Below, one piece after another: positions 1 to 64,000 of a stretch of 64,000 nucleotides of DNA. The DNA lies in assembly GCF_004118375.1 (NCBI RefSeq), contig NZ_SDHX01000002.1, positions 857,001 to 921,000 on the forward strand. Reading direction: 5' to 3'. Within the stretch, counting starts at the first letter, position 1. The number at the start of each line of letters is the position of its first letter. The notes under the pieces were generated by a model, which made no database searches, had not been told where the DNA came from, and saw only the letters and a list, made by a program, of their open reading frames with translations. Made by a program: the position numbers and the translations under genes. The stretch comes from Oleiharenicola lentus (lineage in GTDB: Bacteria; Verrucomicrobiota; Verrucomicrobiia; Opitutales; Opitutaceae).

Positions 1-7
1 GATTAGC

Positions 8-1150
8 TCATAACGGCGGCAAAAGATCTTTTTCGGGCCCCGTCGCACCATCGAGAGCCTCCGAAGCAAGCCGCAGTTCCTCCTCCAGTGATAGCGGTAG
101 CAACTGGCTAGGAATTGCTGGGCCGCCGTCCCCAGATACCTCAGGCGGTTGGGTTTTATCGCCGTTTTGGGGTGGTGCCTGGTCGATGATAGGCAAGTTA
201 CTCGGCTGGGGGCTCTCATTTCGCTCAGAGCCGGCGCCTACGGTTTTCCCGGTATCAAACTGCTTGGTCTGATTGGCCACGACTGGGGTATTGGCCGGGG
301 GATTCCGACGCATCGGGGACAAATCCGCGATCAGCGCATCCGCTATCGCCAGCTCACGCTGCAGCCCTAGCTCACGTTGCCGATCAGCACGGCTTAGAAT
401 CGAGGCAGGATTCAACTGGTTCTCGACTTTCATCCGCCGTTCGGCGATACGATCCAGTTTGTCGATTCTGCGATTGAAATTTCCGTAGCGCGTGGGAATC
501 CCCTTGCGCTCCAGCTCTGTCGCCCGCTCACCGAGGTGGCGCCGCGGAATCCGGTTCCGGCCCGCCCGCGTGTGGGACAACCGACTCACTTTCGGCACTC
601 CTGCTGGTAGCCCCGCGTTGACGATGTCCTCCCATTTTTTCCGGATACTCTCGATGATTACGGAGCCGGTCGTCGCCACATCGAGGGCGCGAGTCTTTCC
701 ACCGAACGACTGCCCCCTTTCATTCCAGACCCGGGTAGCAAAGATTAGGTGACCGTGAGGGTTGCGCGGCTTGTCCAGCTCGCCGGCATTATCGTGGAGT
801 GCAACCACCACCGGCACACCCAGCAACCGGCTGATCACCTCCGCCATAGCCACCAGCATTTTCCACTGTTCCTCTTGGGAATTTTCTCGAGGCAGGGCCA
901 CGATCTGGTGACGTCCCTCGATGGAATTCTTCCGCCGCTCGGCGGACTCTGCCTTCTGCCAAAGGTCCTGAATCGGGAGATTCGACCCGACGCACGCGAA
1001 CCTGACCACATCACCGCGGGTGCGCCGGCGATAGGTCCTGCCGGTGCGCGTGCTCCGCAGCTTTAGCCCGGTTATGTAGCCAAGGAGTTGGATGACGCTC
1101 CGGCCCTTGCTGCGCTGAATCGGACGGATTTGGCAATGATAGTTGGCCAT
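8..1150 (-). CDS. MobA/MobL (MobQ-type) relaxase
   Basis: DNA relaxase that would nick oriT and start conjugative transfer of a mobilizable element. The N-terminus (MANYHCQIRPIQRSKGRS) is typical of MobA/MobL proteins. Tyr25 in LLGYITG is the likely catalytic tyrosine. The metal-binding motif III is clear: His119-Asp120, then NPHGH at residues 130-134 followed by Arg140. The C-terminal third is rich in Pro and Gln and shows no recognisable domain. The ATG at 1150 is preceded closely by a GGGAGG ribosome binding site. The gene diverges from the small gene at 1428, and the gap between them holds a candidate oriT. There is no coupling protein or type IV secretion gene in the window, so transfer would need a helper. 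Confidence 0.87.
   Translation of the reverse strand: MANYHCQIRPIQRSKGRSVIQLLGYITGLKLRSTRTGRTYRRRTRGDVVRFACVGSNLPIQDLWQKAESAERRKNSIEGRHQIVALPRENSQEEQWKMLVAMAEVISRLLGVPVVVALHDNAGELDKPRNPHGHLIFATRVWNERGQSFGGKTRALDVATTGSVIIESIRKKWEDIVNAGLPAGVPKVSRLSHTRAGRNRIPRRHLGERATELERKGIPTRYGNFNRRIDKLDRIAERRMKVENQLNPASILSRADRQRELGLQRELAIADALIADLSPMRRNPPANTPVVANQTKQFDTGKTVGAGSERNESPQPSNLPIIDQAPPQNGDKTQPPEVSGDGGPAIPSQLLPLSLEEELRLASEALDGATGPEKDLLPPL
21..32. repeat. AAAAGATCTTTT palindrome, copy 1
   Basis: Perfect 12-base palindrome inside the 3' end of the relaxase gene. The same 12-mer recurs at 2104 and 52304, with near copies at 3054 and 36261. It is AT-only except for its central GATC, so it should be rare in a GC-rich genome. 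Confidence 0.6.
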
Positions 1151-1217
1151 ACCCTCCCATATAGCACAGCTCCCGGCGGCAGGGCTTTGGCCGCGAACGG
1201 AGCAGATTGCTTAAGGT

Positions 1218-1244
1218 TGCGCAGGCACAAGTGCGCACCCTCCC
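1218..1244. other. Candidate oriT / nic region
   Basis: The segment between the relaxase and the divergent small gene contains AAGTGCGCACCCTCCC (1229-1244). This resembles the RSF1010/MobQ nic consensus TAAGTGCGCCCTC. TGCGCA occurs at 1218-1223 and again at 1232-1237, giving a small hairpin with the nic-like motif. The position directly upstream of a MobQ relaxase gene is where oriT is expected. The match has one inserted base relative to the RSF1010 core and is not experimentally supported. Confidence 0.5.
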
Positions 1245-1427
1245 GACCCCGAAAAATTCCCGAATCCACCTCACGCCAATCCCCGACCGTTCCACAGCCT
1301 GCCATCCCCCCCACCCCCTCATGCCCAACCCGTCATCTTGATTTATCCATCCGGCCGAACCCCACGCCACATGGGACCAACCTCCCGTCAGCGAGTGCTA
1401 TGATGAAAGCGAACCAATCCAATCATC

Positions 1428-1799
1428 ATGAAAAAAACCGCCCAAACACTCGCCCTACTCCAGCAGAAGAAAGCCCAGCTCCGGATCCGGGAGAAGCAGC
1501 TCAAGGCCGATCTCGAGGCCCAGATCGCAAACGAAAACCGGAAACTACGTCTCGCCATTGGTGGCTGCATTATCGAACAACTCACGGAGCCGGCCATCCG
1601 ACGCGCACTGAGCAAGGTCCTGCCCAGCCTTCGTCCTGATTACCGCGAGAGGCTGTCGGGCCTGATGACCGCAGCGGTCAACACCAAGCAGGGACAGGCT
1701 CAGATCAACTTCTCAGAACCAGCCCAGCCGGCGACCCCAGCCCTTCCCAAACCCCCACCCGCCGCTGCATCCGGCGTGGCCCCGGATCCCGGAACCTGA
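1428..1799 (+). CDS. Small coiled-coil protein, probable mobilisation accessory (MobC/TraD-like)
   Basis: A 123-residue protein. Residues 10-50 form a Lys/Glu/Gln-rich helix (LLQQKKAQLRIREKQLKADL) followed by a short hydrophobic stretch (LAIGGCIIEQL). This layout resembles the small accessory proteins encoded beside MobQ relaxases, such as TraD/MobC-type proteins. The last 40 residues are Pro/Ala-rich and probably disordered. It is divergent from the relaxase gene across the candidate oriT. No ribosome binding site is obvious before the ATG. The functional call rests mainly on position and general composition. Confidence 0.5.
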   Translation: MKKTAQTLALLQQKKAQLRIREKQLKADLEAQIANENRKLRLAIGGCIIEQLTEPAIRRALSKVLPSLRPDYRERLSGLMTAAVNTKQGQAQINFSEPAQPATPALPKPPPAAASGVAPDPGT

Positions 1800-2102
1800 A
1801 CGTCCCCCCCAGCCCGGCTCTACCCCACCCCCGCTTCCCTCTCCGCTACCGGACCCTAACCAACGGCCATCCCCCTTCAGACCGCAGCCTTCGGTTCCGT
1901 CCGGCCCCGGCAAGCCTGCCCAAAGAGGGAAAACGGCAGGGTTGGCCGGTGGGGGATGGAGGGCGGGGCGCGGGCGGAGGTGGTCATGGGGGAAAGATGC
2001 TATCCAGGCGGACAGGGTCACAGGGGCCGCAAGCGGGTCGGCGGGAGCCGCGAACGGGACCGGTGCGGTCCCGACCCGCGAGTCCACGGTGACCCGGGTC
2101 GG

Positions 2103-2116
2103 GAAAAGATCTTTTC
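2103..2116. repeat. GAAAAGATCTTTTC palindrome, copy 2
   Basis: Perfect 14-base palindrome in the spacer downstream of the small leftward frame at 2131-2253. The identical 14-mer is the centre of the inverted repeat at 52296-52323. Confidence 0.65.
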
Positions 2117-2130
2117 GCCTGCCGGCGGCA

Positions 2131-2253
2131 CTACTGCTGGAGCCATGCCTGCCGGGATAGTTGAGACCGCAGCGACTCCAAGGCCCTGATCCGGCGGCCC
2201 AAGGCAGTATATAAACGTTTCAGTTGTTCCGAGGTAAGGCCCTCCGCCGGCAC
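2131..2253 (-). CDS. Possible 40-residue helical protein or gene remnant
   Basis: A short frame with a GTG start directly after an in-frame stop. Its product includes EGLTSEQLKRLYTALGRRI and ALESLRSQLSRQAW, which reads like a genuine amphipathic helix and not like GC-rich noise. I do not recognise it. It may be a small element-borne protein or the tail of a broken gene. No ribosome binding site was identified. Confidence 0.25.
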   Translation of the reverse strand: MPAEGLTSEQLKRLYTALGRRIRALESLRSQLSRQAWLQQ

Positions 2254-2453
2254 TCAATTCGGCGTCGACCATTCTGTAGCACCTGATCATTGCCAACCCC
2301 GCCAGAGTCTTGTTCGGGCGTTCCCACCCAAGGCATGGGCCAGCCTACCCCGAAGGTAACAAAAATAGGTGTATCGTGCCGGTGGGGTGGGCGGCGCCCG
2401 TGTAGGTGACTGGGAGGAGGACACAAGAATGGCGCGTGTCTCGCCGAGTGAAC

Positions 2454-2678
2454 TCACTCCGAGGCCAGTTTCTCCTGCCTGTTGGCCCAGAGCTCGAGTT
2501 CCGCGCCCTCATCGATGGGACCGAAGGGATCGTCCCCGTTGGAATCTTTCCAGTTGAGTATCAATTCACGCCCGGCCGCTTCGATGACCGCACCCTCCAC
2601 GCTGCCAAGCGTGATATTGCGAATGGCTGCGATCAGATCGTTGATGGCCGTATCCAGGTTGGGATGGTTCATTTTCAT
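2454..2678 (-). CDS. Hypothetical small acidic protein
   Basis: About 74 residues from the ATG at 2678 (MKMNHPNLDTAINDLIAAI); another ATG lies at 2672 and a longer frame begins at 2717. The predicted product is a helix followed by a short strand-rich segment (EAAGRELILNWKDSNGDDPF) and an acidic tail (PIDEGAELELWANRQEKLASE). The amino-acid composition is that of a real protein. I do not recognise a family. It sits among mobile-element accessory genes on the same strand as the antitoxin-like gene at 2890. Confidence 0.45.
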   Translation of the reverse strand: MKMNHPNLDTAINDLIAAIRNITLGSVEGAVIEAAGRELILNWKDSNGDDPFGPIDEGAELELWANRQEKLASE

Positions 2679-2889
2679 AGGTGAGTAGCGATAGATGCGA
2701 ATCCGGCCTTCGCCCAAGCCGCCCCGCCCACGCTAGCCTCACCTTGGCGCCGCATCAGGAGCCGTGGACGCCGACCCAACCATCCGCCTGTGGCCCAAAC
2801 CGAGACCTATGGCTGCACGTAGCTGGTGATCGTATCCCATCCGTGGCCTCGGCCAGTGTGGCGAAATATGGAAAACGCACTACTCGCGG

Positions 2890-3171
2890 TCAGAGGCAGC
2901 CGTGTGTGATGCGAACGAGGGCGGTGGCGACCGCGGCGCGGCCCTTGGCGGTGCACATGATCTTCAGCGGCACCTTGCCGCCGAGCGACGGGGCGGGTTC
3001 GCAGAGCCAGAGGGCCAGGATTGGTGCGCTTTCGAAGAGATCCTTCCCGGCCGAAAAGATCTTATCGTCGACCAGGTGGAGCTGCTTCTTGAAATACTGA
3101 AGCTGCTTGATGTGGGCTGTAATGCCGGCCTCGAGACGGCAGCGTTGGTTTTGAGCGAGGGTGCTTTTCAT
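2890..3171 (-). CDS. MbcA/ParS/Xre-type antitoxin C-terminal domain protein (DUF2384)
   Basis: A 93-residue protein if started at the ATG at 3171; a longer frame to 3315 would overlap the next gene and has poor composition. The C-terminal half carries the signature of the MbcA/ParS/Xre antitoxin toxin-binding domain: ALWLCEPAPSLGGKVPL, then a Thr-Ala-x-Gly-Arg segment, Val, and a final ITHG. In known type II systems this domain binds a RES-domain NAD-degrading toxin. No RES gene is seen nearby, and the N-terminal DNA-binding part is short. It may therefore be an orphan antitoxin or a phage-type anti-toxin decoy. It contains an imperfect copy of the AAAAGATCTTTT palindrome. Confidence 0.6.
   Translation of the reverse strand: MKSTLAQNQRCRLEAGITAHIKQLQYFKKQLHLVDDKIFSAGKDLFESAPILALWLCEPAPSLGGKVPLKIMCTAKGRAAVATALVRITHGCL
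3054..3065. repeat. AAAAGATCTTAT, imperfect palindrome copy
   Basis: One-mismatch copy of the AAAAGATCTTTT palindrome, located inside the antitoxin-like gene where it encodes Asp-Lys-Ile-Phe. Because it is coding, selection on the protein is an alternative explanation. Confidence 0.4.
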
Positions 3172-3284
3172 GCTTTGGATTGGCGCGGCCTTGGCGGGAT
3201 TGCCGGCCTGCGCATCACATAGATGCGCACTCACCCATTCTGCGCCTCGCCCGCCGGCCCAGATTCTAGCGGCAACGCATGAAC

Positions 3285-3974
3285 CTACACCAGCACCTTG
3301 AACTTGGTAAGGCAACGCCTGGCCCGCACGACCGCCACTTCACCCAATCCTCCCGCCCACAAGGCCTCCTGCACCTCGACTTCCCGAACCGGACACGCGA
3401 TCCCCAGCACCACCTGCACAAGGCAATCCGCAGGAATCCGGTGAAAGTAATGACCGTTCTCCAGCCGCGAACTTGGCAGATCCACGAACACCCGCTGTTC
3501 GCGTTCGTATCTCCAGCTCGGTGCTTTTGCCGCCAGAATCCGGTGCACCATGGCCTTTGCCTCCTCCAGTGTCATCCCTGGAAACTTCTGGACATCGAAG
3601 GTCGGCCGTTCTTCCGGGTACGCCATCGGCCACAGGCTGTCGTCCCGGATCACATCGAATGCCAAGGCCATGCCCCGATGCTTGTCGGCGTAGTGACTCC
3701 ACAATACCGGATCGCCGATCTCCTCTGAAAAACTCACGATCCCCATCTTCGGGTTGAACTCCCGCACCAGGAACCCGAGGAATTGGTCCACCACTCCATG
3801 TGGAAAAACCGGGTTCACCCACGCCAGCGCCGGCCGGAATTCAAACGGGTCGTTCAACTCCGCCAGCCGGCTTACGTGCAGTTCCCCTTGCTCGAGCGTC
3901 TTCATGGCCCACTCCGCCGCAAGATACCGATAAAGCCTCACGATTCCCGGGCCCCCGGCTGTTCCTCCGTTCAC
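3285..3974 (-). CDS. DUF2971 domain protein
   Basis: A 229-residue protein with the DUF2971 pattern: LYRYL near the N-terminus, LAELNDPFEFRP, VSFSEEIGDPVLWSHYADKH, then GMALAFDV, and a late WRYEREQRVFV segment. The biochemical role of DUF2971 is not known. Members often occur in defence islands and prophages. It starts at GTG, overlapping the stop of the upstream gene as GTGA, with a good GGGAGGAG ribosome binding site. The two genes are therefore translationally coupled and may act together. Confidence 0.75.
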   Translation of the reverse strand: MNGGTAGGPGIVRLYRYLAAEWAMKTLEQGELHVSRLAELNDPFEFRPALAWVNPVFPHGVVDQFLGFLVREFNPKMGIVSFSEEIGDPVLWSHYADKHRGMALAFDVIRDDSLWPMAYPEERPTFDVQKFPGMTLEEAKAMVHRILAAKAPSWRYEREQRVFVDLPSSRLENGHYFHRIPADCLVQVVLGIACPVREVEVQEALWAGGLGEVAVVRARRCLTKFKVLV

Positions 3975-4663
3975 TGCTGCTCCTCCCTAAAATTCCTTGG
4001 CCGGTTCCGCCGCCGCCAGCCCGACTCCCGCCTCGGGTCCGAGTGGATGTAAAAATCCCGGCAGTGCATGAACACCTGTGCGATCGTGTCCGCATACTTC
4101 GACTCGAACCCGGCCTTTCTGAGGAAAAACGCCACGTCCTCCTCATGCGGGCTGTTTCCCGTCGCGTAGCACACCCGCACAAAGCGGTAGAACCTTTGCC
4201 AGTCCAACGGATGCAGGCACCGCTGGTTGGCGCCGTGCGCAAATTGGTGAAAGGCCTTTTGGGCCGCGGGAGACAGCTTCGGGAGCGTCTCCTCCTGTGT
4301 CTCGATCCGCACCCGATACCGCGTGCGATTCCGCCGGTTGTATTCCTTTATCACCGGCAAAAACAACTCCTCCGCCGCCGTGCGCACCACCTGATACGTG
4401 GGCCATTCAGGCTGCCACCGGCTGGCAATGATCTGCAGCCGGATCACCGGATATTCGTGGGCCCAGTTCACGAAAATCCCGACCAAACCCTCATGCGTCT
4501 GCTTCGCCTTCGGCGCAAACCCAACGCATGAGCAATGCGTCTCGCTCGGTTCCTCCAGCGTGATCCGCGCATCGTATCCCCCGGTTTGATCGATCTGCGT
4601 CTTCATTTTCCGCAGGAAGTCGTGCGCTTCCTCCCGTATTCTCATTTCGATCGCCGGGAACAT
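3971..4663 (-). CDS. Hypothetical protein coupled to the DUF2971 gene
   Basis: A 230-residue soluble protein that I do not recognise. Visible features are an N-terminal helix rich in charged residues, a central RLQIIASRWQPEWPTYQVV segment, several Cys residues and a basic C-terminus (ESGWRRRNRPRNFREEQQ). The start at 4663 has a GGGG stretch just before it. It is the first gene of a two-gene unit with the DUF2971 gene and is divergent from the PD-(D/E)XK-like gene at 4781. Context suggests an accessory or defence role, which is inference only. Confidence 0.6.
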   Translation of the reverse strand: MFPAIEMRIREEAHDFLRKMKTQIDQTGGYDARITLEEPSETHCSCVGFAPKAKQTHEGLVGIFVNWAHEYPVIRLQIIASRWQPEWPTYQVVRTAAEELFLPVIKEYNRRNRTRYRVRIETQEETLPKLSPAAQKAFHQFAHGANQRCLHPLDWQRFYRFVRVCYATGNSPHEEDVAFFLRKAGFESKYADTIAQVFMHCRDFYIHSDPRRESGWRRRNRPRNFREEQQ

Positions 4664-4780
4664 TCACCCCAAGCTATCTTCCCGCCGCTACTCGGCAAGC
4701 CGTTCCAGTTCCACCCCGTCCCGGCAAGCACACCCTTTGCCTCCTTGATTTCACCCTCCTCCCCGCCGTTGATTGCATTC

Positions 4781-6139
4781 ATGAGCGCCCCACTTCCGAC
4801 CATCAAGCCGCTAACCCGCGCACGCTTCAATGCGTTGTGCTACAAACGCCGCCCGCTCGCTGCCATGATGTCGCGTGAAACCGAATGGTGGTCCGATGAG
4901 CAGGAACGCGTGCTGGGCCTCGTGCTCCTGGACCTGTCCGACGACGACTGGGTCTGGATCGTCCTCGGCCGCGACGAGCAGGGCCTCTTCCGCGCCATCG
5001 ACGTCCAGGCTTCCATCCCGACCCAGGCCGAGGCCCGCACCGGTCTTCACGCCTCCCTCGCGAAGCACGCCCAGTCCGGGGCCGTCTTCCCACAGGAGGA
5101 CAACTCCGGCCGGCGCCACGAGATCTTCCGCGTCCAGGTTCCCGCCACCAAACTGCACCGCCACTTTCCACTCATCGCCACCGGCGATCATCATGCCGCG
5201 GCCCGCCGCATGATGGAGGAACTTGCCCTCGCCTTCGTCGACATCGACGGCAATTACGCCAAGGACTTTCAGACCACCGGCTTCAACGCCCGCCTCTGGG
5301 AACTCGCCCTCTTCGCCTTCCTCCACGAGCAGCAGTTTACTTTCAACCACGAGCACGACCGCCCCGATTTCCTCGTGGACAAGCACGGGAAGTCCCTCGC
5401 CATCGAGGCCACCACGGTCAACCCCACCGACGGGGAAACCCCGCCCAACCCGTCCACCCGCGAGGAGGTCGAACTTCTCCGCCGTGATTTCATGCCGGTC
5501 AAGTTCGGCAGCGCCCTCTACTCCAAGCTGCAAAAGAAGTATTGGGAACTGGATCACGTGAAGGGCCTGCCCGTGGTCCTCGCGGTCCACGATTTCTGCG
5601 GCGAAGGTTCGATGACCTGGTCCTCGCCGGCACTCAGCGACTACCTCTACGGCACCCGCGCCACCGCCAGACGGCTGCCGAATGGCGCCCTCGAAGTGAC
5701 CGAGACTCCCGTCGCCGAGCACTCCTGGGGCACCAAGCGCATCCCCTCGGGCTTCTTCAACCTGCCTGGCGCGGAGCACATCAGCGCCGTGCTCTTTTCC
5801 AATTCAGCGACCGTCGCCAAGTTCAACCGGATGGGTGTTCTCGCCGGTTTTGGTCTCGATAACATCAGAATTCACCGCGCCGGCGCCCGCCACGATCCCA
5901 ATCCCAATGCCGCCGTCCCGATCCCGTTTCTGGAGGAGGTTGTGCCCGGTACCTACGACGAAGACTGGACCGAAGGCATGCAGCTTTTCCACAATCCGAG
6001 GGCCGCGGTTCCCGTGCTTCCCGCCCTCTTTCCCGGCTGCGCCCACCACACCTTCAACGGCCGCAATCGCGTCGCCGCACTCCCTGTCGGGTTCATCCAC
6101 AATTCCACGACTCACGTAGCGCGGCTGGTTCCGGACTGA
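4781..6139 (+). CDS. Hypothetical protein with PD-(D/E)XK-like core
   Basis: A 452-residue protein starting at the ATG at 4781 (MSAPLPTIKPLTRARFNALC). The frame is open further upstream, but that stretch overlaps the divergent neighbour. The middle contains a nuclease-like arrangement: NARLWELALFAFLHEQ, then RPDFLVDKHGKSLAIEAT. Glu, Asp and Glu are spaced as in PD-(D/E)XK folds, but the usual final Lys is replaced (EAT). It could be a diverged nuclease or an inactive relative. I know no assigned function. The gene is convergent with the giant nuclease/TPR gene, with stop codons two bases apart. Confidence 0.6.
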   Translation: MSAPLPTIKPLTRARFNALCYKRRPLAAMMSRETEWWSDEQERVLGLVLLDLSDDDWVWIVLGRDEQGLFRAIDVQASIPTQAEARTGLHASLAKHAQSGAVFPQEDNSGRRHEIFRVQVPATKLHRHFPLIATGDHHAAARRMMEELALAFVDIDGNYAKDFQTTGFNARLWELALFAFLHEQQFTFNHEHDRPDFLVDKHGKSLAIEATTVNPTDGETPPNPSTREEVELLRRDFMPVKFGSALYSKLQKKYWELDHVKGLPVVLAVHDFCGEGSMTWSSPALSDYLYGTRATARRLPNGALEVTETPVAEHSWGTKRIPSGFFNLPGAEHISAVLFSNSATVAKFNRMGVLAGFGLDNIRIHRAGARHDPNPNAAVPIPFLEEVVPGTYDEDWTEGMQLFHNPRAAVPVLPALFPGCAHHTFNGRNRVAALPVGFIHNSTTHVARLVPD

Positions 6140-6141
6140 GC

Positions 6142-9100
6142 CTACCGCTGCGCCCGCAGCTGATACCACAACGCCCGCAATCCCTTCTGCTGCTCGAAGG
6201 GCAGTCGGGCAAGCCAATGCCGAAGCGGCCGCTCCAATAGCGCCGCCACCCCGGGCCTCACCCGCATCAGCCGCCCGATCCGCACGAAATACCTCTCCGC
6301 GGTCTTCGCCTGGTCGCCCGGCTCGATCGCCAGCGACAGCAGGCATTGCAGCAAGTGCAGGTCGCACTGGCTCGCCTCCTTTTCATCGGCCTGCGCCCTC
6401 GCCGGACTCGTGGCGAACCGGAACACCGTCTCCTCGAATTCCTCCTGAAATTCCTTCTCCAGGAATCTCGCCTGCGCCGCCGCGAAGTTCATCACGACCC
6501 GCGACCAGTCCTTGTTCTTCACCGCAAATTCCTCCCAATCGAGCGAACGGATCAACTCCCGGAACGAATCCTGATTCTCCGCCGGCAGCGGCAGTTCTCG
6601 CACCGCGGCCAGCAAGGCCGACCACCAGCCAATTCCGTACGGGTCTTTCGCCACGCTCTGCAAGATATCCGCCAGCGGCGCATATCCTCCCGCCTCTTTG
6701 AGGAGCCGGTCCCAGCCTTCACCGAATAACCGATCCCGTGCCGCCTGTGGCGGCCTGGCCAGGAACGCTCCCAATGCATCCGTCGCCAAGTCGGTCCGGC
6801 GACACAAATCGAGGAGGATACCCCCGGCATACGGCGCATCCTTGTCCACCAAGGCCTGCCATTTCGCAGGCAGGCCGAGGTCGGCTTCCGGCAACTCCCG
6901 CAACAGGTTCGCCAAGCCATTCAGCAGCAGGCTGCCTTCGCCCGCCAGGCTGGGATGACTCACGTCCCGCGCATAAGCCGGCTCGTAGTCCATCACGCCG
7001 TGGTGCCAACTGGAGGTGTTCGCTCGGAAAAATTCCTCCATCTTCGGCAGGTCCACCCGCGTCGCGCGGAAGATCCCATGCACCTTGCCGGCATGATACC
7101 AGACGAGCACCAGTCGCTGCCACGGCGGCAGCGCGGCATGCTGCGGCCAACGGATGAACTCCCGTTCCACCCACCGCAGTGTTGCGAAGAACGAATCGAG
7201 CAATGCCTCGCCCTTTTCCCTGTCAAATAAGTCTCCCAACGACCGGTCCACGATCGCCCGGTCAACGTCGTTGCGCAGCAGGCCCAGTCGCACCAAGTGC
7301 AAATCCGTGACGACCGATCGCGGGAACCTCGGCAGTTTAACCCACAATTCCTTCGCCTCCGCTGCCGGCAGCTCGCGCCACGCGGTTTCCAGCACTTCGG
7401 GCAGCTTTCGCGGGATCGCCATGAAACAACGCAAAGCGGACTTCAGCCCGTCCTCCTTCAGCCGGGAAGCGGCGGCGGTCGCAAGATCGTCCCCCGGGTT
7501 CCCAGCCGTCTCAGGCAAATGCAAATGCCGGAGTAAGCGCCTCCAGTCGGGGATTTCCACGTCCTCCAGTCCCACGCCTTTCTCGGCCGCCAACAAGCTG
7601 TTCAATTCCCGGTAAAGCACTTCCGGCGATCCCTTCCGCCATTCATGCAGCCGCAGCACCCGGTTGACCGGCTTATCGAGCCCGGCGGTTTCCTCGATCG
7701 CCGTCCGCCGGCCCGCCCGGTCACAATCGAACAGGTAGCCCAGCGATTCCATCCGCCGGATTCTTTCCGCCCCGTCGGGCAGCAACGCCGCGAACTCGGG
7801 GTCCCGCCACTCCTTCACCACGCCATCAGGCAATGTGACCCGCAGCGTCAACTCCTTCTCCCCGTCACGCGCCACCTTCCAAGTTACCTGGCGGTCGCGG
7901 CTGGACAGTTCGGCCGTACCGCCATCCAGCGCCAGCGCCTGAGCCGCGCTGAATTCGGCGAGGTCGAACTCCACGCCTTCGACCGTGACGGTCGGCCCGT
8001 GGATCGTGACTCCCAGCGCCGCCAACACGTCCGCCGGCAGGTTCACGTGCTGCCTCACCTCCACCGGAAGGTCCATGAACAGCTTTGCCATCACGAGCAA
8101 CTGACCCTTGCGCTCGTTGCCCGCCGCGAGCTTCAGGCTTCGCCGACTGCTCCGCTCGAGATCCTTCGCCACTATATGCGCGACCGATTCGATGAAGCCC
8201 GGGTTGGCGTGTTCCAATGGCGCGACCAGCCCGTCGGACAGCCATTTGAAATACCTTTCCCGCGCCGAGGGCTCGCCCTTGCGTGCCGACCGGAACGGGA
8301 CGGCAATCGACATCGTGAACATCGAGCCGATCTGGAACGCCATCAGTTCCTTTTCCTCCTTCGCCGTGAGTTCCGGGTTCACCGTCAGGCGCAATCCCAC
8401 CATGTCGACATACAGCCAACGCCACAGCCAGTTGGACCGGACCACGACAATGTCCGCCAGCAAATCGCTTTCCCAAAGTTCCCGGAACGCGGTGTCCACC
8501 GCCTGCCGCAACTGGAGGATGAAATTCCACTCCTGCAAATCCGTCGTGCCCGGCCGCGGTCCGATCATCCGCCCGCGCTCCAGCAGGCAGGCCGCATAAT
8601 ACCGGCGCAACGTCGACAGCTCCCTCGTTTCGATCACCACCCCGTTCTTCACCTCCGCCCGTTCCAAGGCCGCCTGGATTTCCTCCGCTCCCGTGGGCAC
8701 ATACCGGACGTTGCTGCGGCGCAAGTGCCCCAGCTTTTCCCGCCAGTTCGCCTCGGTCAGCGCCCCCTTTGCCCGCAACATCGCCAGCACCTCGAGAATG
8801 TCCACCGACGGCCGGGAACCCGCCAGTGCATGCCGGTTGACCGAGCGGTCATCGCACCAAACCGCCGCGTCTGGCTGGCCCTCCACGGCCCGCAACAAAC
8901 TCGCCAGTCCCTTCGCATCGAGGCTCATGCCTTTCGTGCGCGCCGCCGGGATCGTTTGCGGCAGAATCTGGTAGCGCCCGGACTCAATGCCCGACTTGAG
9001 GCGATCCAGCACGCCCTGCGTCCAGTCGGCCAGCGCCATCCGCCGGCCGTGGGCGGCCTCTTCCGCCGCCACCCGCTCGACGTCTTCCCGCAGAATGTAG

Positions 9101-12100
9101 ACCTTGAACGCCTGCGCGACTGTCTTCAGGAGATCTTGGTTCGCCAGCACCTCGAGAGGCACTCCGGAAAGCAGCACCGCTTTTCCCGGCGCCAAATCCG
9201 GTGTCCCTTCGTTCCTGACCGGATACTGCCGGAAAGCCCCGTGCGGGCCGACGTGGTCTGCCAGTTTCGCTTCTTCTAAGGCACCAGCGGCTACCGCAGC
9301 CACCAGCAACTCCCGCAGGTTGGCCGTTTCCTTCGCCACCTTCTCCGGCAGGTTCACCGGTAGATTCAGATCCTCGGACAGCAGGGGCCAATCCGTCGCC
9401 AACACCGCATTCCGCAGCTTTGCCGCCGACCACGCCGCCTGCCGGTCGGAACCGAGCGCCGATCCGGATGGCTCTGCCACCACCGGCACCGTTTCAACCA
9501 CGACGATTTCCCCCGAGGCTACCATCTGTTGCAACTGGGCCCGCCAGGCATGTTGGCTCGGCTGTCCCGGCCGACATTCGCCGATCTGCTGCACCAGACT
9601 CTGGATGGTCTCCTGGGCAAGATGGATGGGGCCCAGATGCTCCTCGACCAAATCCAAAACTTCCAGGTCCGCTGCCAGCAGGAGCCCGGTGATATCGGCA
9701 TACAAGATGCGCTTCGCGGGGTTCACCGCCAAGGAACGTCCGCCATACCGTGCTAGGAGCGCCGACACCCGGGTGAGATCGGTCGCCGCCCGGTTTTCTT
9801 CCAACCTGCCATGATAGAGCTGAACCAACGGAGCGCCCACCTGGCGCGCGACCAAATGGATCGGCACCTCCGAACGGTCATAGCGGTTCGACAGCTGGGC
9901 CTGCTGAACCTGCCGCTCCTGCATCATCGTCTTCACTTCCTCCAGTGTTTTCCACTGGAGCGGGCCCTTCTTCTTCGCCCGTTTGAACAGCCGCACCTGC
10001 AGTTTTGCCGCCTCCCGGTCCAATCCCAATGAGAAGGCCATATGGACCACCCCCATCAACAGCGCCGTCTGCTTCAGCGGCTTGCCGGCCGCTTTCCGCC
10101 ACAGGTCCTGGGCGAGCTTCAGGTCCTGCAGCCGGGTGAGATTGGCGACCTGCAGCAGCAGCGGCACCTCCGCCTTCGGCATGGTGAGCAAATCCCGGGC
10201 GAGCACGGCCGCACGCGGCATGTCACCGGCATCCGCCAGCATCCGGAAGAATTCCGCGAACGAGCCTGGCGCGGGCCTCTCGCGATAGGCGGTCTCCACC
10301 GCTTGGATCGCCTCTCCCAGCCGGCCGATCTTCTGGAGGCAGTTCGCACGCAGCTGCGCCAGTTCCGGCGTCATTCTTCCGTCCTGCAGCAGCGCCTGCT
10401 TGCCGCGCAGCAGTTCAAGGCAAAGCTCCGGTTTCTCCGCGGCGTAGGCCCCGAACACTGCCATGCGCAGCGCGGCATGGGTCGGCACCTTCTCAACGAG
10501 CTCCTTCGCGTGCGCCGCCACAAACTCCGGCCGTCCCGCCCGCAGGTGGGCGTCGCACGCCTGGAACAACTGCATCGGCGTCCCGCTCTTCTCATACTCT
10601 TTCGCAAATGTTTGCCCAAGCTTCCTCAGCGAGGCCTTCGTAACCTTTCCGCTGAAGACCGCGGCGATCCGGGCCTGACCCTGCAGATTGGCATCCTTGA
10701 TCGAACCCACCAGCCGGCCCGTCGCGCCTCCCCTTCGCGCTAGGAACTGCACTTTCTGCAGCTTCCAGACATCATGCTGTCCGGCCTCCTTGAACCGCGC
10801 CTCGGCCTCATCCCAGGCCCGTTCGGCAGCCTTCGTCTTCCGGTCCGAGATCAGCACCTCGCATCGCGCCGAATACGCATCCAGGTCGATGGCTTGGTCC
10901 TGCTTGATCGCCGTCCCCATGGCCGCCGCCACGGCCGCCCGGTCAAATTTATAGTCTCTCTCCACCGCCCAGGCCGCCACCCGGTAATCGTCCGGCGCCG
11001 CCTTGAGCCGCTCCTGCGCGAACGCCTCGGCCTCCGCTGTCCGCGAGGGATCACACGCCAGGCAACCCAACTCCCAAACGCGAAAGATCGCTGCCTCGCC
11101 GGGATTCGACAGCGCCCTGATCGCCGCGAACTCCGCCGCCGCCCGGCGAAGTCGCGCCATGCTCGCCGGATCCCTTCGCACCAGTGCCCAGCGCACCGGT
11201 ACCGGCCAGTTCAGGTTCACTCCGCCATCGACTCCCGGCACCAGGCAACTGCGGTAGTCGATCGTCGCTGCCGCCAGCCGGACGCCGCGGTGCTTGGGTC
11301 CCATCGCTTGGGCTTGGGCAATCTCCGTCTGGGCCGTCGCTAGGTCACCGTTGAGCAATGCCGCGAGCGCCAGCAACCTCCGGGTTTCCGCATTGGCCGT
11401 GAGCGCCGGTTCCTGTGCCTTGAATTCTCCCGCGATCTCTCCGGATCGCCCGGTCTCCAGCATGAAGGCCCAGCGCATGTTCCAAGCGTCCAGCGATGTC
11501 GGTCGGTCGAGCGTCGCGAGGGCCCGCGCCATGCCTTCCCGATGCGCCATGATGTAGCAATCGATGACCTGGTAGTCCAGGGAGGGATGCAACTTCTTCG
11601 CCTGATCCACCAATGCCACCGGCACTGACACCTCCTCACCCAGATTTAAACGCATCGAGGCTTCCAGCCGCAGAAACCTGGCCCGCAGTTCCGTCGTGTA
11701 ACCCCACCACGCTCCGCCGGCCTTGATTGCCAGCACCTGCTGCAGGGCCTCGCCATGCCGGCCCTCCCGGCTCAATTCCCGCATGGCCTCGAGCTGCGCC
11801 GTCCGCTCCTCCTCGAGTTCCACGATCGCGCTGCCGGCTACCTCCTTCATCACGCGCGTGGCCGCCTGCCAGGCGGGCGTCTCCGGCACCTCGCCGCAGA
11901 TCCGGTCAGCTCCGACCCCGCCGTAAATATCCTGCACCGCGCCCCGGTAGGGATTCAGCTTCGAGCACAAGCCCGCCTCACCCCACAGCTCGAAGATGAT
12001 CTTCTTTTTCTTAAACCGCTTCTGGGCCGCCATCACCGCATCCTGCAGGTGGCGGTCGGTGACATCCGCCGCGGTGATCACGACAAACCTCCGCACCTTC

Positions 12101-12417
12101 TCCTTCTGCCACCGCTTGCCCTTCTCAAAATACTCCCTGATCGCTTCCGCCAGATCTTCCTTTCCGAACTGCCGGTATCTCCGGCACTGCGCCAATTCCT
12201 TCTCCTTTCCGTTCTGGCAATACGCGATCACATCGATCCCGTCCTGCCGTTGTCCGCGGGTGCCATAGACCGTGGCGTTCGCAATCCCCGGCTCATGGTT
12301 GAAAGCCTCCGCCGAAACCCGCTGGAACGCATACTCGTCCTCCCGCAAGTAGGCTTCGGTAGCAGGCGACAACGGTGCCGGCGCGGTCTTGCGTTTTTTG
12401 TATTTGGAAGGGGCCAT
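6142..12417 (-). CDS. Giant Mrr-like nuclease / TPR / PIN-like protein, candidate defence effector
   Basis: A 2091-residue protein. The ATG at 12417 is chosen over the one at 12456 because AGAGGG lies seven bases upstream of it. Residues 25-170 resemble an Mrr/type IV restriction endonuclease: RGQRQDGIDVIAY followed by ELAQCRRY, which gives the Asp...Gln-x-Arg form of the PD-(D/E)XK site (Asp62, Gln77, Arg79). Residues about 195-880 are alpha-helical repeats of TPR type. Residues about 900-1250 look PIN-like: ILYADITGLLLAADLEVLDL, then AVWCDDRSVN and YVPTGAEEI. The remaining 840 residues are helical and unrecognised. No transmembrane segments are seen. Two nuclease-like modules joined by a repeat scaffold suggest a sensor-effector role, which is inference. 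Confidence 0.75.
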   Translation of the reverse strand: MAPSKYKKRKTAPAPLSPATEAYLREDEYAFQRVSAEAFNHEPGIANATVYGTRGQRQDGIDVIAYCQNGKEKELAQCRRYRQFGKEDLAEAIREYFEKGKRWQKEKVRRFVVITAADVTDRHLQDAVMAAQKRFKKKKIIFELWGEAGLCSKLNPYRGAVQDIYGGVGADRICGEVPETPAWQAATRVMKEVAGSAIVELEEERTAQLEAMRELSREGRHGEALQQVLAIKAGGAWWGYTTELRARFLRLEASMRLNLGEEVSVPVALVDQAKKLHPSLDYQVIDCYIMAHREGMARALATLDRPTSLDAWNMRWAFMLETGRSGEIAGEFKAQEPALTANAETRRLLALAALLNGDLATAQTEIAQAQAMGPKHRGVRLAAATIDYRSCLVPGVDGGVNLNWPVPVRWALVRRDPASMARLRRAAAEFAAIRALSNPGEAAIFRVWELGCLACDPSRTAEAEAFAQERLKAAPDDYRVAAWAVERDYKFDRAAVAAAMGTAIKQDQAIDLDAYSARCEVLISDRKTKAAERAWDEAEARFKEAGQHDVWKLQKVQFLARRGGATGRLVGSIKDANLQGQARIAAVFSGKVTKASLRKLGQTFAKEYEKSGTPMQLFQACDAHLRAGRPEFVAAHAKELVEKVPTHAALRMAVFGAYAAEKPELCLELLRGKQALLQDGRMTPELAQLRANCLQKIGRLGEAIQAVETAYRERPAPGSFAEFFRMLADAGDMPRAAVLARDLLTMPKAEVPLLLQVANLTRLQDLKLAQDLWRKAAGKPLKQTALLMGVVHMAFSLGLDREAAKLQVRLFKRAKKKGPLQWKTLEEVKTMMQERQVQQAQLSNRYDRSEVPIHLVARQVGAPLVQLYHGRLEENRAATDLTRVSALLARYGGRSLAVNPAKRILYADITGLLLAADLEVLDLVEEHLGPIHLAQETIQSLVQQIGECRPGQPSQHAWRAQLQQMVASGEIVVVETVPVVAEPSGSALGSDRQAAWSAAKLRNAVLATDWPLLSEDLNLPVNLPEKVAKETANLRELLVAAVAAGALEEAKLADHVGPHGAFRQYPVRNEGTPDLAPGKAVLLSGVPLEVLANQDLLKTVAQAFKVYILREDVERVAAEEAAHGRRMALADWTQGVLDRLKSGIESGRYQILPQTIPAARTKGMSLDAKGLASLLRAVEGQPDAAVWCDDRSVNRHALAGSRPSVDILEVLAMLRAKGALTEANWREKLGHLRRSNVRYVPTGAEEIQAALERAEVKNGVVIETRELSTLRRYYAACLLERGRMIGPRPGTTDLQEWNFILQLRQAVDTAFRELWESDLLADIVVVRSNWLWRWLYVDMVGLRLTVNPELTAKEEKELMAFQIGSMFTMSIAVPFRSARKGEPSARERYFKWLSDGLVAPLEHANPGFIESVAHIVAKDLERSSRRSLKLAAGNERKGQLLVMAKLFMDLPVEVRQHVNLPADVLAALGVTIHGPTVTVEGVEFDLAEFSAAQALALDGGTAELSSRDRQVTWKVARDGEKELTLRVTLPDGVVKEWRDPEFAALLPDGAERIRRMESLGYLFDCDRAGRRTAIEETAGLDKPVNRVLRLHEWRKGSPEVLYRELNSLLAAEKGVGLEDVEIPDWRRLLRHLHLPETAGNPGDDLATAAASRLKEDGLKSALRCFMAIPRKLPEVLETAWRELPAAEAKELWVKLPRFPRSVVTDLHLVRLGLLRNDVDRAIVDRSLGDLFDREKGEALLDSFFATLRWVEREFIRWPQHAALPPWQRLVLVWYHAGKVHGIFRATRVDLPKMEEFFRANTSSWHHGVMDYEPAYARDVSHPSLAGEGSLLLNGLANLLRELPEADLGLPAKWQALVDKDAPYAGGILLDLCRRTDLATDALGAFLARPPQAARDRLFGEGWDRLLKEAGGYAPLADILQSVAKDPYGIGWWSALLAAVRELPLPAENQDSFRELIRSLDWEEFAVKNKDWSRVVMNFAAAQARFLEKEFQEEFEETVFRFATSPARAQADEKEASQCDLHLLQCLLSLAIEPGDQAKTAERYFVRIGRLMRVRPGVAALLERPLRHWLARLPFEQQKGLRALWYQLRAQR

Positions 12418-12475
12418 CGCGCAACCCTCTTCATATGCGCAGATCCTCCCCGTCATTCCATCCTGAAATGCAGAA

Positions 12476-13150
12476 CTACGCCGCAGCAGTTAGCGGCTTT
12501 CCAACTGGTGCCAACGCGGTCCGCGGCACCCGCGGCTTCCGCGTGAAGTCGCACTTCTGAATAGCCGCCATCACATCGTCCTCGTCGGCCTCGAGGTATT
12601 TCTGGGTGACCGAAACGTCGCTGTGATTCAGGGCCGCCTTCAAAATCATCAGGTCATTCCCGCTATTCTTATAGACCTTCCGGGCCCAGGTCTTTCGAAG
12701 CGTGTGCGTGCCGAGGCGGCCATCGTTTTCGATGGCGGCGGCGGTGAAGGCCGCATGGATGATGCGCCGGGCGCTTTCGCGGGAGAGCGGGCGCAGGTTC
12801 TCTGCCGCATCCCCCTCGCGTGAGATGAAGAGCGGCATGTCGGGCGCCAGTTCGAGGCGGCGGCGCAACCAACCGATGTAGCTCTCCAGCGCACGGTGCA
12901 ACTCCGGTAGGACCGGGATCCAACGCGTGCGGCCGTAGCCGCCCTTCATGTTGCGCGGCGCGATGCCGATCTTGCTCACGATTTCTCCGGAGCGGAGGAC
13001 GGAGCCGATGGTGAGCGACAGGATTTCCGAGATGCGGAATCCGGTGAACCATTGCGCCGTGACGAGGGTGCGGTCACGCGGTGACAATTCGCGGACGACG
13101 GAGAGGAGCATGCGTTCTTCGAGAGGAGTGAGGGAGCGACGACCAGCCAT
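12476..13150 (-). CDS. Catalytic-domain-only tyrosine recombinase
   Basis: A 224-residue protein from the ATG at 13150; a TTG at 13165 is an alternative. The catalytic set is complete: Arg in WFTGFRISEILSL, Lys in MKGGYGRTRWIPV, the His-x-x-Arg box in GTHTLRKTWARK, His in LNHSDVSVTQKYLE, and the terminal Tyr of the same motif. The N-terminal core-binding domain normally present in integrases is absent. A second protein of the same unusual type is encoded at 50151-50795, and the sequences around the two start codons are nearly identical. It lies 58 bases upstream of the giant nuclease/TPR gene on the same strand. Confidence 0.82.
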   Translation of the reverse strand: MAGRRSLTPLEERMLLSVVRELSPRDRTLVTAQWFTGFRISEILSLTIGSVLRSGEIVSKIGIAPRNMKGGYGRTRWIPVLPELHRALESYIGWLRRRLELAPDMPLFISREGDAAENLRPLSRESARRIIHAAFTAAAIENDGRLGTHTLRKTWARKVYKNSGNDLMILKAALNHSDVSVTQKYLEADEDDVMAAIQKCDFTRKPRVPRTALAPVGKPLTAAA

Positions 13151-13259
13151 GCCCCAAAGATGCAACTCCGCCGTGACCTCCCCCGCCCCACCGCTGGCCG
13201 CCTACCCACTCTCCGCCGGTGTGGCGTTTCATCCCTTTTGGCACACTTGCCGGGGCGAT

Positions 13260-13797
13260 GGGGGCCAAAGCCGTTGCGAACCGTCACTGAATCAAACCTC
13301 TGTTTCAGCTGAACCAAGACCCTATGCAGGAACTCACCAAGTAATTGACCACCTTCAACCGAAGGATCCATCACCTTGGGTATCTCGAATGCTGCTTTAC
13401 TAGAGAGCCCAGCAACCAATGCGCCGATAAGCCGCGTCCTTTGCTCTAATTCGCTAATTACAGACTCACACAACGCCGGGCTATTAGGGGAAGTGGTCGT
13501 GCGGGAATGCGGCCGTCGATGGTTCATCAATTTTCCCGACTCGATCGCCGGCATCAAATGCGAGAGCATTGCCAGCACACTCGCGTGTTCTTGGATGAGG
13601 TAGCAGATTTGTGCGTCGGACAACTCCTCCCGTATTTCGTTCACCACCGTTAGTATCCTCTGTTCCGCCTGAAGACAGAATCTTGCAAAAGCTTCCGCCA
13701 ATATACCCTCGTTGCCACTAGCTTCGAACTCGAGCAATGCAGCAGCAGAACGATATCGAGAAAAAAACCTGCCCGCTCGGCCAAGGAAAGCTACCAA
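13260..13797 (-). pseudogene. Fragment of an unrecognised gene at the element edge
   Basis: The frame encodes a plausible helical protein (AFARFCLQAEQRILTVV, LIQEHASVLAMLSHLMPAI, GEFLHRVLVQLKQRF). It has only a TTG start after an in-frame stop. At its 3' end it runs into the recombinase leader and then overlaps the recombinase gene out of frame with Arg/Pro-rich noise. Base composition here is lower in GC than the flanks. I read it as a gene truncated by insertion of the recombinase-bearing segment. No family recognised. Confidence 0.35.
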
Positions 13798-14237
13798 TGC
13801 GGATTGAAACCGGCGAACTGGACGCGATTAGTGTATGCACATGGGCGGCCCGACAGGCAAACAATCGATCAGAGCCCGTTGACTCAAGCCGAAGTTTGAT
13901 CCCACTCGCCGTAAACGGTGCGGTGAAACAGGTGGTTATCGGTAACGTGAGAGGCGGCCAAAAATGATATCCGCAAGGGCAGTGGACGCAAGACCGACAC
14001 GGGATAGGAAATTACAATCGGCGTGGCAACCGCCGTGCTGGTCAGCGCACCAAGCGTGCGGACGGAGTGACGGCGATTCATTCGGCGCGGGTATGGTGAA
14101 AACGATGTTTGGCCGCCAAAACGTCGCTAGCACGGTAACGAATGCTAGCCCGAAGCCGGACAGATTACTGCATTCTTCGGCGCGGGCGACGGCCGCTTGC
14201 TACGCACCGGCGGTTCTGGCCACATGGCGGCGCCCCC
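13798..14237. other. Intergenic region upstream of the GH106 gene
   Basis: About 440 bases with mixed composition and no convincing coding frame. It holds one copy of the shared GATTACTGCAT site at 14163. It probably contains the junction between the mobile segment and the catabolic cluster, but I could not locate a repeat that marks it. Confidence 0.4.
14163..14173 (+). promoter_or_regulatory. Shared operator-like site GATTACTGCAT
   Basis: Matches the G(T/A)TTACTGC(A/C) motif seen upstream of five other transcription units and the LacI gene. It points toward the GH106 gene and ends 64 bases before its preferred start, which also argues against the earlier ATG at 14142. Confidence 0.5.
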
Positions 14238-17200
14238 ATGATGCAGCCCGCACGCCGCCTTCTTGTCTGCCTGTGGCTCCTCGCGTGCCTTTTGCCACTC
14301 CCGTCGGTCGCGACCGCGCCCACGTTCGATGCGGTACTGTTCGCCGAGCCGCCGGCGGAATCCAGGCCACGCGTATGGATGCACCTCATGAACGGCAACA
14401 TCTCCTCGGCAGGCCTCACAAAGGACTTCGAGGCGCTGGCCGCGGCTGGCGTGGGCGGCGTGATTCTCTTCAGCGTGGACTACGGCATTCCCGCTGGCGA
14501 CGTCGCCTTCAACTCCGACCGCTATCGCGCGCTGCTAACGCACGCCGCCCGCGAAGCCCGGCGCCTCGGCCTCACGCTCGGCCTGCACAATTGCGATGGC
14601 TGGTCCTCCAGCGGCGGGCCGTGGATCCAAGTCGAAGATTCGATGAAACGCCTCGTGTGGAGCGAGTCCGTGGTGCGCGGCGGCACGGCCCAGCGACTCC
14701 GTCTCCCCCAGCCCACGACCCAACTCGGCTTCTACCGCGAAATCGCGGTGCTCGCCTGCCCGGCAGAGGAAAGCGAACTCGCCGCTCGCGCTGCGCCCCT
14801 CACGCTGCGCTCGTCGCCGTCCGTCGCCGCGCTCGACCGCCTCCGCGCAGACGATGGCGATCAGGTCGTCGCGCTCTCCGCCTCCGACGGCCAGACACCG
14901 TGGCTCGAGTTTGCCGCCAACACTCCGTTCACTGCCCGCTCGCTCACGCTGGAACATCGCTCGCGTCACGCGACGGCCCAGCTGCTGGCTTCCGACGACG
15001 GGGAAACTTTCCGTCCAGTCACCGCGCTGGCCTCCTATCGCACCGGCAAAAGCACGGGCGTGTTCACGGCCAGTTTCGCGCCGGTCACCGCACGGGTGTT
15101 CCGCGTCGTTTTCTCGCGCACGGTCGAACTCACCCACGCCGAGCTTTCAACCTCTCCCCGTTTGCCAGACTGGCCGGCACGCAACGGCATGGCGCGTCTC
15201 CCCGCCGATCAGCTCGCGCCACTCGTCTGGTCGGCCACGCCAGATAAGCCGACGCGTGTGCTGCCGGGGCAGCCGGACAAGGACGGCCATTTCACGGTCG
15301 ATCTGCCCGCCGGCGTCTGGCGCATCCTGCGTTTCGGCTACACCACGACTGCCGCGACCAATTATCCCGCGACCGCCGCGGGGCGTGGTTTGGAGTGCGA
15401 CAAGTTCGACCGCCGCGCGCTGGAAAAACACTTCGCCGCCTACCTCGATCGCGTCGCCGCGGACTGCGGTGACCTCACCAGCACGACGCTGAAGGATGTG
15501 GCGCTCGATAGCTACGAGATGGGCGGGCAGAACTGGACTGCGGATCTCGCCGCGCAATTCAAGGCCGAGCACGGCTACGACCTGTTGCCCTATCTGTCGC
15601 TGTTGGCGGGCTATTGCCAGGGCGACGCCACCGAAGCCGACGCGGTGCTGCGCGATTTCCGCGGTTTCCTCGCCGGACTGATGCAGCGGAATTACTACGC
15701 CGCGTTCACAGAGCTCTGCCATCGCCGCGGACTGCAGTCGTATATCGAGCCCTATGGCTTTGGGCCTTTCGATCACGTGACCGCGGGCGGCGCGGCGGAC
15801 GTCCCGATGGCCGAATTCTGGCTCGATCTGAAGGAGGGCACGAACTTCGAGGCCGCAATATCGGCCGCCCACATCTACGGCAAGTCGGTCGTCTCAGCGG
15901 AGGCGTTCACGTCGTGGAGCGACGTCAACTGGAAGGTTCATCCTGCCCGACTCAAATTCCCCGGCGACTACGCGTGGGCGCGCGGCGTGAACGAATTCTG
16001 CCTGCACCGCTTCGCGCATCAGGCCAACACCCACGTCGTCCCCGGCATGACGATGGGCGACATCGGCTCGCAACTGGACCGGACGCAGACGTGGTGGCCG
16101 ACCGCAGGCCGTGAGTGGCTCCGCTACGTGGCCCGCGGCTCTTATCTGCTACGGCAGGGGCAGCCGGTCGCCGACGTGCTCATCTACACCGGCGAAACCT
16201 CGCCGCAACCGACGCCCACGCGCGAACAGCTCGCGCTGCCCGCGGGCTATAACTTCGACCTGCTCGACACGCCCGCCCTGCTGCATCGGCTCTCGGCGCG
16301 CGCCGGCCGCCTCGTTTTTCCTGAGGGCACGTCGTATCGCCTGTTGCTGCTGCGGAACTCCGCCCAACTCAGTCTGCCCGTGCTGCGCCGGCTGCGGGAA
16401 TTCGCCGCGGCGGGCGTGCCCATCCTCGGCGATGCACCGACAGCCTTGCGCGGTCGCGCGCCGTCATCTGCCGAGCGCGAGGAATTCGCCGCCCTCGTGG
16501 CTGCGCTCTGGCCGCCCACGAACGTCGGTCCGGGCCAAGTGCCACTCGCCACCTCGCCCACCGAGCGAGCGGCCCAGTTTTCCCGCTGCGGGCTGACGCC
16601 CGATCTCGTCATCGCAGACGCGCCCGACGCGCCCTTCGCGCACCGGCGCACAGACGACACCGACTTGTTCTTCGTGCTGAATCCGGCAGCGGACGCGCGG
16701 GTGCTCCGCTGCTCGTTTCGCGTCACCGACCGCCGGCCCGAACGCTGGCACGCGGAGACCGGCGAGATTCAACCGCTCGACACCTACGCCAACCGCGGCG
16801 ACCGCACCGAGCTTGAGCTCGCCCTGCCGGCGCATGGTTCGGCGTTCATAGTGTTTCGCTCCGACAGCGGTTCGCGAGATTCCGCCAGCGCGGTGAAGTC
16901 GTCCGTCGCTTCCGCCACGCCGCGTCCGCCGCTCGCGCTCGCGGGTCCGTGGCAGGTTACCTTCGAGCCCGTCGGCGCCGCGCACTGGCAGACGTCATTG
17001 GCTCGCCTGAGCGATTGGAGCGAGGACCCGCGTCCCGCCGTCCGCTACTTCTCCGGCACCGCCGAATACCGCACCGAGTTCACCGTGCCAGCTGACTGGC
17101 TGGCGGACGGGCTTGCGGTGTCGCTTGATCTCGGCCGCGTGGAAATTTCCGCCGAAGTCACACTCAACGGCCACCCGCTCGGCCTGCGCTGGTCCGCGCC

Positions 17201-17492
17201 CTACGCGTTCGACGCCACCCGCTGGCTGCGACCGGGCGAGAACACGCTGTGCGTGCGCGTGACCAATCTTTGGACGAACCGACTTATCGGCGACAATCAA
17301 CTGCCGCGCACGGATGGCTACGCGCCGGACGCGCCGATGCCGCGCTGGTATGTCGAGAACCAGCCACCACCGCCCAGCGCGCGCACGACGTTCACGACCG
17401 TCGATTTCTACGAGACCGAAACCGCGCTGCTTCCGTCCGGCTTGCTCGGTCCGGTGACGCTGGTGCAGGAGCGTGCCGCGACGCGACGTTGA
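14238..17492 (+). CDS. Secreted GH106-type glycoside hydrolase (alpha-L-rhamnosidase-like)
   Basis: A 1084-residue protein with an N-terminal signal peptide (RRLLVCLWLLACLLPLPSVA). The start of the mature region, PRVWMHLMNGNISSAGLTKD followed by AAGVGGVILF, is the hallmark of GH106-like enzymes, which cleave terminal alpha-L-rhamnose from plant or microbial glycans. A central catalytic barrel is followed from about residue 890 by a beta-sandwich, galactose-binding-like domain (AEYRTEFTVPADWL, VEISAEVTLNGHPLGLRW). The start at 14238 was chosen because the signal peptide begins there and the operator-like site lies just upstream. Family membership is confident; rhamnose specificity is inferred. 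Confidence 0.82.
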   Translation: MMQPARRLLVCLWLLACLLPLPSVATAPTFDAVLFAEPPAESRPRVWMHLMNGNISSAGLTKDFEALAAAGVGGVILFSVDYGIPAGDVAFNSDRYRALLTHAAREARRLGLTLGLHNCDGWSSSGGPWIQVEDSMKRLVWSESVVRGGTAQRLRLPQPTTQLGFYREIAVLACPAEESELAARAAPLTLRSSPSVAALDRLRADDGDQVVALSASDGQTPWLEFAANTPFTARSLTLEHRSRHATAQLLASDDGETFRPVTALASYRTGKSTGVFTASFAPVTARVFRVVFSRTVELTHAELSTSPRLPDWPARNGMARLPADQLAPLVWSATPDKPTRVLPGQPDKDGHFTVDLPAGVWRILRFGYTTTAATNYPATAAGRGLECDKFDRRALEKHFAAYLDRVAADCGDLTSTTLKDVALDSYEMGGQNWTADLAAQFKAEHGYDLLPYLSLLAGYCQGDATEADAVLRDFRGFLAGLMQRNYYAAFTELCHRRGLQSYIEPYGFGPFDHVTAGGAADVPMAEFWLDLKEGTNFEAAISAAHIYGKSVVSAEAFTSWSDVNWKVHPARLKFPGDYAWARGVNEFCLHRFAHQANTHVVPGMTMGDIGSQLDRTQTWWPTAGREWLRYVARGSYLLRQGQPVADVLIYTGETSPQPTPTREQLALPAGYNFDLLDTPALLHRLSARAGRLVFPEGTSYRLLLLRNSAQLSLPVLRRLREFAAAGVPILGDAPTALRGRAPSSAEREEFAALVAALWPPTNVGPGQVPLATSPTERAAQFSRCGLTPDLVIADAPDAPFAHRRTDDTDLFFVLNPAADARVLRCSFRVTDRRPERWHAETGEIQPLDTYANRGDRTELELALPAHGSAFIVFRSDSGSRDSASAVKSSVASATPRPPLALAGPWQVTFEPVGAAHWQTSLARLSDWSEDPRPAVRYFSGTAEYRTEFTVPADWLADGLAVSLDLGRVEISAEVTLNGHPLGLRWSAPYAFDATRWLRPGENTLCVRVTNLWTNRLIGDNQLPRTDGYAPDAPMPRWYVENQPPPPSARTTFTTVDFYETETALLPSGLLGPVTLVQERAATRR

Positions 17493-17501
17493 GCCGGCGC
17501 C

Positions 17502-18359
17502 TCACCACCAGCCGTTGTTAGCCGCAGCGAGCACTTCCTCGAGTGGGGGCAGCTCAGGAATCCAGCCGCGCTCCCATTCGAGGCAGACGACCCCGGAGAA
17601 TCCATCCCGCGTCAGCAGCGTCCGCAACTCGGACATCGGAAACTCACCGAACCCCGGCAGCACGTAACGAAATTCGCGGCCCATGATCGCCACGCTGTCC
17701 TTCACGTGCACATGTGCTGTGTGGCGGCTGATCGCCGCCCAAGTCGTCGCCAGCGACTCGCCCCCGCGTTTCCACGTGTGATGCGCATCCCACAGCAGCC
17801 GGCAGCGCGGCTCCGCCGCAAGCAACCGGCTCAGCGGCGCCGCCCGCAGCAGGGAATCGTGCGTCTCCACGATCAGATCGACGTGCAGAGCCCCGCGATC
17901 GCGCCACTCGTGCCACCAGCGGAGCGTGCGCAACGCGGTGCCCAGTTCCTCGTCGTCGGCCCGCGCGCCACCGTCGAAGACCCGCAGGAACGGCACCTCG
18001 CACGCTTCGGCGAAGACGGCGTGCGCCAGCAATTTTTCGCGCTCCTCCGCAGTGTGGCCGATCAGGTGAAATGACGTGTCGAGGACCGCGACCGACGCAC
18101 CAAGCGAGCGGATGCGCGCCGCGAGCGCAGCCGGACCGAGGCCTTGCTGCGCCCAGAGCGCCGGCAAATCGACCGCGCCCTGCAGCATCCGGAGCTCGAT
18201 CGCATCCACGCCGAAGCGCCGCGCGAGCGCCCATGCCTCCGGCAAACCAAGCGCCGGACATCCCAGCGTGGAGAAGCCGCGCCGATACGTGCGCGCGACG
18301 TGCGAGGCGAAAACCGCGTGACGTGCAGCCAAGAAGAAGCGGGGCGGCGATTCAGGCAC
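17502..18359 (-). CDS. Sugar phosphate isomerase/epimerase family TIM-barrel protein
   Basis: A 285-residue protein of the xylose-isomerase-like TIM-barrel family. Typical features are a metal-ligand Glu in LIVETHDSL, Asp-His in LLWDAHHTWKRG, His residues in HTAHVHVKDSV and a C-terminal Glu in VVCLEWERGW. Such proteins isomerise or epimerise sugars or sugar acids. It starts at GTG three bases after the stop of the SGNH esterase gene, so it is the last gene of the leftward operon. The substrate is unknown. Confidence 0.77.
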   Translation of the reverse strand: MPESPPRFFLAARHAVFASHVARTYRRGFSTLGCPALGLPEAWALARRFGVDAIELRMLQGAVDLPALWAQQGLGPAALAARIRSLGASVAVLDTSFHLIGHTAEEREKLLAHAVFAEACEVPFLRVFDGGARADDEELGTALRTLRWWHEWRDRGALHVDLIVETHDSLLRAAPLSRLLAAEPRCRLLWDAHHTWKRGGESLATTWAAISRHTAHVHVKDSVAIMGREFRYVLPGFGEFPMSELRTLLTRDGFSGVVCLEWERGWIPELPPLEEVLAAANNGWW

Positions 18360-18362
18360 GGC

Positions 18363-19022
18363 TCAGATCCCCACGGCGGCGAGCCAGGCCTGCGCCATCA
18401 ATTCGTGGCCGAGCGGCGACGGATGGACGCCGTCCGGCGCCAGCTCAGCGGCCGTGTATTCCGCGAGCGCGGCATCGAAGCACGTCTGATAGGCGACAAA
18501 GGCGGCGCCAAATTCCTGCGCGAGCCGGCGCACGACGACGCTGCGTTCACGCAACTCCGGCATCCATTCGGCCGCGAACTCGCCACCGGGCAGGGCAAAG
18601 GGCTCGCCGAGCACCAGCCGGCACTGCGGACGCGCCGCGCGCACATCGCGCAGGAGCAGACGGTAAATCTCCTCGTAGCGCGCGACACTGACGCCGTTGT
18701 GATGGTTGTAGGCGTGCCAAGTGTCATTCACCCCGACTAGCACGCTGACAAGATCGGGTTGCAGATGGAGCGTATCGCGCGGCCAGCGCGCCAGCAGATC
18801 GACGACGCGATCTCCGCTCACGCCGCGATTGACCAGCCGCCAACCCGCGCGCGGATGCCGGCCGAGCAGCACGCCCGCAATCCGCGTCACGTAGCCCGCG
18901 CCCAGCCCCGCCGCGTCGTTCGGCGCGGGACGGTTGCGGTCGCGACCGGCATCGGTGATCGAGTCGCCCTGGAACAGGAGCAGCGGAGCGGTGGGTAGCG
19001 ATGCTGCAGCGGGAGAAGTCAT
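18363..19022 (-). CDS. SGNH/GDSL hydrolase
   Basis: A 219-residue esterase from the ATG at 19022; the longer frame upstream overlaps the GH27 gene and has poor composition. The SGNH blocks are present: LLFQGDSITDAG (Ser, block I), NRGVSGDRVVDL (Gly, block II), VSVLVGVNDTWH (Asn, block III) and APDGVHPSPLGH (Asp and His, block V). No signal peptide is visible, so it may act in the cytoplasm on acetylated sugars or oligosaccharides. It lies between the GH27 and the isomerase genes in one operon. Confidence 0.82.
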   Translation of the reverse strand: MTSPAAASLPTAPLLLFQGDSITDAGRDRNRPAPNDAAGLGAGYVTRIAGVLLGRHPRAGWRLVNRGVSGDRVVDLLARWPRDTLHLQPDLVSVLVGVNDTWHAYNHHNGVSVARYEEIYRLLLRDVRAARPQCRLVLGEPFALPGGEFAAEWMPELRERSVVVRRLAQEFGAAFVAYQTCFDAALAEYTAAELAPDGVHPSPLGHELMAQAWLAAVGI

Positions 19023-19045
19023 GACGCGGTCGCCAGCAGGGCGGT

Positions 19046-20251
19046 TCAGGGTTGGAGCGGTTTCAAACGCAGCAGGGCGACGTCGTGCGATTCGAGGTGG
19101 AAAACCGAGGGCTGGCGCGTGTCGCCCGCCGCCTTGCCGGTCCACACGTCGGTGATGGTGTATTGCCCGGTGACGGTCCAAAAGCGACCCCACTCGACGG
19201 TGAGGTCAGCAGCGACGGCGCCGGTGTTGAGCACGCAGGCGGCGAGTTCGCCGTTGGAGAGTTCCTTGATCCAGACCTCGATGTTTTTCTCGGGCTCGGA
19301 GAGCGCGCGGTAGCCTTGCTTGCCGAGCGGATCCTGGTCGATGGCGAGAGCGCCCTTGTGCGTGAGGAGTGCGGTGATCTCCGGCTTCTGGGCGCGGACA
19401 TCGTTGCCGGCGATGAGCGGCGCGGCGACCATGCACCAGAGCGCGAAATGCGCGCGCGATTCGGCGTAGGTCAGGCCTGGGTTGCCGACTTCGAGCATGT
19501 CGGGGTCATTCCAGCCGTCGGGGCCGGCGAATTTGTTGATGCCGTTGTCGCCGTTGGTGCGGATGTTGTTGTATTGACTGTCGAGCGTGCGCTTCCAGCC
19601 GGAGCTGCCAAGCGAGGTGCCGTTGTAGGAATCGTAGATGTCCCACGTCGTGCGCCAGAGATGGCCGATCTCCGCGCCCCATTCCCAGGGTTTGTTCTCA
19701 CCCCATTCGCAGATGGCCAGCACGACGGGGCGGCCCGCGGCGTAAAGCGCGTCGCGCATGCGCATGTAGGCGTCCTTCGGGTCGGCAGTGCCGTGGTTGC
19801 ACCAGTCGTATTTCAGGTAATCGACGCCCCATGAGGCGAAGAGCCGCGCGTCCTGAAACTCGTGGCCCCAGCTGCCGGGATAATCCGCGCAAGTGCGCGG
19901 GCCGGCGTCGGAGTAGATGCCGAACTTGAAGCCGCGCGCGTGCAGGTAATCGCCCAGCGCTTTCATGCCACTGGGGAATTTCACCGGATCGGGCACGAGG
20001 TTGCCGTTGGCGTCGCGTTGTTTCATCGACCAGGTGTCGTCGATGACAATGTAGACGTAGCCCGCATCGCGCATGCCGTTGGCGACCATCGCATCGGCAG
20101 TCTGCTTGATAAGGTCCTCGTTGATCTTCTCCTCGAAGTTATTCCAGGAGTTCCAACCCATGGGCGGAGTGAGCGCGAGGCCCTTGAATTTCTGGGCGAT
20201 CGCCGGAGTGAGCGCGCCGAGCGCGAGCAGGATCAGGAGGATTTTTTTCAT
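19046..20251 (-). CDS. Secreted GH27 alpha-galactosidase
   Basis: A 401-residue protein with a signal peptide (KKILLILLALGALTPAIA). The GH27 signature is clear: LTPPMGWNSWNNF, VYIVIDDTWS, FKFGIYSDAGPRTCADYPGS and the nucleophile region VDYLKYDWCNHG. An acidic WRTTWDIYDSYNG segment follows. A C-terminal beta-sandwich closes the protein. The family removes terminal alpha-galactose, sometimes alpha-N-acetylgalactosamine or beta-L-arabinopyranose. It follows the amidohydrolase gene by 13 bases in the same operon. Confidence 0.88.
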   Translation of the reverse strand: MKKILLILLALGALTPAIAQKFKGLALTPPMGWNSWNNFEEKINEDLIKQTADAMVANGMRDAGYVYIVIDDTWSMKQRDANGNLVPDPVKFPSGMKALGDYLHARGFKFGIYSDAGPRTCADYPGSWGHEFQDARLFASWGVDYLKYDWCNHGTADPKDAYMRMRDALYAAGRPVVLAICEWGENKPWEWGAEIGHLWRTTWDIYDSYNGTSLGSSGWKRTLDSQYNNIRTNGDNGINKFAGPDGWNDPDMLEVGNPGLTYAESRAHFALWCMVAAPLIAGNDVRAQKPEITALLTHKGALAIDQDPLGKQGYRALSEPEKNIEVWIKELSNGELAACVLNTGAVAADLTVEWGRFWTVTGQYTITDVWTGKAAGDTRQPSVFHLESHDVALLRLKPLQP

Positions 20252-20264
20252 AGGGTAAAGGGCG

Positions 20265-21392
20265 TCAGGGTTTCGCGGGCGGCGCTGGGTAGTTGGCCGG
20301 CTGGAGTCGGTGCATGAGCTCGAGCGCGTTCGTGCGGTAGAGTTTCTCGAGCGTCTCCCGGCGCAGGCCGAAGCCGGAGAGATTCCACACGTAACAGAAC
20401 TGATCGACGCCGTAGAAATGCTCGTCGGTCGTCTCCAGGATGCGGAACGTCATCTGATACATCTCGGGCGTCAGCTCCATGTCGGTGCCGTAGAAGAGCC
20501 GGTCGCGATGCTTCTCGATGAACGCCGCCGCCGTGCGCGGGATCGCCGCCGTCTCCGCGAGCCGGCCCGCGAGGTCGGCATAGAGATTCGGATAACGGGC
20601 CAGCAGACCGTCGAGTCGCGTGAGATCGTAATCGAGGTTCGCCAGATGGCAGGCGATGATGGTCGTGCGCGGATGGCGGCGCAGCGTCTCCTCAAGCTGG
20701 CCGATCATGCCGTTCAAGTCGATGCGTTCGGGCTCGGAGCCGATCTTCCAGATCGCGGCGTTGGGGATGCCCTCGTTTTTCTCGTCGAGCGGATGATACA
20801 TCCAGATCGGATCAGCCACGTGCAGATTCACCGGCAGGCCGAGTTCCGCACATTTCTCCCAGAGGGGATCGAGCCGCGGGTCCGCGGGATGCACGGGCTT
20901 CGGCAGCGGACGGCCCGGGATGGCGCGCACGAGGCCGAGGCCTTTGTCGCTTTCCTCGCCGACGCCGCGCGCGCCCATGCGCATGCAGCGTTCGAGTTCC
21001 GCCGCCGCCGCCGGGCCGTAGCCAGGCTCCTCGATTCCGGTGTAATCGAAACCGCACCACAGCTCGAAGCGGTTCTTGAACGGCGCAAAGCGAGCGACCA
21101 GCGCATCGAACGCCGGGCCGCTTTCGCCCGTGAGCACGATGGTGCGCTCGATGTTGGCCTCGTCCATCAGCTGCACCCAGCGGCGGATTTCCGCGTCGTT
21201 TTGCACGAAGAACGAATGCGAGTGCATGTCGATCACCGGCACGGCGGCGCGGCGCACCAACGTCTGCTGGATGCGGTAGAGCGACACCGGATGATAGTTT
21301 TTCAGCAGCAAGCGGTCGAACTCCGGCTCGGCACCGAACGACGCTCCGGCGAGGAAAACGCCGGCAAGGAGAGTGAGAAGGGGCTTGTTCAT
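20265..21392 (-). CDS. Secreted amidohydrolase-2 family protein
   Basis: A 375-residue protein with a signal peptide (KPLLTLLAGVFLAGASFG). It has the metal-dependent TIM-barrel hydrolase layout: VIDMHSHSFF (His-x-His), LGLPVNLHVADP, TTIIACHLANLD and RLFYGTDMEL (Asp near the C-terminus). The COG2159 family includes decarboxylases and lactonases, so the substrate is open. It is the first gene of the sub-operon 21392-17502, and a copy of the shared operator-like site lies 110 bases upstream, suggesting its own promoter. Confidence 0.75.
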   Translation of the reverse strand: MNKPLLTLLAGVFLAGASFGAEPEFDRLLLKNYHPVSLYRIQQTLVRRAAVPVIDMHSHSFFVQNDAEIRRWVQLMDEANIERTIVLTGESGPAFDALVARFAPFKNRFELWCGFDYTGIEEPGYGPAAAAELERCMRMGARGVGEESDKGLGLVRAIPGRPLPKPVHPADPRLDPLWEKCAELGLPVNLHVADPIWMYHPLDEKNEGIPNAAIWKIGSEPERIDLNGMIGQLEETLRRHPRTTIIACHLANLDYDLTRLDGLLARYPNLYADLAGRLAETAAIPRTAAAFIEKHRDRLFYGTDMELTPEMYQMTFRILETTDEHFYGVDQFCYVWNLSGFGLRRETLEKLYRTNALELMHRLQPANYPAPPAKP

Positions 21393-21501
21393 CGCGAAAG
21401 GCGGGGTGACGGCGGGGCGACGCGAGACCGGCTCGCCGCGTGCACGCAGAATGATTTCCGGAGGCTGGGGGTGGCAAAAGCGTTCAGGGGGCTTTTTGTT
21501 T

Positions 21502-21511
21502 GGCAGTAAAC
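21502..21511 (-). promoter_or_regulatory. Shared operator-like site (GTTTACTGCC on minus strand)
   Basis: Reads GTTTACTGCC toward the amidohydrolase gene, about 110 bases before its start. It is flanked on the given strand by GGCTTTTT, as is the copy at 27145, so the similarity between these two extends beyond the core. Confidence 0.5.
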
Positions 21512-21522
21512 CGGTCCGTGGC

Positions 21523-22434
21523 TCACACCGCGCCCCACAACGGCGCGGGATAACGTCCGGTCCGGATCAGTTCGCTGATCGCCGTCTGCGCCGCGGCCAG
21601 ATCCTGCCGATACGTGAGCCCGAACCACGCCTCGGGACTGCGCAGCAACTCGATACGTGCGGCTCCGCGCTCGTTCAAGGCACTGAGCGTAGTCGGAAGA
21701 TAAAACTCGGCCTTCGGGTCGGCGCCACGCGTCCGCAGAAACTCCGCCAGCATCGTTTCGATCTGCCCAAACACCGCCGGCGTGAAGCCCCAGAAGTTCA
21801 TCGACACGATCTCGTCGCCGGTCAGCCGCTGCACTGCGCCCGCGGCATCCACATAGCGCGCGCCACCGGCGGCGGCTTCGATGTTCGTGATCTCGGTGAT
21901 TTGCTGCAGACGGTCATCTGCGCCGACCCGGCAAACGCCACGACTGACCGCGCCGTGCTCGGACAGCGTCTGGCGCAGTTGATAGCCGACCAGCGCATAA
22001 CCCGAACCCGGCCGCGTAAAATGCCCCGCCAGCACCCGATAGCCCGCGGCACCGTAGAAATCGTCGGCGTTGATCACCGCGAAGGGACGCGAGACCGCCT
22101 TCCGCGCCACCCAGACCGCGTGCGCCGTGCCCCAAGGTTTCGCGCGCGCGGCAAACGCGGCGGACGATACCGGAACATCGGCGAGATCCTGAAAAACGTA
22201 GTCCACCGCGATGCGCCGCTCGAGGCGGCGGCCGATGGTGGCGCGGAACTCGTCCTCGATTTCCCTCCGGATGACGAACACCACGCGATCGAAGCCCGCG
22301 CGCAACGCATCGAACACCGAGTATTCGATGATCAGTTCGCCCGCCGGACCGACGGGCTGCACCTGCTTGAGTCCGCCGAAGCGGCTGCCCATCCCCGCAG
22401 CGAGGATGACGAGATCGAAGGATTTGCTGTCCAT
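21523..22434 (-). CDS. Sugar-phosphate nucleotidyltransferase family protein
   Basis: A 303-residue protein from the ATG at 22434. The pyrophosphorylase signature is near the N-terminus (LVILAAGMGSRFGGLKQVQP), with the UTP/sugar site in FAVINADDFYG (Asp-Asp). These enzymes make NDP-sugars from sugar-1-phosphates. The kinase gene two positions upstream resembles NahK, which produces N-acetylhexosamine-1-phosphate, so the two could form a salvage route from free sugar to UDP-sugar. That pathway link is inference. Confidence 0.8.
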   Translation of the reverse strand: MDSKSFDLVILAAGMGSRFGGLKQVQPVGPAGELIIEYSVFDALRAGFDRVVFVIRREIEDEFRATIGRRLERRIAVDYVFQDLADVPVSSAAFAARAKPWGTAHAVWVARKAVSRPFAVINADDFYGAAGYRVLAGHFTRPGSGYALVGYQLRQTLSEHGAVSRGVCRVGADDRLQQITEITNIEAAAGGARYVDAAGAVQRLTGDEIVSMNFWGFTPAVFGQIETMLAEFLRTRGADPKAEFYLPTTLSALNERGAARIELLRSPEAWFGLTYRQDLAAAQTAISELIRTGRYPAPLWGAV

Positions 22435-22459
22435 AGAAATTCCGTTCTGCGCGTGCGCC

Positions 22460-23671
22460 TCACTTGAACCAGTCGAGCGGCACGGCCCGCGCCATCGCGG
22501 CGTAGCCGGCGTCGTTGGCGTGGAGATGATCGCCGGAATCGTATTCCGCGCGCAGCCGCTCGGGATGCGTCGGATCGCGAATGATCTGATCGAAGTCCAC
22601 GACTCCATCGAAGCAGGTGCTGGCGCGGATCCAGGCATTCAGCGCCTGACGCTGCGCCTCCTTCTCCGCGGAGAAATAGCCCGCCCCGGAAAACGGCAGC
22701 AACGTGCCGACATAAACCTTGAGGCCGCGCTCGTGGCCACGCGCCGCGATCTGCTGCAAGGCGGCGATCAAGGCACCGACGCGTGCCGGATCGACGGCGT
22801 GTGTGCCGATGTCGTTGGTGCCCTCCAGCACCAGCAGCGCCGACACTCCGGGGGCGGCGAAGACATCGCGCTCCAGACGCGCGAGTGCGTTTTCCCCATC
22901 GGACAACCAGCGCGCGGGATCGGTCAGCAGGCAATTGCCGCTGATACCCGCGTTCACCACCCCGCGCCCCCGACCGGCCGCATTCAACCGATCCGCGAAT
23001 TGGTCCGGCCAGCGGCGATTCGCATCGAAGGTCGAGCACGCGCCGTCGGTCAGCGAATCGCCAAGCAGCACGATGGCCGAAGCGCGCGCCGGAGCGCGCA
23101 CGCTGAGACCGGAGAGAAAAACCCAGCCGGTAACCTTGCGCGCATCGTCCGGAAAAATTTCCGCTGCGGTCCGGTCGCCGCGCACCGCGTAAACGGCCTG
23201 CAGTGTATCGTAGTGCACGCCGCCCCCGAACGACCGACCGGCCACGTGGAGGCTGACCAGCAGCTCCGCACCGGCCGGCGCCGTGAGCAGGATCGGATCG
23301 CTGAGCACGCGCGCGTTGGGCGTGAGCGTGATTGCGGTCCGCCCACCGAACGTCACCACGCGATCCGATCCAGGCAGCAATCGGCTCCCGCGGTCGCGAC
23401 GCGCGAGATGCACGGCGTCGAGCGTCACCGGCTCCGGATTGTAGGCGTTGGACAGGCACAGGCGGAATTCTTCACCGCCGAGCGAAATGCGCACCGCCTG
23501 CCGCAGCGTTTCGTCATGGAACAGGAAGCCCTCCTTCTGCATTTCCGCCGCGCTCCCGAGTCGCAGCCCGGGACTCGTGCCCCAAGTGCCGACCCAGTGT
23601 GTCGCCGCGCGCACCGAGCCGCTCAACGTCGGAGCCAGCCACACCAGCACGAGAAGAAGCCGGATTTTCAT
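22460..23671 (-). CDS. Secreted SGNH/GDSL hydrolase with N-terminal beta domain
   Basis: A 403-residue protein with a signal peptide (MKIRLLLVLVWLAPTLSGSV). Residues 25-200 form a beta-rich domain beginning THWVGTWGTSP, usual in larger SGNH esterases. The catalytic blocks are IVLLGDSLTDGACST (Ser), VVNAGISGNCLL (Gly), LLVLEGTNDIG (Asn) and SGDHLHANDAGY (Asp/His). It probably removes acyl groups from glycans outside the cytoplasm. It lies 13 bases downstream of the kinase gene. Confidence 0.85.
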   Translation of the reverse strand: MKIRLLLVLVWLAPTLSGSVRAATHWVGTWGTSPGLRLGSAAEMQKEGFLFHDETLRQAVRISLGGEEFRLCLSNAYNPEPVTLDAVHLARRDRGSRLLPGSDRVVTFGGRTAITLTPNARVLSDPILLTAPAGAELLVSLHVAGRSFGGGVHYDTLQAVYAVRGDRTAAEIFPDDARKVTGWVFLSGLSVRAPARASAIVLLGDSLTDGACSTFDANRRWPDQFADRLNAAGRGRGVVNAGISGNCLLTDPARWLSDGENALARLERDVFAAPGVSALLVLEGTNDIGTHAVDPARVGALIAALQQIAARGHERGLKVYVGTLLPFSGAGYFSAEKEAQRQALNAWIRASTCFDGVVDFDQIIRDPTHPERLRAEYDSGDHLHANDAGYAAMARAVPLDWFK

Positions 23672-23684
23672 CGCGAAAACGCGC

Positions 23685-24806
23685 TCAGCGTCCGGGGCGC
23701 ATTTTATCCACCACGGTCTGCATTGCCGCCTCCTGTTCCTCGATGCTGCGCACGAGCGCGAACTGGTTGCGGCAACGATCGAGATTGTGGCGCGGGTGCT
23801 TCGTCTTGAAGTAAACGTCGCCCTCGAGAAAGTCGGTCAGGAAGCGGATGCCGATCTCGAACGTGATGAGTCGGCCCGAGAACGCGAGGTGCGCGCGCTC
23901 CGTCGGATTGAGAAACGCACCGGCCGCCGAGAGGTAGCCCGAGACCAGACCCTCGAAAATTTCCATGCGCATCCGGACGTTGCGCGGCTCGGGATCGTCC
24001 TCCGCCGTGGAGTTGGTCGCCGAGCGCACCATGTCACCGAAATCGTAGAGCGCGAGGCCGGGCATCACGGTGTCGAGATCGATCACGCACAGCGCGCGTC
24101 CGGTCGCGTCGTCGAGCATGACGTTATTGAATTTCGTGTCGTTGTGCGTGATGCGCTCCGGCATCTGTCCCGCCGCGTGCAACGCCAGCAGCCGGCCCAC
24201 GATCGGCTCGCGCGCGAGCGCGAACTCGATTTCTGCGGCGGCGGCCGCAGCGCGACCGTGCGGATTCCGCTCAACGGCGGCGCGCAGCGTGGCGAAGCGC
24301 CTAGGCGTGTCGTGAAAATGAGGAATCGTCTCGCGCAACCGCTCGCCGGGGAGATCGACGAGCAGATGCTGGAATTGTCCCACTGCCGCCGCGGCTTCAC
24401 TCGCCTGGTGCGCGTCGCGCACGAGGTCGTAGGTCGCCGCCTTCTCGATGAAGAGATAGCAGCGCCAGTAAGCACCCGCAGCATCCCGGTGATAGGGCTC
24501 ACCGGTGCGGGCCGGCAGGAGTGTCAGCGCCCGGCGCGCACCGTCCTCGCCTGCGGCGGTGCGACGTGCAGTGTGCGCGGTCACGCGCTGGATGTTGTCC
24601 ATCAGCGCGGGCACGTTCTTGAAGATCCGGTGATTCACGCGCTGCAGAATGTAGCGCACGGTGGTGCCCGCCTGGTCGAAGGTGACGGCGAAGGTGTCGT
24701 TGATGTGGCCGCTGCCGTAAAGTGCGCCCGAGACGAATTTCCCGTGGAGCGGGAACGCGGCGGAGACGGCAGCAAGTTCGACGAGAGAGGCGTTGCGATC
24801 AGACAT
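23685..24806 (-). CDS. APH-family kinase, N-acetylhexosamine 1-kinase (NahK)-like
   Basis: A 373-residue protein from the ATG at 24806. It has the aminoglycoside-phosphotransferase fold: LYGSGHINDTFAV (nucleotide loop), YILQRVNHRIFKNV, catalytic loop ITHNDTKFNNVML (Asp and Asn) and CVIDLDTVMPG (metal-binding Asp). The sequence GHINDTF...QRVN is characteristic of the NahK-like branch that phosphorylates GlcNAc or GalNAc at C1. The nucleotidyltransferase encoded nearby fits a kinase plus pyrophosphorylase route. Exact substrate is not certain. Confidence 0.78.
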   Translation of the reverse strand: MSDRNASLVELAAVSAAFPLHGKFVSGALYGSGHINDTFAVTFDQAGTTVRYILQRVNHRIFKNVPALMDNIQRVTAHTARRTAAGEDGARRALTLLPARTGEPYHRDAAGAYWRCYLFIEKAATYDLVRDAHQASEAAAAVGQFQHLLVDLPGERLRETIPHFHDTPRRFATLRAAVERNPHGRAAAAAAEIEFALAREPIVGRLLALHAAGQMPERITHNDTKFNNVMLDDATGRALCVIDLDTVMPGLALYDFGDMVRSATNSTAEDDPEPRNVRMRMEIFEGLVSGYLSAAGAFLNPTERAHLAFSGRLITFEIGIRFLTDFLEGDVYFKTKHPRHNLDRCRNQFALVRSIEEQEAAMQTVVDKMRPGR

Positions 24807-24844
24807 GGTGCGAAGGGTTGGAAAACGAGGGCGCGGCGCGCGGT

Positions 24845-25762
24845 TTACGGGGCTTTCGTCTGGGCGGGCGGCGCCGTCGGCTCGGGAGTGAGGGCCATGA
24901 TCAGGGTCGCGATCAGGGCGGCGGCGATGCCGACGAGGTTCACCCAGTTCGGCACGGTGCGATAAAGCAGCAGCGACAGAAAAACCGTCATGACCGGCGC
25001 ACCGGCGTTGATCAGCGGCGCGACCACCATCGCCTTGCCGTAGCGGAAGGCATAGACGAGCAGCAGCGCACCGATGGAGTTTAGGCTTTGAATGCCGACG
25101 GCTGCCCAGAAACCACTCAGCCCCCAATTGATAGGCTGGTGTCCATCGACCATCCGACACGCCACAGGCAGGAACGGGAGACTGCCCACGACCATGTAGA
25201 AGAAAATGCTTTCGGCACTCATTCGACGGTTGGCGTGCGAAATCACGTAGCCCTGCACACCCCACGTCAGGAAGACGAACAGGGTGAGCAACAGCCAGCC
25301 GGCGCCGCTCGCCCCGCCCGCGGGCGGTGTGTAAGCTAGCAACGCGCCGGCCACGAGCGACAACCCGATGCCGACCCAGTCCTTGCGCGCCACGCGCTCA
25401 CGCAGGAGCAGAAACGCCAGGGCCACCGTCACGACCGGCGAGAGCGAGACGATCGGGAAAACCAGATAAGCCGGCGCAAGCCGCAGCACTTTGAACAACA
25501 CCAGTTGTCCGCTCGCCCCGAGCACGCCGGCCAGCAGGCCCAGCGTCACGGAAACCGCATCGCGCTCGACCTTCCAACCCGCGCGCCACAGCGCGAAAAG
25601 CGCAGGCGGAAGCAGCGTAAAGGTCCACACGATGTAGCCCAACGCCTCCGGAAACCCGGCGCGCGCCGTCGTGTCGATCAACGCGCCCCAGACGCCCCAC
25701 GCCGCCATGGTCAGCACCGCATAGTAGAACCACCAACGCGAAGGATTTGCCGCAGCATTCAT
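24845..25762 (-). CDS. EamA/DMT-family transporter
   Basis: A 305-residue membrane protein with about ten hydrophobic segments and the internal duplication of EamA proteins. Typical stretches are YAVLTMAAWGVWGALID near the N-terminus and LAPAYLVFPIVSLSPVVTVA after the fourth segment. A second LNSIGALLLVYAFRYGKAMV half repeats the pattern. It likely moves a small metabolite or monosaccharide across the inner membrane. It is in the leftward operon between the GNAT and kinase genes. Confidence 0.85.
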   Translation of the reverse strand: MNAAANPSRWWFYYAVLTMAAWGVWGALIDTTARAGFPEALGYIVWTFTLLPPALFALWRAGWKVERDAVSVTLGLLAGVLGASGQLVLFKVLRLAPAYLVFPIVSLSPVVTVALAFLLLRERVARKDWVGIGLSLVAGALLAYTPPAGGASGAGWLLLTLFVFLTWGVQGYVISHANRRMSAESIFFYMVVGSLPFLPVACRMVDGHQPINWGLSGFWAAVGIQSLNSIGALLLVYAFRYGKAMVVAPLINAGAPVMTVFLSLLLYRTVPNWVNLVGIAAALIATLIMALTPEPTAPPAQTKAP

Positions 25763-25777
25763 GGCATGCGATTCGGG

Positions 25778-26965
25778 TCAGGAGTTCCGGGCGCGTCCTG
25801 CACCGCTCAGCGCGGCGGAGAGCGCACGGGCTTTCTGGCGGTCCGGCACGCGCGCGGGCCGGAGCACCGCCCCGGCGGCCTCGGTCTCGACACGTTGCCG
25901 CACCGCCTGCACCAGCTCACGCACGAGAGCCCTGCGCCGGCGCAACAGGCCGGGCACGCAGTAGAAATCGACTTCGTAGGCCCGACGCGCGGGCACACGG
26001 CGCGCCGCGCAGACCGCAACCAAGCCCAAGCGCGAATCGCGCAGGACCACGCTGAGGTCTTCCGGCGGACTGCCGCCGGCCAGCGCCGGACGGATCTGCA
26101 CGACGAACTCGCGTTCGCACTCCGGTCCGTCGAACACGCGCCAAGGCACCAGTCGTCCGGTGAAATCCTGCGGCGGGTGCAGATTCAGCAGCAGGAAAAG
26201 ACCGCCGAGATCGCCGGCCCGCACGCGATCGATCTTCAATCTCCCGAGGGGCGCGGCATACTGCGTCCGCAAGGCCGTCAACAGCCGCGCCTGCTCTCGC
26301 CGGAGCCGCGCCCTGGCTTGTTCACTCGGAGCCGCGGTGGAGTTCAGCTTTTGCCCGAGCGAGAAAATCCGGGCATTGATCACCATGATCCAGCCGGTCG
26401 AATCGGTCCCGCGCCTCTCTCGCAGCACCACATAGCCGATGCGCTCATACATGCCATAGGCGGCACGCTCACCCTGCTTGGAACGGAAAAGCCGGTCGTC
26501 GGTCTCGAGCACGACGAACGGCACGCCCGCCGCCAACGCCGCGCCGGTCACCGCCTCGGTCACGAGCGTGCCCAAGCCGTAACCGCCCCACCCTTGCGCC
26601 GCGCGCACGTGGGCCAGCAATCCCGCGCCGGCCTCGCCGGCGGAGCTGAATACCGAAGCGTGCGCCACGAGGCGGCCGCTTTTCTTTTCCGTCACGAGCG
26701 CGAACGCCGCACGCGATTCGCCGTAGAGCCCGAGATACTCATTCAGGATCGTGCCGGTCCAATCGACACCCTTCTGGACCAGCAGATCTTTCACGACTTC
26801 CTCGAGCACCGAAAGCGCGGTGCGTCCGGTGGCCAGCGCAGCGGACTCGAGCACCGCGACGCCGCACCCGACATGGAGCGCGCCCTCAAAAAGCTGTCGG
26901 GTCTGGTGGTGGCGCAGGCGCACGGGGCGGGAACTCGATCTCACAGAAGGTGACTGGCAGGACAT
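25778..26965 (-). CDS. GNAT-family acetyltransferase-like protein
   Basis: A 395-residue protein from the ATG at 26965 (MSCQSPSVRSSSRPVRLRHH). The acetyl-CoA binding motif A is recognisable: AQGWGGYGLGTLVTEAV, followed by PFVVLETDDRLF and AAYGMYERIGYV. The C-terminal 150 residues are not recognised. It leads the leftward operon, with two copies of the shared operator-like site in the upstream region. A role in acetylating a sugar or amine from this pathway is possible but unproved. Confidence 0.6.
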   Translation of the reverse strand: MSCQSPSVRSSSRPVRLRHHQTRQLFEGALHVGCGVAVLESAALATGRTALSVLEEVVKDLLVQKGVDWTGTILNEYLGLYGESRAAFALVTEKKSGRLVAHASVFSSAGEAGAGLLAHVRAAQGWGGYGLGTLVTEAVTGAALAAGVPFVVLETDDRLFRSKQGERAAYGMYERIGYVVLRERRGTDSTGWIMVINARIFSLGQKLNSTAAPSEQARARLRREQARLLTALRTQYAAPLGRLKIDRVRAGDLGGLFLLLNLHPPQDFTGRLVPWRVFDGPECEREFVVQIRPALAGGSPPEDLSVVLRDSRLGLVAVCAARRVPARRAYEVDFYCVPGLLRRRRALVRELVQAVRQRVETEAAGAVLRPARVPDRQKARALSAALSGAGRARNS

Positions 26966-27048
26966 GGGGAAACGACCGACGAGGTCTTTCGCCACCTCAT
27001 GAAACCAAAGCCGGAGACTGTCGAGCTGCCGGCCTGCAGATATGGCTT

Positions 27049-27058
27049 TGCAGTAAAC
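27049..27058 (-). promoter_or_regulatory. Shared operator-like site (GTTTACTGCA on minus strand)
   Basis: Reads GTTTACTGCA toward the GNAT gene, 84 bases before its start. Matches the motif found at five other places in the cluster. Confidence 0.5.
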
Positions 27059-27144
27059 TTGCCCGCGGACCTGGCCGGCAGATTTAGTCAGCGGGTCCGC
27101 CACGTCCGCCGGAAGCTTCCGCGTTTCCTCGCCGGCTTTTTATC

Positions 27145-27155
27145 TATGCAGTAAA
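27145..27155 (-). promoter_or_regulatory. Shared operator-like site (CTTTACTGCAT on minus strand)
   Basis: Second site in the same divergent region, 96 bases from the first. The GGCTTTTT flank is shared with the site at 21502. Confidence 0.45.
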
Positions 27156-27364
27156 GTGAGCGACGCGGCGCGCCTTCGGCGCGTTTCTCCTCTGAAATTC
27201 GCGTCGTAGACAAAGCCGCCTGTCGGCGTTGGTCGCGTTTGCGCGCACACGCTTCGCTTCCCACTTGCGAGCGCGGCGCGGCACTGCGAAGAGCGTCGGC
27301 AATTTCGCGCCCCGCCACCGCAACTCCGGCGAGGCGCACTCACTCCCAGTTTCGCCAAGCCTCC

Positions 27365-28051
27365 ATGATGAAGATTGTTCAATGTTGGGATGACGGTGTC
27401 GTCGACGACATCCGCCTGTGCGCACTACTGCGCACACGTGGCGCGCGCGCGACCTTCAATCTCAACCCCGGCCTGCACGGCGCCCGGCGCGGACATGATT
27501 GGATTTACCAGCATACGAAGGTCGTGCAGCGACTGGCGCTCGGCGAACTGTGCGAGACCTATCAGGGATTCACAATCGCCAACCACACCCTCACGCATCC
27601 GTTTCCGTCCCGGCTGTCGCTCGCCGAATGGCGTCGCGAGGTGAGCGACGGGCGGAAGCAGCTACAGGATCACTTCCAGCAGGAGGTGCGCGGCTTCGCT
27701 TATCCCTACGGCGAGCACGATGCCGCTTTGGCGGAGGTCCTCCGCGAGACCGGACACTGCTACGCTCGCACCTGTCTCAACGCCACGCCTTGTCTGCCCG
27801 CGCGCGACGATTTCATTTTGGCGACCGATTGCCACCATGCCGACCCGGCGTTCTGGGAACGCTATGAGGCCGCAAAGGCCGCGCGTTCGCCGGTGTTCTA
27901 CTTCTGGGGCCACAGCTACGAGCTAATGACCGAAGCGGACTGGGCCGGTTTCGATGCGAAGCTGCAACGGATCAACGCCGACCCGGAGGTCCGCTGGGCC
28001 GACCTGCCTGAGCTTTTCCCTTCTTCCGCCCCCCAACGCTCAGCCCCCTGA
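27365..28051 (+). CDS. Polysaccharide deacetylase (NodB-homology) family protein
   Basis: A 228-residue protein from the ATG at 27365 (MMKIVQCWDDGVVDD). The NodB motifs are present: the Asp-Asp of QCWDDG, His-x3-His in ANHTLTHPF, and FAYPYGEHD. A further His lies in FYFWGHSYEL. No signal peptide is seen, so the substrate is probably a cytoplasmic N- or O-acetylated sugar. Its stop codon overlaps the start of the dehydrogenase gene by one base, indicating an operon. Confidence 0.82.
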   Translation: MMKIVQCWDDGVVDDIRLCALLRTRGARATFNLNPGLHGARRGHDWIYQHTKVVQRLALGELCETYQGFTIANHTLTHPFPSRLSLAEWRREVSDGRKQLQDHFQQEVRGFAYPYGEHDAALAEVLRETGHCYARTCLNATPCLPARDDFILATDCHHADPAFWERYEAAKAARSPVFYFWGHSYELMTEADWAGFDAKLQRINADPEVRWADLPELFPSSAPQRSAP

Positions 28052-29073
28052 TGCAGACCACTCCCAAGATCAAAGCGGCGTTCTTCTCCGGCCCCGCCAA
28101 CTGGCTCCCGAGCTCGCCGATCGATTACACCTACGGCCACGGCCGACGGGCGCGGCTCGCGACACTCTGCGACCTGCATCCTCGCATCGTCACTGCGGAG
28201 AACTTCACCGCGGAACAGCCGGCTCTGCAGGGTCTGGAAGTCATCTTCTCCACCTGGGGCATGCCGTGTCTCAGCGCGGCTCAGCTGGAGCTCCTGCCGA
28301 AGTTGCGCGTGGTGTTCTACGCGGCCGGTTCCGTGAGCCACTTCGCGTCCCATTATTTGGAGCGCGGCATCCAAATCGTGAGCGCGAAGGAGGCTAACGC
28401 CGATTCAGTCGCGGAGTTCTGTCTCGGGCAAATCCTGCTCGGCACGAAGGGTTATTTCCGCAACTCCCGCGAATATCGCATGCCTGCGCGATGGGATTCC
28501 TGCTTCCGCGGCCCGGGCAATTACGAGGAGACCGTGGCGCTGATCGGCGTCGGCGCCGTCGCACGCAAGACGGCCGCGATGCTGCAGCACTTCAAGCTCA
28601 AGCTCCTGCTGGTGGAAGATTATCTCTCCGATGTCGAGGCTCGCACACTCGGCGGCACGAAGGTCTCGCTGGAGGACGCGTTTGCGTCCGCCTTCGTGGT
28701 TTCAAACCATCTCGCGGATTTTCCCCACACGCGCGGCGCGATCCGGGCGCGACACTTCCGGGCGCTGCGTCCCGGCGCCGTCTTCATCAATACCGGCCGC
28801 GGTCAGCAAGTCGACGAGGCCGACCTCGCGGTGGTCTTTGCTGAGCGCACCGATTTGACCGCGCTGCTCGACGTGACCGAGGCCGAGCCGCTGCCGGCCG
28901 AGTCGCCGCTGTATGCGCTCCCCAACGTGCATCTTTCCACGCACCTCGCCGGCGCGCTGAACAACGAGGCGCCGCGGCTCGCGGATCTCGTGATCGACGA
29001 ATTCCTCGCCTACCGCGCCGGCCAGCCGCTCCGCCACAGCGTCACCATGGAAAGCCTGTCTCTGCGCGCCTGA
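28051..29073 (+). CDS. D-isomer-specific 2-hydroxyacid dehydrogenase family protein
   Basis: A 340-residue NAD-dependent oxidoreductase. The cofactor loop is VALIGVGAVARKTAAML. The catalytic residues sit in FINTGRGQQVDE (Arg), LLDVTEAEPLP (Glu) and VHLSTHLAGAL (His). The N-terminal substrate domain is unusual in length and begins KAAFFSGPANWL. Enzymes of this group reduce 2-keto acids or oxidise the hydroxy acids. It is the middle gene of a three-gene operon; substrate unknown. Confidence 0.82.
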   Translation: MQTTPKIKAAFFSGPANWLPSSPIDYTYGHGRRARLATLCDLHPRIVTAENFTAEQPALQGLEVIFSTWGMPCLSAAQLELLPKLRVVFYAAGSVSHFASHYLERGIQIVSAKEANADSVAEFCLGQILLGTKGYFRNSREYRMPARWDSCFRGPGNYEETVALIGVGAVARKTAAMLQHFKLKLLLVEDYLSDVEARTLGGTKVSLEDAFASAFVVSNHLADFPHTRGAIRARHFRALRPGAVFINTGRGQQVDEADLAVVFAERTDLTALLDVTEAEPLPAESPLYALPNVHLSTHLAGALNNEAPRLADLVIDEFLAYRAGQPLRHSVTMESLSLRA

Positions 29074-29093
29074 AATTCTCCGCTTCCACGTCC

Positions 29094-31112
29094 ATGACTA
29101 CGCTTTCTTCCGCACCCTACATTTTGCCGGCCGGACGTTTCGGCGGCGAGAATCCGCTGCCGGTCTTCCGCTCGCTCAACGAGAATTTTCCGCTCCACCT
29201 CGATCCCGAGCTGCCGGACGAAGAGCGTCGCTACGCCGGCTGGAAAGCCCAGTTCCGGATGCTGCCGCACCGGCTCCAGGACGACTACGACCGCACGCGC
29301 CAGCCGCGCACATTTCGCTCGCTCGTGCTGCAGAACGAGCACCTTCGCGCCATATTTCTGCCGGAGCTGGGCGGGCGGCTCGTTTCGTTGGTGCATTTGG
29401 CCGAGCAGCGCGAGCTGCTGGATCGCAACCCGGTGTTCCAGCCGGCCAATCTGGCGATCCGCAACGCGTGGTTCAGCGGTGGCATCGAGTGGAACATGGG
29501 CTGTTTCGGTCATCATCATCTGACTTGTTCGCCGGTGTTCGCCGCCCGTGTGCACGCGCCGCAAGGCTACGATTTTCTCCGCCTCTACGAGTTCGACCGC
29601 ACCAAGGTTTTCCCCTGGCAGATCGATTTCCATCTGCCGCCGGGCTCGCGCTGCCTGCTCGTGCGTGTCCGGCTGCTCAACCCACATGCCCACGAGATCC
29701 CGATGTATTGGTGGTCGAACATCGCCGTGCCGGAAACGCGGGGCACGCGCGTGCTGGCGCCCGCCGACACCTGCCTGCACAACGTCGGCGATCAGCCGCT
29801 GAGCATTGCCAAGATGCCGGCGCTCTTCGGTCAGGACGCGAGCTACAGTTCGTCCCTGCCGATCACGCACGAGTTTTTCTATCGCTTGGAGGACACGCGC
29901 CGGCCGTGGATCGCGGCCGTGGCGGAGGACGGCAAGGGCCTCGCGCAGATGTCCACCTCGCGGCTGAGAGGCCGCAAGATGTTCTGCTGGGGCATGGGCA
30001 GCGGCGGGCGGAATTGGCAGACTTATCTCTCCGAACCAGGCCGCGCCTACATCGAGATCCAAGCCGGGCTCGGTCGGCTGCAGGCCGGCTGCCTGCCGAT
30101 GCCGGCGCACGCCGAGTGGTCGTGGACCGAAGCCTACGGCCTGCTGAGCGGCGATCCGCGGACGTTGCACTCGCCCGATTGGTCCGTCGCGCGCAGCGCG
30201 GCGGAGCAGGACATGGAGCGTCTGCTGTCCGCGCGCGAACTCGAGAGCTGGCATCAGGCGAGCGCCGCCACCGCCACGCTCCCGCCGAGTGAGATGCTGC
30301 ACACCGGGTCCGGTTGGGGCGCGCTCGAGCGATTGCGCGCCGAGCGCCAAGGCGCGCATTGCTATTTGCCGCCCGAGATGGAGTTTCCCGTCTCGAGCCT
30401 CGGAGCGGAGCAACAGCCGTGGCTCGAGCTGCTCGAGACCGGCACGCTGCCCGCCCGCTCCGCCACCGCGGCGGATCCCGGCGCCTACCTGATCCAGGAT
30501 GAATGGCGTTGGTTGCTCGAGCGCGCGCTCGCCGCGGGACGCGGCGATCATTGGCTGAGCTGGTATCACCTCGGCGTCGCCCGGCTGGAAAATCACGAGC
30601 CGCTCGGTGCGCGCAGCGCTTGGGAACGCTCGCTTGCCCTGCAACCGACTGCGTGGGCGCATCGCAACCTCGCACAACTTGCGCGCCAGCAGAGCCAGTC
30701 TGCCGAAGCGCTCGAACACTACACGCAGGCGTGGGCGTGCGGGCCGCACACCAGCGCGCTCGCAATCGAATACGCGCAATACCTCGCCGACTTGCAGCTC
30801 TACGAACGGCTCGACGGCTTCGTCCGCACGCTCGCGCCGGCATTCGCCGCACACGAGCGGATGTCGATCTTCCGCGCGCTCGCCGCACTGAAGGCGGGAC
30901 GGCTCGCGGAGGTCGAACCGGTCTTCTCCCATCCCTTCGCCACCATCCGCGAGGGCGAGCTCACCCTCACGAATCTCTGGTTCGAATGGCATGCCCGACA
31001 ACTGGCCGCGCGAGAGAATGTGCCGTTCGATGCCGCACTGCTCGCGCGCGCGCAGCGGGAATTCCCGCCGCCGCACAACATCGACTTCCGTCTGCTGGCC
31101 GGCGGCTCCTGA
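29094..31112 (+). CDS. DUF5107 domain protein with TPR repeats
   Basis: A 672-residue protein. Residues about 45-330 match DUF5107: LVLQNEHLRAIFLPELGG, GRLVSLVH, NAWFSGGIEWNMG, MYWWSNIAVPE. This fold is related to aldose epimerase/galactose mutarotase-like beta-sandwiches. The C-terminal part has TPR-like helices (WLSWYHLGVARLENHEPLGA, HRNLAQLARQQSQSAEALEH). Such proteins occur in glycan utilisation clusters of Verrucomicrobia and Bacteroidetes; their function is not established. Third gene of the operon, 20 bases after the dehydrogenase. Confidence 0.75.
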   Translation: MTTLSSAPYILPAGRFGGENPLPVFRSLNENFPLHLDPELPDEERRYAGWKAQFRMLPHRLQDDYDRTRQPRTFRSLVLQNEHLRAIFLPELGGRLVSLVHLAEQRELLDRNPVFQPANLAIRNAWFSGGIEWNMGCFGHHHLTCSPVFAARVHAPQGYDFLRLYEFDRTKVFPWQIDFHLPPGSRCLLVRVRLLNPHAHEIPMYWWSNIAVPETRGTRVLAPADTCLHNVGDQPLSIAKMPALFGQDASYSSSLPITHEFFYRLEDTRRPWIAAVAEDGKGLAQMSTSRLRGRKMFCWGMGSGGRNWQTYLSEPGRAYIEIQAGLGRLQAGCLPMPAHAEWSWTEAYGLLSGDPRTLHSPDWSVARSAAEQDMERLLSARELESWHQASAATATLPPSEMLHTGSGWGALERLRAERQGAHCYLPPEMEFPVSSLGAEQQPWLELLETGTLPARSATAADPGAYLIQDEWRWLLERALAAGRGDHWLSWYHLGVARLENHEPLGARSAWERSLALQPTAWAHRNLAQLARQQSQSAEALEHYTQAWACGPHTSALAIEYAQYLADLQLYERLDGFVRTLAPAFAAHERMSIFRALAALKAGRLAEVEPVFSHPFATIREGELTLTNLWFEWHARQLAARENVPFDAALLARAQREFPPPHNIDFRLLAGGS

Positions 31113-31145
31113 CTCGCGAAGGCGTGCCGCGCCCTCACGGCACGC

Positions 31146-32552
31146 TCAAGTGCTCCGCTCAGGCGGCGTTTCGCCAGGCGGCTGGTAACCAGCATAGCCG
31201 CCGAAGCGGCGGATTTTGCGCGCCACCACGACGCCCACGGCCAGCACCGCGATGTTCACGATGAAACCGAGCGTGTAAGTGTGGCGGTAAATGTGACCGA
31301 AGGCGTCGAGAAACCAGCCCACCACCGGAGCAAAGACGATCTGCAGCAAAGCCAGCAACATGAGCGCCGCGGAAGAGAACTGCGCAAAGCGCGAGCGCGG
31401 GAACAACCGCTGTCCCAGCGAGGAGACGGCCGTGATGATCATGCCGACAAGGAACGTGTGCAGGACAAAGACCACCGAGAACGTCGCGCCGCTCGTGGTG
31501 ACGAAGCCCGCCACGAGACAGAAAATCGCATACAGCGCCACGCACACCCAGCTGACGCGGAACGGATGGTAGCGATCCGCGAGCGCACCGATGGGATACG
31601 ACATCACCAGCGACAGCAGATAGGAGAACGCGAGCAGCTTGCCGTAGAAGGCCATGTCGACATCGAGACTGCGTGCGAGGTAGATATTGTAGAGGTTGGT
31701 CGGAAAGAACGCGACGTTGACCAACGCGAAGTAGGCGAACACCCAGCGGTAGAACGGCTCCGTGAAGCACTCCGAGAAATAGCGCCGCGCCGCGCCCCAG
31801 CCGCCACCGGGCGGAGCCGCCGCCGGTGGCGGATACTCGCCTTCGGTGACGCGCAGGCACATCAGCGAGAAGCCGACGCCATAGAGCCCGGCCATGCCCG
31901 CGAAGATCAAGGTGTGGTGCGACTCCGCAGCGCCGAGCAGCCAGAGGTTGAAACCCATGCCCGCGAGCAGCGCGAGAATGCGAAAGAGCCCGAAAAAACG
32001 GCCCAGCAGATTGGCCGGCACCACGTCGTTGATGAGTCCGAGAAAAATCACGTTGGCCGTCACAGCGGAGAATTCGAAGACGGTCCAGAAGAGCCCGAGC
32101 AGACAGAGCATCAGCACGTCCTCGCTCCAGTGACCGCCGGTCGGAAGCAGCCGGACCAACCAGGGCGACGCCGCGAGCCCAGCCATGGCCAGCACCGCAA
32201 TCGGCGTGGTGATCATCAGGAACGGAATGCGGCGGCCGTGTTTGCCGCGGTGACGATCAGAGTAGTAGCTCACGATCGGCGCAGCGAAGACGCTCATCAA
32301 ACTCGGAACGGTGCCGAGCAGGAGCCCCGTCACGAGATCGGAGGCACCGTGCTTCTTTAGCAGCAGCTGAACGATAACGGGGATCGAACGATCTTTGATT
32401 AGTGTGAACGTAAAATCACCCCAGAGCAGCCAGAAAAACAGCAGGACCAGGGCACCCTTGCTGTAGCTCAGCGTGCCTATGCGCCACCGCGGGACGGGAG
32501 TGTCGTGGGCCATCTCGGGCGACGCGGAAGGCAAAGAGGAAGGTGGCGACAT
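31146..32552 (-). CDS. MFS transporter, probable sugar transporter
   Basis: A membrane protein of about 468 residues from the ATG at 32552 (a GTG at 32588 would add 12 residues) with 12 hydrophobic segments. The MFS loop 2-3 signature is SYYSDRHRGKHGRR. A second loop ALADRYHPFR lies in the C-terminal half. It likely imports a mono- or oligosaccharide. It follows the TonB receptor gene on the same strand, giving an outer- plus inner-membrane uptake pair. The C-terminus ends in a short charged tail. Confidence 0.83.
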   Translation of the reverse strand: MSPPSSLPSASPEMAHDTPVPRWRIGTLSYSKGALVLLFFWLLWGDFTFTLIKDRSIPVIVQLLLKKHGASDLVTGLLLGTVPSLMSVFAAPIVSYYSDRHRGKHGRRIPFLMITTPIAVLAMAGLAASPWLVRLLPTGGHWSEDVLMLCLLGLFWTVFEFSAVTANVIFLGLINDVVPANLLGRFFGLFRILALLAGMGFNLWLLGAAESHHTLIFAGMAGLYGVGFSLMCLRVTEGEYPPPAAAPPGGGWGAARRYFSECFTEPFYRWVFAYFALVNVAFFPTNLYNIYLARSLDVDMAFYGKLLAFSYLLSLVMSYPIGALADRYHPFRVSWVCVALYAIFCLVAGFVTTSGATFSVVFVLHTFLVGMIITAVSSLGQRLFPRSRFAQFSSAALMLLALLQIVFAPVVGWFLDAFGHIYRHTYTLGFIVNIAVLAVGVVVARKIRRFGGYAGYQPPGETPPERST

Positions 32553-32673
32553 GCGGAGGCCAGAGCGGAAATTAGTCAATAATGGCACTCAGGCAAAACA
32601 GCCCAAGAGCAAAAGCGAACGGCGGCCCACAGCCCCCTGCTGCAAGCCGCCGTGACACTTACACACTAGAGCT

Positions 32674-34935
32674 TCAGAGGCGCGTGGTGATAGTCAGGAT
32701 AACCATGCGCGGATCGCCCCGCGTGTTGACCGAAGGCGTATATTCCTTGTTGGCGATGTTCTTCACCGACAGCGCGAACTCGGTGTTGCGACCGATGATC
32801 TTGGTCGAATAGCCGACCGTCATGTCGAAGAGCGCGTACGGACGGAAATACAGCGCGTTATTTTGGTCGGAGGCTTTCTGGAATCCCTGCCAAGTCATGC
32901 CGCCAGCAATGTAGGCGCTCTTCAGAGGGCCTGAGGGGAAGAAATACTTCGTCCACACACTGCCCATGTTGCCCACCGAGCCGAGGAGCGGCACGCCTTC
33001 GAGCGCGGTGTTCTCGGGATTCCGATAGTAAATGGCGTTTTGGTGGCTGTAGGCGAGGTAGGTCTGCCAGTTGGGAATCGGGCTGAGCACGACATCGAAC
33101 TCGATGCCGCGACTCTGCGTCATGCCGGTCTGCACCGTGCGGAAGGCGAGTTCGCCTGCAGAGTTGAAGGCGGCGATGGACTGGATCAGGTTGTTGTTAC
33201 GAATCTGATAGGCGCTGATCGTGCCGGAGAGCTTGCCGTCAAGGAAGGCAGCTTTCAGTCCAATGTCGTAGCCTTCTCCGATCGGATCCTTTGCGGGTCC
33301 AAGGTAGTTTTCGTCCGCGTCGTAGAGGTCTGCGGAGTTCGGTACGAAGGATTTACTGTAGGCGGCGTAGGCGGATACCTCCGGAGTGATCTTGTAAAGC
33401 ACGCCGACCTGGGGTGTGTTGGCGGAGGAGACATAGGCTGGTAGCACCTCACCGGTGCGCATGTTGGTGGATACGGTCTCCGTTTCCGTGTGACGGAGGC
33501 CGGTGAGGGCGACCAGGTGATCATCAAGGAAGCCAAGGGTCAGACCGCCCCAATATGACTTGATACTGACGTCGTCGTGCCAGTAGGAGATAGTGGGCAT
33601 GATGGGCACTGGCTCGTCGCGGTTCCACGTGGAGGGATTGGAGAGGTCCCAAGCGCGGGGATAGTCGACGGTCGAGGCGCGGTGCTTTTCGTTGTCTGAA
33701 TTCTGACTATCCTCTTGGACGCCGAAAAGGAATTTGGCGGAAACGCCTCCAAACTGATATTTGCCGATCGCCTCCGCGTTGTAGGTTTGGGTGTCGCCCC
33801 AATAGTGGCCGGTGTTGGGGCGGCGCATGAGGGCGTTCTCGGGCTGAATGGCCGGCAGTGTCGCGGTGGCCGCGATGGGCGCGGTGGTAAAGACGCCGTA
33901 GCCGACGATGAAGCGCGCGCTGGTGTAATACTCAATGTCACGCTTGGAGGAGGCGTAGACGAGGCGGGTGTTCCAGTGTTCGCCTATGCCCTGATTGTAT
34001 TCGGCGACGAGATTCCTGTTTTTCGTCTGGCGGTAGTTGGCGTTGGCTGAGGTGTTGAAAGTCCGCGGGAGGCCCGGATAGAAGAGGCCGTTTTTGCTCC
34101 CGTCCGGCAGGCGACTGTCGTAAACGGTCGGCAAGGGATTGAGCAAGGGGCCCTCGTCCTTATCGAATCTCTCGTAGCTGACCATGATCTGTCCGGTCTT
34201 GTTGACCTGCCAGGCCAGGGCCCCGGCGGCGGCCCACCGATTGGCATCGTAAGCATCATAGTAATGTGAGTCCTGACCGGTGGTCAGGCCGAGGCGATAG
34301 CTAAGGCCCTTGGCAATCGGACCGGTGCTATCGAGATTGGCCACGAAGTAATCGTAGCTGCCTCCGCTCAGCGTGAGCGTGTTCAGTTTGTAGCTCAGCG
34401 GCCGCTTCGAGATAACGTTCACGATACCCCCCGGAGAGAGCTGGCCGTAGAGGAACGACGACGGGCCCTTCATCACCTCGACGCGCTCTACCAGAGTTGG
34501 GTCCAGGACCTGCGGACCCGTGAAACCGTTGCGAAGCGGCTGGGTGCCAGCGTCGAAGCCACGAATGGTGAAGTGACTGTTGCCTTCGTCGAAACCGCCA
34601 CCTATGAACGTCACGCCCGGACTGTATTTCACGATGTCGTAGAGGCCGGAGGCGTGCTGATCCTGGATAAATTCATTCGTGAACGCATTCAGCGCGAAAG
34701 GAAGGTCCTTGATCGGAGTGTCGAAGCGGGATCCGGAAACGGAGTTCGAGGCGCGGTAGCCCTGGTCTTTGGAGGAGTTGACGACAAAGGGCGAGAGCAC
34801 GACGGTGTCGTCTGGGCTCGTACTGTCATTCGATGAGGGGTCTTTTTCCGGCGCGGCGGGCTGCACCGATTGGGCGGGCAACTGGATCATCAGCAGCACG
34901 GCCAACGGCAAGCATCGGGTAGTCAGGTGTTTCAT
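32674..34935 (-). CDS. TonB-dependent outer-membrane receptor
   Basis: A 753-residue receptor with signal peptide (CLPLAVLLMIQLPAQSV). The N-terminal DTVVLSPFVVNSSKDQGYRA stretch is like that of Opitutaceae receptors. The plug domain follows (LPFALNAFTNEFIQDQ, FTIRGFDAG, VERVEVMKGPSSFLYGQ, GGIVNVISKRPL), then a 22-strand barrel ending in Phe/Leu-type residues (MVILTITTRL). Sequence resembles the siderophore-receptor subfamily, but its position beside a sugar transporter and LacI regulator suggests a glycan or glycoside ligand. A shared operator-like site lies 106 bases upstream. Confidence 0.88.
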   Translation of the reverse strand: MKHLTTRCLPLAVLLMIQLPAQSVQPAAPEKDPSSNDSTSPDDTVVLSPFVVNSSKDQGYRASNSVSGSRFDTPIKDLPFALNAFTNEFIQDQHASGLYDIVKYSPGVTFIGGGFDEGNSHFTIRGFDAGTQPLRNGFTGPQVLDPTLVERVEVMKGPSSFLYGQLSPGGIVNVISKRPLSYKLNTLTLSGGSYDYFVANLDSTGPIAKGLSYRLGLTTGQDSHYYDAYDANRWAAAGALAWQVNKTGQIMVSYERFDKDEGPLLNPLPTVYDSRLPDGSKNGLFYPGLPRTFNTSANANYRQTKNRNLVAEYNQGIGEHWNTRLVYASSKRDIEYYTSARFIVGYGVFTTAPIAATATLPAIQPENALMRRPNTGHYWGDTQTYNAEAIGKYQFGGVSAKFLFGVQEDSQNSDNEKHRASTVDYPRAWDLSNPSTWNRDEPVPIMPTISYWHDDVSIKSYWGGLTLGFLDDHLVALTGLRHTETETVSTNMRTGEVLPAYVSSANTPQVGVLYKITPEVSAYAAYSKSFVPNSADLYDADENYLGPAKDPIGEGYDIGLKAAFLDGKLSGTISAYQIRNNNLIQSIAAFNSAGELAFRTVQTGMTQSRGIEFDVVLSPIPNWQTYLAYSHQNAIYYRNPENTALEGVPLLGSVGNMGSVWTKYFFPSGPLKSAYIAGGMTWQGFQKASDQNNALYFRPYALFDMTVGYSTKIIGRNTEFALSVKNIANKEYTPSVNTRGDPRMVILTITTRL

Positions 34936-35040
34936 TGGTATGTTGGGTTAACTTGATTCCAAGGTGGCCTTGGGAAACGTGGGCACTAAAACAGCTGCCG
35001 TTTGCCCCACCGGTGAGGTGACTTCAATGCCTTCGCCGGT

Positions 35041-35051
35041 ATGCAGTAATC
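35041..35051 (-). promoter_or_regulatory. Shared operator-like site (GATTACTGCAT on minus strand)
   Basis: Reads GATTACTGCAT toward the TonB receptor gene, 106 bases from its start. An imperfect inverted copy (GGATTATATGC) follows within 15 bases, giving weak dyad symmetry. Confidence 0.5.
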
Positions 35052-36150
35052 CAGGGGATTATATGCTTAGTCCGGTTCGGTTGGTCAGGTAAGAGTCGCT
35101 ATCGCGTCTATCGTTTCAGATCAACGGCACCGCTTAGGTGCCACCATTGCAGACCAGGCATTACCCTCTGTATCATCTGGCCCTCGGTTTCCAGGGTGTT
35201 GAGGTCGCCGCCGCCGCGTCCACGAAGCAGGGCGCGGCATCCCGAGGAAAGCTCCATCCGGCAATGCCTGTTGGAGACGTGCAGTGCATGAGATCGGCTG
35301 ATTCTCTAAGCCCCAAGAAATCGAAAAGCTTCCTCATCCTGATTCTCTACTATCGCTCTCTGCCGCGACTTGTTAAGGCATAAAAATCTGCGTTCGGTCC
35401 TATCGACACCAACCCGACTGAGTCGCCGACAAGGATTACATGAGACGACGCAAATAGGGTCATAGCGACTGTCTGCAGCGGCTCCGGTGCCACATTTAAG
35501 TATTCATGGCGCCGCTCACGAGCGTGCGCACCGAATCTGCTTGGGTAGATTGTGCTCATGCAAGCTGAGAGCGAAGGCGTCGCAGGATGATGCGGAAAGA
35601 TCGACATCCAAGCGCGGAACTCCGCCTGTTGGTCGACCGGAATGTCTCGAATTTGAATCACTGGGAGTAAGTGCCGACCTATGTGGATACTTTCATGCCT
35701 TCGGTAGCGTCTGATGCCTCCGCATGAGCCGAGCAGAGGATTGCCGATGAGACATAGTCATGCTGGTTAGCCCATGTGGATTTGCTTAATCGATCCGTCA
35801 CCACGATGAAGAGCCACGGTCAGCCATGTTGTGTCGACGACGATTTGATTGGGGACACTCGAAGAGCAACCCTGCTCGGGGTTTAGGTTCCATGTGCGTT
35901 CAATACACCACAACCAGTGGCTTGGGTGATGTTGATGACCAGACTAGACCATCGTCGGGCCCTTTTTGGCGTAGCATACCTCTCGCAACATCTCGTCACC
36001 CACATCTTCGCCACAACGAACGAAAGCCGATAACATTTTCAACTCCGCGGCCCGCGATGGGCTACGCGATCACGAAACTGGTGCTTAATTTCCTGCACTC
36101 AAGGTGCGTAATCGTTTAGAAGCTTCAAGCTCGTCCTGTCGGTCTGACTA

Positions 36151-36300
36151 AGGTCGTGCACCGCGATAGTTCGCGGCAACCCCGCCAAGGGAGCCGAGCT
36201 GCTGCACGACCATCACCCCAAGGAAGAGCGGCGCCGTCAGTTCACCAGGGACGAGTTGGATAAGATCTTTTCTGCAGCCACTGGTGAGAGCGCGGGATCA
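36151..36300 (+). pseudogene. Remnant of a tyrosine integrase
   Basis: A short frame encodes VRGNPAKGAELLHDHHPKEE followed by RRRQFTRDELDKIFSAATGE. The Asn-Pro, basic linker and F-T-x-x-E-L-x-K-I-F pattern is the junction between the core-binding and catalytic domains of phage-type integrases. Upstream the frame is closed by a stop, and downstream it loses similarity before any catalytic motif. It abuts the 3' end of the LacI gene. Confidence 0.45.
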
Positions 36301-36318
36301 TCCTCTTCAAGGGCTACA

Positions 36319-37371
36319 CTACCGAGTGGAGCGGCCAGCGATTTCGCTGAAACACGCGAGGGCGCCCGGTACAAATGACCCTTGAATGAGCATGTTTTTC
36401 GTGACCTCGGGCACCCCCCTTTCGCCACGCAGGATCATTCCGGACAGTAATTCCATAGCTGTCCGGCCGATACAGTCTCCGCGCTCGTCTATGCCGCCAT
36501 CAGGACGATTTTGTCCGACGTCGACCAACGCGTAGGCGAAAGGCGGCGGCTCACCGCGGTAGATCCGGCTGACCGCCTCCTGCAAGCGATCAATATAGGG
36601 AGTGATGATAACATCGGGTTTTTCGCGCTCGAGCCAGTTCACCAGCAGTCCGCGATAGTCGAAATTGCCAGGCGGCGTAACCAATGGATGCACGGTCTCA
36701 GTGCCGCCGTAGGCGTTGTGCCAAGCGAGCGCCGCAGTGAAATTATGCCGCACGCGCTGCTCCATTTCATGGGTGATATCGAGCCCGATGCGGCGGTAAC
36801 CGCGGATCGTGAGTTCGCGGCAAAGCAACATCATGTTGTTGAATTGATCGGAAACCACCCGGCAGAACTCCGGACTGATCACCGAGTGGCTGGTCGAGAC
36901 GACAGAGAACTTGTTCCACGCCAGCACATCATCGCATACCATGGGGATGCGCAGCGGCAACAGCAACAATCCCTCGACGCCTCGGCTCAGCAGCACGCGT
37001 TCGAGCCGGTCCGGGCTACCGATGTAATCGGCAAGGTTGATCAGATTGAAACCGAAACCCAACTCCGCGGCGCGAGCCCGGGCCCCCTCGGCGATGCGTC
37101 CGACCCACTCGGTGCGGCGCAACCGGTCCTGATCAGTGAGACCGCAGATCATCGCCTGCAGACGATGCGAGCGCTGAACGCGCAGGTGAGACATGAGTCG
37201 CGACACCGTCGGATCGGGCTTGTAGCCGCGCTTCTTAGCGAGACGTTGGATGCGCTTGCGGGTGGCGACTGAGATCTTGGGGTTGTTGCGTAGGGCGAGC
37301 GAGACAGTCATCGACGTCACGCCGGCCTCCTTGGCCAGCGAACGCATGGTGGGGGCGGGCGAAGAGCACAT
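36319..37371 (-). CDS. LacI-family transcriptional regulator
   Basis: A 350-residue regulator. The helix-turn-helix at residues 9-30 (MRSLAKEAGVTSMTVSLALR) and hinge region (KRIQRLAKKRGYKPDP) are typical of LacI proteins, followed by a periplasmic-binding-protein-like sensor domain. It would respond to a sugar or sugar phosphate. It is divergent from the Gfo/Idh operon. A GTTTACTGCAT site ends two bases from its start codon, which fits autoregulation and makes it the best candidate for binding all six sites. The internal ATG at 37347 is an alternative start. Confidence 0.87.
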   Translation of the reverse strand: MCSSPAPTMRSLAKEAGVTSMTVSLALRNNPKISVATRKRIQRLAKKRGYKPDPTVSRLMSHLRVQRSHRLQAMICGLTDQDRLRRTEWVGRIAEGARARAAELGFGFNLINLADYIGSPDRLERVLLSRGVEGLLLLPLRIPMVCDDVLAWNKFSVVSTSHSVISPEFCRVVSDQFNNMMLLCRELTIRGYRRIGLDITHEMEQRVRHNFTAALAWHNAYGGTETVHPLVTPPGNFDYRGLLVNWLEREKPDVIITPYIDRLQEAVSRIYRGEPPPFAYALVDVGQNRPDGGIDERGDCIGRTAMELLSGMILRGERGVPEVTKNMLIQGSFVPGALACFSEIAGRSTR

Positions 37372-37372
37372 T

Positions 37373-37383
37373 GTTTACTGCAT
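37373..37383 (+). promoter_or_regulatory. Shared operator-like site GTTTACTGCAT
   Basis: Lies directly before the LacI start codon and points toward the Gfo/Idh operon that begins at 37576. It could control both directions. Confidence 0.55.
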
Positions 37384-37575
37384 AGTTAGTTGTAGGCCAG
37401 AGACGCAAGCCCGGCGTTGCCAATGACCGGGACGAAACGTTGTGTGCGGGCAATGGCAAGCCCCACCCTTTCTCCTTTCCCCCAGAGCTCCACCCATGTG
37501 CGCGTGGAGCAAGCCCGGTCTGCAATTCCGGGAAGCGTACGAGGCCTAGTAGCGGCGCGAGTCAGGTAATCTCTC

Positions 37576-38592
37576 ATGTCTCTCAGATTTTGCATGGTCG
37601 GCTGCGGATGGTTCGCGAACCATCAGTATGGTCCTGCAATCAAGCAACTGATCGCCCGACATCCGGCCTGGGAGTTTTCTGCCTGTTGCGATGTGATCGA
37701 GCAAAAGTCGCATAGCTTCGCCGTCGAGTTTGGCGCCAAACGATCCTACCCCGATCTGCTCGCAATGTGCCGTGCGGAGCGACCGAATGTCATCCTTATG
37801 GCCGTGCCGAGTGGCGTAATGTACGAAGGCGCGCTTGCCGTATTGCGCGAAGGCCTGCCCTTGCTGCTGGAAAAGCCGCCGGGGCTCACGGTGGACCAGT
37901 GGTCCAGCTTGGAGGCCGTGGCCACGCAGAGCCGCGTGCCCAATCTAGTGGCATTCAACCGGCGTCACATGCCGGCGGTAAGCCGGGCCCGCGCTGTGCT
38001 GGAGGAAAAGTTCGAGCGTACCCATATTAGCCGTATCAGCTACACGATGCTACGGAGCGGCCGGCTAAACGAGGATTTTTCCACCACGGCGATTCACGCC
38101 CTCGACACGCTCCTGTTTCTCGGCGGCAGTCCTTACAAAGAGGCGCAGTTCCGATTCGGCCCGGTGGAGCGCGGCCAACCGGTGCGAATCACGATGGATG
38201 CAGTCAGTCACGGCGGCATCCGTTCTCACTTGGACATCCTGCCCGACGCCGGGCGCAGCGTGGAGATGATCTCCGTCGATGCACCGGGGCAGACCTTGGA
38301 AATCAGGCTCGCCGCCACGCCCGAAGCGGAGCTGCAGGGTGAGGTCGATTATTGGCGGAAAGGCGTGCGGCATGCAGTGTATTCCGATGCCGCCTCGCCC
38401 GTGCATTTGCGCAGCGGCGTCTATAACGAGATCGAGTCGTTTTGCTTGGCCATCGAGCACGCCGCCACGTGTCCCTCGCCCACACTCTCAGAGTGCGGAC
38501 AGCAGGTCGCGCTGATGGAAGCCATCCGAGCCCAACGCACGAAGCGCCTGGTCTGGGACATGCAGGAACGCAAGCTGGTCACAGTCCACTAG
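37576..38592 (+). CDS. Gfo/Idh/MocA family oxidoreductase
   Basis: A 338-residue NAD(P)-dependent dehydrogenase. The Rossmann loop is RFCMVGCGWFANHQYGPAI and the conserved EKP motif is LLLEKPPGLTVDQW. Such enzymes oxidise or reduce sugars and inositols. It is the first gene of a tight seven-gene operon (spacings from -4 to 42 bases) whose other members point to amino-sugar catabolism. It may supply an oxidised intermediate, but the substrate is not deducible. Confidence 0.83.
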   Translation: MSLRFCMVGCGWFANHQYGPAIKQLIARHPAWEFSACCDVIEQKSHSFAVEFGAKRSYPDLLAMCRAERPNVILMAVPSGVMYEGALAVLREGLPLLLEKPPGLTVDQWSSLEAVATQSRVPNLVAFNRRHMPAVSRARAVLEEKFERTHISRISYTMLRSGRLNEDFSTTAIHALDTLLFLGGSPYKEAQFRFGPVERGQPVRITMDAVSHGGIRSHLDILPDAGRSVEMISVDAPGQTLEIRLAATPEAELQGEVDYWRKGVRHAVYSDAASPVHLRSGVYNEIESFCLAIEHAATCPSPTLSECGQQVALMEAIRAQRTKRLVWDMQERKLVTVH

Positions 38593-38596
38593 GGCC

Positions 38597-41032
38597 ATGG
38601 AACCTCGCACCGACTCACACACGGGCGTATGTCACGCCACCGGCATACGCTTCACCAGACAGGGCGCTGTCCATCGTTGGCGGCGAGCGTCCATCGTCGT
38701 TGCCGCCCTGCTTATCGGGGTCGCTGGCGGCCGGGCTGAAGATCCAATCCGCAGCCCTGAGCGCGGCGGTGGCTGGCGAGTGATCGGACCAGGCGGCGGC
38801 GGCGCGATGTTTTGCCCGGCGATCAGCCCGCACGATCCACAACTGGTCTTCGTCGCCTGCGACATGACCGGCACCTATGTTTCGCGTGACGCGGGTGAAA
38901 GCTGGCGGATGATCAATCTGCAGGAAATCGTGCGGGAGTTCACATTTGACGCCCAGGAAGCGGACACGATCTACGCACGGGGTAACTGCCTGTGGGTGAG
39001 CCGAGATCGCGGTGGCTCGTGGACCAAGCTGCTGCCACAATTGACTGAAGCGGCGGAGCCAGTCGCAGTTGGTGATCATGCCGATATCATGCAGTTCACT
39101 CGTGACGGCCGCAGTTATCAGGTGACCATGATAGCTGCCGATCCGGCGATATCGGGCACGGTATATGCCACCGCAAAGATCGGGACAGAGGCGCGGTTAC
39201 TTTCCTCTCGCGATGGCGGTCGCACCTGGCTCCAACACAGCACCACAGTCCGAAGTCCGTTGTCACTGCTCGTCGACCCGACTTCTCCAACGACCTCGCG
39301 TAAACTGATCGTCGCGCACGCCGGCGGCTTGGTGCTAGTGCATCAGCAGGAGGTGGTTGAATACCCCGCACCTAACAATACGATTTTCAAAGAAGTTGCG
39401 CTGGCAATGGATCGGACTGGGGATCGCCCCATACTTTACGCCATCACTGCTGGCGAAAATTCCCGGCTGCTCGTCTCATCTGACCTGGGCTCTCATTGGG
39501 AGGATCTCTCCGCGCACGTTCAGGCCAACTTCCCCGGTACGCGCGGCGTTGACTTCCGGACCCTGGCGGCGGCTCGCGATTACCCAGGCGTCATTTATCT
39601 TTCATTCAAGGGCCTGGTCACCTCGGACGGCCGCGAGCGTCTGGGCGTGGCGCGAAGTGACGATGCGGGGGCCACCTGGAATTTCTCGTGGCTGGATCCC
39701 GTCGTGCAGCACACGATGGCCGGCAGCAAGGAAGCCGGTGCGATTCCCGGCTGGATTGATGCTCACTTTGGCCCGGACTGGGGCGAAAATCCCCTATCCA
39801 TGGCGGTGGATCCGCGAAATCCAAACCGCGTGTTAGCCACCGATTTTGGCCGCACCTTGCAAACGACCGACGGCGCCCGCACTTGGCAGCAACTCTATAC
39901 GCGGGCCCAAGGAAATGGCGGCTGGGTGTCACGCGGATTGGATGTCACCAATGTTTACGGCCTGATGTTCGATCCCTTCGACGCGCAGCATGTCTTCATG
40001 GCCTGCACAGACATCGGGCTGCTGCATAGCCATGACGGCGGCGAAAGCTGGAGTCCGGCGACCTCGGCGCCAGGACTGCCCGCCCAGTGGAAAAACACCA
40101 CTTACGACCTGATCTTCGATCCTGATGTACGCGGCAAAGTATGGGCCGCGATGAGCGGCACACATGATCTGCCTCGAGAAAAAATGTGGAGACGGCGCCC
40201 GCCCACCCAGTTCGGGGGCGGCATCTTGTGGTCGGAGGACGGAGGTCAGCACTGGCAAACCGCACGCCTCGCCATCGGAGAGGCTGCGGTGACGGACCTT
40301 CTCCTCGACCACCAGAGTCCCACTGCACAACGCACGCTATTTGCCTGCGCGTTTGGCTACGGCGTACTGAAATCCGTCGACGGTGGCCAAACTTGGCAGA
40401 CGCGAAATCAAGGCCTGGAAGATGCTGAGCCGCTAGCCTGGCGGATCTATCGCCGGACGCACGACCGCGCCCTTTTCCTCGTGATCTTCCGCCGCAGCGA
40501 TGCCGTCGATCCAGCCTCGGAGCAAATAGGCGCGATCTACCGCTCGGACGACGATGCGGATTCGTGGCACCGCCTCGAGTTGCCCACCAATGTGACGGGC
40601 CCGACCAGTCTCATCGTCGAACACCTTCCACGCGGGACGCTGCTCCTCGCGGCGTGGGGCCGCCGCGCCCATCAATCCGCCACCGGAGACATCCACGGTG
40701 GAATCTTCCGCTCTACAGACGACGGTAAAACCTGGGAACCCGTGCTCAACACTGATGCCCATATCACGACGCTGACGACTGATGCGCGGAGCGGCGCTCA
40801 CTACGCCAGTGGATTCAACGGCAAGGCGTATCGCTCCCTTGATCAAGGCGGTCACTGGCAGATTATCGCGGGCTTCGATTTCAAATGGGGACAACGCGTT
40901 GAGCCCGATCCAAAGGATCCTGGCCAAATCTATATCCTGACCTACGGCGGTGGCGTCTGGCACGGCCCGAGCGACGGACCTGAAGCCTCAGCTGAGGGTC
41001 GCACCACAACCTACAACCCGCCCCACCCCTAA
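38597..41032 (+). CDS. Secreted BNR/sortilin-like beta-propeller protein (GH74-like)
   Basis: An 811-residue protein. After an N-terminal extension a signal-type segment (RRASIVVAALLIGVAGGRA) precedes at least nine Asp-box/BNR repeats such as YVSRDAGESWRM, WVSRDRGGSWTKL, LHSHDGGESWSP, LKSVDGGQTWQT and FRSTDDGKTWEP. The architecture is that of two seven-bladed propellers as in xyloglucanase or sortilin-like proteins. Enzymatic activity cannot be judged from motifs alone. It is encoded four bases after the Gfo/Idh gene in the amino-sugar operon. Confidence 0.75.
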   Translation: MEPRTDSHTGVCHATGIRFTRQGAVHRWRRASIVVAALLIGVAGGRAEDPIRSPERGGGWRVIGPGGGGAMFCPAISPHDPQLVFVACDMTGTYVSRDAGESWRMINLQEIVREFTFDAQEADTIYARGNCLWVSRDRGGSWTKLLPQLTEAAEPVAVGDHADIMQFTRDGRSYQVTMIAADPAISGTVYATAKIGTEARLLSSRDGGRTWLQHSTTVRSPLSLLVDPTSPTTSRKLIVAHAGGLVLVHQQEVVEYPAPNNTIFKEVALAMDRTGDRPILYAITAGENSRLLVSSDLGSHWEDLSAHVQANFPGTRGVDFRTLAAARDYPGVIYLSFKGLVTSDGRERLGVARSDDAGATWNFSWLDPVVQHTMAGSKEAGAIPGWIDAHFGPDWGENPLSMAVDPRNPNRVLATDFGRTLQTTDGARTWQQLYTRAQGNGGWVSRGLDVTNVYGLMFDPFDAQHVFMACTDIGLLHSHDGGESWSPATSAPGLPAQWKNTTYDLIFDPDVRGKVWAAMSGTHDLPREKMWRRRPPTQFGGGILWSEDGGQHWQTARLAIGEAAVTDLLLDHQSPTAQRTLFACAFGYGVLKSVDGGQTWQTRNQGLEDAEPLAWRIYRRTHDRALFLVIFRRSDAVDPASEQIGAIYRSDDDADSWHRLELPTNVTGPTSLIVEHLPRGTLLLAAWGRRAHQSATGDIHGGIFRSTDDGKTWEPVLNTDAHITTLTTDARSGAHYASGFNGKAYRSLDQGGHWQIIAGFDFKWGQRVEPDPKDPGQIYILTYGGGVWHGPSDGPEASAEGRTTTYNPPHP

Positions 41033-41036
41033 CGCC

Positions 41037-41984
41037 ATGGCAACCGATGAAACCCCATCCGGAAGCACCGTCCTGATCACTGGCGGAGCCGGCTTTATCG
41101 GCAGCCACTTGGCTGCATATTACCAAGGTAAGGCGAGGGTGCGGATTCTTGATAATTTGCGCACAGGGCGCATCGAGAACCTTGCAGGTCTGAATATTGA
41201 TTTCATCCGGGGGTCCATTCTGGACCGTGCGCTTGTCCGACAGGCGATGCAGGGCGTGGATTACGTTTTTCATCTCGCGGCACAGGTGAGTGTACCCGAA
41301 TCGGTTCGCGACCCCCACACCTGCATGGAACTCAACATCAATGGCCTGCTAAACGTACTTGAGGCCGCGGCGACCGCTGGCGTGAAAAAGCTGTGTTTCG
41401 CATCATCTGCCGCGGTTTACGGAAACAACCCAACTGTCCCCAAGCATGAGGACATGGAACCGGAACCTTGTAGTCCATACGCCGCCTCAAAACTTGATGG
41501 CGAATATTTCTGCCAGCATTTCAGTGAAAGCGGCCGATTGCAGACTGTCGCGCTTCGGTTCTTCAATGTCTTCGGGCCCCGCCAGGATCCGGCGGGTCCC
41601 TATGGTGCCGCCATCCCAATCTTCTTCCGCGAGGCTCTCGCTGGCCGGCCTATCACCATCCATGGCGATGGCGGTCAAACCCGCGATTTCATATATGTTC
41701 GGGATATTGTCGACGCCCTTGCGTTCGTCGCCAGTAGTCCGAGCCTCACTGGAGTTTACAATGCCGGATACGGCCAGCAGACCACCATTTTCGACGTGGC
41801 CTATCGGATCATCAAGCTGACCAAGTCCCATTCCCCGATTAAGCACACGGCGGAACGGCCCGGCGATGTGCGTCACTCGCGCGCCAAAGTTGACCGCCTT
41901 TTTGCAGCCGGCTGGCGTCCGTCGGGATCCCTCGAGTCCGGCCTGGTGGCGATGCATGCCGCGCTACTATCCACTTCACAATGA
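41037..41984 (+). CDS. NAD-dependent sugar epimerase/dehydratase (extended SDR)
   Basis: A 315-residue protein from the ATG at 41037. It has the extended SDR signature: VLITGGAGFIGSHLA (NAD loop), CFASSAAVYG (Ser/Thr), YAASKLDGEYF (Tyr-x3-Lys) and LRFFNVFGPRQ. The sequence is close in style to UDP-glucose or UDP-N-acetylglucosamine 4-epimerases. In this operon it could interconvert UDP-GlcNAc and UDP-GalNAc. Four bases overlap with the NagB fusion gene. Confidence 0.83.
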   Translation: MATDETPSGSTVLITGGAGFIGSHLAAYYQGKARVRILDNLRTGRIENLAGLNIDFIRGSILDRALVRQAMQGVDYVFHLAAQVSVPESVRDPHTCMELNINGLLNVLEAAATAGVKKLCFASSAAVYGNNPTVPKHEDMEPEPCSPYAASKLDGEYFCQHFSESGRLQTVALRFFNVFGPRQDPAGPYGAAIPIFFREALAGRPITIHGDGGQTRDFIYVRDIVDALAFVASSPSLTGVYNAGYGQQTTIFDVAYRIIKLTKSHSPIKHTAERPGDVRHSRAKVDRLFAAGWRPSGSLESGLVAMHAALLSTSQ

Positions 41985-43891
41985 ACGAATCCTTGTCCGA
42001 AAACCAACAGCGCGAGCGAATCCCGACCGAGATATATGCAACGGCCGATCTCGCCGCGCGAAGTCTAGCGGATCATATTGCGGCCCTGATTCGCTCGCGG
42101 GATGCGGAGGGCCGGCCGACCGTCTTGGGATTGGCGACCGGTTCGACCCCAGTTCGACTGTATCGCCAGCTCATTAGGCTGCACCGAGAGGAGCACCTCA
42201 GCTTCAAGAACGTCATAACGTTCAATCTCGACGAATACTACGGCCTCAGTCGTTCGCATTCCGAAAGCTACTGGCGCTTCATGCAGGAGCAGCTTTTCAC
42301 GCACATTGACATTCGTAGCGGCAATATCCACCTGCCTGACGGCACGGTAAGTCGAGGAGAGGTTTTCTCCTCGTGCCGAAAATATGAGGAGCAGATAGTC
42401 GCGGCCGGAGGACTTGACCTTCAGGTGCTCGGTATCGGTCGAACCGGGCACATCGGTTTCAATGAACCTGGCTCGACCCGCGATTCACGCACCCGTCTGG
42501 TCACGCTAGATCAATTGACCCGGAGGGATGCAGCCCGTGATTTCTTGGGGGAAGCGAATGTCCCGCGCCACGCGATCACAATGGGCGTCGGCACCATCCT
42601 GAGCGCAAAAGAGATCGTGCTGCTTGCCTGGGGGACTGGCAAAGCCGAAGTCATCGCCCGAGCAGTGGAGGATCCGGCGAACGACTCGCTTCCGGCCAGC
42701 TTCCTGCAAGGACACCCCCGAATTCGCTTCCTCATTGACGAGTCAGCGGCCTCGCTCCTCACCCGTCGCCTGCACCCTTGGTTGGTCGGTCCAGTTGAAT
42801 GGACGCCGTCTCTCACCCGCCATGCCGTCGTCTGGCTGGCACAGAAGGTCGGCAAGCCGGTGCTCAAACTGTTGGATGAGGACTACAGCGAGCATGGGAT
42901 GGCCGACCTACTGACTGAAAAGGGCCCGGCCTACGGACTGAATATCCGCATCTTCAACGAGCTGCAGCACACTATTACCGGATGGCCTGGCGGCAAACCG
43001 GATGCTGATGATGCTCATCGTCCCGAGCGGGCGTCTCCCTTTCCCAAACGGGTCGTTGTCCTCAGCCCCGAACCATCCCATGATGTCATTGGCTTGGGGG
43101 GCACGCTGCGCCGGCTGGTTGAACAGGGCCATGACGTTTCGGTCATCTACCTGACCTCGGGCAACCTTGCGGTGCCTGACGAGGAAGCGGCCATGGCCAC
43201 CGATTTGGTGGCCGATGTTGCCCGGACGCTGGATGCCGCGTCCGCACCGGTCGACACTTTTGCGGTAAATGTTCGCATGCAGCTGGATCGAAAGACCGCA
43301 GTCGAGAGCGATTCGCTGCAAGTGCGCAAACTGAAGGGCCTGATTCGCCGGGGAGAAGCCCGAGCCTCGATGTTCGCATGCGGTCTGCCCGTCAGCCGCA
43401 TCCGTTTTCTTGATCTACCTTTTTACGAAGCTGGGCGGTATCGGCAGTTTTCGCCGGGGAATGCCGACCTCACGCCCCTGATCAACTTGCTGAGGGAGCT
43501 CACTCCTAACCAGATTTTCGCCACAGGGCGGCAGGACGACCCTTCGGCCGTTACCGCAGTCTGCTTCGAACTCATTCAAGAGGCGCTGCGGCAACTGGCC
43601 AGTGACGACTGGATGGCATCCTGTCGTCTATGGCTATATCGGGGCGTGGATACCCCTTGGAATGCAGCGGATATCGATATGGCCGTGCCTTTCAGCCCAC
43701 GCGAGCTGACGCAGAAAATCCAAGGGATTTATCAGCACAAAAGTCAGCGCAGCCAAACCGCGTTCAAGTCGGGCCACCACGAACTCTGGCAGCAAGCCGA
43801 ACATCACAACCGCACTCTCGCTGAGACCTTTGATCGGCTCGGTTTTGCCAACTATGAGGCCATCGAGGCCTTTCAGCGATGGATTCCTTGA
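41981..43891 (+). CDS. Glucosamine-6-phosphate deaminase fused to an LmbE-like domain
   Basis: A 636-residue two-domain protein. Residues 15-270 are NagB-like: VLGLATGSTPVRLY, TFNLDEYYGL (Asp), VLGIGRTGHIGFNEPGS (catalytic His and Glu region). Residues about 350-620 resemble a PIG-L/LmbE deacetylase, but the zinc motif is degraded: SPEPSHDVIGLGG instead of the HPDD pattern, and RQDDPSAVTAVC in place of the usual DxHxTH segment. The fusion is known in Bacteroidetes as a NagB-like protein. The first domain probably remains active and the second looks catalytically dead. Confidence 0.82.
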   Translation: MNESLSENQQRERIPTEIYATADLAARSLADHIAALIRSRDAEGRPTVLGLATGSTPVRLYRQLIRLHREEHLSFKNVITFNLDEYYGLSRSHSESYWRFMQEQLFTHIDIRSGNIHLPDGTVSRGEVFSSCRKYEEQIVAAGGLDLQVLGIGRTGHIGFNEPGSTRDSRTRLVTLDQLTRRDAARDFLGEANVPRHAITMGVGTILSAKEIVLLAWGTGKAEVIARAVEDPANDSLPASFLQGHPRIRFLIDESAASLLTRRLHPWLVGPVEWTPSLTRHAVVWLAQKVGKPVLKLLDEDYSEHGMADLLTEKGPAYGLNIRIFNELQHTITGWPGGKPDADDAHRPERASPFPKRVVVLSPEPSHDVIGLGGTLRRLVEQGHDVSVIYLTSGNLAVPDEEAAMATDLVADVARTLDAASAPVDTFAVNVRMQLDRKTAVESDSLQVRKLKGLIRRGEARASMFACGLPVSRIRFLDLPFYEAGRYRQFSPGNADLTPLINLLRELTPNQIFATGRQDDPSAVTAVCFELIQEALRQLASDDWMASCRLWLYRGVDTPWNAADIDMAVPFSPRELTQKIQGIYQHKSQRSQTAFKSGHHELWQQAEHHNRTLAETFDRLGFANYEAIEAFQRWIP

Positions 43892-43904
43892 ACTGCACAA
43901 CGAC

Positions 43905-45302
43905 ATGACCTCGATTCCTGCCGTTTCCATCCCGCCGCTGGAGCCCAGCTTCATTCCCGCAGCCCGGTGGAACCGTAACTATCACCACCTTGTGACTCAA
44001 GATAAGGGCGCTCGGCCCCTTACCATCGCCCTTCTCCGGCCCGATGGAACAGTTCTCCGCCACGAAACCCGCGTCCTGTCCGATTCCCATCCTCACGCGC
44101 TGCAAACCACCCAATACGCCGAGCGTTTGTTGAAGTTTTTGCTCTGGCAACAAGGCGGCTCCCGGGTGCTGCTCGCGGGAGCGGATGAAGTCGGCAGGCG
44201 GTTAGCCCGTCTCTACCGGCCACGTGGCAAGCGTGCCTTCGATAGCACGTTTATGGGCCGCAAGGTCTATGGTGCCGCCTTTGCGGTGGATACGGTCCGG
44301 ATGGAGGATGTCCCTGCCAGCCACGAGGCCGGGTTCACGCTAGGTCGACATCTTGACGGGTGCCGCATCGGGTTCGACCTGGGCGGCAGCGATCGCAAGG
44401 TGGCCGCCCTCATTGACGGCAAAGTTGTTTTCTCGGAAGAAACGCGTTGGGATCCCTATTTCCAGAATGATCCCTCTTACCACCTCAACGGTATCCAAGA
44501 ATCGCTGGAGCGAGCCGCAGCCCATCTGCCAAGAGTGGACGCCATTGGCGGGAGTTCCGCGGGCGTCTATGTCAACAACGAGGTCCGGGTGGCATCGCTT
44601 TTCCGGGGGGTTTCCCCGGCCCGGTTTGAGCGTGACGTCCGCCACATGTTCTTGGTCCTTCGTGAACGCTGGGGCGGCATTCCCTTTGAGGTCGCCAATG
44701 ACGGTGAAGTCACCGCTCTGGCGGGCTCCATGGCTCTTAACGAAGGCGCCGTTCTTGGCCTCTCCATGGGCACCAGTCAGGCCGGCGGCTATGTGCGCGG
44801 ATCGGGCGAAATCACGACGTGGCTGAACGAACTGGCCTTCGCGCCGATTAACTTTGCGCCCGACGCTCCTGTTGACGAATGGTCGGGCGACATCGGTTGC
44901 GGCGTCCAGTATTTCTCGCAGCAAGGTGTCTCCCGGCTTGCCCATTTGGCAGGCATGGCGTTTCCCCCGGAAGTCGCGCTCCCGGAAAGACTGGTGGCCG
45001 TTCAGGATGCCCTCGAACGTGGTGATACCCGCGCTGTTCAGATTTTCACCACCATCGGACGCTGTTTCGGGCACGCGCTCGCCCACTACGCCGACCACTA
45101 TGAGATTCGCCATGTCCTGGTCTTGGGCCGGGTGACGTCAGGCACGGCAGGATCGATCATACTGGACGAGGCCCGCACTGTTCTGCGCACCGAATACGGC
45201 CCCTTGGGCGACCTACTCACTATCAGCATGCCGGATGAACAGACCAAGCGCCACGGTCAGGCAATCGCCGCCGCCAGCCTGCCTGCCTTATCCAATCTTT
45301 AG
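43905..45302 (+). CDS. ROK-family sugar kinase-like protein
   Basis: A 465-residue protein from the ATG at 43905. An ATP-binding ROK domain follows an atypical 150-residue N-terminal extension: IGFDLGGSDRKVAALIDG, IGGSSAGVYV, VANDGEVTALAGS (the usual catalytic Asp of NDG) and LGLSMGTSQAGGY. The usual zinc-binding Cys motif of ROK kinases is not obvious. It would phosphorylate a hexose or N-acetylhexosamine. It lies 13 bases after the NagB fusion gene. Confidence 0.75.
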   Translation: MTSIPAVSIPPLEPSFIPAARWNRNYHHLVTQDKGARPLTIALLRPDGTVLRHETRVLSDSHPHALQTTQYAERLLKFLLWQQGGSRVLLAGADEVGRRLARLYRPRGKRAFDSTFMGRKVYGAAFAVDTVRMEDVPASHEAGFTLGRHLDGCRIGFDLGGSDRKVAALIDGKVVFSEETRWDPYFQNDPSYHLNGIQESLERAAAHLPRVDAIGGSSAGVYVNNEVRVASLFRGVSPARFERDVRHMFLVLRERWGGIPFEVANDGEVTALAGSMALNEGAVLGLSMGTSQAGGYVRGSGEITTWLNELAFAPINFAPDAPVDEWSGDIGCGVQYFSQQGVSRLAHLAGMAFPPEVALPERLVAVQDALERGDTRAVQIFTTIGRCFGHALAHYADHYEIRHVLVLGRVTSGTAGSIILDEARTVLRTEYGPLGDLLTISMPDEQTKRHGQAIAAASLPALSNL

Positions 45303-45313
45303 CCCCCTTACCC

Positions 45314-46168
45314 ATGCTATTTTCCAGACCCAACGCTGATGTTTTCGTGCCGGTCGGCACACTCGACCCGGCTACCGCGCTGTCCAAGGTAACCCACCTC
45401 TGTATTGCCGCCCATCAGGACGACATCGAAATCATGGCCCACTCGGGCATTTGCGACTGTTTGGATTCACCCGAACAGCACGCTTTTGGCGGAGTGATTG
45501 TCACCAACGGCGCCGGATCCCCCCGAACGGGAGCCTACGCCCATATGACCGACCAGGAGATGCAGGAGGTGAGGCGCAGCGAGCAGCGCCTTGCCGCCAA
45601 GCTTGGACACTATGCCGTGCAGATCCAGCTCGCTCATCCGAGCGCGGATGTGAAAGCACGCGAGCATCCCGGCGTTACCACAGATCTTCATGCCATCCTA
45701 TCCCAATGCCGTCCCGAGGTCCTTTACCTGCACAATCCCGCAGACAAACATGACACGCATGTCGCGGTGCTGGCCCGTTGCCTTGAAGTACTTCGCCTCC
45801 TTCCGGCCGATAAACTACCGTCTCATGTTTTAGGCTGCGAGGTTTGGCGCGATCTAGACTGGCTGGTGGATGATGACAAGATCGCCCTTGATTCCGGGCG
45901 CCGCCAGGATCTCTCCGCAGAAATGCTCAAGGTCTTCGACTCGCAGATTTCGGGTGGCAAACGTTACGATCTGGCGACCTTGGGACGTCGCTCTGCCAAC
46001 GCGACCTTCCACACCTCCCACGCCACGGATCGTAGTCAGGGAATCACCTGGGCGGTGGATCTGACCGAACTGCTATCCAACCCCCAAATGTCCCTAGCTG
46101 ACTTTGCCGCCGCCCGGGTGAACCGACTCAAGCAAGATGTGGTCAACCGAATCAAGCGATACACCTAA
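45314..46168 (+). CDS. PIG-L/LmbE family N-deacetylase
   Basis: A 284-residue protein with an intact metal-binding site: CIAAHQDDIEIMAHSG near residue 33 and LHNPADKHDTHVAVLA near residue 145. The family removes N-acetyl groups from GlcNAc-containing molecules. Unlike the LmbE-like half of the NagB fusion upstream, all expected His and Asp residues are present, so this is probably the working deacetylase of the operon. No signal peptide is seen. Confidence 0.83.
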   Translation: MLFSRPNADVFVPVGTLDPATALSKVTHLCIAAHQDDIEIMAHSGICDCLDSPEQHAFGGVIVTNGAGSPRTGAYAHMTDQEMQEVRRSEQRLAAKLGHYAVQIQLAHPSADVKAREHPGVTTDLHAILSQCRPEVLYLHNPADKHDTHVAVLARCLEVLRLLPADKLPSHVLGCEVWRDLDWLVDDDKIALDSGRRQDLSAEMLKVFDSQISGGKRYDLATLGRRSANATFHTSHATDRSQGITWAVDLTELLSNPQMSLADFAAARVNRLKQDVVNRIKRYT

Positions 46169-46210
46169 TAACCATCCTGTATTCGTCCGTCTGCACCTCG
46201 AGCCTACTCC

Positions 46211-48169
46211 ATGGATTCCCAGAACATTACCTCCGTCTCTCAGGAAAAAAGAACCTTTTCGCCATCCGCCGCATTTAAGCGTCAGGCCAACCTACAAACG
46301 CTCTCCAAATACCAACGGCTCTACTCCGAATCGATCAACACTCCCGATAAGTTTTGGGCAAAACAGGCCAATGAGCAGCTCGTGTGGCGCAAGCCGTTCA
46401 GGCAGGTTTTGCAATGGAAACCGCCGCATGCCAAGTGGTTTGTGGGCGGAAAGTTAAATGTCTCCGAGAACTGCCTCGACCACCATCTCGGCACGGCACG
46501 GGAAAACAAGGCGGCATTAATTTTCGAAGGTGAACCTGGCGACGTCCGCACGATCACCTATAGACAGCTGCATTTTCACGTTTGCCGCATGGCCCACTTC
46601 ATGGAGAATCTCGGCATCAAGGCTGGAGATCGCGTCGCGATCTATATGCCGATGATTCCCGAGGCCGTCATCGCGATGCTCGCCTGCGCGCGCGTCGGCG
46701 CAGTCCACACCGTGATCTTCGGTGGCTTCAGCGCCGAAGCGATCAAGGATCGCATTAATGACTGTCACGCAAAACTCGTCATCACCGCCGACGGTGGCTG
46801 GCGCCGCGGCAAGATCATCGAGCTCAAGGCCAACGTGGACAAGGCCATCGCCGGTGCACCCTGCGTGCACAGCGTGATGGTCGTCAAGCGCTGCGGCAAC
46901 CCGGTGACGATGGTCGAGGGCCGCGATGTGTGGTGGAAAGAAGCCTGGGAAGGCGCGCCGAATTGCCACGACGCGAAGGCCTTCGATTCCGAGCATCCGC
47001 TGTTCATCCTCTATACGTCAGGATCGACCGGCAAACCGAAGGGCGTGCTGCACACTTCGGCCGGTTACCTGCTCGGCGCGAAGCTCAGTTCGCACTACGT
47101 CTTCGATCTGAAGGAAAACGACCGTTATTTCTGCTCCGCCGACATCGGCTGGATCACCGGCCACAGCTACGTCGTTTACGGCCTGCTCTCGAACGGCTCG
47201 ACCGTGTTTCTCTACGAGGGCGCGCCCAACCACCCGGAGCCCGACCGTTTCTGGCAGATGATTGATCGTCACGGCCTGACCATTCTCTACACAGCACCCA
47301 CCGCCATCCGCGCGTTTATGCGATGGGGCGACAACTACGTGCTGCGCCACCGTCTCGATTCGCTGCGCTTGCTCGGTTCGGTTGGTGAGCCAATCAATCC
47401 CGAGGCCTGGATGTGGTACCACAAGATGATCGGCAAGAAGAAGTGCCCGATCGTGGACACCTGGTGGCAGACCGAGACCGGCTCGATCATGGTGACACCG
47501 CTGCCTGGCTTCACCCCGACCAAGCCTGGCTCTGCCACACTGCCGTTCTTCGGCGTGAAGCCCATGGTCGTCGACTCCGATGGCAACGAGGTGCCGCGCA
47601 ATTCCGGTGGCAAGTTCGTCATCACTCAGCCCTGGCCGTCGATGCTCCGCACACTCTGGGGCGACGACGAGCGCTACAAGAAGGCCTATTATTCCGAGTT
47701 CGCGAGACACCCACACTATTACTTCACGGGCGACGGTGCCCGGCAGGACAAGGACGGCTACTTTTGGATCATCGGCCGCATCGATGACGTGCTAAACGTA
47801 TCCGGCCACCGCATCGGCACGGTCGAGGTGGAGAGCGCGCTCGTATCGCACCCGGCCGTCGCCGAGGCCGCCGCCGTCGGCCGCCCCGACGAACTCAAGG
47901 GCCAGTCGCTCGTGGTGTTCGTGACGCTCAAGTCCACGGCCGTAGCCAGCGAGGAACTGAAGGAGGCCCTGCGTGCCCACGTCGGCAAGGAGATCGGCTC
48001 GCTCGCCAAGCCCGACCAGGTGCGCTTCGCAGCCAGTCTGCCCAAGACCCGCTCCGGAAAAATCATGCGCAGGCTCCTCAAGGAGCTGGCCACGAACGGG
48101 GAGGTCAAAGGGGACACCACAACTCTGGATGACCTGTCGGTCATCGCGACACTCCAGACCGAGGAATGA
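46211..48169 (+). CDS. acs: Acetyl-CoA synthetase
   Basis: A 652-residue protein of normal length for AMP-forming acetyl-CoA synthetase. Motifs are present in order: ILYTSGSTGKPKGVLH (P-loop), DIGWITGHSYVVYG, TWWQTETGSIM, YYFTGDGARQDKDGYFWI, GRIDDVLNVSGHRIGTVEVE and the regulated Lys in LPKTRSGKIMRR. It turns acetate into acetyl-CoA. It is 42 bases downstream of the deacetylase gene, which suggests it recovers acetate released from N-acetyl sugars. It could also be an independent housekeeping gene. Confidence 0.93.
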   Translation: MDSQNITSVSQEKRTFSPSAAFKRQANLQTLSKYQRLYSESINTPDKFWAKQANEQLVWRKPFRQVLQWKPPHAKWFVGGKLNVSENCLDHHLGTARENKAALIFEGEPGDVRTITYRQLHFHVCRMAHFMENLGIKAGDRVAIYMPMIPEAVIAMLACARVGAVHTVIFGGFSAEAIKDRINDCHAKLVITADGGWRRGKIIELKANVDKAIAGAPCVHSVMVVKRCGNPVTMVEGRDVWWKEAWEGAPNCHDAKAFDSEHPLFILYTSGSTGKPKGVLHTSAGYLLGAKLSSHYVFDLKENDRYFCSADIGWITGHSYVVYGLLSNGSTVFLYEGAPNHPEPDRFWQMIDRHGLTILYTAPTAIRAFMRWGDNYVLRHRLDSLRLLGSVGEPINPEAWMWYHKMIGKKKCPIVDTWWQTETGSIMVTPLPGFTPTKPGSATLPFFGVKPMVVDSDGNEVPRNSGGKFVITQPWPSMLRTLWGDDERYKKAYYSEFARHPHYYFTGDGARQDKDGYFWIIGRIDDVLNVSGHRIGTVEVESALVSHPAVAEAAAVGRPDELKGQSLVVFVTLKSTAVASEELKEALRAHVGKEIGSLAKPDQVRFAASLPKTRSGKIMRRLLKELATNGEVKGDTTTLDDLSVIATLQTEE

Positions 48170-48389
48170 TATTCGCCACAGCAGGTTGCTGAAAAACCGC
48201 TCAATTTGAGGCTGTCGTCTCCCAGATCATGTTTTTCGGATGGCAGCCGGCGCCACGGATTCTTCGCGCCTGTCGGTTTCGGCGCAGTCCGCATCGCGGG
48301 GGCGGCTTTTCGTGGTGTGCGGACACACCGCGACTCCGGCGGGCGCTCACGCCCTCGCTAGTCCGGGCGGCCTGCTGCTGATGTGCATG

Positions 48390-48920
48390 CTATCGGCTGT
48401 AACTTTGTCCAGCACGGCACGGAGCTTGAACCACCGATATTTCATCACAGTGCAAGCGGTCTTGCTGGTCCGGTCCTGGAAGATTCAAGAACCACCTTAG
48501 AAATCCACTCAACGCCGCGTCTCCTGCCCGGTAGTATTCAGACAGCAGCGGATACTGCTGCTCAAGGGCCGCTCCCAGAGCCTCCGCGCCATAGCAGATT
48601 CCAAACACACGGAGCATGAATGCCGCTTGAAACCGGAGTCCGTAGGCTAGGTCCCATTTACGGCTTTGCAGTTCATCGAACTTTTCCTGCCCTCGCCTGT
48701 TCATACACTCTTGGCGCCGGGCCGCCCGCTGTAGAATCCGTAAAACCGACCAGCGGTTCCGCAACTGCCGGCCAAGCTCATCCCAAGCGAGCGCCCGTTC
48801 GTAGTCTTTCGCTACGACGATACGATCGTCCGCGACCGGAGCGAGCGGCAGACACACCATGACGACGAGTCCGCAGGCCATGGCGCAGAGAGTGCAGAAG
48901 ATGGATTTCAGGAAGTGCAT
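48390..48920 (-). CDS. Hypothetical exported protein
   Basis: A 176-residue protein with an N-terminal signal or anchor segment (SIFCTLCAMACGLVVMVCLP) and a mostly helical remainder with a second hydrophobic patch (LRFQAAFMLRVFGICYGAEA). I do not recognise it. Its start overlaps the upstream membrane gene by 13 bases, so it belongs to the metallophosphoesterase operon. Confidence 0.5.
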   Translation of the reverse strand: MHFLKSIFCTLCAMACGLVVMVCLPLAPVADDRIVVAKDYERALAWDELGRQLRNRWSVLRILQRAARRQECMNRRGQEKFDELQSRKWDLAYGLRFQAAFMLRVFGICYGAEALGAALEQQYPLLSEYYRAGDAALSGFLRWFLNLPGPDQQDRLHCDEISVVQAPCRAGQSYSR

Positions 48921-49255
48921 TCGCGTTTGAGCAGGATGATGGTGCTTCGCACCAGGTAGGCGGCCGCGAGCACGTCAAAGATGACGTGTCGCATGCCATA
49001 GAAGGTGGAGGCCCCGGGAGCCCGCGAGGCGATGGCCCACAGGCATGCCAGATACCATCCGATCCGCAGCCAGCCGAACCCGCGCGAGACGAAGTCGGCG
49101 AATAGGGCGAAACCGACACTCACCCAAAGCGCCCCCCAGTAGCAGTTGGGCGCAGCCGCACTTTGCTGCTGCTGGGTGGCCATGAGCCGAAAACGGGCTT
49201 CGTTGATGTCGTGGCGCCGGCGACGCCAGTCGCGCGGGGATGGCTCCTTATTCAT
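48908..49255 (-). CDS. Hypothetical small membrane protein
   Basis: A 115-residue protein from the ATG at 49255. Two or three hydrophobic segments are visible (YWGALWVSVGFALFADFV, IGWYLACLWAIASRA, VIFDVLAAAYLVRSTIILL). No family recognised. The start codon overlaps the end of the metallophosphoesterase gene by eight bases. The frame is open further upstream but there it only shadows that gene. Confidence 0.5.
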   Translation of the reverse strand: MNKEPSPRDWRRRRHDINEARFRLMATQQQQSAAAPNCYWGALWVSVGFALFADFVSRGFGWLRIGWYLACLWAIASRAPGASTFYGMRHVIFDVLAAAYLVRSTIILLKRECTS

Positions 49256-50069
49256 CGCCGAAAGCGAGTTTGCGGAGACGACGGCGCACCTCGGCGTTTT
49301 CCTCGGCCGTGAGCACGTGGCCCTCGGCTTTCTGGTTCTGCACGGTGAGATCAAGCAGACGATCCAGGTCCTGCGGAGAGCGCTTGCGCAGGATATCCCG
49401 CGCCGTCGGCCGCTCGATCTGGACCGCGGCAGGCGGACGGCCCAGATAATGTCGGATAGCGACGCCCAGCGACAGATCGAGGACGATGTGAGCAGGCTCA
49501 GGCGCATTGGTGGCATGCCCGGGATTGAAGGCCTGCGTCCGGCCCACCAAGGCGGTCCACCCGGGCGGCGTATGCGCATGCCCGCAAAGCGCGATCCGCG
49601 GGCCGCGCATCGCCCGGCACACCAGGGCGAACTCGTGGTCGCCCAGATCGCCGCCCCTACCACCCCAACTCACCACCGACCATTCCGGTGGAGCATGGGT
49701 GATCCAGATCTCTTCCGACTCCGCATGGGGGATCGGTTCATTCCAGCGGTGGCAGTAGAACTTCTCGCCACCGAGTTCGAAGCGGTCGCCGTCCACCCAG
49801 ACGCCGTCCCGCTTCAGGTCACTCACCCAGAGTGCCCCTCCGCCTTGAGCCCGAGCATGCACCATGTCGTGATTGCCCGAGCAGATCGCCAGCGGGGTGC
49901 GGATGCCCGCCAGGACTTCCGTAATCGCCGCCATTTGCTGCGGCGCCGAATCGTTCAGCTCGATCAAATCGCCGGACAGGCAGATCAAATCATAACGGTG
50001 GGCCTCACGGGCGAGCCAGTGATACCACGGCAGGTTGCCGTGGAGGTCAGTCACATGCAGGATCTTCAT
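49248..50069 (-). CDS. Calcineurin-like metallophosphoesterase
   Basis: A 273-residue protein with all metallophosphoesterase motifs: VTDLHGN (Asp-x-His), CLSGDLIEL, CSGNHDMV, WITHAPPEW and LCGHAHTPPG. It would hydrolyse phosphomono- or diesters, possibly nucleotides. The C-terminal 60 residues (ARDILRKRSPQDLDRLLDL) are helical and additional to the fold. First gene of a three-gene overlapping unit with two membrane proteins in the accessory region. A nucleotide-signalling or defence role is conceivable, but unsupported. Confidence 0.85.
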   Translation of the reverse strand: MKILHVTDLHGNLPWYHWLAREAHRYDLICLSGDLIELNDSAPQQMAAITEVLAGIRTPLAICSGNHDMVHARAQGGGALWVSDLKRDGVWVDGDRFELGGEKFYCHRWNEPIPHAESEEIWITHAPPEWSVVSWGGRGGDLGDHEFALVCRAMRGPRIALCGHAHTPPGWTALVGRTQAFNPGHATNAPEPAHIVLDLSLGVAIRHYLGRPPAAVQIERPTARDILRKRSPQDLDRLLDLTVQNQKAEGHVLTAEENAEVRRRLRKLAFGDE

Positions 50070-50150
50070 TTTGTATCTTTGGTTTGGGTTGGGTTGTGGG
50101 CGACGTGGGTCGCCCGATGGGAAGAGTTGCGATCTCGATTCCTGCGCAGG

Positions 50151-50795
50151 TCAGCCCGCCCGCCGGGGACATGATTCGCCGGCAACGGCCGGAGGCACTT
50201 CGCCGATGGCCAGGATCGCCGCCTCGGCTGCTTCGCCGGCCAAATCCAGATAGGCCTGCGTGGTTGCAATCCACCGATGGCCCACCGCCGCGCGGGCCAC
50301 ATTGATGTCCCGCGTCCGGTCGAACACCCGTCGCACGAAGCGACGGCGCAACGAGTGCCCGCCCCACACCCGGGAGGGATCGCAGCCGGCCAGAAGAAAG
50401 ATCTTTTTGATCACGCGCAGGGCTTGCTGGCGGGTGATGGCCCGGCCTGCACCTTGCCGGCTGGGAAAGAGGGCTTCCCGCGGGAGGTGGGAAGATTCGC
50501 CCAGCACTTCGCGCAGGATGGCCCCGGCCCGGGCGTTCAGGGGAATCTGCCGACCGCTCACCGCCCGGGCGCGGAGCCCCGCGCCACCCTTGAGCCGGGC
50601 CCGGGTCAGCCGGAGCACTCGCACGGGAGAATCCGCCTGCCAGACCTCACCCACCTTGAGTCCCACCAGTTCCGAGATCCGCAGCCCGGTCTCGAGTCCC
50701 AGGACCACCAGCAAGCGATCCCGTGGGACCGCCGCCGCCAGCACCGGCTCCAGCCGGACCTCGTCCAATTCGCTCGGGCAATCGCATCTATTCAT
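50151..50795 (-). CDS. Second catalytic-domain-only tyrosine recombinase
   Basis: A 214-residue protein from the ATG at 50795; a GTG at 50816 is an alternative. Catalytic residues: Arg in GLETGLRISELVGL, His-x-x-Arg in GGHSLRRRFVRR, His in VGHRWIATTQAYLD and the Tyr of the same motif. Like the recombinase at 12476 it lacks the core-binding domain. The frames entering both genes share an ELHL-x-GM leader. It belongs to the same class, with considerable divergence in the body of the protein. Confidence 0.82.
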   Translation of the reverse strand: MNRCDCPSELDEVRLEPVLAAAVPRDRLLVVLGLETGLRISELVGLKVGEVWQADSPVRVLRLTRARLKGGAGLRARAVSGRQIPLNARAGAILREVLGESSHLPREALFPSRQGAGRAITRQQALRVIKKIFLLAGCDPSRVWGGHSLRRRFVRRVFDRTRDINVARAAVGHRWIATTQAYLDLAGEAAEAAILAIGEVPPAVAGESCPRRAG

Positions 50796-51172
50796 GCCGC
50801 AGAGATGCAACTCCACGCGTCACACGTCCCCACCCGCCGCTACCATCCCATCACCCCCGCCCCGCCAGCGTCCCACCACCGATCTTGTGGGACACTGGAC
50901 CGGCGGCGAATCGGACCCAAGCATGCCTGATCCTTCCCGGCCTCACCCTGCACTCAAACTACCACCCGGACGCATAGTAGCGGCGCGTGTCGCGGTCTTC
51001 GTGAATCTTGCGCGAGGCGCAGAAACGCTCGCTGAACTTCGGGATGAATGACTTCAAGATGTGTATCGGATTATGGGTTGATGTTGGTGACTGTCCGCCA
51101 CCGACAAAGGATGGCTCCTCATTGAAGGAGCTTCTCGTCGGTCGTCGGGCAGCCAGGTCGAAAGGTGCAGTG
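50796..51172. other. Spacer between recombinase and AAA ATPase gene
   Basis: About 375 bases. A leftward frame includes SFIPKFSERFCASRKIHEDR, which looks protein-like but has no sensible start and no recognised family. Nothing else can be supported. Confidence 0.3.
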
Positions 51173-52279
51173 TCAAAACTCCCCGGCCATCTGCCTGAGG
51201 GCATGTGCGGTCAGGGCCATTTCCACCGCTCGGAAATTGTAGCCGGACTCGGCTGCGGCAATCGGGTCCAAGACCCCGGGAGGGAGTTTCAGACCCTCGG
51301 CGATCTCGGCGAAGTCCTGCTCGGTGTAAGGTTCAAGCACGATCCAATCCGAGTTGAAGCGATTGAGCAGCTCGATGGGGATGACGTTTGCCCGACGGAT
51401 TCGATCCGTCACGTCGGCCGGTTGCGTCCGTCCACCGAAGCCAACCACCCCACTGGATCCCCGCCACAGGTCCTGCCATGTGCCAGCCCCGATAATGAAA
51501 ACTCGTTCCCTGAATTTGGTGAGAAGCTCATTTGACCAAGCGGTGCGACTCCCCTCGACCACCCCGAGCTGCCGATCGATCACCCCGAATAATTCTGTGA
51601 GGAGCGCACGCGACCAGGGGTCGGAGGTGGCATGCACCTTATCGAGTTCGTCGATGAAGATGATCTGGCGATCATGTTTTTCTAGCGCGACCCGAAGGCG
51701 CTGCAGGGTGGTCATGTCCGTCCGAGCCCCTGAGACCAGCCATTCGCCATAGGAGAGCTTGGTGACCGGCAACCCGCCCAATTCCGATGCCAGTCGTCTG
51801 GCTAGGTTGGATTTGCCCACGCCCGAGGGTCCAACCAAGAGGGGCCAAGTGCGCAATTGCACCCCATGCCGAGTGCCTCCCTCGAAATGCAATTTGGCCA
51901 GAGCCAACATCCGCTCAAGTCCGGCTTGTTGAGAACGCGTCAGAAACTCCGGCTCCTTGGCCTTGGGCTTGGCAAACAGATCGAAGTAGCCCGCTGCCAT
52001 AGCATGCTCCTCGACTCGCACACGACCGAGGTCAGTTGCCCGTTCATGAGCCCGGCGGAGGATCGCTTCAATCTCGCCGGGATGAGTGTCAGGAAGCCCC
52101 TTATCGAGCATCAGGGTGGCAAGCGCCAAGGGGTTGGATCCGACAAACTCGAGCACTGCCTCGTCCAAGGTCCGCTGGGCGTCGGAATCGAGGTCCGCCC
52201 GACGTTTGACCATACTCTCAACAATGTGGAGGAGACGGTCGACACCGACCGCTTCGATAATCGGAGTGAATGATTTCAT
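51173..52279 (-). CDS. AAA-family ATPase (ClpX-like)
   Basis: A 368-residue protein. Walker A is GPSGVGKS at residues 150-157, Walker B is IIFIDELDKVHA near residue 205, and an arginine-finger region follows (IPIELLNRFNSD). The N-terminal 110 residues are helical and unrecognised. The ATPase core resembles the ClpX/HslU group, which remodel proteins, but no zinc-binding or protease-docking elements are evident. The start is preceded by GAGGGG and by a 28-base inverted repeat, a likely operator. It follows the AbiEii-like pair on the same strand. Confidence 0.8.
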   Translation of the reverse strand: MKSFTPIIEAVGVDRLLHIVESMVKRRADLDSDAQRTLDEAVLEFVGSNPLALATLMLDKGLPDTHPGEIEAILRRAHERATDLGRVRVEEHAMAAGYFDLFAKPKAKEPEFLTRSQQAGLERMLALAKLHFEGGTRHGVQLRTWPLLVGPSGVGKSNLARRLASELGGLPVTKLSYGEWLVSGARTDMTTLQRLRVALEKHDRQIIFIDELDKVHATSDPWSRALLTELFGVIDRQLGVVEGSRTAWSNELLTKFRERVFIIGAGTWQDLWRGSSGVVGFGGRTQPADVTDRIRRANVIPIELLNRFNSDWIVLEPYTEQDFAEIAEGLKLPPGVLDPIAAAESGYNFRAVEMALTAHALRQMAGEF

Positions 52280-52295
52280 CCCCTCAGAGCTGCGA

Positions 52296-52323
52296 ATCCG
52301 GCGAAAAGATCTTTTCTCCGGAT
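52296..52323. promoter_or_regulatory. 28-base inverted repeat centred on GAAAAGATCTTTTC
   Basis: Two 14-base arms pair at 13 of 14 positions, with no spacer, centred at 52309/52310. It lies 17 bases upstream of the AAA ATPase start. There is no T run after it, so an operator is more likely than a terminator. Its core is the same palindrome found at 2103-2116 and 21-32. Confidence 0.6.
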
Positions 52324-52451
52324 CTATATTTCCACTGCCGTATCCTATGGCCTGAAAGTCAGCATGGGCAAACCGTGCGGTCAGCGAACATGTTTCCCTC
52401 GTACGCGGTCACTCGAGCACGGGCGGGGCTGCAATAGACGGACTCGGCCGC

Positions 52452-53189
52452 CTATTTCAAAACCCGTGGCAGCCGCTCGGTGAGGAAAGCGCTCACTTTC
52501 GGTAGTCCTGTCGGATCGAGGTCGCTGTAAAAATCACGGGCCTGAAGTTTGAGGTCGGCACAGGCATCTTGTCCCTGATCGGAAATGAGAACAGCCAACA
52601 GCTGTTCCAAAATGGCGACCAGCTTCCGCTCCTCCAGCCTCCCGGCGGCGGCGGATGAACGCAAATCGGCAAGGTAGACGGGGAGTATCCGCGCAAGGAT
52701 CAGGATGTGTCGGGCATCCTGGCGCCCCTTCTGGTTGATCTCGGAAAGGTTCGCGATCTTGGCCTTCAACAGGGCCATCGGGCCAGGAGCCCGAACCCGC
52801 ACCTGCTGCTCACCGATAGCAAATTCGTAGACGGGATCCCGGAGCTCTTCGTTGCTGACACCCCTGACGTAGCGCAGCACCTCAATCAGCATGGCCCCGC
52901 CTGCGGTATCGGTGCCGACCACCACACCGACCTCGTTGGATGGCGGTTTCATCGGGAAAAACTGCGGCTTCGCACCGGATAGCCGCCCGAGCAATTCGAG
53001 GGTATCGCGATCACCGAGCACGTCGGCATCGCGCGACACGAACGGCGCCAGGTCACGGGTCTGATCCTGATAATACAGCGCCCACAGGTTGATTGCCTGC
53101 CCACCTACGAGGAGCATTGGTTCTGGCGCCGCCAGCATCCGGGCGAAATCATCCGGTGGCCGCGGCGCGGAGTCAGACGGATGCGGCAT
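52452..53189 (-). CDS. AbiEii-like nucleotidyltransferase-fold protein, possible toxin
   Basis: A 245-residue protein with a minimal nucleotidyltransferase pattern: MLLVGGQAINLW (Gly29-Gly30) and VSRDADVLGD (Asp54, Asp56), then a strand with VGVVVGTDTAGGAMLIEVL. This resembles AbiEii/AbiGii-type proteins, whose known members are toxins of type IV toxin-antitoxin systems. Its start overlaps the end of the 131-residue gene upstream by 17 bases, the usual antitoxin-toxin layout. Toxicity is inferred. Confidence 0.62.
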   Translation of the reverse strand: MPHPSDSAPRPPDDFARMLAAPEPMLLVGGQAINLWALYYQDQTRDLAPFVSRDADVLGDRDTLELLGRLSGAKPQFFPMKPPSNEVGVVVGTDTAGGAMLIEVLRYVRGVSNEELRDPVYEFAIGEQQVRVRAPGPMALLKAKIANLSEINQKGRQDARHILILARILPVYLADLRSSAAAGRLEERKLVAILEQLLAVLISDQGQDACADLKLQARDFYSDLDPTGLPKVSAFLTERLPRVLK

Positions 53190-53568
53190 GAGCGTGGTCG
53201 AAGTTCAGCAGCCGCACGGGACGACTTGAGGTGATGGAATTGCGTGCCTGCACTTCCTCCGGCGCGGCAAGCTGCATGTCCAGAACCGCCCGGTCGAACT
53301 CTCTCTGCGCGCGCTTGAAACGCGCCAATTGGGCCGGAGTTCTGAAACTCGCAGGCATCTGGGGTGCCAGTTTCCACACCGCCGTCCGCAACGCGTCGGC
53401 GTGGTCAGCAGATTGGGCACGTCGGCGCACCACTTCCCGGGCAGACTCGCGCAGAAGGTCCATGACCGTGGTCTTTTCCCGCTTCGCGATCAGAGCAAGC
53501 GCCGCCAACACCGCAGCGTGCTCTGCGAGACTCTGTCTGCGCTTGGACTGTGAGAGTTGGTTGGGCAT
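53173..53568 (-). CDS. Hypothetical protein, possible antitoxin partner
   Basis: A 131-residue protein, mainly helical and basic (SKRRQSLAEHAAVLAALALI, RESAREVVRRRAQSADHAD), with a conserved-looking PASFRTPAQLARFKRAQREF segment. I do not recognise it. Its 3' end overlaps the AbiEii-like gene, so it is probably the first gene of a two-gene toxin-antitoxin-like unit. No clear wHTH motif can be read from the sequence. Confidence 0.5.
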   Translation of the reverse strand: MPNQLSQSKRRQSLAEHAAVLAALALIAKREKTTVMDLLRESAREVVRRRAQSADHADALRTAVWKLAPQMPASFRTPAQLARFKRAQREFDRAVLDMQLAAPEEVQARNSITSSRPVRLLNFDHAHAASV

Positions 53569-53690
53569 TAATAGGTTGATTCAACCTTTAGTATATCGGC
53601 CAAGAATTTCAACACATAGATCTTATATCGTTTATATTTGCTTATTTAAACATCACTCACAGGCCCCAGCTACACAGAATCCGCCCAGCA

Positions 53691-55085
53691 CTAGAAATTG
53701 GCCGCCTGCTGGGCATGTCGCTTCACGGGGAAGCCCAACGCATCGCGTTCGATGCCGTCTCCGACGCCATTCGGTCGGTCAAGAAGGGCCAGCAGCTCAG
53801 GCAAGGCCGCGGACAAGGCAGGCTCAAACCAGATGATGCGCAGCGCCGGATGGAAGTTGATGCCGGCATAGTGGGCGTTGGTGACCATCGGGGTGCTGTG
53901 CCCGAGCTGCCGCTGCGCGGTGGTGATGCTGTATTCGGTGGCAAAGAAGCTACCGAACCACTTGCGCAGCTCATGGATCGGCTTGATCGCCGTGACTCCG
54001 TGAGCCTTCAGCCAGGCAACCAGCCGGGTAACGATGTCCACGTTGTGGTCGCGCGCATAGTCAGGCAGGATGCAAGCCTCCTTCTTGGACTTGAAGCGGA
54101 GGAGTTCGGCGTGCAACCAGCGCGACACCTTGACCTTCCGCTCGAGACCAAACTTGGGGGCAAACTCGTCCTCCGGTCGCACATGAACGACCAAGCCGGT
54201 CGGTTCGTCGATGAACCAGTCCCACTTCGCATGGACGATCTCTTCGCGCCGGAGCCCCGCGTGCAACGCCAACAGCGTCGCGCAATACATCGCGGAGTCC
54301 TCGTTCGCGAGGTCGGTCATGATCTGTTTCACCAAGGTAAGCATGAAGGCGGCAGGCGGCAGGTTATACCGTTCCGTCGCGTGCTGAAACATCGGCACCG
54401 ACCGAAACGGCTCCATGTCCGGAATGTGCAGCTCCTTGTCGCGCAGGAAAGCAACGCGGTCGGGCATGAACAGAGCCTGCGCATTCCGCATGTGGCGGTT
54501 GGCAGTAAGTTTCGCCTTCCGCCCCTTGCTGGTGTGCTCCCGCAAATGCGGTGGAAGACGCAGGCCCTTGAAATCGAACAGCAGGCTGGCGTTCAGCAGC
54601 CCAACGGGTTGGGCCATCACTTTGTCCATGCTGGGCTTCTTCGGAAGATTTTCCCTGGAGCGGAGCACATCGCGAACAATGGTGCCAATGCTCCGGAAAT
54701 ACTCCTTCGCCGTCTCCTGCGTGACTCCGAGGTTACCAGCATTCAACTCCACGACATCACGGAGCTGCCCCAGGGTGGAGGTCTTACGGAACTGATTCGG
54801 TCGGATGGGAGGGCGCTGATCACGCTGCTCGAGCACTTTCAACGCTTCAGCTATCGTCATACTGTGACCGTCCGAACTGTCGAGGATCCCCACAATGTCA
54901 TTGGCCATGCCCTCGGCTGTCTTGGGGTTCTCAGCCAAGGGAATCCAGCGGCGCACCCCGTTGTGCTGGACGCGGAGATGCCACTTCTTGGAGAGGTAGC
55001 GTTCCCCATCCTTGAAGCGGACGAGCTTTTGGAGCATGAGCCCGGAGCGGGTCATGAACTTGAGGGAGGTGTCGGTGGATCGCAT
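53691..55085 (-). CDS. Tyrosine site-specific integrase of the island
   Basis: A 464-residue integrase. Residues up to about 110 form an arm-binding-like region (WHLRVQHNGVRRWIPLAE), followed by a core-binding domain and a catalytic domain: Arg in LLALHAGLRREEIVHA, Lys in LERKVKVSRW, His-x-x-Arg in IHELRKWFGS, His in QLGHSTPMVTNAHYAG and its Tyr. It lies next to a tRNA-Leu fragment, which is the expected position for the enzyme that recombines at this att site. Tandem 11-base repeats upstream may be its arm-binding sites. Confidence 0.87.
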   Translation of the reverse strand: MRSTDTSLKFMTRSGLMLQKLVRFKDGERYLSKKWHLRVQHNGVRRWIPLAENPKTAEGMANDIVGILDSSDGHSMTIAEALKVLEQRDQRPPIRPNQFRKTSTLGQLRDVVELNAGNLGVTQETAKEYFRSIGTIVRDVLRSRENLPKKPSMDKVMAQPVGLLNASLLFDFKGLRLPPHLREHTSKGRKAKLTANRHMRNAQALFMPDRVAFLRDKELHIPDMEPFRSVPMFQHATERYNLPPAAFMLTLVKQIMTDLANEDSAMYCATLLALHAGLRREEIVHAKWDWFIDEPTGLVVHVRPEDEFAPKFGLERKVKVSRWLHAELLRFKSKKEACILPDYARDHNVDIVTRLVAWLKAHGVTAIKPIHELRKWFGSFFATEYSITTAQRQLGHSTPMVTNAHYAGINFHPALRIIWFEPALSAALPELLALLDRPNGVGDGIERDALGFPVKRHAQQAANF

Positions 55086-55220
55086 AGGTCGTAGTGAATC
55101 GCGGTTCTGACATTATAGTGTATTGCTGATGCGGACATGAGCGCCCTCTGTCCCTCCAACGGCACCCATGGATTCAGCGTTCTAGAGCTGCGAAATGGGC
55201 ATCGTTTCAGGCCAAAAGTC

Positions 55221-55242
55221 TTGTCCACTTCTTGTCCACTTG
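55221..55242. repeat. Tandem pair of CTTGTCCACTT, possible integrase arm sites
   Basis: Two exact, directly adjacent 11-base copies between the integrase gene and the tRNA fragment. Further short repeats of the form GTCCC and GCGTCC, partly inverted, follow at 55261-55333. Clustered repeats between int and att are usual for arm-type sites. Confidence 0.45.
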
Positions 55243-55343
55243 CCCTCGAATCGCAGGGGTGTCCCAAATCGTCCCCAAGCGTCCAATAGCGTATCTTCAA
55301 CAGTTTAGGTAACTGCTGGGGACGCTATGGGACGGTCGTTTTC

Positions 55344-55397
55344 GACTTAAAATCCCCTGGCCGCAAGGCCGTGTGGGTTCGAGCCCCACCCCGGGCA
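55344..55397 (+). pseudogene. 3' fragment of tRNA-Leu(UAA), integration site attR
   Basis: The sequence runs from the anticodon loop CTTAAAA (anticodon TAA) through a variable arm TGGCCGCAAGGCCG, a T-arm GTGGG-TTCGAGC-CCCAC, and the acceptor strand CCCGGGC with discriminator A at 55397. The 5' half of a tRNA is missing: the bases to the left do not pair with the anticodon stem or form a D-arm. This is what integration into a tRNA gene leaves at the far end of an island. The integrase gene is 259 bases away. Confidence 0.8.
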
Positions 55398-55408
55398 CTC
55401 CGCGCCGC

Positions 55409-56821
55409 TCAAGCCGGGGTCTGGGCCCGACGGACCGCCAAAGCCTGCTCGACTTCGTCCACGCGCTTCTGGTCCAGCGGGTAGACCCAGATCGCCACGC
55501 CCTTCAGCATCGCGAACAGGCCGGGCACGAGCGTGAAAGCCAGCGTGATGCCAAGGATGGCCGAGGCGGACTGCGCCTCGTTGCGCACGAAGCCGAAGCT
55601 GCCGAGGAACACCGGCACCATCGCTCCGCCGATCATGATGCCGGTCTTGATCGAGAACAGCGACGCCGAATAAACCAGCGCAGTCGAGCGCCGGCCGAAC
55701 TTCCACTCGCCGTAATCCGCCACATCGCCATACATCGCCCAGGTCAGCGCCGAGGTCGGCCCCATGCAGAAGGTGCCGAGGGCGTTCACGGCCACCAACA
55801 GCCAGTAGTTGTCCGTGGGCAGGAAGAAAAATGCCGCGAAACACAGACCCGTGGCCCAGCTCAACACCGCGGCCAGCTTCTTCTTGTCCACCCGGCGCAC
55901 GACGAAGCCGAGCGCCGCGGTTCCGATAATCTGTGCGAGCATCCCGCTCGACAGGAACACCGTGCTGCGGTCCAGGGTGCCGAAAAGGATCGGCGTGCCA
56001 TTATCACCCACGACGTATTTGAAATAGAACAGCGTGCTGCCCTGGCGCAACGCCATGAACGTCGTCGAAAAAATCGTGGCGACGAGCAGCATCACCCACG
56101 GGTAGTTGCGAAGGAGTTCGCCGAGCTCGGCGCGAACGTCGGTCTTTTGCGCCGGGGGCGGCTTCACGCGTTCCTTCGTCGTGGCGAAGCACAGCCAGAA
56201 CATCGCAATCGAGGCCACCGCGAAGATCGCGATCGTGTATTGGAAGCCGAGCACCTGGTCGTCCCCGCCGAGCGCCTTGACCAGCGGCCGGGCCAGCAGC
56301 GAGACGAGAAATCCGCCCGTGAAGGCGCCCACAAAACGGAAACTCGACGCCACGCCGCGCGTGCGCGAGTGCGGGCTGATCACGCCCAACATCGAGGAAT
56401 ACGGCACATTGATGACCGTGTAGGCCACCAGCATGAGCGTGTAAGTGGCATAGGCATACACGAGCTTGCCCGTGGCCTCGAGATCAGGCCCGGCGAACAT
56501 GAGATAGCCGCAGATGCCGTAGGGCACCGCGCCCCAGAGCAAATAGGGACGGAACTTGCCCCACTTCGTGTCGGTGCGGTCGGCGATCAGGCCCATGACC
56601 GGATCGTTGACCGCGTCGAAGAACCGCACCGCGAGCATCATGAACGAAATCGACGCCGCCGGGATCGCCCATACGTCCACGTAGTAGTAGATCAGGAAGA
56701 TGTTGAACGTGACGAAAAAGAGGTTCGAGGCCATGTCGCCGAGCGCATAGCCAACGTATTCACGCACCTTGAGTCCCTGGTCTTTCTCGGGCGGGGCGGG
56801 GGCTGGGATGGGCTGGGTCAT
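55409..56821 (-). CDS. GPH-family sugar:cation symporter
   Basis: A 470-residue membrane protein with 12 hydrophobic segments and the GPH signature: KVREYVGYALGDMASNLFF at the N-terminus, then RFFDAVNDPVMGLIADRTDT and KWGKFRPYLLWG. Family members import glycosides and oligosaccharides with Na+ or H+. Its start overlaps the preceding MBL-fold gene by four bases (ATGA). It is the first gene on the chromosomal side of the att fragment. Confidence 0.9.
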   Translation of the reverse strand: MTQPIPAPAPPEKDQGLKVREYVGYALGDMASNLFFVTFNIFLIYYYVDVWAIPAASISFMMLAVRFFDAVNDPVMGLIADRTDTKWGKFRPYLLWGAVPYGICGYLMFAGPDLEATGKLVYAYATYTLMLVAYTVINVPYSSMLGVISPHSRTRGVASSFRFVGAFTGGFLVSLLARPLVKALGGDDQVLGFQYTIAIFAVASIAMFWLCFATTKERVKPPPAQKTDVRAELGELLRNYPWVMLLVATIFSTTFMALRQGSTLFYFKYVVGDNGTPILFGTLDRSTVFLSSGMLAQIIGTAALGFVVRRVDKKKLAAVLSWATGLCFAAFFFLPTDNYWLLVAVNALGTFCMGPTSALTWAMYGDVADYGEWKFGRRSTALVYSASLFSIKTGIMIGGAMVPVFLGSFGFVRNEAQSASAILGITLAFTLVPGLFAMLKGVAIWVYPLDQKRVDEVEQALAVRRAQTPA

Positions 56822-57738
56822 GGTTTTTGCAGGGTGTTTTCCCGGGCGAGGATTTCCCGGAAAGTCTTTTCCGCGCCGGCCACGAGCTGCTTCCAGCCCT
56901 CCGGGTCAACGAACGCCGCGATGCCGTCGCCCCGGTCATGCCGGGCGAATTTATCGGCCATGGCAAACTGCCCGCCGTGCGGGGCGAAAAAGATGTCGCA
57001 CGGCAGCGACTTGAAACGCGCAAAACTCCCCTCCAGGTCCGCTACGATTTCGGGATAGTGCGGGTTGCCGAGCAGGCGCGTGCCGTCGTTGATCGAGGCA
57101 CTGCTGAAAAACACGACCCGGTAGGCTTTGCCCGCGTCGGTCAGACTCATGGTCCAGGTGGTAGCGCCGCGCGTGTGCCCTGGGGTGAGGTGCGCGGTCA
57201 GTGTGGTGCCGCCCAGCGTGACCTCCTCCCCATCCGCGATGATCCGGTCCACCTTCACCGGCTGGTAGAGCAGGGTGTCCTTCGGCCAGGTCAGAAAATC
57301 GTCGGCCCCGCCGGATTCGAGCGTGCGGGCGTCGGCGGCGCTGGCCAGCACCTGCGCGCCGGTCAGCCGCTTCATGGCCGCATGCCCGCCCGTGTGGTCG
57401 ATGTGGGCATGGCTGCTGAGGATCAGCTTGATGTCGGTCAGTTTGAAGCCGAGCTGCTCCACGCTGCGTCGGATAATCGGGACTGTGTCCGCAAAGCCCG
57501 TGTCGAGCAGGATATGACCTTCCGGCGTGGAAAAGAGCCACGCGCTCACACCGCTCGCCCCGACATAGTAAAGGTTGCCGCCGAGATGACGGGGCGGCAC
57601 GGGGGCGCGCCACGAATCAAACAGCTGCGTCACCCAGGATCGCGTCGGCGTCGCCGACAACGCGGGGACGGGGGCCGCCTCGGCGCTGGCGGGCAGCCAA
57701 AATCCGGCCAACAACAACGCGAAGCGTGGGGCGCGCAT
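56818..57738 (-). CDS. Subclass B3-type metallo-beta-lactamase-fold hydrolase
   Basis: A 306-residue exported protein from the ATG at 57738, with signal peptide (RFALLLAGFWLPASAEA). The zinc ligands of subclass B3 are all present: HAHIDH (His110, His112, Asp114, His115), TPGHTRGATT, and APHGGQF near residue 245. Environmental B3-like proteins may hydrolyse beta-lactams or other lactones. Genetic context (symporter, DUF1080, bicupin) argues for a carbohydrate-lactone or unknown substrate. It is translationally coupled to the symporter gene downstream. Confidence 0.8.
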   Translation of the reverse strand: MRAPRFALLLAGFWLPASAEAAPVPALSATPTRSWVTQLFDSWRAPVPPRHLGGNLYYVGASGVSAWLFSTPEGHILLDTGFADTVPIIRRSVEQLGFKLTDIKLILSSHAHIDHTGGHAAMKRLTGAQVLASAADARTLESGGADDFLTWPKDTLLYQPVKVDRIIADGEEVTLGGTTLTAHLTPGHTRGATTWTMSLTDAGKAYRVVFFSSASINDGTRLLGNPHYPEIVADLEGSFARFKSLPCDIFFAPHGGQFAMADKFARHDRGDGIAAFVDPEGWKQLVAGAEKTFREILARENTLQKP

Positions 57739-57823
57739 GCAGGCATCAAGGGAAAACCTCTGCCCCGCCGGCAGCAAATTCCATCCCGCTCGCACCATAG
57801 AATGAGAGGCGGCGGGCACCGGC

Positions 57824-58600
57824 TTAATCGGTGAAATCCGTGTCGGGTGCGGTGAGGTCCAGCTCCTTGATCCAGACGTTGCGGTAGCGCACGTCGTGGC
57901 CCTCGGCCTGGAGCTTGAGCGGGCCGGGCACGTCCGTGATTCCCTTGCCGCCGTCGTTCCCGCCATCAAGGCCGGAATTCGGTCCGCCCCAGACCTGGTT
58001 GATCAGCTGGTTGTGATGCACCTTCACACCGTTGAAATACATCGTCACCATCGCGGGCTGCACGCGCCGGCCGCCCTCGAAGCGCGCCGCGCGGAAAACG
58101 AGGTCGTAGGCGTTCCACTTCCCGAGCCCAGCGTAGAGGTGGTAGGGCGATTCGGTCTCGTTTATCACAGCGCCCATGCCGTGCTTGGTTTTGTCGCCGT
58201 CGCAGATCTGGATCTCGTAACGGTTCTGCAGATAGACGCCGCTGTTGCCGCCGGGATTGTTGGCGAGGAACTCGATGTGCAAGCGGAAATCGCGGTAGGT
58301 CTTCTTCGTGATGATGTCAGCCGCGCCGTATTTGCCCCCGGCCGCGGCGGGGTCGTAAGTCTGCACCACCGAGCCTCCATCCACCGGATCTTCGACGATC
58401 TTCCACTTGATGGGCAGCGCGGACCCGAAGCGCGGCCCTTCCCAGTAGGTCCATTTCGCGTCCAAAAGCTCGCGCGAGCCGTCGAGGATCACCTCGGCCC
58501 CGGGAAGGGGCTTGGCGCCGAGACCCACGGCGGCGAAAACGGAGGGAGCGGAACAGACCACCAGCAGGAGGGCCGAGAATAGACGACGGTTCAGAGACAT
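57824..58600 (-). CDS. Secreted DUF1080 (3-keto-disaccharide hydrolase-like) protein
   Basis: A 258-residue protein with a signal peptide (FSALLLVVCSAPSVFAAVG). It shows the DUF1080 pattern: AADIITKKTYRDFRLHIEF, NSGVYLQNRYEIQICDG, KWNAYDLVFRAARFEGG and PGPLKLQAEGHDVRYRNVWI. Some family members hydrolyse 3-keto-glucosides made by Gfo/Idh oxidoreductases, and one such enzyme lies at the end of the window. It sits just upstream of the MBL-fold gene on the same strand. Confidence 0.85.
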   Translation of the reverse strand: MSLNRRLFSALLLVVCSAPSVFAAVGLGAKPLPGAEVILDGSRELLDAKWTYWEGPRFGSALPIKWKIVEDPVDGGSVVQTYDPAAAGGKYGAADIITKKTYRDFRLHIEFLANNPGGNSGVYLQNRYEIQICDGDKTKHGMGAVINETESPYHLYAGLGKWNAYDLVFRAARFEGGRRVQPAMVTMYFNGVKVHHNQLINQVWGGPNSGLDGGNDGGKGITDVPGPLKLQAEGHDVRYRNVWIKELDLTAPDTDFTD

Positions 58601-58613
58601 GGGGAAGAGCGGC

Positions 58614-59441
58614 TCAATTTTGCGCGACCACCGCCGGCGTGGCCTCGGTCTTCACGCGGATCACATAGTAGGTCGCGTCGGTCTCGCCGACATTCTTCCA
58701 GCCATGCTCGTCGTTCGAGGCCAGGAACAGCACCGCACCGGGACCGACGCGCGTGGTGACGCCGTTGACCGTGACGTCGAGCCTGCCTTCCTTCACGAGC
58801 ACGATCTCCTCGTCGGGATGGCGGTGCGGCGGATGCGGCGCGAGGCCGGCTCGGATCGTGGTCACATGGACGGAGAAATTGGCCATCGTCGCCGTCGGCA
58901 GACTGGTGAGCGCGCGGCGCTGGCCGACCTTGGTCTCGGACACTTCCAACTTGTCCCACGCATAGATCGCCGAGCCCAGTCGCGCCGGGTCGGCCGGCAG
59001 CGGCGCCTTGCCGCGCATCTCCGCGGTCACGGCGGTCGTGAAGTTGAACACAAAGTAGGTGGCCGGCTTGTCGCCGGCGTTGCGCACAGCGTGCGGATCG
59101 TTCGACGCGAAAAAGAAAACCGAACCAGGGCCGACGCGCGTGTTTGTGCCGTTGATATGCACGTCGAGTTCGCCCTCGCGCAGGATGATGAGTTCCTCCT
59201 GCGGATGCGTGTGCGGCGGGTGCGAGGCGAGCCCGGGGTTCAGCGTACTGATGTGCGACTGAAACTCCCGCAGTGTGGCGGAAGGCAGGCGCGCGACCTC
59301 GCGCCGCTCACCCACGGCCGTGAGCTTCGCCGTGAAACCCTCCCAGGTGAAGATTGTGGAACCGAGCGCAGGGGATTCAGCAGCGTTGAGAAGCATGGGC
59401 AACAACAGGACCGGCCACAGCCGGCAGAATCGGGGGGTCAT
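58614..59441 (-). CDS. Secreted bicupin protein
   Basis: A 275-residue protein from the ATG at 59441 with a signal peptide (RLWPVLLLPMLLNAAE). Two cupin domains repeat the same motif: HPPHTHPQEELIILREGELD with a late His in SNDPHAVRN, and HPPHRHPDEEIVLVKEGRLD with SNDEHGWKN. All metal-binding residues are kept in both. Bicupins include isomerases and dioxygenases. It heads the leftward unit with DUF1080, MBL-fold and symporter genes. Confidence 0.82.
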   Translation of the reverse strand: MTPRFCRLWPVLLLPMLLNAAESPALGSTIFTWEGFTAKLTAVGERREVARLPSATLREFQSHISTLNPGLASHPPHTHPQEELIILREGELDVHINGTNTRVGPGSVFFFASNDPHAVRNAGDKPATYFVFNFTTAVTAEMRGKAPLPADPARLGSAIYAWDKLEVSETKVGQRRALTSLPTATMANFSVHVTTIRAGLAPHPPHRHPDEEIVLVKEGRLDVTVNGVTTRVGPGAVLFLASNDEHGWKNVGETDATYYVIRVKTEATPAVVAQN

Positions 59442-59563
59442 GGGGTAGCGAATGTCAGTCTGCTCAGCAGGCCGGGATTGGCAAATGGCAATCCATGCAG
59501 CCGGAAAAAGCTTCTGCCGCCAGCGTCGTCCCTGTAATCCGTTGACCAAACAAAAACGCCCCC

Positions 59564-60961
<1,398 letters not shown>

Positions 60962-61045
60962 TCACCCGGGACAACCCGAACTTGCTGTCGGCCAGCACGA
61001 CGGCGCAGCCAGAGCAGGAAAGGCGGCGTCGCGACTGAGTCGCTC

Positions 61046-62614
61046 TCAGGTGCCGGCGGAGCGCAGCGCGGATCGCGATGCCTGTTTTCTGCGCAACAAG
61101 GCTGCCATCGCCAAGGCGCCCAGAAACCAGCGGCTCGGAGCCCCGCCACCTCCCCCGCCACCGCCCGAGGCCGGAGGTGAAACGCTGGGCGGAGGGACGA
61201 CGACGGCATTCTGGGTCGTGACGCTGGCGGTGCCGGAGTAGGCGCTGGACCCTGCGCTGCTCACCGCCCGCACCCGGAAATAATAGGTGGTCGCGGCGCT
61301 CAGCCCGCCGACCGTGCGGCTGGTGGTGTTGGCCGCCAAGGTGGCTGTGACCAGGCCGCTGGTGAATGTGGAGTTGGTGGCTTGATCCAGTTCGAAGCCA
61401 TCCTCGTTGGCGGCGTTGTCGGCCCACGTGAGTCCTACCTGACTGGACGACGTCGCGGTGGCCGCCAGCCCGCTCGGCGCATTGGGCCCGGCCCCGGGCG
61501 GCGGCAGCGCCTGCCCGCCGGTCAGGGCATTGATGTTGTCCGGATCAATCATGGTCCCGGTGGAGCGATCGAACAGCCACATGGTGTTGCTACCCGTGCC
61601 ACCGGCGTCCCACCAGATCGGCTTGAGTCCGAGGGCGTTGGCCTTGTCCGTGATTGTTTTGCTGAAGAAGGTTCGGGAGGCGAGGTGCCGGCTCAGCTCC
61701 GTGCCCGTCAGGTCGGCGTAGCCCGTGCGCTTGACCGCGCCCCACTCGCCAATGATCACCGGCACGCCCTTGCTGACGAACTTGGTCGCCATTTTTTGAA
61801 ACTGCTCATCCGCGTAGGCCTCCTCGCCCCACGTCGAATTGCGGTCGAGCATCGTGGGGGAGTGGTAGCCCTGTCCCCAAAAGTAGAACATCTTCCCCCA
61901 GGTCTCGTCCTTGGTCATCAGGGTCCACTGATAGGGATAGTAATGCACTTCGACCATAAGACGGCTGGCCGTCACATCGGTCGGCAGCGTGTTCACCCAG
62001 TCGTAGGTCTTGTCGATGTTGGTGTCGGGCCCCTGGATCACGAGCCAGCGGGAGGCGTTGTTGCCACCGGTGGAGCGGACGGCACTGATGAAAGTGTTGT
62101 AGTAGCTCCGCAAAGTCGCCCACTCGGCCGCCGTCTTGCAGTTGGGCTCGTTGGCGCCGGCGAAGAGCAGATGGTCATCGTAGCCGGCAAAGGCCGTCGC
62201 GATCTGGGTCCAATAGGACTGCATCTTCGCGTTGATGGTCGGGTTCACCGTGTCGGTGATGTTGTTCTCCAGCCACCCGCCGTCCCAGTGGATGTTGATG
62301 ATGACGTGGAGCTTTTTCGCGTAACACCAGTCCACCACCTGTTTCACGCGGGCCATCCACACGGGATCGATCTGGTAAGTGGACTGATTCGCATGGATGT
62401 CCCACGCCACCGGGAGACGGATCGTGTTGAAGCCCGCATCGGCGACGGCGTTGATCAGGTTCTGGGTGGCCGCCGGGCCCCAGGAGCCCTCGCTGGGGAC
62501 GGCTTCCAGCGTATTGCCGAGATTCCAGCCGTAGGTCGGGGTCGGGAGTTGGGCTGATGCGGGCGCGATCAGCAGCACAGGAAGCAACAGCTTAAGGAGC
62601 GAGAGGGAGCGCAT
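61046..62614 (-). CDS. Secreted GH5 endoglucanase with FN3 domain and C-terminal anchor
   Basis: A 522-residue protein. Signal peptide (LLKLLLPVLLIAPASA), then a GH5 barrel with the acid/base Glu in LLFAGANEPNCKTA and the nucleophile Glu in VPVIIGEWGAVKRTGY. A fibronectin type III domain follows at about residues 385-475 (PSGLAATATSSSQVGLTW to AYSGTASVTT). The end is unusual: a run of eight Gly, then APSRWFLGALAMAALL and Arg-Arg-Lys. This looks like a C-terminal sorting/anchor signal. It is convergent with asnS. Confidence 0.88.
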   Translation of the reverse strand: MRSLSLLKLLLPVLLIAPASAQLPTPTYGWNLGNTLEAVPSEGSWGPAATQNLINAVADAGFNTIRLPVAWDIHANQSTYQIDPVWMARVKQVVDWCYAKKLHVIINIHWDGGWLENNITDTVNPTINAKMQSYWTQIATAFAGYDDHLLFAGANEPNCKTAAEWATLRSYYNTFISAVRSTGGNNASRWLVIQGPDTNIDKTYDWVNTLPTDVTASRLMVEVHYYPYQWTLMTKDETWGKMFYFWGQGYHSPTMLDRNSTWGEEAYADEQFQKMATKFVSKGVPVIIGEWGAVKRTGYADLTGTELSRHLASRTFFSKTITDKANALGLKPIWWDAGGTGSNTMWLFDRSTGTMIDPDNINALTGGQALPPPGAGPNAPSGLAATATSSSQVGLTWADNAANEDGFELDQATNSTFTSGLVTATLAANTTSRTVGGLSAATTYYFRVRAVSSAGSSAYSGTASVTTQNAVVVPPPSVSPPASGGGGGGGGAPSRWFLGALAMAALLRRKQASRSALRSAGT

Positions 62615-62918
62615 GTTGGGGGGAGCGAGCGGACGCTTTCATCTACTGGCAGAAAAATAAGACAGTGAGCCCCGAATCAGGGCATCACCGGGGCTTATGA
62701 ATGAAGGCCATAGCTGGCGGCGGGCACGGTGGTAAGTTTTTTCCCACCGCATGACGCACGACGCGTGCTGCCGGAGAAAACCCGTATCACTCCGACGAGC
62801 GCGGATGGCGCCAAGGCCCGGCAGACCCGCGAAAAGGCGTTGATCAGCGGATGCTGAAAAGGGGGCTGCCGTTTCGCTCCCCCTATCGGTGATTGGGGAG
62901 AAGTCGCTGAGGGCCACT
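62615..62918. other. Intergenic region upstream of the GH5 gene
   Basis: About 300 bases. CCCC and GGGG tracts at 62880-62898 can form a small stem downstream of the Gfo/Idh stop, a weak terminator candidate. I see no operator-like GTTTACTGC site and no small gene. Confidence 0.35.
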
Positions 62919-64000
62919 TTAGAATTTCAATTCGACCCGCTTCCCGCCGGCAGCAGCGGAGGCGTAAATGGCTTCGACCACGACCATGTCGCGGCGACCC
63001 ATTGCGCCGGGCACGAGATTGGGCGCGCCGTCGCGCACATGGAGCGCGAAGGCGTCCATCTGCAACGCCTGCTGGCTGGCGGGCGGTGTCACCGTGACCG
63101 GACCCTTGCTCGTGGCGGCACGCAGGCCGCGGTAGCTGTAGGCGGGGCCGACCTCGAACCAGCCGCCCTTCGCCTCGGCGCGGAAATCGTTCCGGTTGCT
63201 GTTGTAACTGGTGTAACCCTGGCCCTTCGCGCCGTTGGCGAACTCCATCGTCCACTCGATGCTTTCCTCGACATCCACGAAAAACTCCGGCCGCGCTTTG
63301 GGCAGCTCACGCGCCGTGATCGCCACTGCCGGAGCCGCGCCGGCCGCCATGAAGGTTTCCTGGATCACATAGACGCCGAGATCCATGAGCGGGCCGCCGC
63401 CGGCGAGTGCCTTCTGCGCGCGCCATTGGTGCCGCCCCATGGTGAACGCGAAACCGCCGTTCATGTTCATAAAGGGCCCGAATTCCTGTGTGCGCACCAG
63501 GCGCCGCAACTCCTCGTGGAAGGGGTCGTAGTGCAGCCGGTAACCCATGCCGAGACGCACGCCGGCCTGCTGGCAGGCCGCCATGATCGCGTCGCACTCG
63601 GCGACGGTGTTGGCCATGGGCTTCTCGCAGATGACATGCTTGCCGGCCCTCGCCGCCGCGATCGAGTGCTCGGCGTGCAGGCCGTTGGGCGTCACGACAT
63701 AGACGATGTCGATGTCGGGGTTGTCCGCCATCTTCGCCATCGTGTCGTAGCCGTAGATGCTCGTCTCGGGGAAACCGTAATCCGCCGCCCACTTCCGGCC
63801 CTTCTCGGGCGAACCGGTCACGACGCCCGCCAGGCGGCAGTGCTCGGTGATCTTCAATGCCGGCCCCAGCTGACCGGCGCTGTAGCCGCCGAGGCCAACG
63901 AGGGCGACGCCGAGTTTCTTCGGCGCGGCAATCGCCAAGGCGGCGCGGGGCGCCAACGCCAGTGCGCCGGCGGCGGAAAGTTGACCGAGAAAACGGCGAC
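62919..64000 (-). CDS. Tat-exported Gfo/Idh/MocA oxidoreductase (GFOR-like), 5' end cut off
   Basis: The gene runs past the right edge; the visible part encodes about 360 residues. Before the mature sequence there is RRFLGQLSAAGALALAPRAA, a twin-arginine signal. The Rossmann loop is VALVGLGGYSAGQLGPAL, and EKP is present in HVICEKPMANTVAECD. YRLHYDPFHEEL and GGGPLMDLGVYVIQ match glucose-fructose oxidoreductase-like proteins, which keep a tightly bound NADP in the periplasm. It may produce 3-keto sugars for DUF1080 proteins. Confidence 0.85.
   Translation of the reverse strand, partial: RRFLGQLSAAGALALAPRAALAIAAPKKLGVALVGLGGYSAGQLGPALKITEHCRLAGVVTGSPEKGRKWAADYGFPETSIYGYDTMAKMADNPDIDIVYVVTPNGLHAEHSIAAARAGKHVICEKPMANTVAECDAIMAACQQAGVRLGMGYRLHYDPFHEELRRLVRTQEFGPFMNMNGGFAFTMGRHQWRAQKALAGGGPLMDLGVYVIQETFMAAGAAPAVAITARELPKARPEFFVDVEESIEWTMEFANGAKGQGYTSYNSNRNDFRAEAKGGWFEVGPAYSYRGLRAATSKGPVTVTPPASQQALQMDAFALHVRDGAPNLVPGAMGRRDMVVVEAIYASAAAGGKRVELKF

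What the first reader, a model, noticed from the sequence alone, without database searches (positions are those of the whole stretch)
14163..37383. A six-site regulon with the motif G(T/A)TTACTGC
Sites at 14163, 21502, 27049, 27145, 35041 and 37373 match closely (consensus G-T/A-TTACTGC-A/C), and each is oriented toward the gene it precedes: GH106, amidohydrolase/GH27 operon, GNAT operon (two), TonB receptor and Gfo/Idh operon. The last touches the LacI start codon. They connect units up to 23 kb apart under one probable LacI regulator. Most sites are single half-sites, not clear palindromes, which is unusual for LacI proteins.
Basis: partly seen in the sequence, partly recalled or inferred. 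Interest (0 to 1): 0.65.

Follow-up and report, generated by a model that had tools for sequence, protein, structure and literature searches.

The report
LacI regulon in a sugar cluster
Six matching DNA sites in one sugar-degradation gene cluster are very probably the binding sites of the neighbouring LacI-type regulator, and they look like complete, lopsided mirror-image sites of a compact type shared by many relatives rather than odd half-sites.

Summary
Six sites, (G/C)(T/A)TTACTGC(A/C)(A/T)(A/T), lie in five regions before genes, all six pointing at the next gene. WTTACTGCMWA occurs 10 times in the 4.71-Mb genome, 5 of them in a 16-kb part of this window. G074, a relative of another genus, holds 6, of which 5 lie in its copy of the cluster. 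There, for five sites, 64 of 65 motif bases are kept against 408 of 685 flanking ones, although the lacI segment is inverted.

The 'single half-site' reading is not supported. Among 44 distinct LacI relatives (window protein included), 16 of 22 with Leu/Phe in the recognition helix carry at least 9/12 of CTTTAC-N-GTAAAG 1-6 bp before the lacI start; 14 of 19 with Arg carry CGTTA-N3-TAACG (helix register mended by eye). Published rules (Leu instead of Arg: T at -6; Met: TT at -5,-4) predict TTT, as seen. The window sites fit as degenerate versions of this odd palindrome, centred on the T of TTTAC-T-GCATA. Binding was not tested; the inducer is unknown. The regulon is a local LacI regulon; the single-base-centred operator is a modest variant.

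The parts
14163..14175 (+). operator GATTACTGCATTC before GH106 (start codon 14238/14241)
   Evidence: 10 of 13 bases alike in G074; weakest of the six
21499..21511 (-). operator GTTTACTGCCAAA between the NTP-transferase gene and the amidohydrolase/GH27 genes
   Evidence: 13 of 13 identical in G074, but its flanks are well conserved too (93 of 117)
27046..27058 (-). operator GTTTACTGCAAAG, 50 bp before the GTG start (26995) of the weakly GNAT-like gene
   Evidence: 12 of 13 in G074
27144..27156 (-). operator CTTTACTGCATAG, second site of the same region, 98 bp upstream of the first
   Evidence: 13 of 13 in G074
35039..35051 (-). operator GATTACTGCATAC, 103 bp before the TonB-receptor start
   Evidence: 13 of 13 in G074
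37373..37385 (+). operator GTTTACTGCATAG in the LacI / Gfo-Idh divergent region; read on the - strand CTATGCAGTAAAC ends 1 base before the LacI ATG
   Evidence: 13 of 13 in G074
36319..37371 (-). LacI-family regulator, recognition helix V-T-S-M-T-V-S-L
   Evidence: PF00356 E=1.7e-12; best Foldseek hits of its model are CelR, RbsR, SghR, CcpA, PurR, LacI
14241..17492 (+). GH106 alpha-L-rhamnosidase
   Evidence: PF17132 E=9e-170
17502..21392 (-). amidohydrolase, GH27, GDSL lipase/esterase, xylose-isomerase-like TIM barrel genes
21523..26995 (-). weakly GNAT-like gene, EamA transporter, APH-type kinase, GDSL, NTP-transferase genes
31146..34935 (-). TonB-dependent receptor and MFS transporter
37576..41032 (+). 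Gfo/Idh oxidoreductase and BNR/sortilin-type protein, first genes of a + strand run

Best explanation
The six sites are operators of the LacI-family protein encoded at 36319-37371. A dimer binds each as an odd-length pseudo-palindrome, TTTA-CTG-(C)A(T/A)A, in which TTTA is the strong half and the other side the weak half. Without its sugar ligand the protein most likely represses GH106, the two minus-strand runs, the TonB receptor/MFS pair, the Gfo/Idh run and its own gene (the operator abuts its start codon); a sugar from the cluster's substrate would release it. Shown here: the sites, their concentration in the cluster, their conservation, the relatives' operators, and the match between recognition helix and half-site. 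Inferred: binding, repression rather than activation, and the ligand.
For: Concentration in the cluster: 5 of 10 genome-wide WTTACTGCMWA lie in the window, and 5 of 6 in G074 lie in the orthologous 18 kb. The neighbours tested at the five other places are a MoCo-binding-domain protein, a methyltransferase, an AraC-type regulator, an OPT transporter and a histidine kinase. Conservation: 64 of 65 motif bases for five sites against 408 of 685 flank bases, and the 37373 site stays with lacI and Gfo/Idh although that segment is inverted. Relatives: of 22 distinct LacI proteins with Leu/Phe in the helix, 16 carry at least 9/12 of CTTTACNGTAAAG 1-6 bp before the start codon and none carries the Arg-type site; of 19 with Arg, 14 carry at least 9/10 of CGTTANNNTAACG (register mended by eye; narrower count: 15 of 17 and 10 of 11). 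In relatives the site also lies 72-153 bp before a divergent gene in 8 of 16 loci scanned; of six such genes tested, five are TonB-receptor matches above the Pfam cut-off, at 89-121 bp, against 103 bp in the window. Published rules: Leu or Gln for Arg goes with T at -6 (PMC2329647), Met at AA-16 with TT at -5,-4 (PMC2978694); the window LacI has Leu and Met there and its sites have TTT or ATT.
Against: No binding or expression data. All window sites break the palindrome at the same inner pair (A/C), and they match the relatives' consensus at only 6-10 of 12 positions. Two of the six window sites have ATT, not TTT. The six-site layout rests on two genomes: besides the own genome only G074 among 372 genomes of the order has a LacI match at E<=1e-90. 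Of 16 relatives' loci, 7 show only the one place at lacI. Of the motif-free 13-column windows in the four intergenic alignments, 70 of 589 are as conserved (at least 12/13). The GH106 site is 10/13. CTTTACNGTAAAG was read off many of the same upstream sequences that are counted. In one search six Leu/Phe proteins (L029, L038/L111, L041, L048, L049, L142) and five Arg proteins (L055, L127, L130, L132, L136) lack the expected site near the start, and 7 of 19 Arg types also reach 9/12 for the Leu pattern. Placing -6 to -4 on TTT assumes that the half-site is TTTA with a shared central base.
Confidence: 0.85

Rival explanations
1. The sites bind another cluster-specific regulator or an alternative sigma factor; the 37373 site lies beside lacI only because lacI is one of its targets.
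For: The motif is asymmetric and always points at the gene (6 of 6), as a promoter element would.
Against: No conserved second promoter hexamer at a fixed distance in the alignments (by eye); the TATAAT upstream of the 35039 site is absent in G074. Related lacI genes carry the related palindrome directly before their own start, and the motif changes with the LacI recognition helix.
Confidence: 0.1
2. True single half-sites bound singly or with a partner protein, like CytR with CRP.
For: One half (TTTAC) is much stronger than the other. CytR, a LacI-family protein, binds half-sites at variable spacing, as inverted or direct repeats, together with CRP (PMC3454398, passages).
Against: The downstream half (GC plus A/C, A/T) is fixed at one spacing in the 11 aligned sites and lines up with GTAAAG of the relatives' full palindromes. 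The stretch upstream of TTTAC, where a partner half of a GalR-like site would lie, is not conserved (by eye).
Confidence: 0.08
3. Chance matches to a short word in AT-richer intergenic DNA.
For: With one mismatch allowed the window holds 25 matches against 13.5 expected, a mild excess; half of the genome's extended matches lie elsewhere; 28 of 200 family genomes hold more than 5 extended matches, up to 32 (my count from its table).
Against: Concentration in two orthologous clusters and 64 of 65 conserved bases.
Confidence: 0.02

Closest known systems
Local LacI-family sugar regulons (Ravcheev et al. 2014, PMC4052901; passages and sections 7 and 9 read)
   Same: Regulator beside its targets, autoregulation (72% of the LacI-TFs studied there), more than 75% of sites 140-30 bp before start codons, tandem sites.
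   Different: There 1251 of 1303 TFs have even palindromes, 1173 with a central CG; here the operator has a single central base. The word Verrucomicrobia was not found in that main text.
EbgR-like LacI-family operators (Francke et al. 2008, PMC2329647; passages and sections 7 and 9 read)
   Same: Operator with one central base instead of a CG pair; in the same paper, replacement of the -6-reading Arg by Gln or Leu goes with T instead of G.
   Different: EbgR-like TFs are said to lack the hinge alanine and leucine; here a leucine in the hinge stretch is invariant in the sequences aligned (L59), though its register is uncertain. The central base here is not restricted to C or G.
E. coli lac O1
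   Same: Odd, asymmetric operator; its extra central base and asymmetry are described in PMC2978694 (passages).
   Different: By recall of the lac operator, its half-sites lie further apart; here TTA and TAA are separated by 3 bp.
CytR operators (PMC3454398; passages)
   Same: LacI-family protein with degenerate, half-site-like operators.
   Different: CytR spacing varies widely and works with CRP; spacing is fixed in the sites aligned here.

Membership tests
LacI-family transcription factor | N-terminal LacI HTH domain | tested here: met
   PF00356, E=1.7e-12, residues 8-53
LacI-family transcription factor | periplasmic-binding-protein-like ligand core | tested here: met
   No Pfam core domain at E<=0.001, but the AlphaFold2 model (pLDDT 87, pTM 0.74) matches full-length CelR, RbsR, CcpA, PurR and LacI (Foldseek E 1e-15 to 1e-12, TM about 0.55)
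LacI-family transcription factor | palindromic operator with inverted half-sites | tested here: met
   Relatives: up to 12 of 12 to CTTTACNGTAAAG; the window sites are weaker, 3-4 of 6 pairs complementary
LacI-family transcription factor | operator of even length with central CG (typical form) | tested here: not met
   Single central base; TTA-N3-TAA in 18 of 43 and 12 of 40 upstream regions, other spacings in 0-4 each
LacI-family transcription factor | sugar ligand controls DNA binding | not testable with these tools
   needs biochemistry
EbgR-like LacI subfamily | single central C or G in the operator | tested here: inconclusive
   single central base, but A, C, G or T
EbgR-like LacI subfamily | hinge leucine absent | tested here: inconclusive
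   Without a gap L59 falls at the hinge-leucine place (by eye) and is invariant; HMMER instead puts a 4-residue gap there and aligns L63
CytR-type operator | variable spacing between half-sites | tested here: not met
   Spacing is the same in all 11 aligned sites
CytR-type operator | paired CRP sites | not tested
   CRP sites were not searched for

The most novel reading that the evidence does not exclude
A large share of LacI-family regulators in Verrucomicrobiota use compact, single-base-centred operators (TTA-N3-TAA, with T or G outside according to Leu/Phe or Arg in the recognition helix) that stand directly before the regulator's own start codon, while keeping a hinge leucine. They would then bind with half-sites closer together than described LacI proteins and without the central CG step. 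That would allow operators for many carbohydrate regulators of this phylum to be predicted from the sequence before each lacI gene.
Probability: 0.55. Interest if true: 0.55.

Novelty: new variant of a known kind. Interest (0 to 1): 0.42.

Why it matters
The regulon itself is an ordinary kind of thing, now well supported and corrected in its anatomy. The useful extra is the rule behind it: in this bacterial family, and apparently beyond it, the operator of many LacI regulators can be read from the bases just before their start codon, and one helix residue (Leu/Phe or Arg) goes with T or G in the half-site. Francke et al. (PMC2329647) tied loss of the central CG to loss of the hinge leucine; this clade may be a counterexample. 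In two LacI surveys (PMC4052901; PMC2978694) the word Verrucomicrobi(a) was not found in the main text.

Tried and rejected
Motif as a -35 or extended -10 element: looked for a partner hexamer by eye in the alignments, none consistent. Motif as half of a GalR-like site (centre upstream of GTTTAC): the upstream flank is not conserved. Extra sites by matrix scan: 43258 and 23804 score about 12, against 18.5-23.8 for the six; both lie in coding frames and were not added, although 23804 is kept in G074 (320618). A G074 site at 310823 before GH106 (CTTTACTGCGCGG) does not align with 14163 and is not in the list of matches scoring 7 or more, so it was left out of the conservation counts. The open-frame test is uninformative: 19 of the 20 matches outside the window lie in long stop-to-stop frames, but so do four of the five in the window. 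The first conservation count misaligned the 37373 site at the edge (8 of 13); one search repeats it with anchoring flanks. The thought that a cluster found in so few genomes came by transfer: the rpoB region of the two genomes is 88% identical in DNA and the cluster 84%, so common descent is not contradicted.

Rows dropped: one search recognised a LacI start in only 45 rows from the 77 loci, so one search counts 31 distinct proteins. On checking I repeated the count more widely: start found in 58 of 77 loci, 44 distinct proteins, 19 loci without a start. Its pattern put the helix two residues off in nine proteins (L026, L027, L030, L031, L032, L038, L117, L118, L138); I assigned these by eye, and read the gap to the start of L026 and L031. 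Of the 19 loci without a start, L034, L042, L100 and L112 show a CTTTACNGTAAA-type site and L133, L139 and L141 a TTA-N3-TAA-type site by eye, L109 and L128 a variant; in the rest I noted none.

Literature: nine searches. No paper on a Verrucomicrobiota or Opitutaceae LacI operator appeared in those listings; only open-licence papers are held there.
Full report
What was checked. The window is part of a 4.71-Mb genome held in 2 contigs (C2:857001-921000). All six sites are present, within 0-3 bases of the stated coordinates. They lie in five regions outside the predicted coding sequence and each points at the next gene. GH106 most likely starts at 14238/14241: the aligned relative has a matching start and signal-peptide-like stretch (by eye). 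The weakly GNAT-like gene (Pfam E=0.009, below cut-off) was taken to start at GTG 26995.

Is it more than chance? GWTTACTGC occurs 25 times genome-wide and 5 times here (p = 2e-5). The longer WTTACTGCMWA occurs 10 times, 5 here (p = 1e-7). Both patterns were chosen after seeing the sites. In 200 genomes of the family, 155 hold at least one match; by my count from the table 172 hold 5 or fewer and 28 more, up to 32. So the number is not special; the clustering is. G074 has 6, of which 5 lie in C17:318314-336621; I did not examine clustering in the other genomes. The five matches elsewhere in the own genome have unrelated tested neighbours; three of the five lie outside long coding-like frames, so the motif is not confined to this cluster.

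Footprinting. Besides the own genome, only G074, a different genus of the same family, has a close LacI ortholog (87%) among 372 genomes of the order at E<=1e-90. Its cluster aligns over 21 kb at 84% DNA identity, and the lacI-Gfo/Idh-BNR part is inverted. Five of the six sites are conserved: 64 of 65 bases, against 408 of 685 in the flanking intergenic columns (Fisher p = 7e-13). Against this: 70 of 589 motif-free 13-column windows in the same alignments reach 12 of 13, 27 of them around 21503. The GH106 site is 10 of 13 alike.

The regulator and its operator. The LacI has a LacI HTH and, in an AlphaFold2 model from 14 sequences, the LacI-family fold. The sequences before the lacI genes of its relatives gave the key: a palindrome CTTTAC-N-GTAAAG directly before the start codon. 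The widest count (with the helix of nine proteins assigned by eye) covers 44 distinct proteins from 58 of 77 loci. With Leu or Phe in the helix, 16 of 22 (the window LacI and its ortholog included, 9/12 each) have at least 9 of 12 positions 1-6 bp before the start; L048 has 9 of 12 further away; L029, L038/L111, L041, L049 and L142 do not; none of the 22 reaches 9/10 for the Arg-type pattern. With Arg, 14 of 19 have at least 9 of 10 of CGTTA-N3-TAACG; L055, L127, L130, L132 and L136 do not; 7 of the 19 also reach 9/12 for the Leu pattern, because the two patterns are alike. Three others (Lys, Tyr, Lys) have neither. A narrower count (31 distinct proteins) gave 15 of 17, 10 of 11 (5 of 11 also reaching the Leu pattern) and 0 of 3. 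The pattern was noticed on part of these same sequences. L038/L111 reads GTTTACCGCAAT before its ATG, which resembles the window motif.

Spacing. In the named-genome set TTA-N3-TAA was found in 18 of 43 upstream regions of 45 bp, other spacings (N1, N2, N4, N5, N6) in 0-3; the three N6 cases are Arg-type genes whose operator reads N3. In 40 lacI starts that I picked from the list, 12 have N3 (shuffled mean 0.23, maximum 2), N4 four, N5 and N6 one each, N0-N2 and N7 none; for 9 of the 40 no start codon was found and the expected place was used. Similar sites precede lacI genes of Prosthecobacter and Chthoniobacter relatives (L133, L141 and others, read by eye).

Recognition rules. Two published analyses allow a prediction from the protein alone. 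Francke et al. (PMC2329647, section 9): where the arginine that reads G at -6 is replaced by Gln or Leu, the operator has T. Camas et al. (PMC2978694, passages and section 6): Arg at AA-20 goes with G at NT-6, and Met at AA-16 with TT at NT-5,-4. The window LacI has Ser20, Met21 and Leu25 at these places (by eye against VSxxTVSR), so TTT is expected, followed by the A usual in this family (recalled). TTTA is what four of the six window sites show (the other two have ATTA), if the half-site is read as TTTA with a shared central base. The Leu/Arg versus T/G split is the same rule; because relatedness was not removed, it is support and not proof.

Reinterpretation. With the centre on the T of TTTAC-T-GCATAG, the six window sites match the relatives' consensus at 6-10 of 12 positions: the TTTAC side at 4-6 of 6, the other side at 2-5 of 6. 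The 'half-sites' are therefore best read as full but lopsided operators, as E. coli lac O1 is. Some relatives are lopsided in the same direction (CTATAC-N-GTAAAG before lacI: L028, L101, L107).

Likely working. Among 16 relatives' loci scanned, 8 have a divergent gene 72-153 bp from the lacI site. Six of these genes were tested: five gave a TonB plug or barrel match above the Pfam cut-off (89-121 bp), the sixth (L113, 72 bp) a barrel match just below it. Seven of the 16 loci show only that one place; others have one to three more at two mismatches, some in coding frames, some before genes (L102, L104, L110, L122). Here the TonB gene and lacI are 1.4 kb apart, each with its own site, and further sites serve GH106, the amidohydrolase/GH27 genes, the weakly GNAT-like run and Gfo/Idh. 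A site that touches the lacI start codon suits autorepression, and sites 50-190 bp before the other starts suit repression; activation is not excluded. The genes (GH106, GH27, GDSL esterases, a kinase, a nucleotidyltransferase, and further on a glucosamine-6-phosphate isomerase-like and PIG-L deacetylases) suggest a rhamnose- and galactose-bearing, perhaps amino-sugar, substrate. That part is inference.

Known or new. A local LacI regulon is a known kind (PMC4052901). Operators with one central base are known for EbgR-like LacI proteins (PMC2329647), which are said to lack the hinge leucine. Here the leucine L59 is invariant in the aligned relatives, though HMMER places a 4-residue gap in this stretch, so the register, and with it the counterexample, is open. 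I rate the whole as a modest variant of a known kind.

Noticed in passing
window 37417-37422 and 37454-37459: Inverted repeat TTGCCA...TGGCAA in the LacI-Gfo/Idh intergenic region, both arms kept in G074; perhaps a second regulator's site or promoter parts.
   Followed up: no
window 35052-36318: About 1.3 kb between the TonB-receptor site and lacI without an ORF of 120 aa or repeats found; in several relatives lacI and a TonB gene are direct neighbours, so this may be an old insertion or decayed sequence.
   Followed up: partly
window 36322-41800 against G074:C17 332186-337673: The lacI-Gfo/Idh-BNR-epimerase segment is inverted between the two orthologous clusters.
   Followed up: partly
window 6142-12456: Minus-strand ORF of 2104 aa whose only match above its Pfam cut-off is HTH_upst_double_PIN.
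   Followed up: no
L109, L128: LacI relatives with a TMSF helix carry TAAAC-C-GTTTA-like sites before their start, a further half-site variant (by eye).
   Followed up: no
window 23804-23816: GTTTACTTCAAGA inside the kinase coding region, kept in G074 at 320618; a possible weak internal site before the GDSL gene or plain coding conservation.
   Followed up: no
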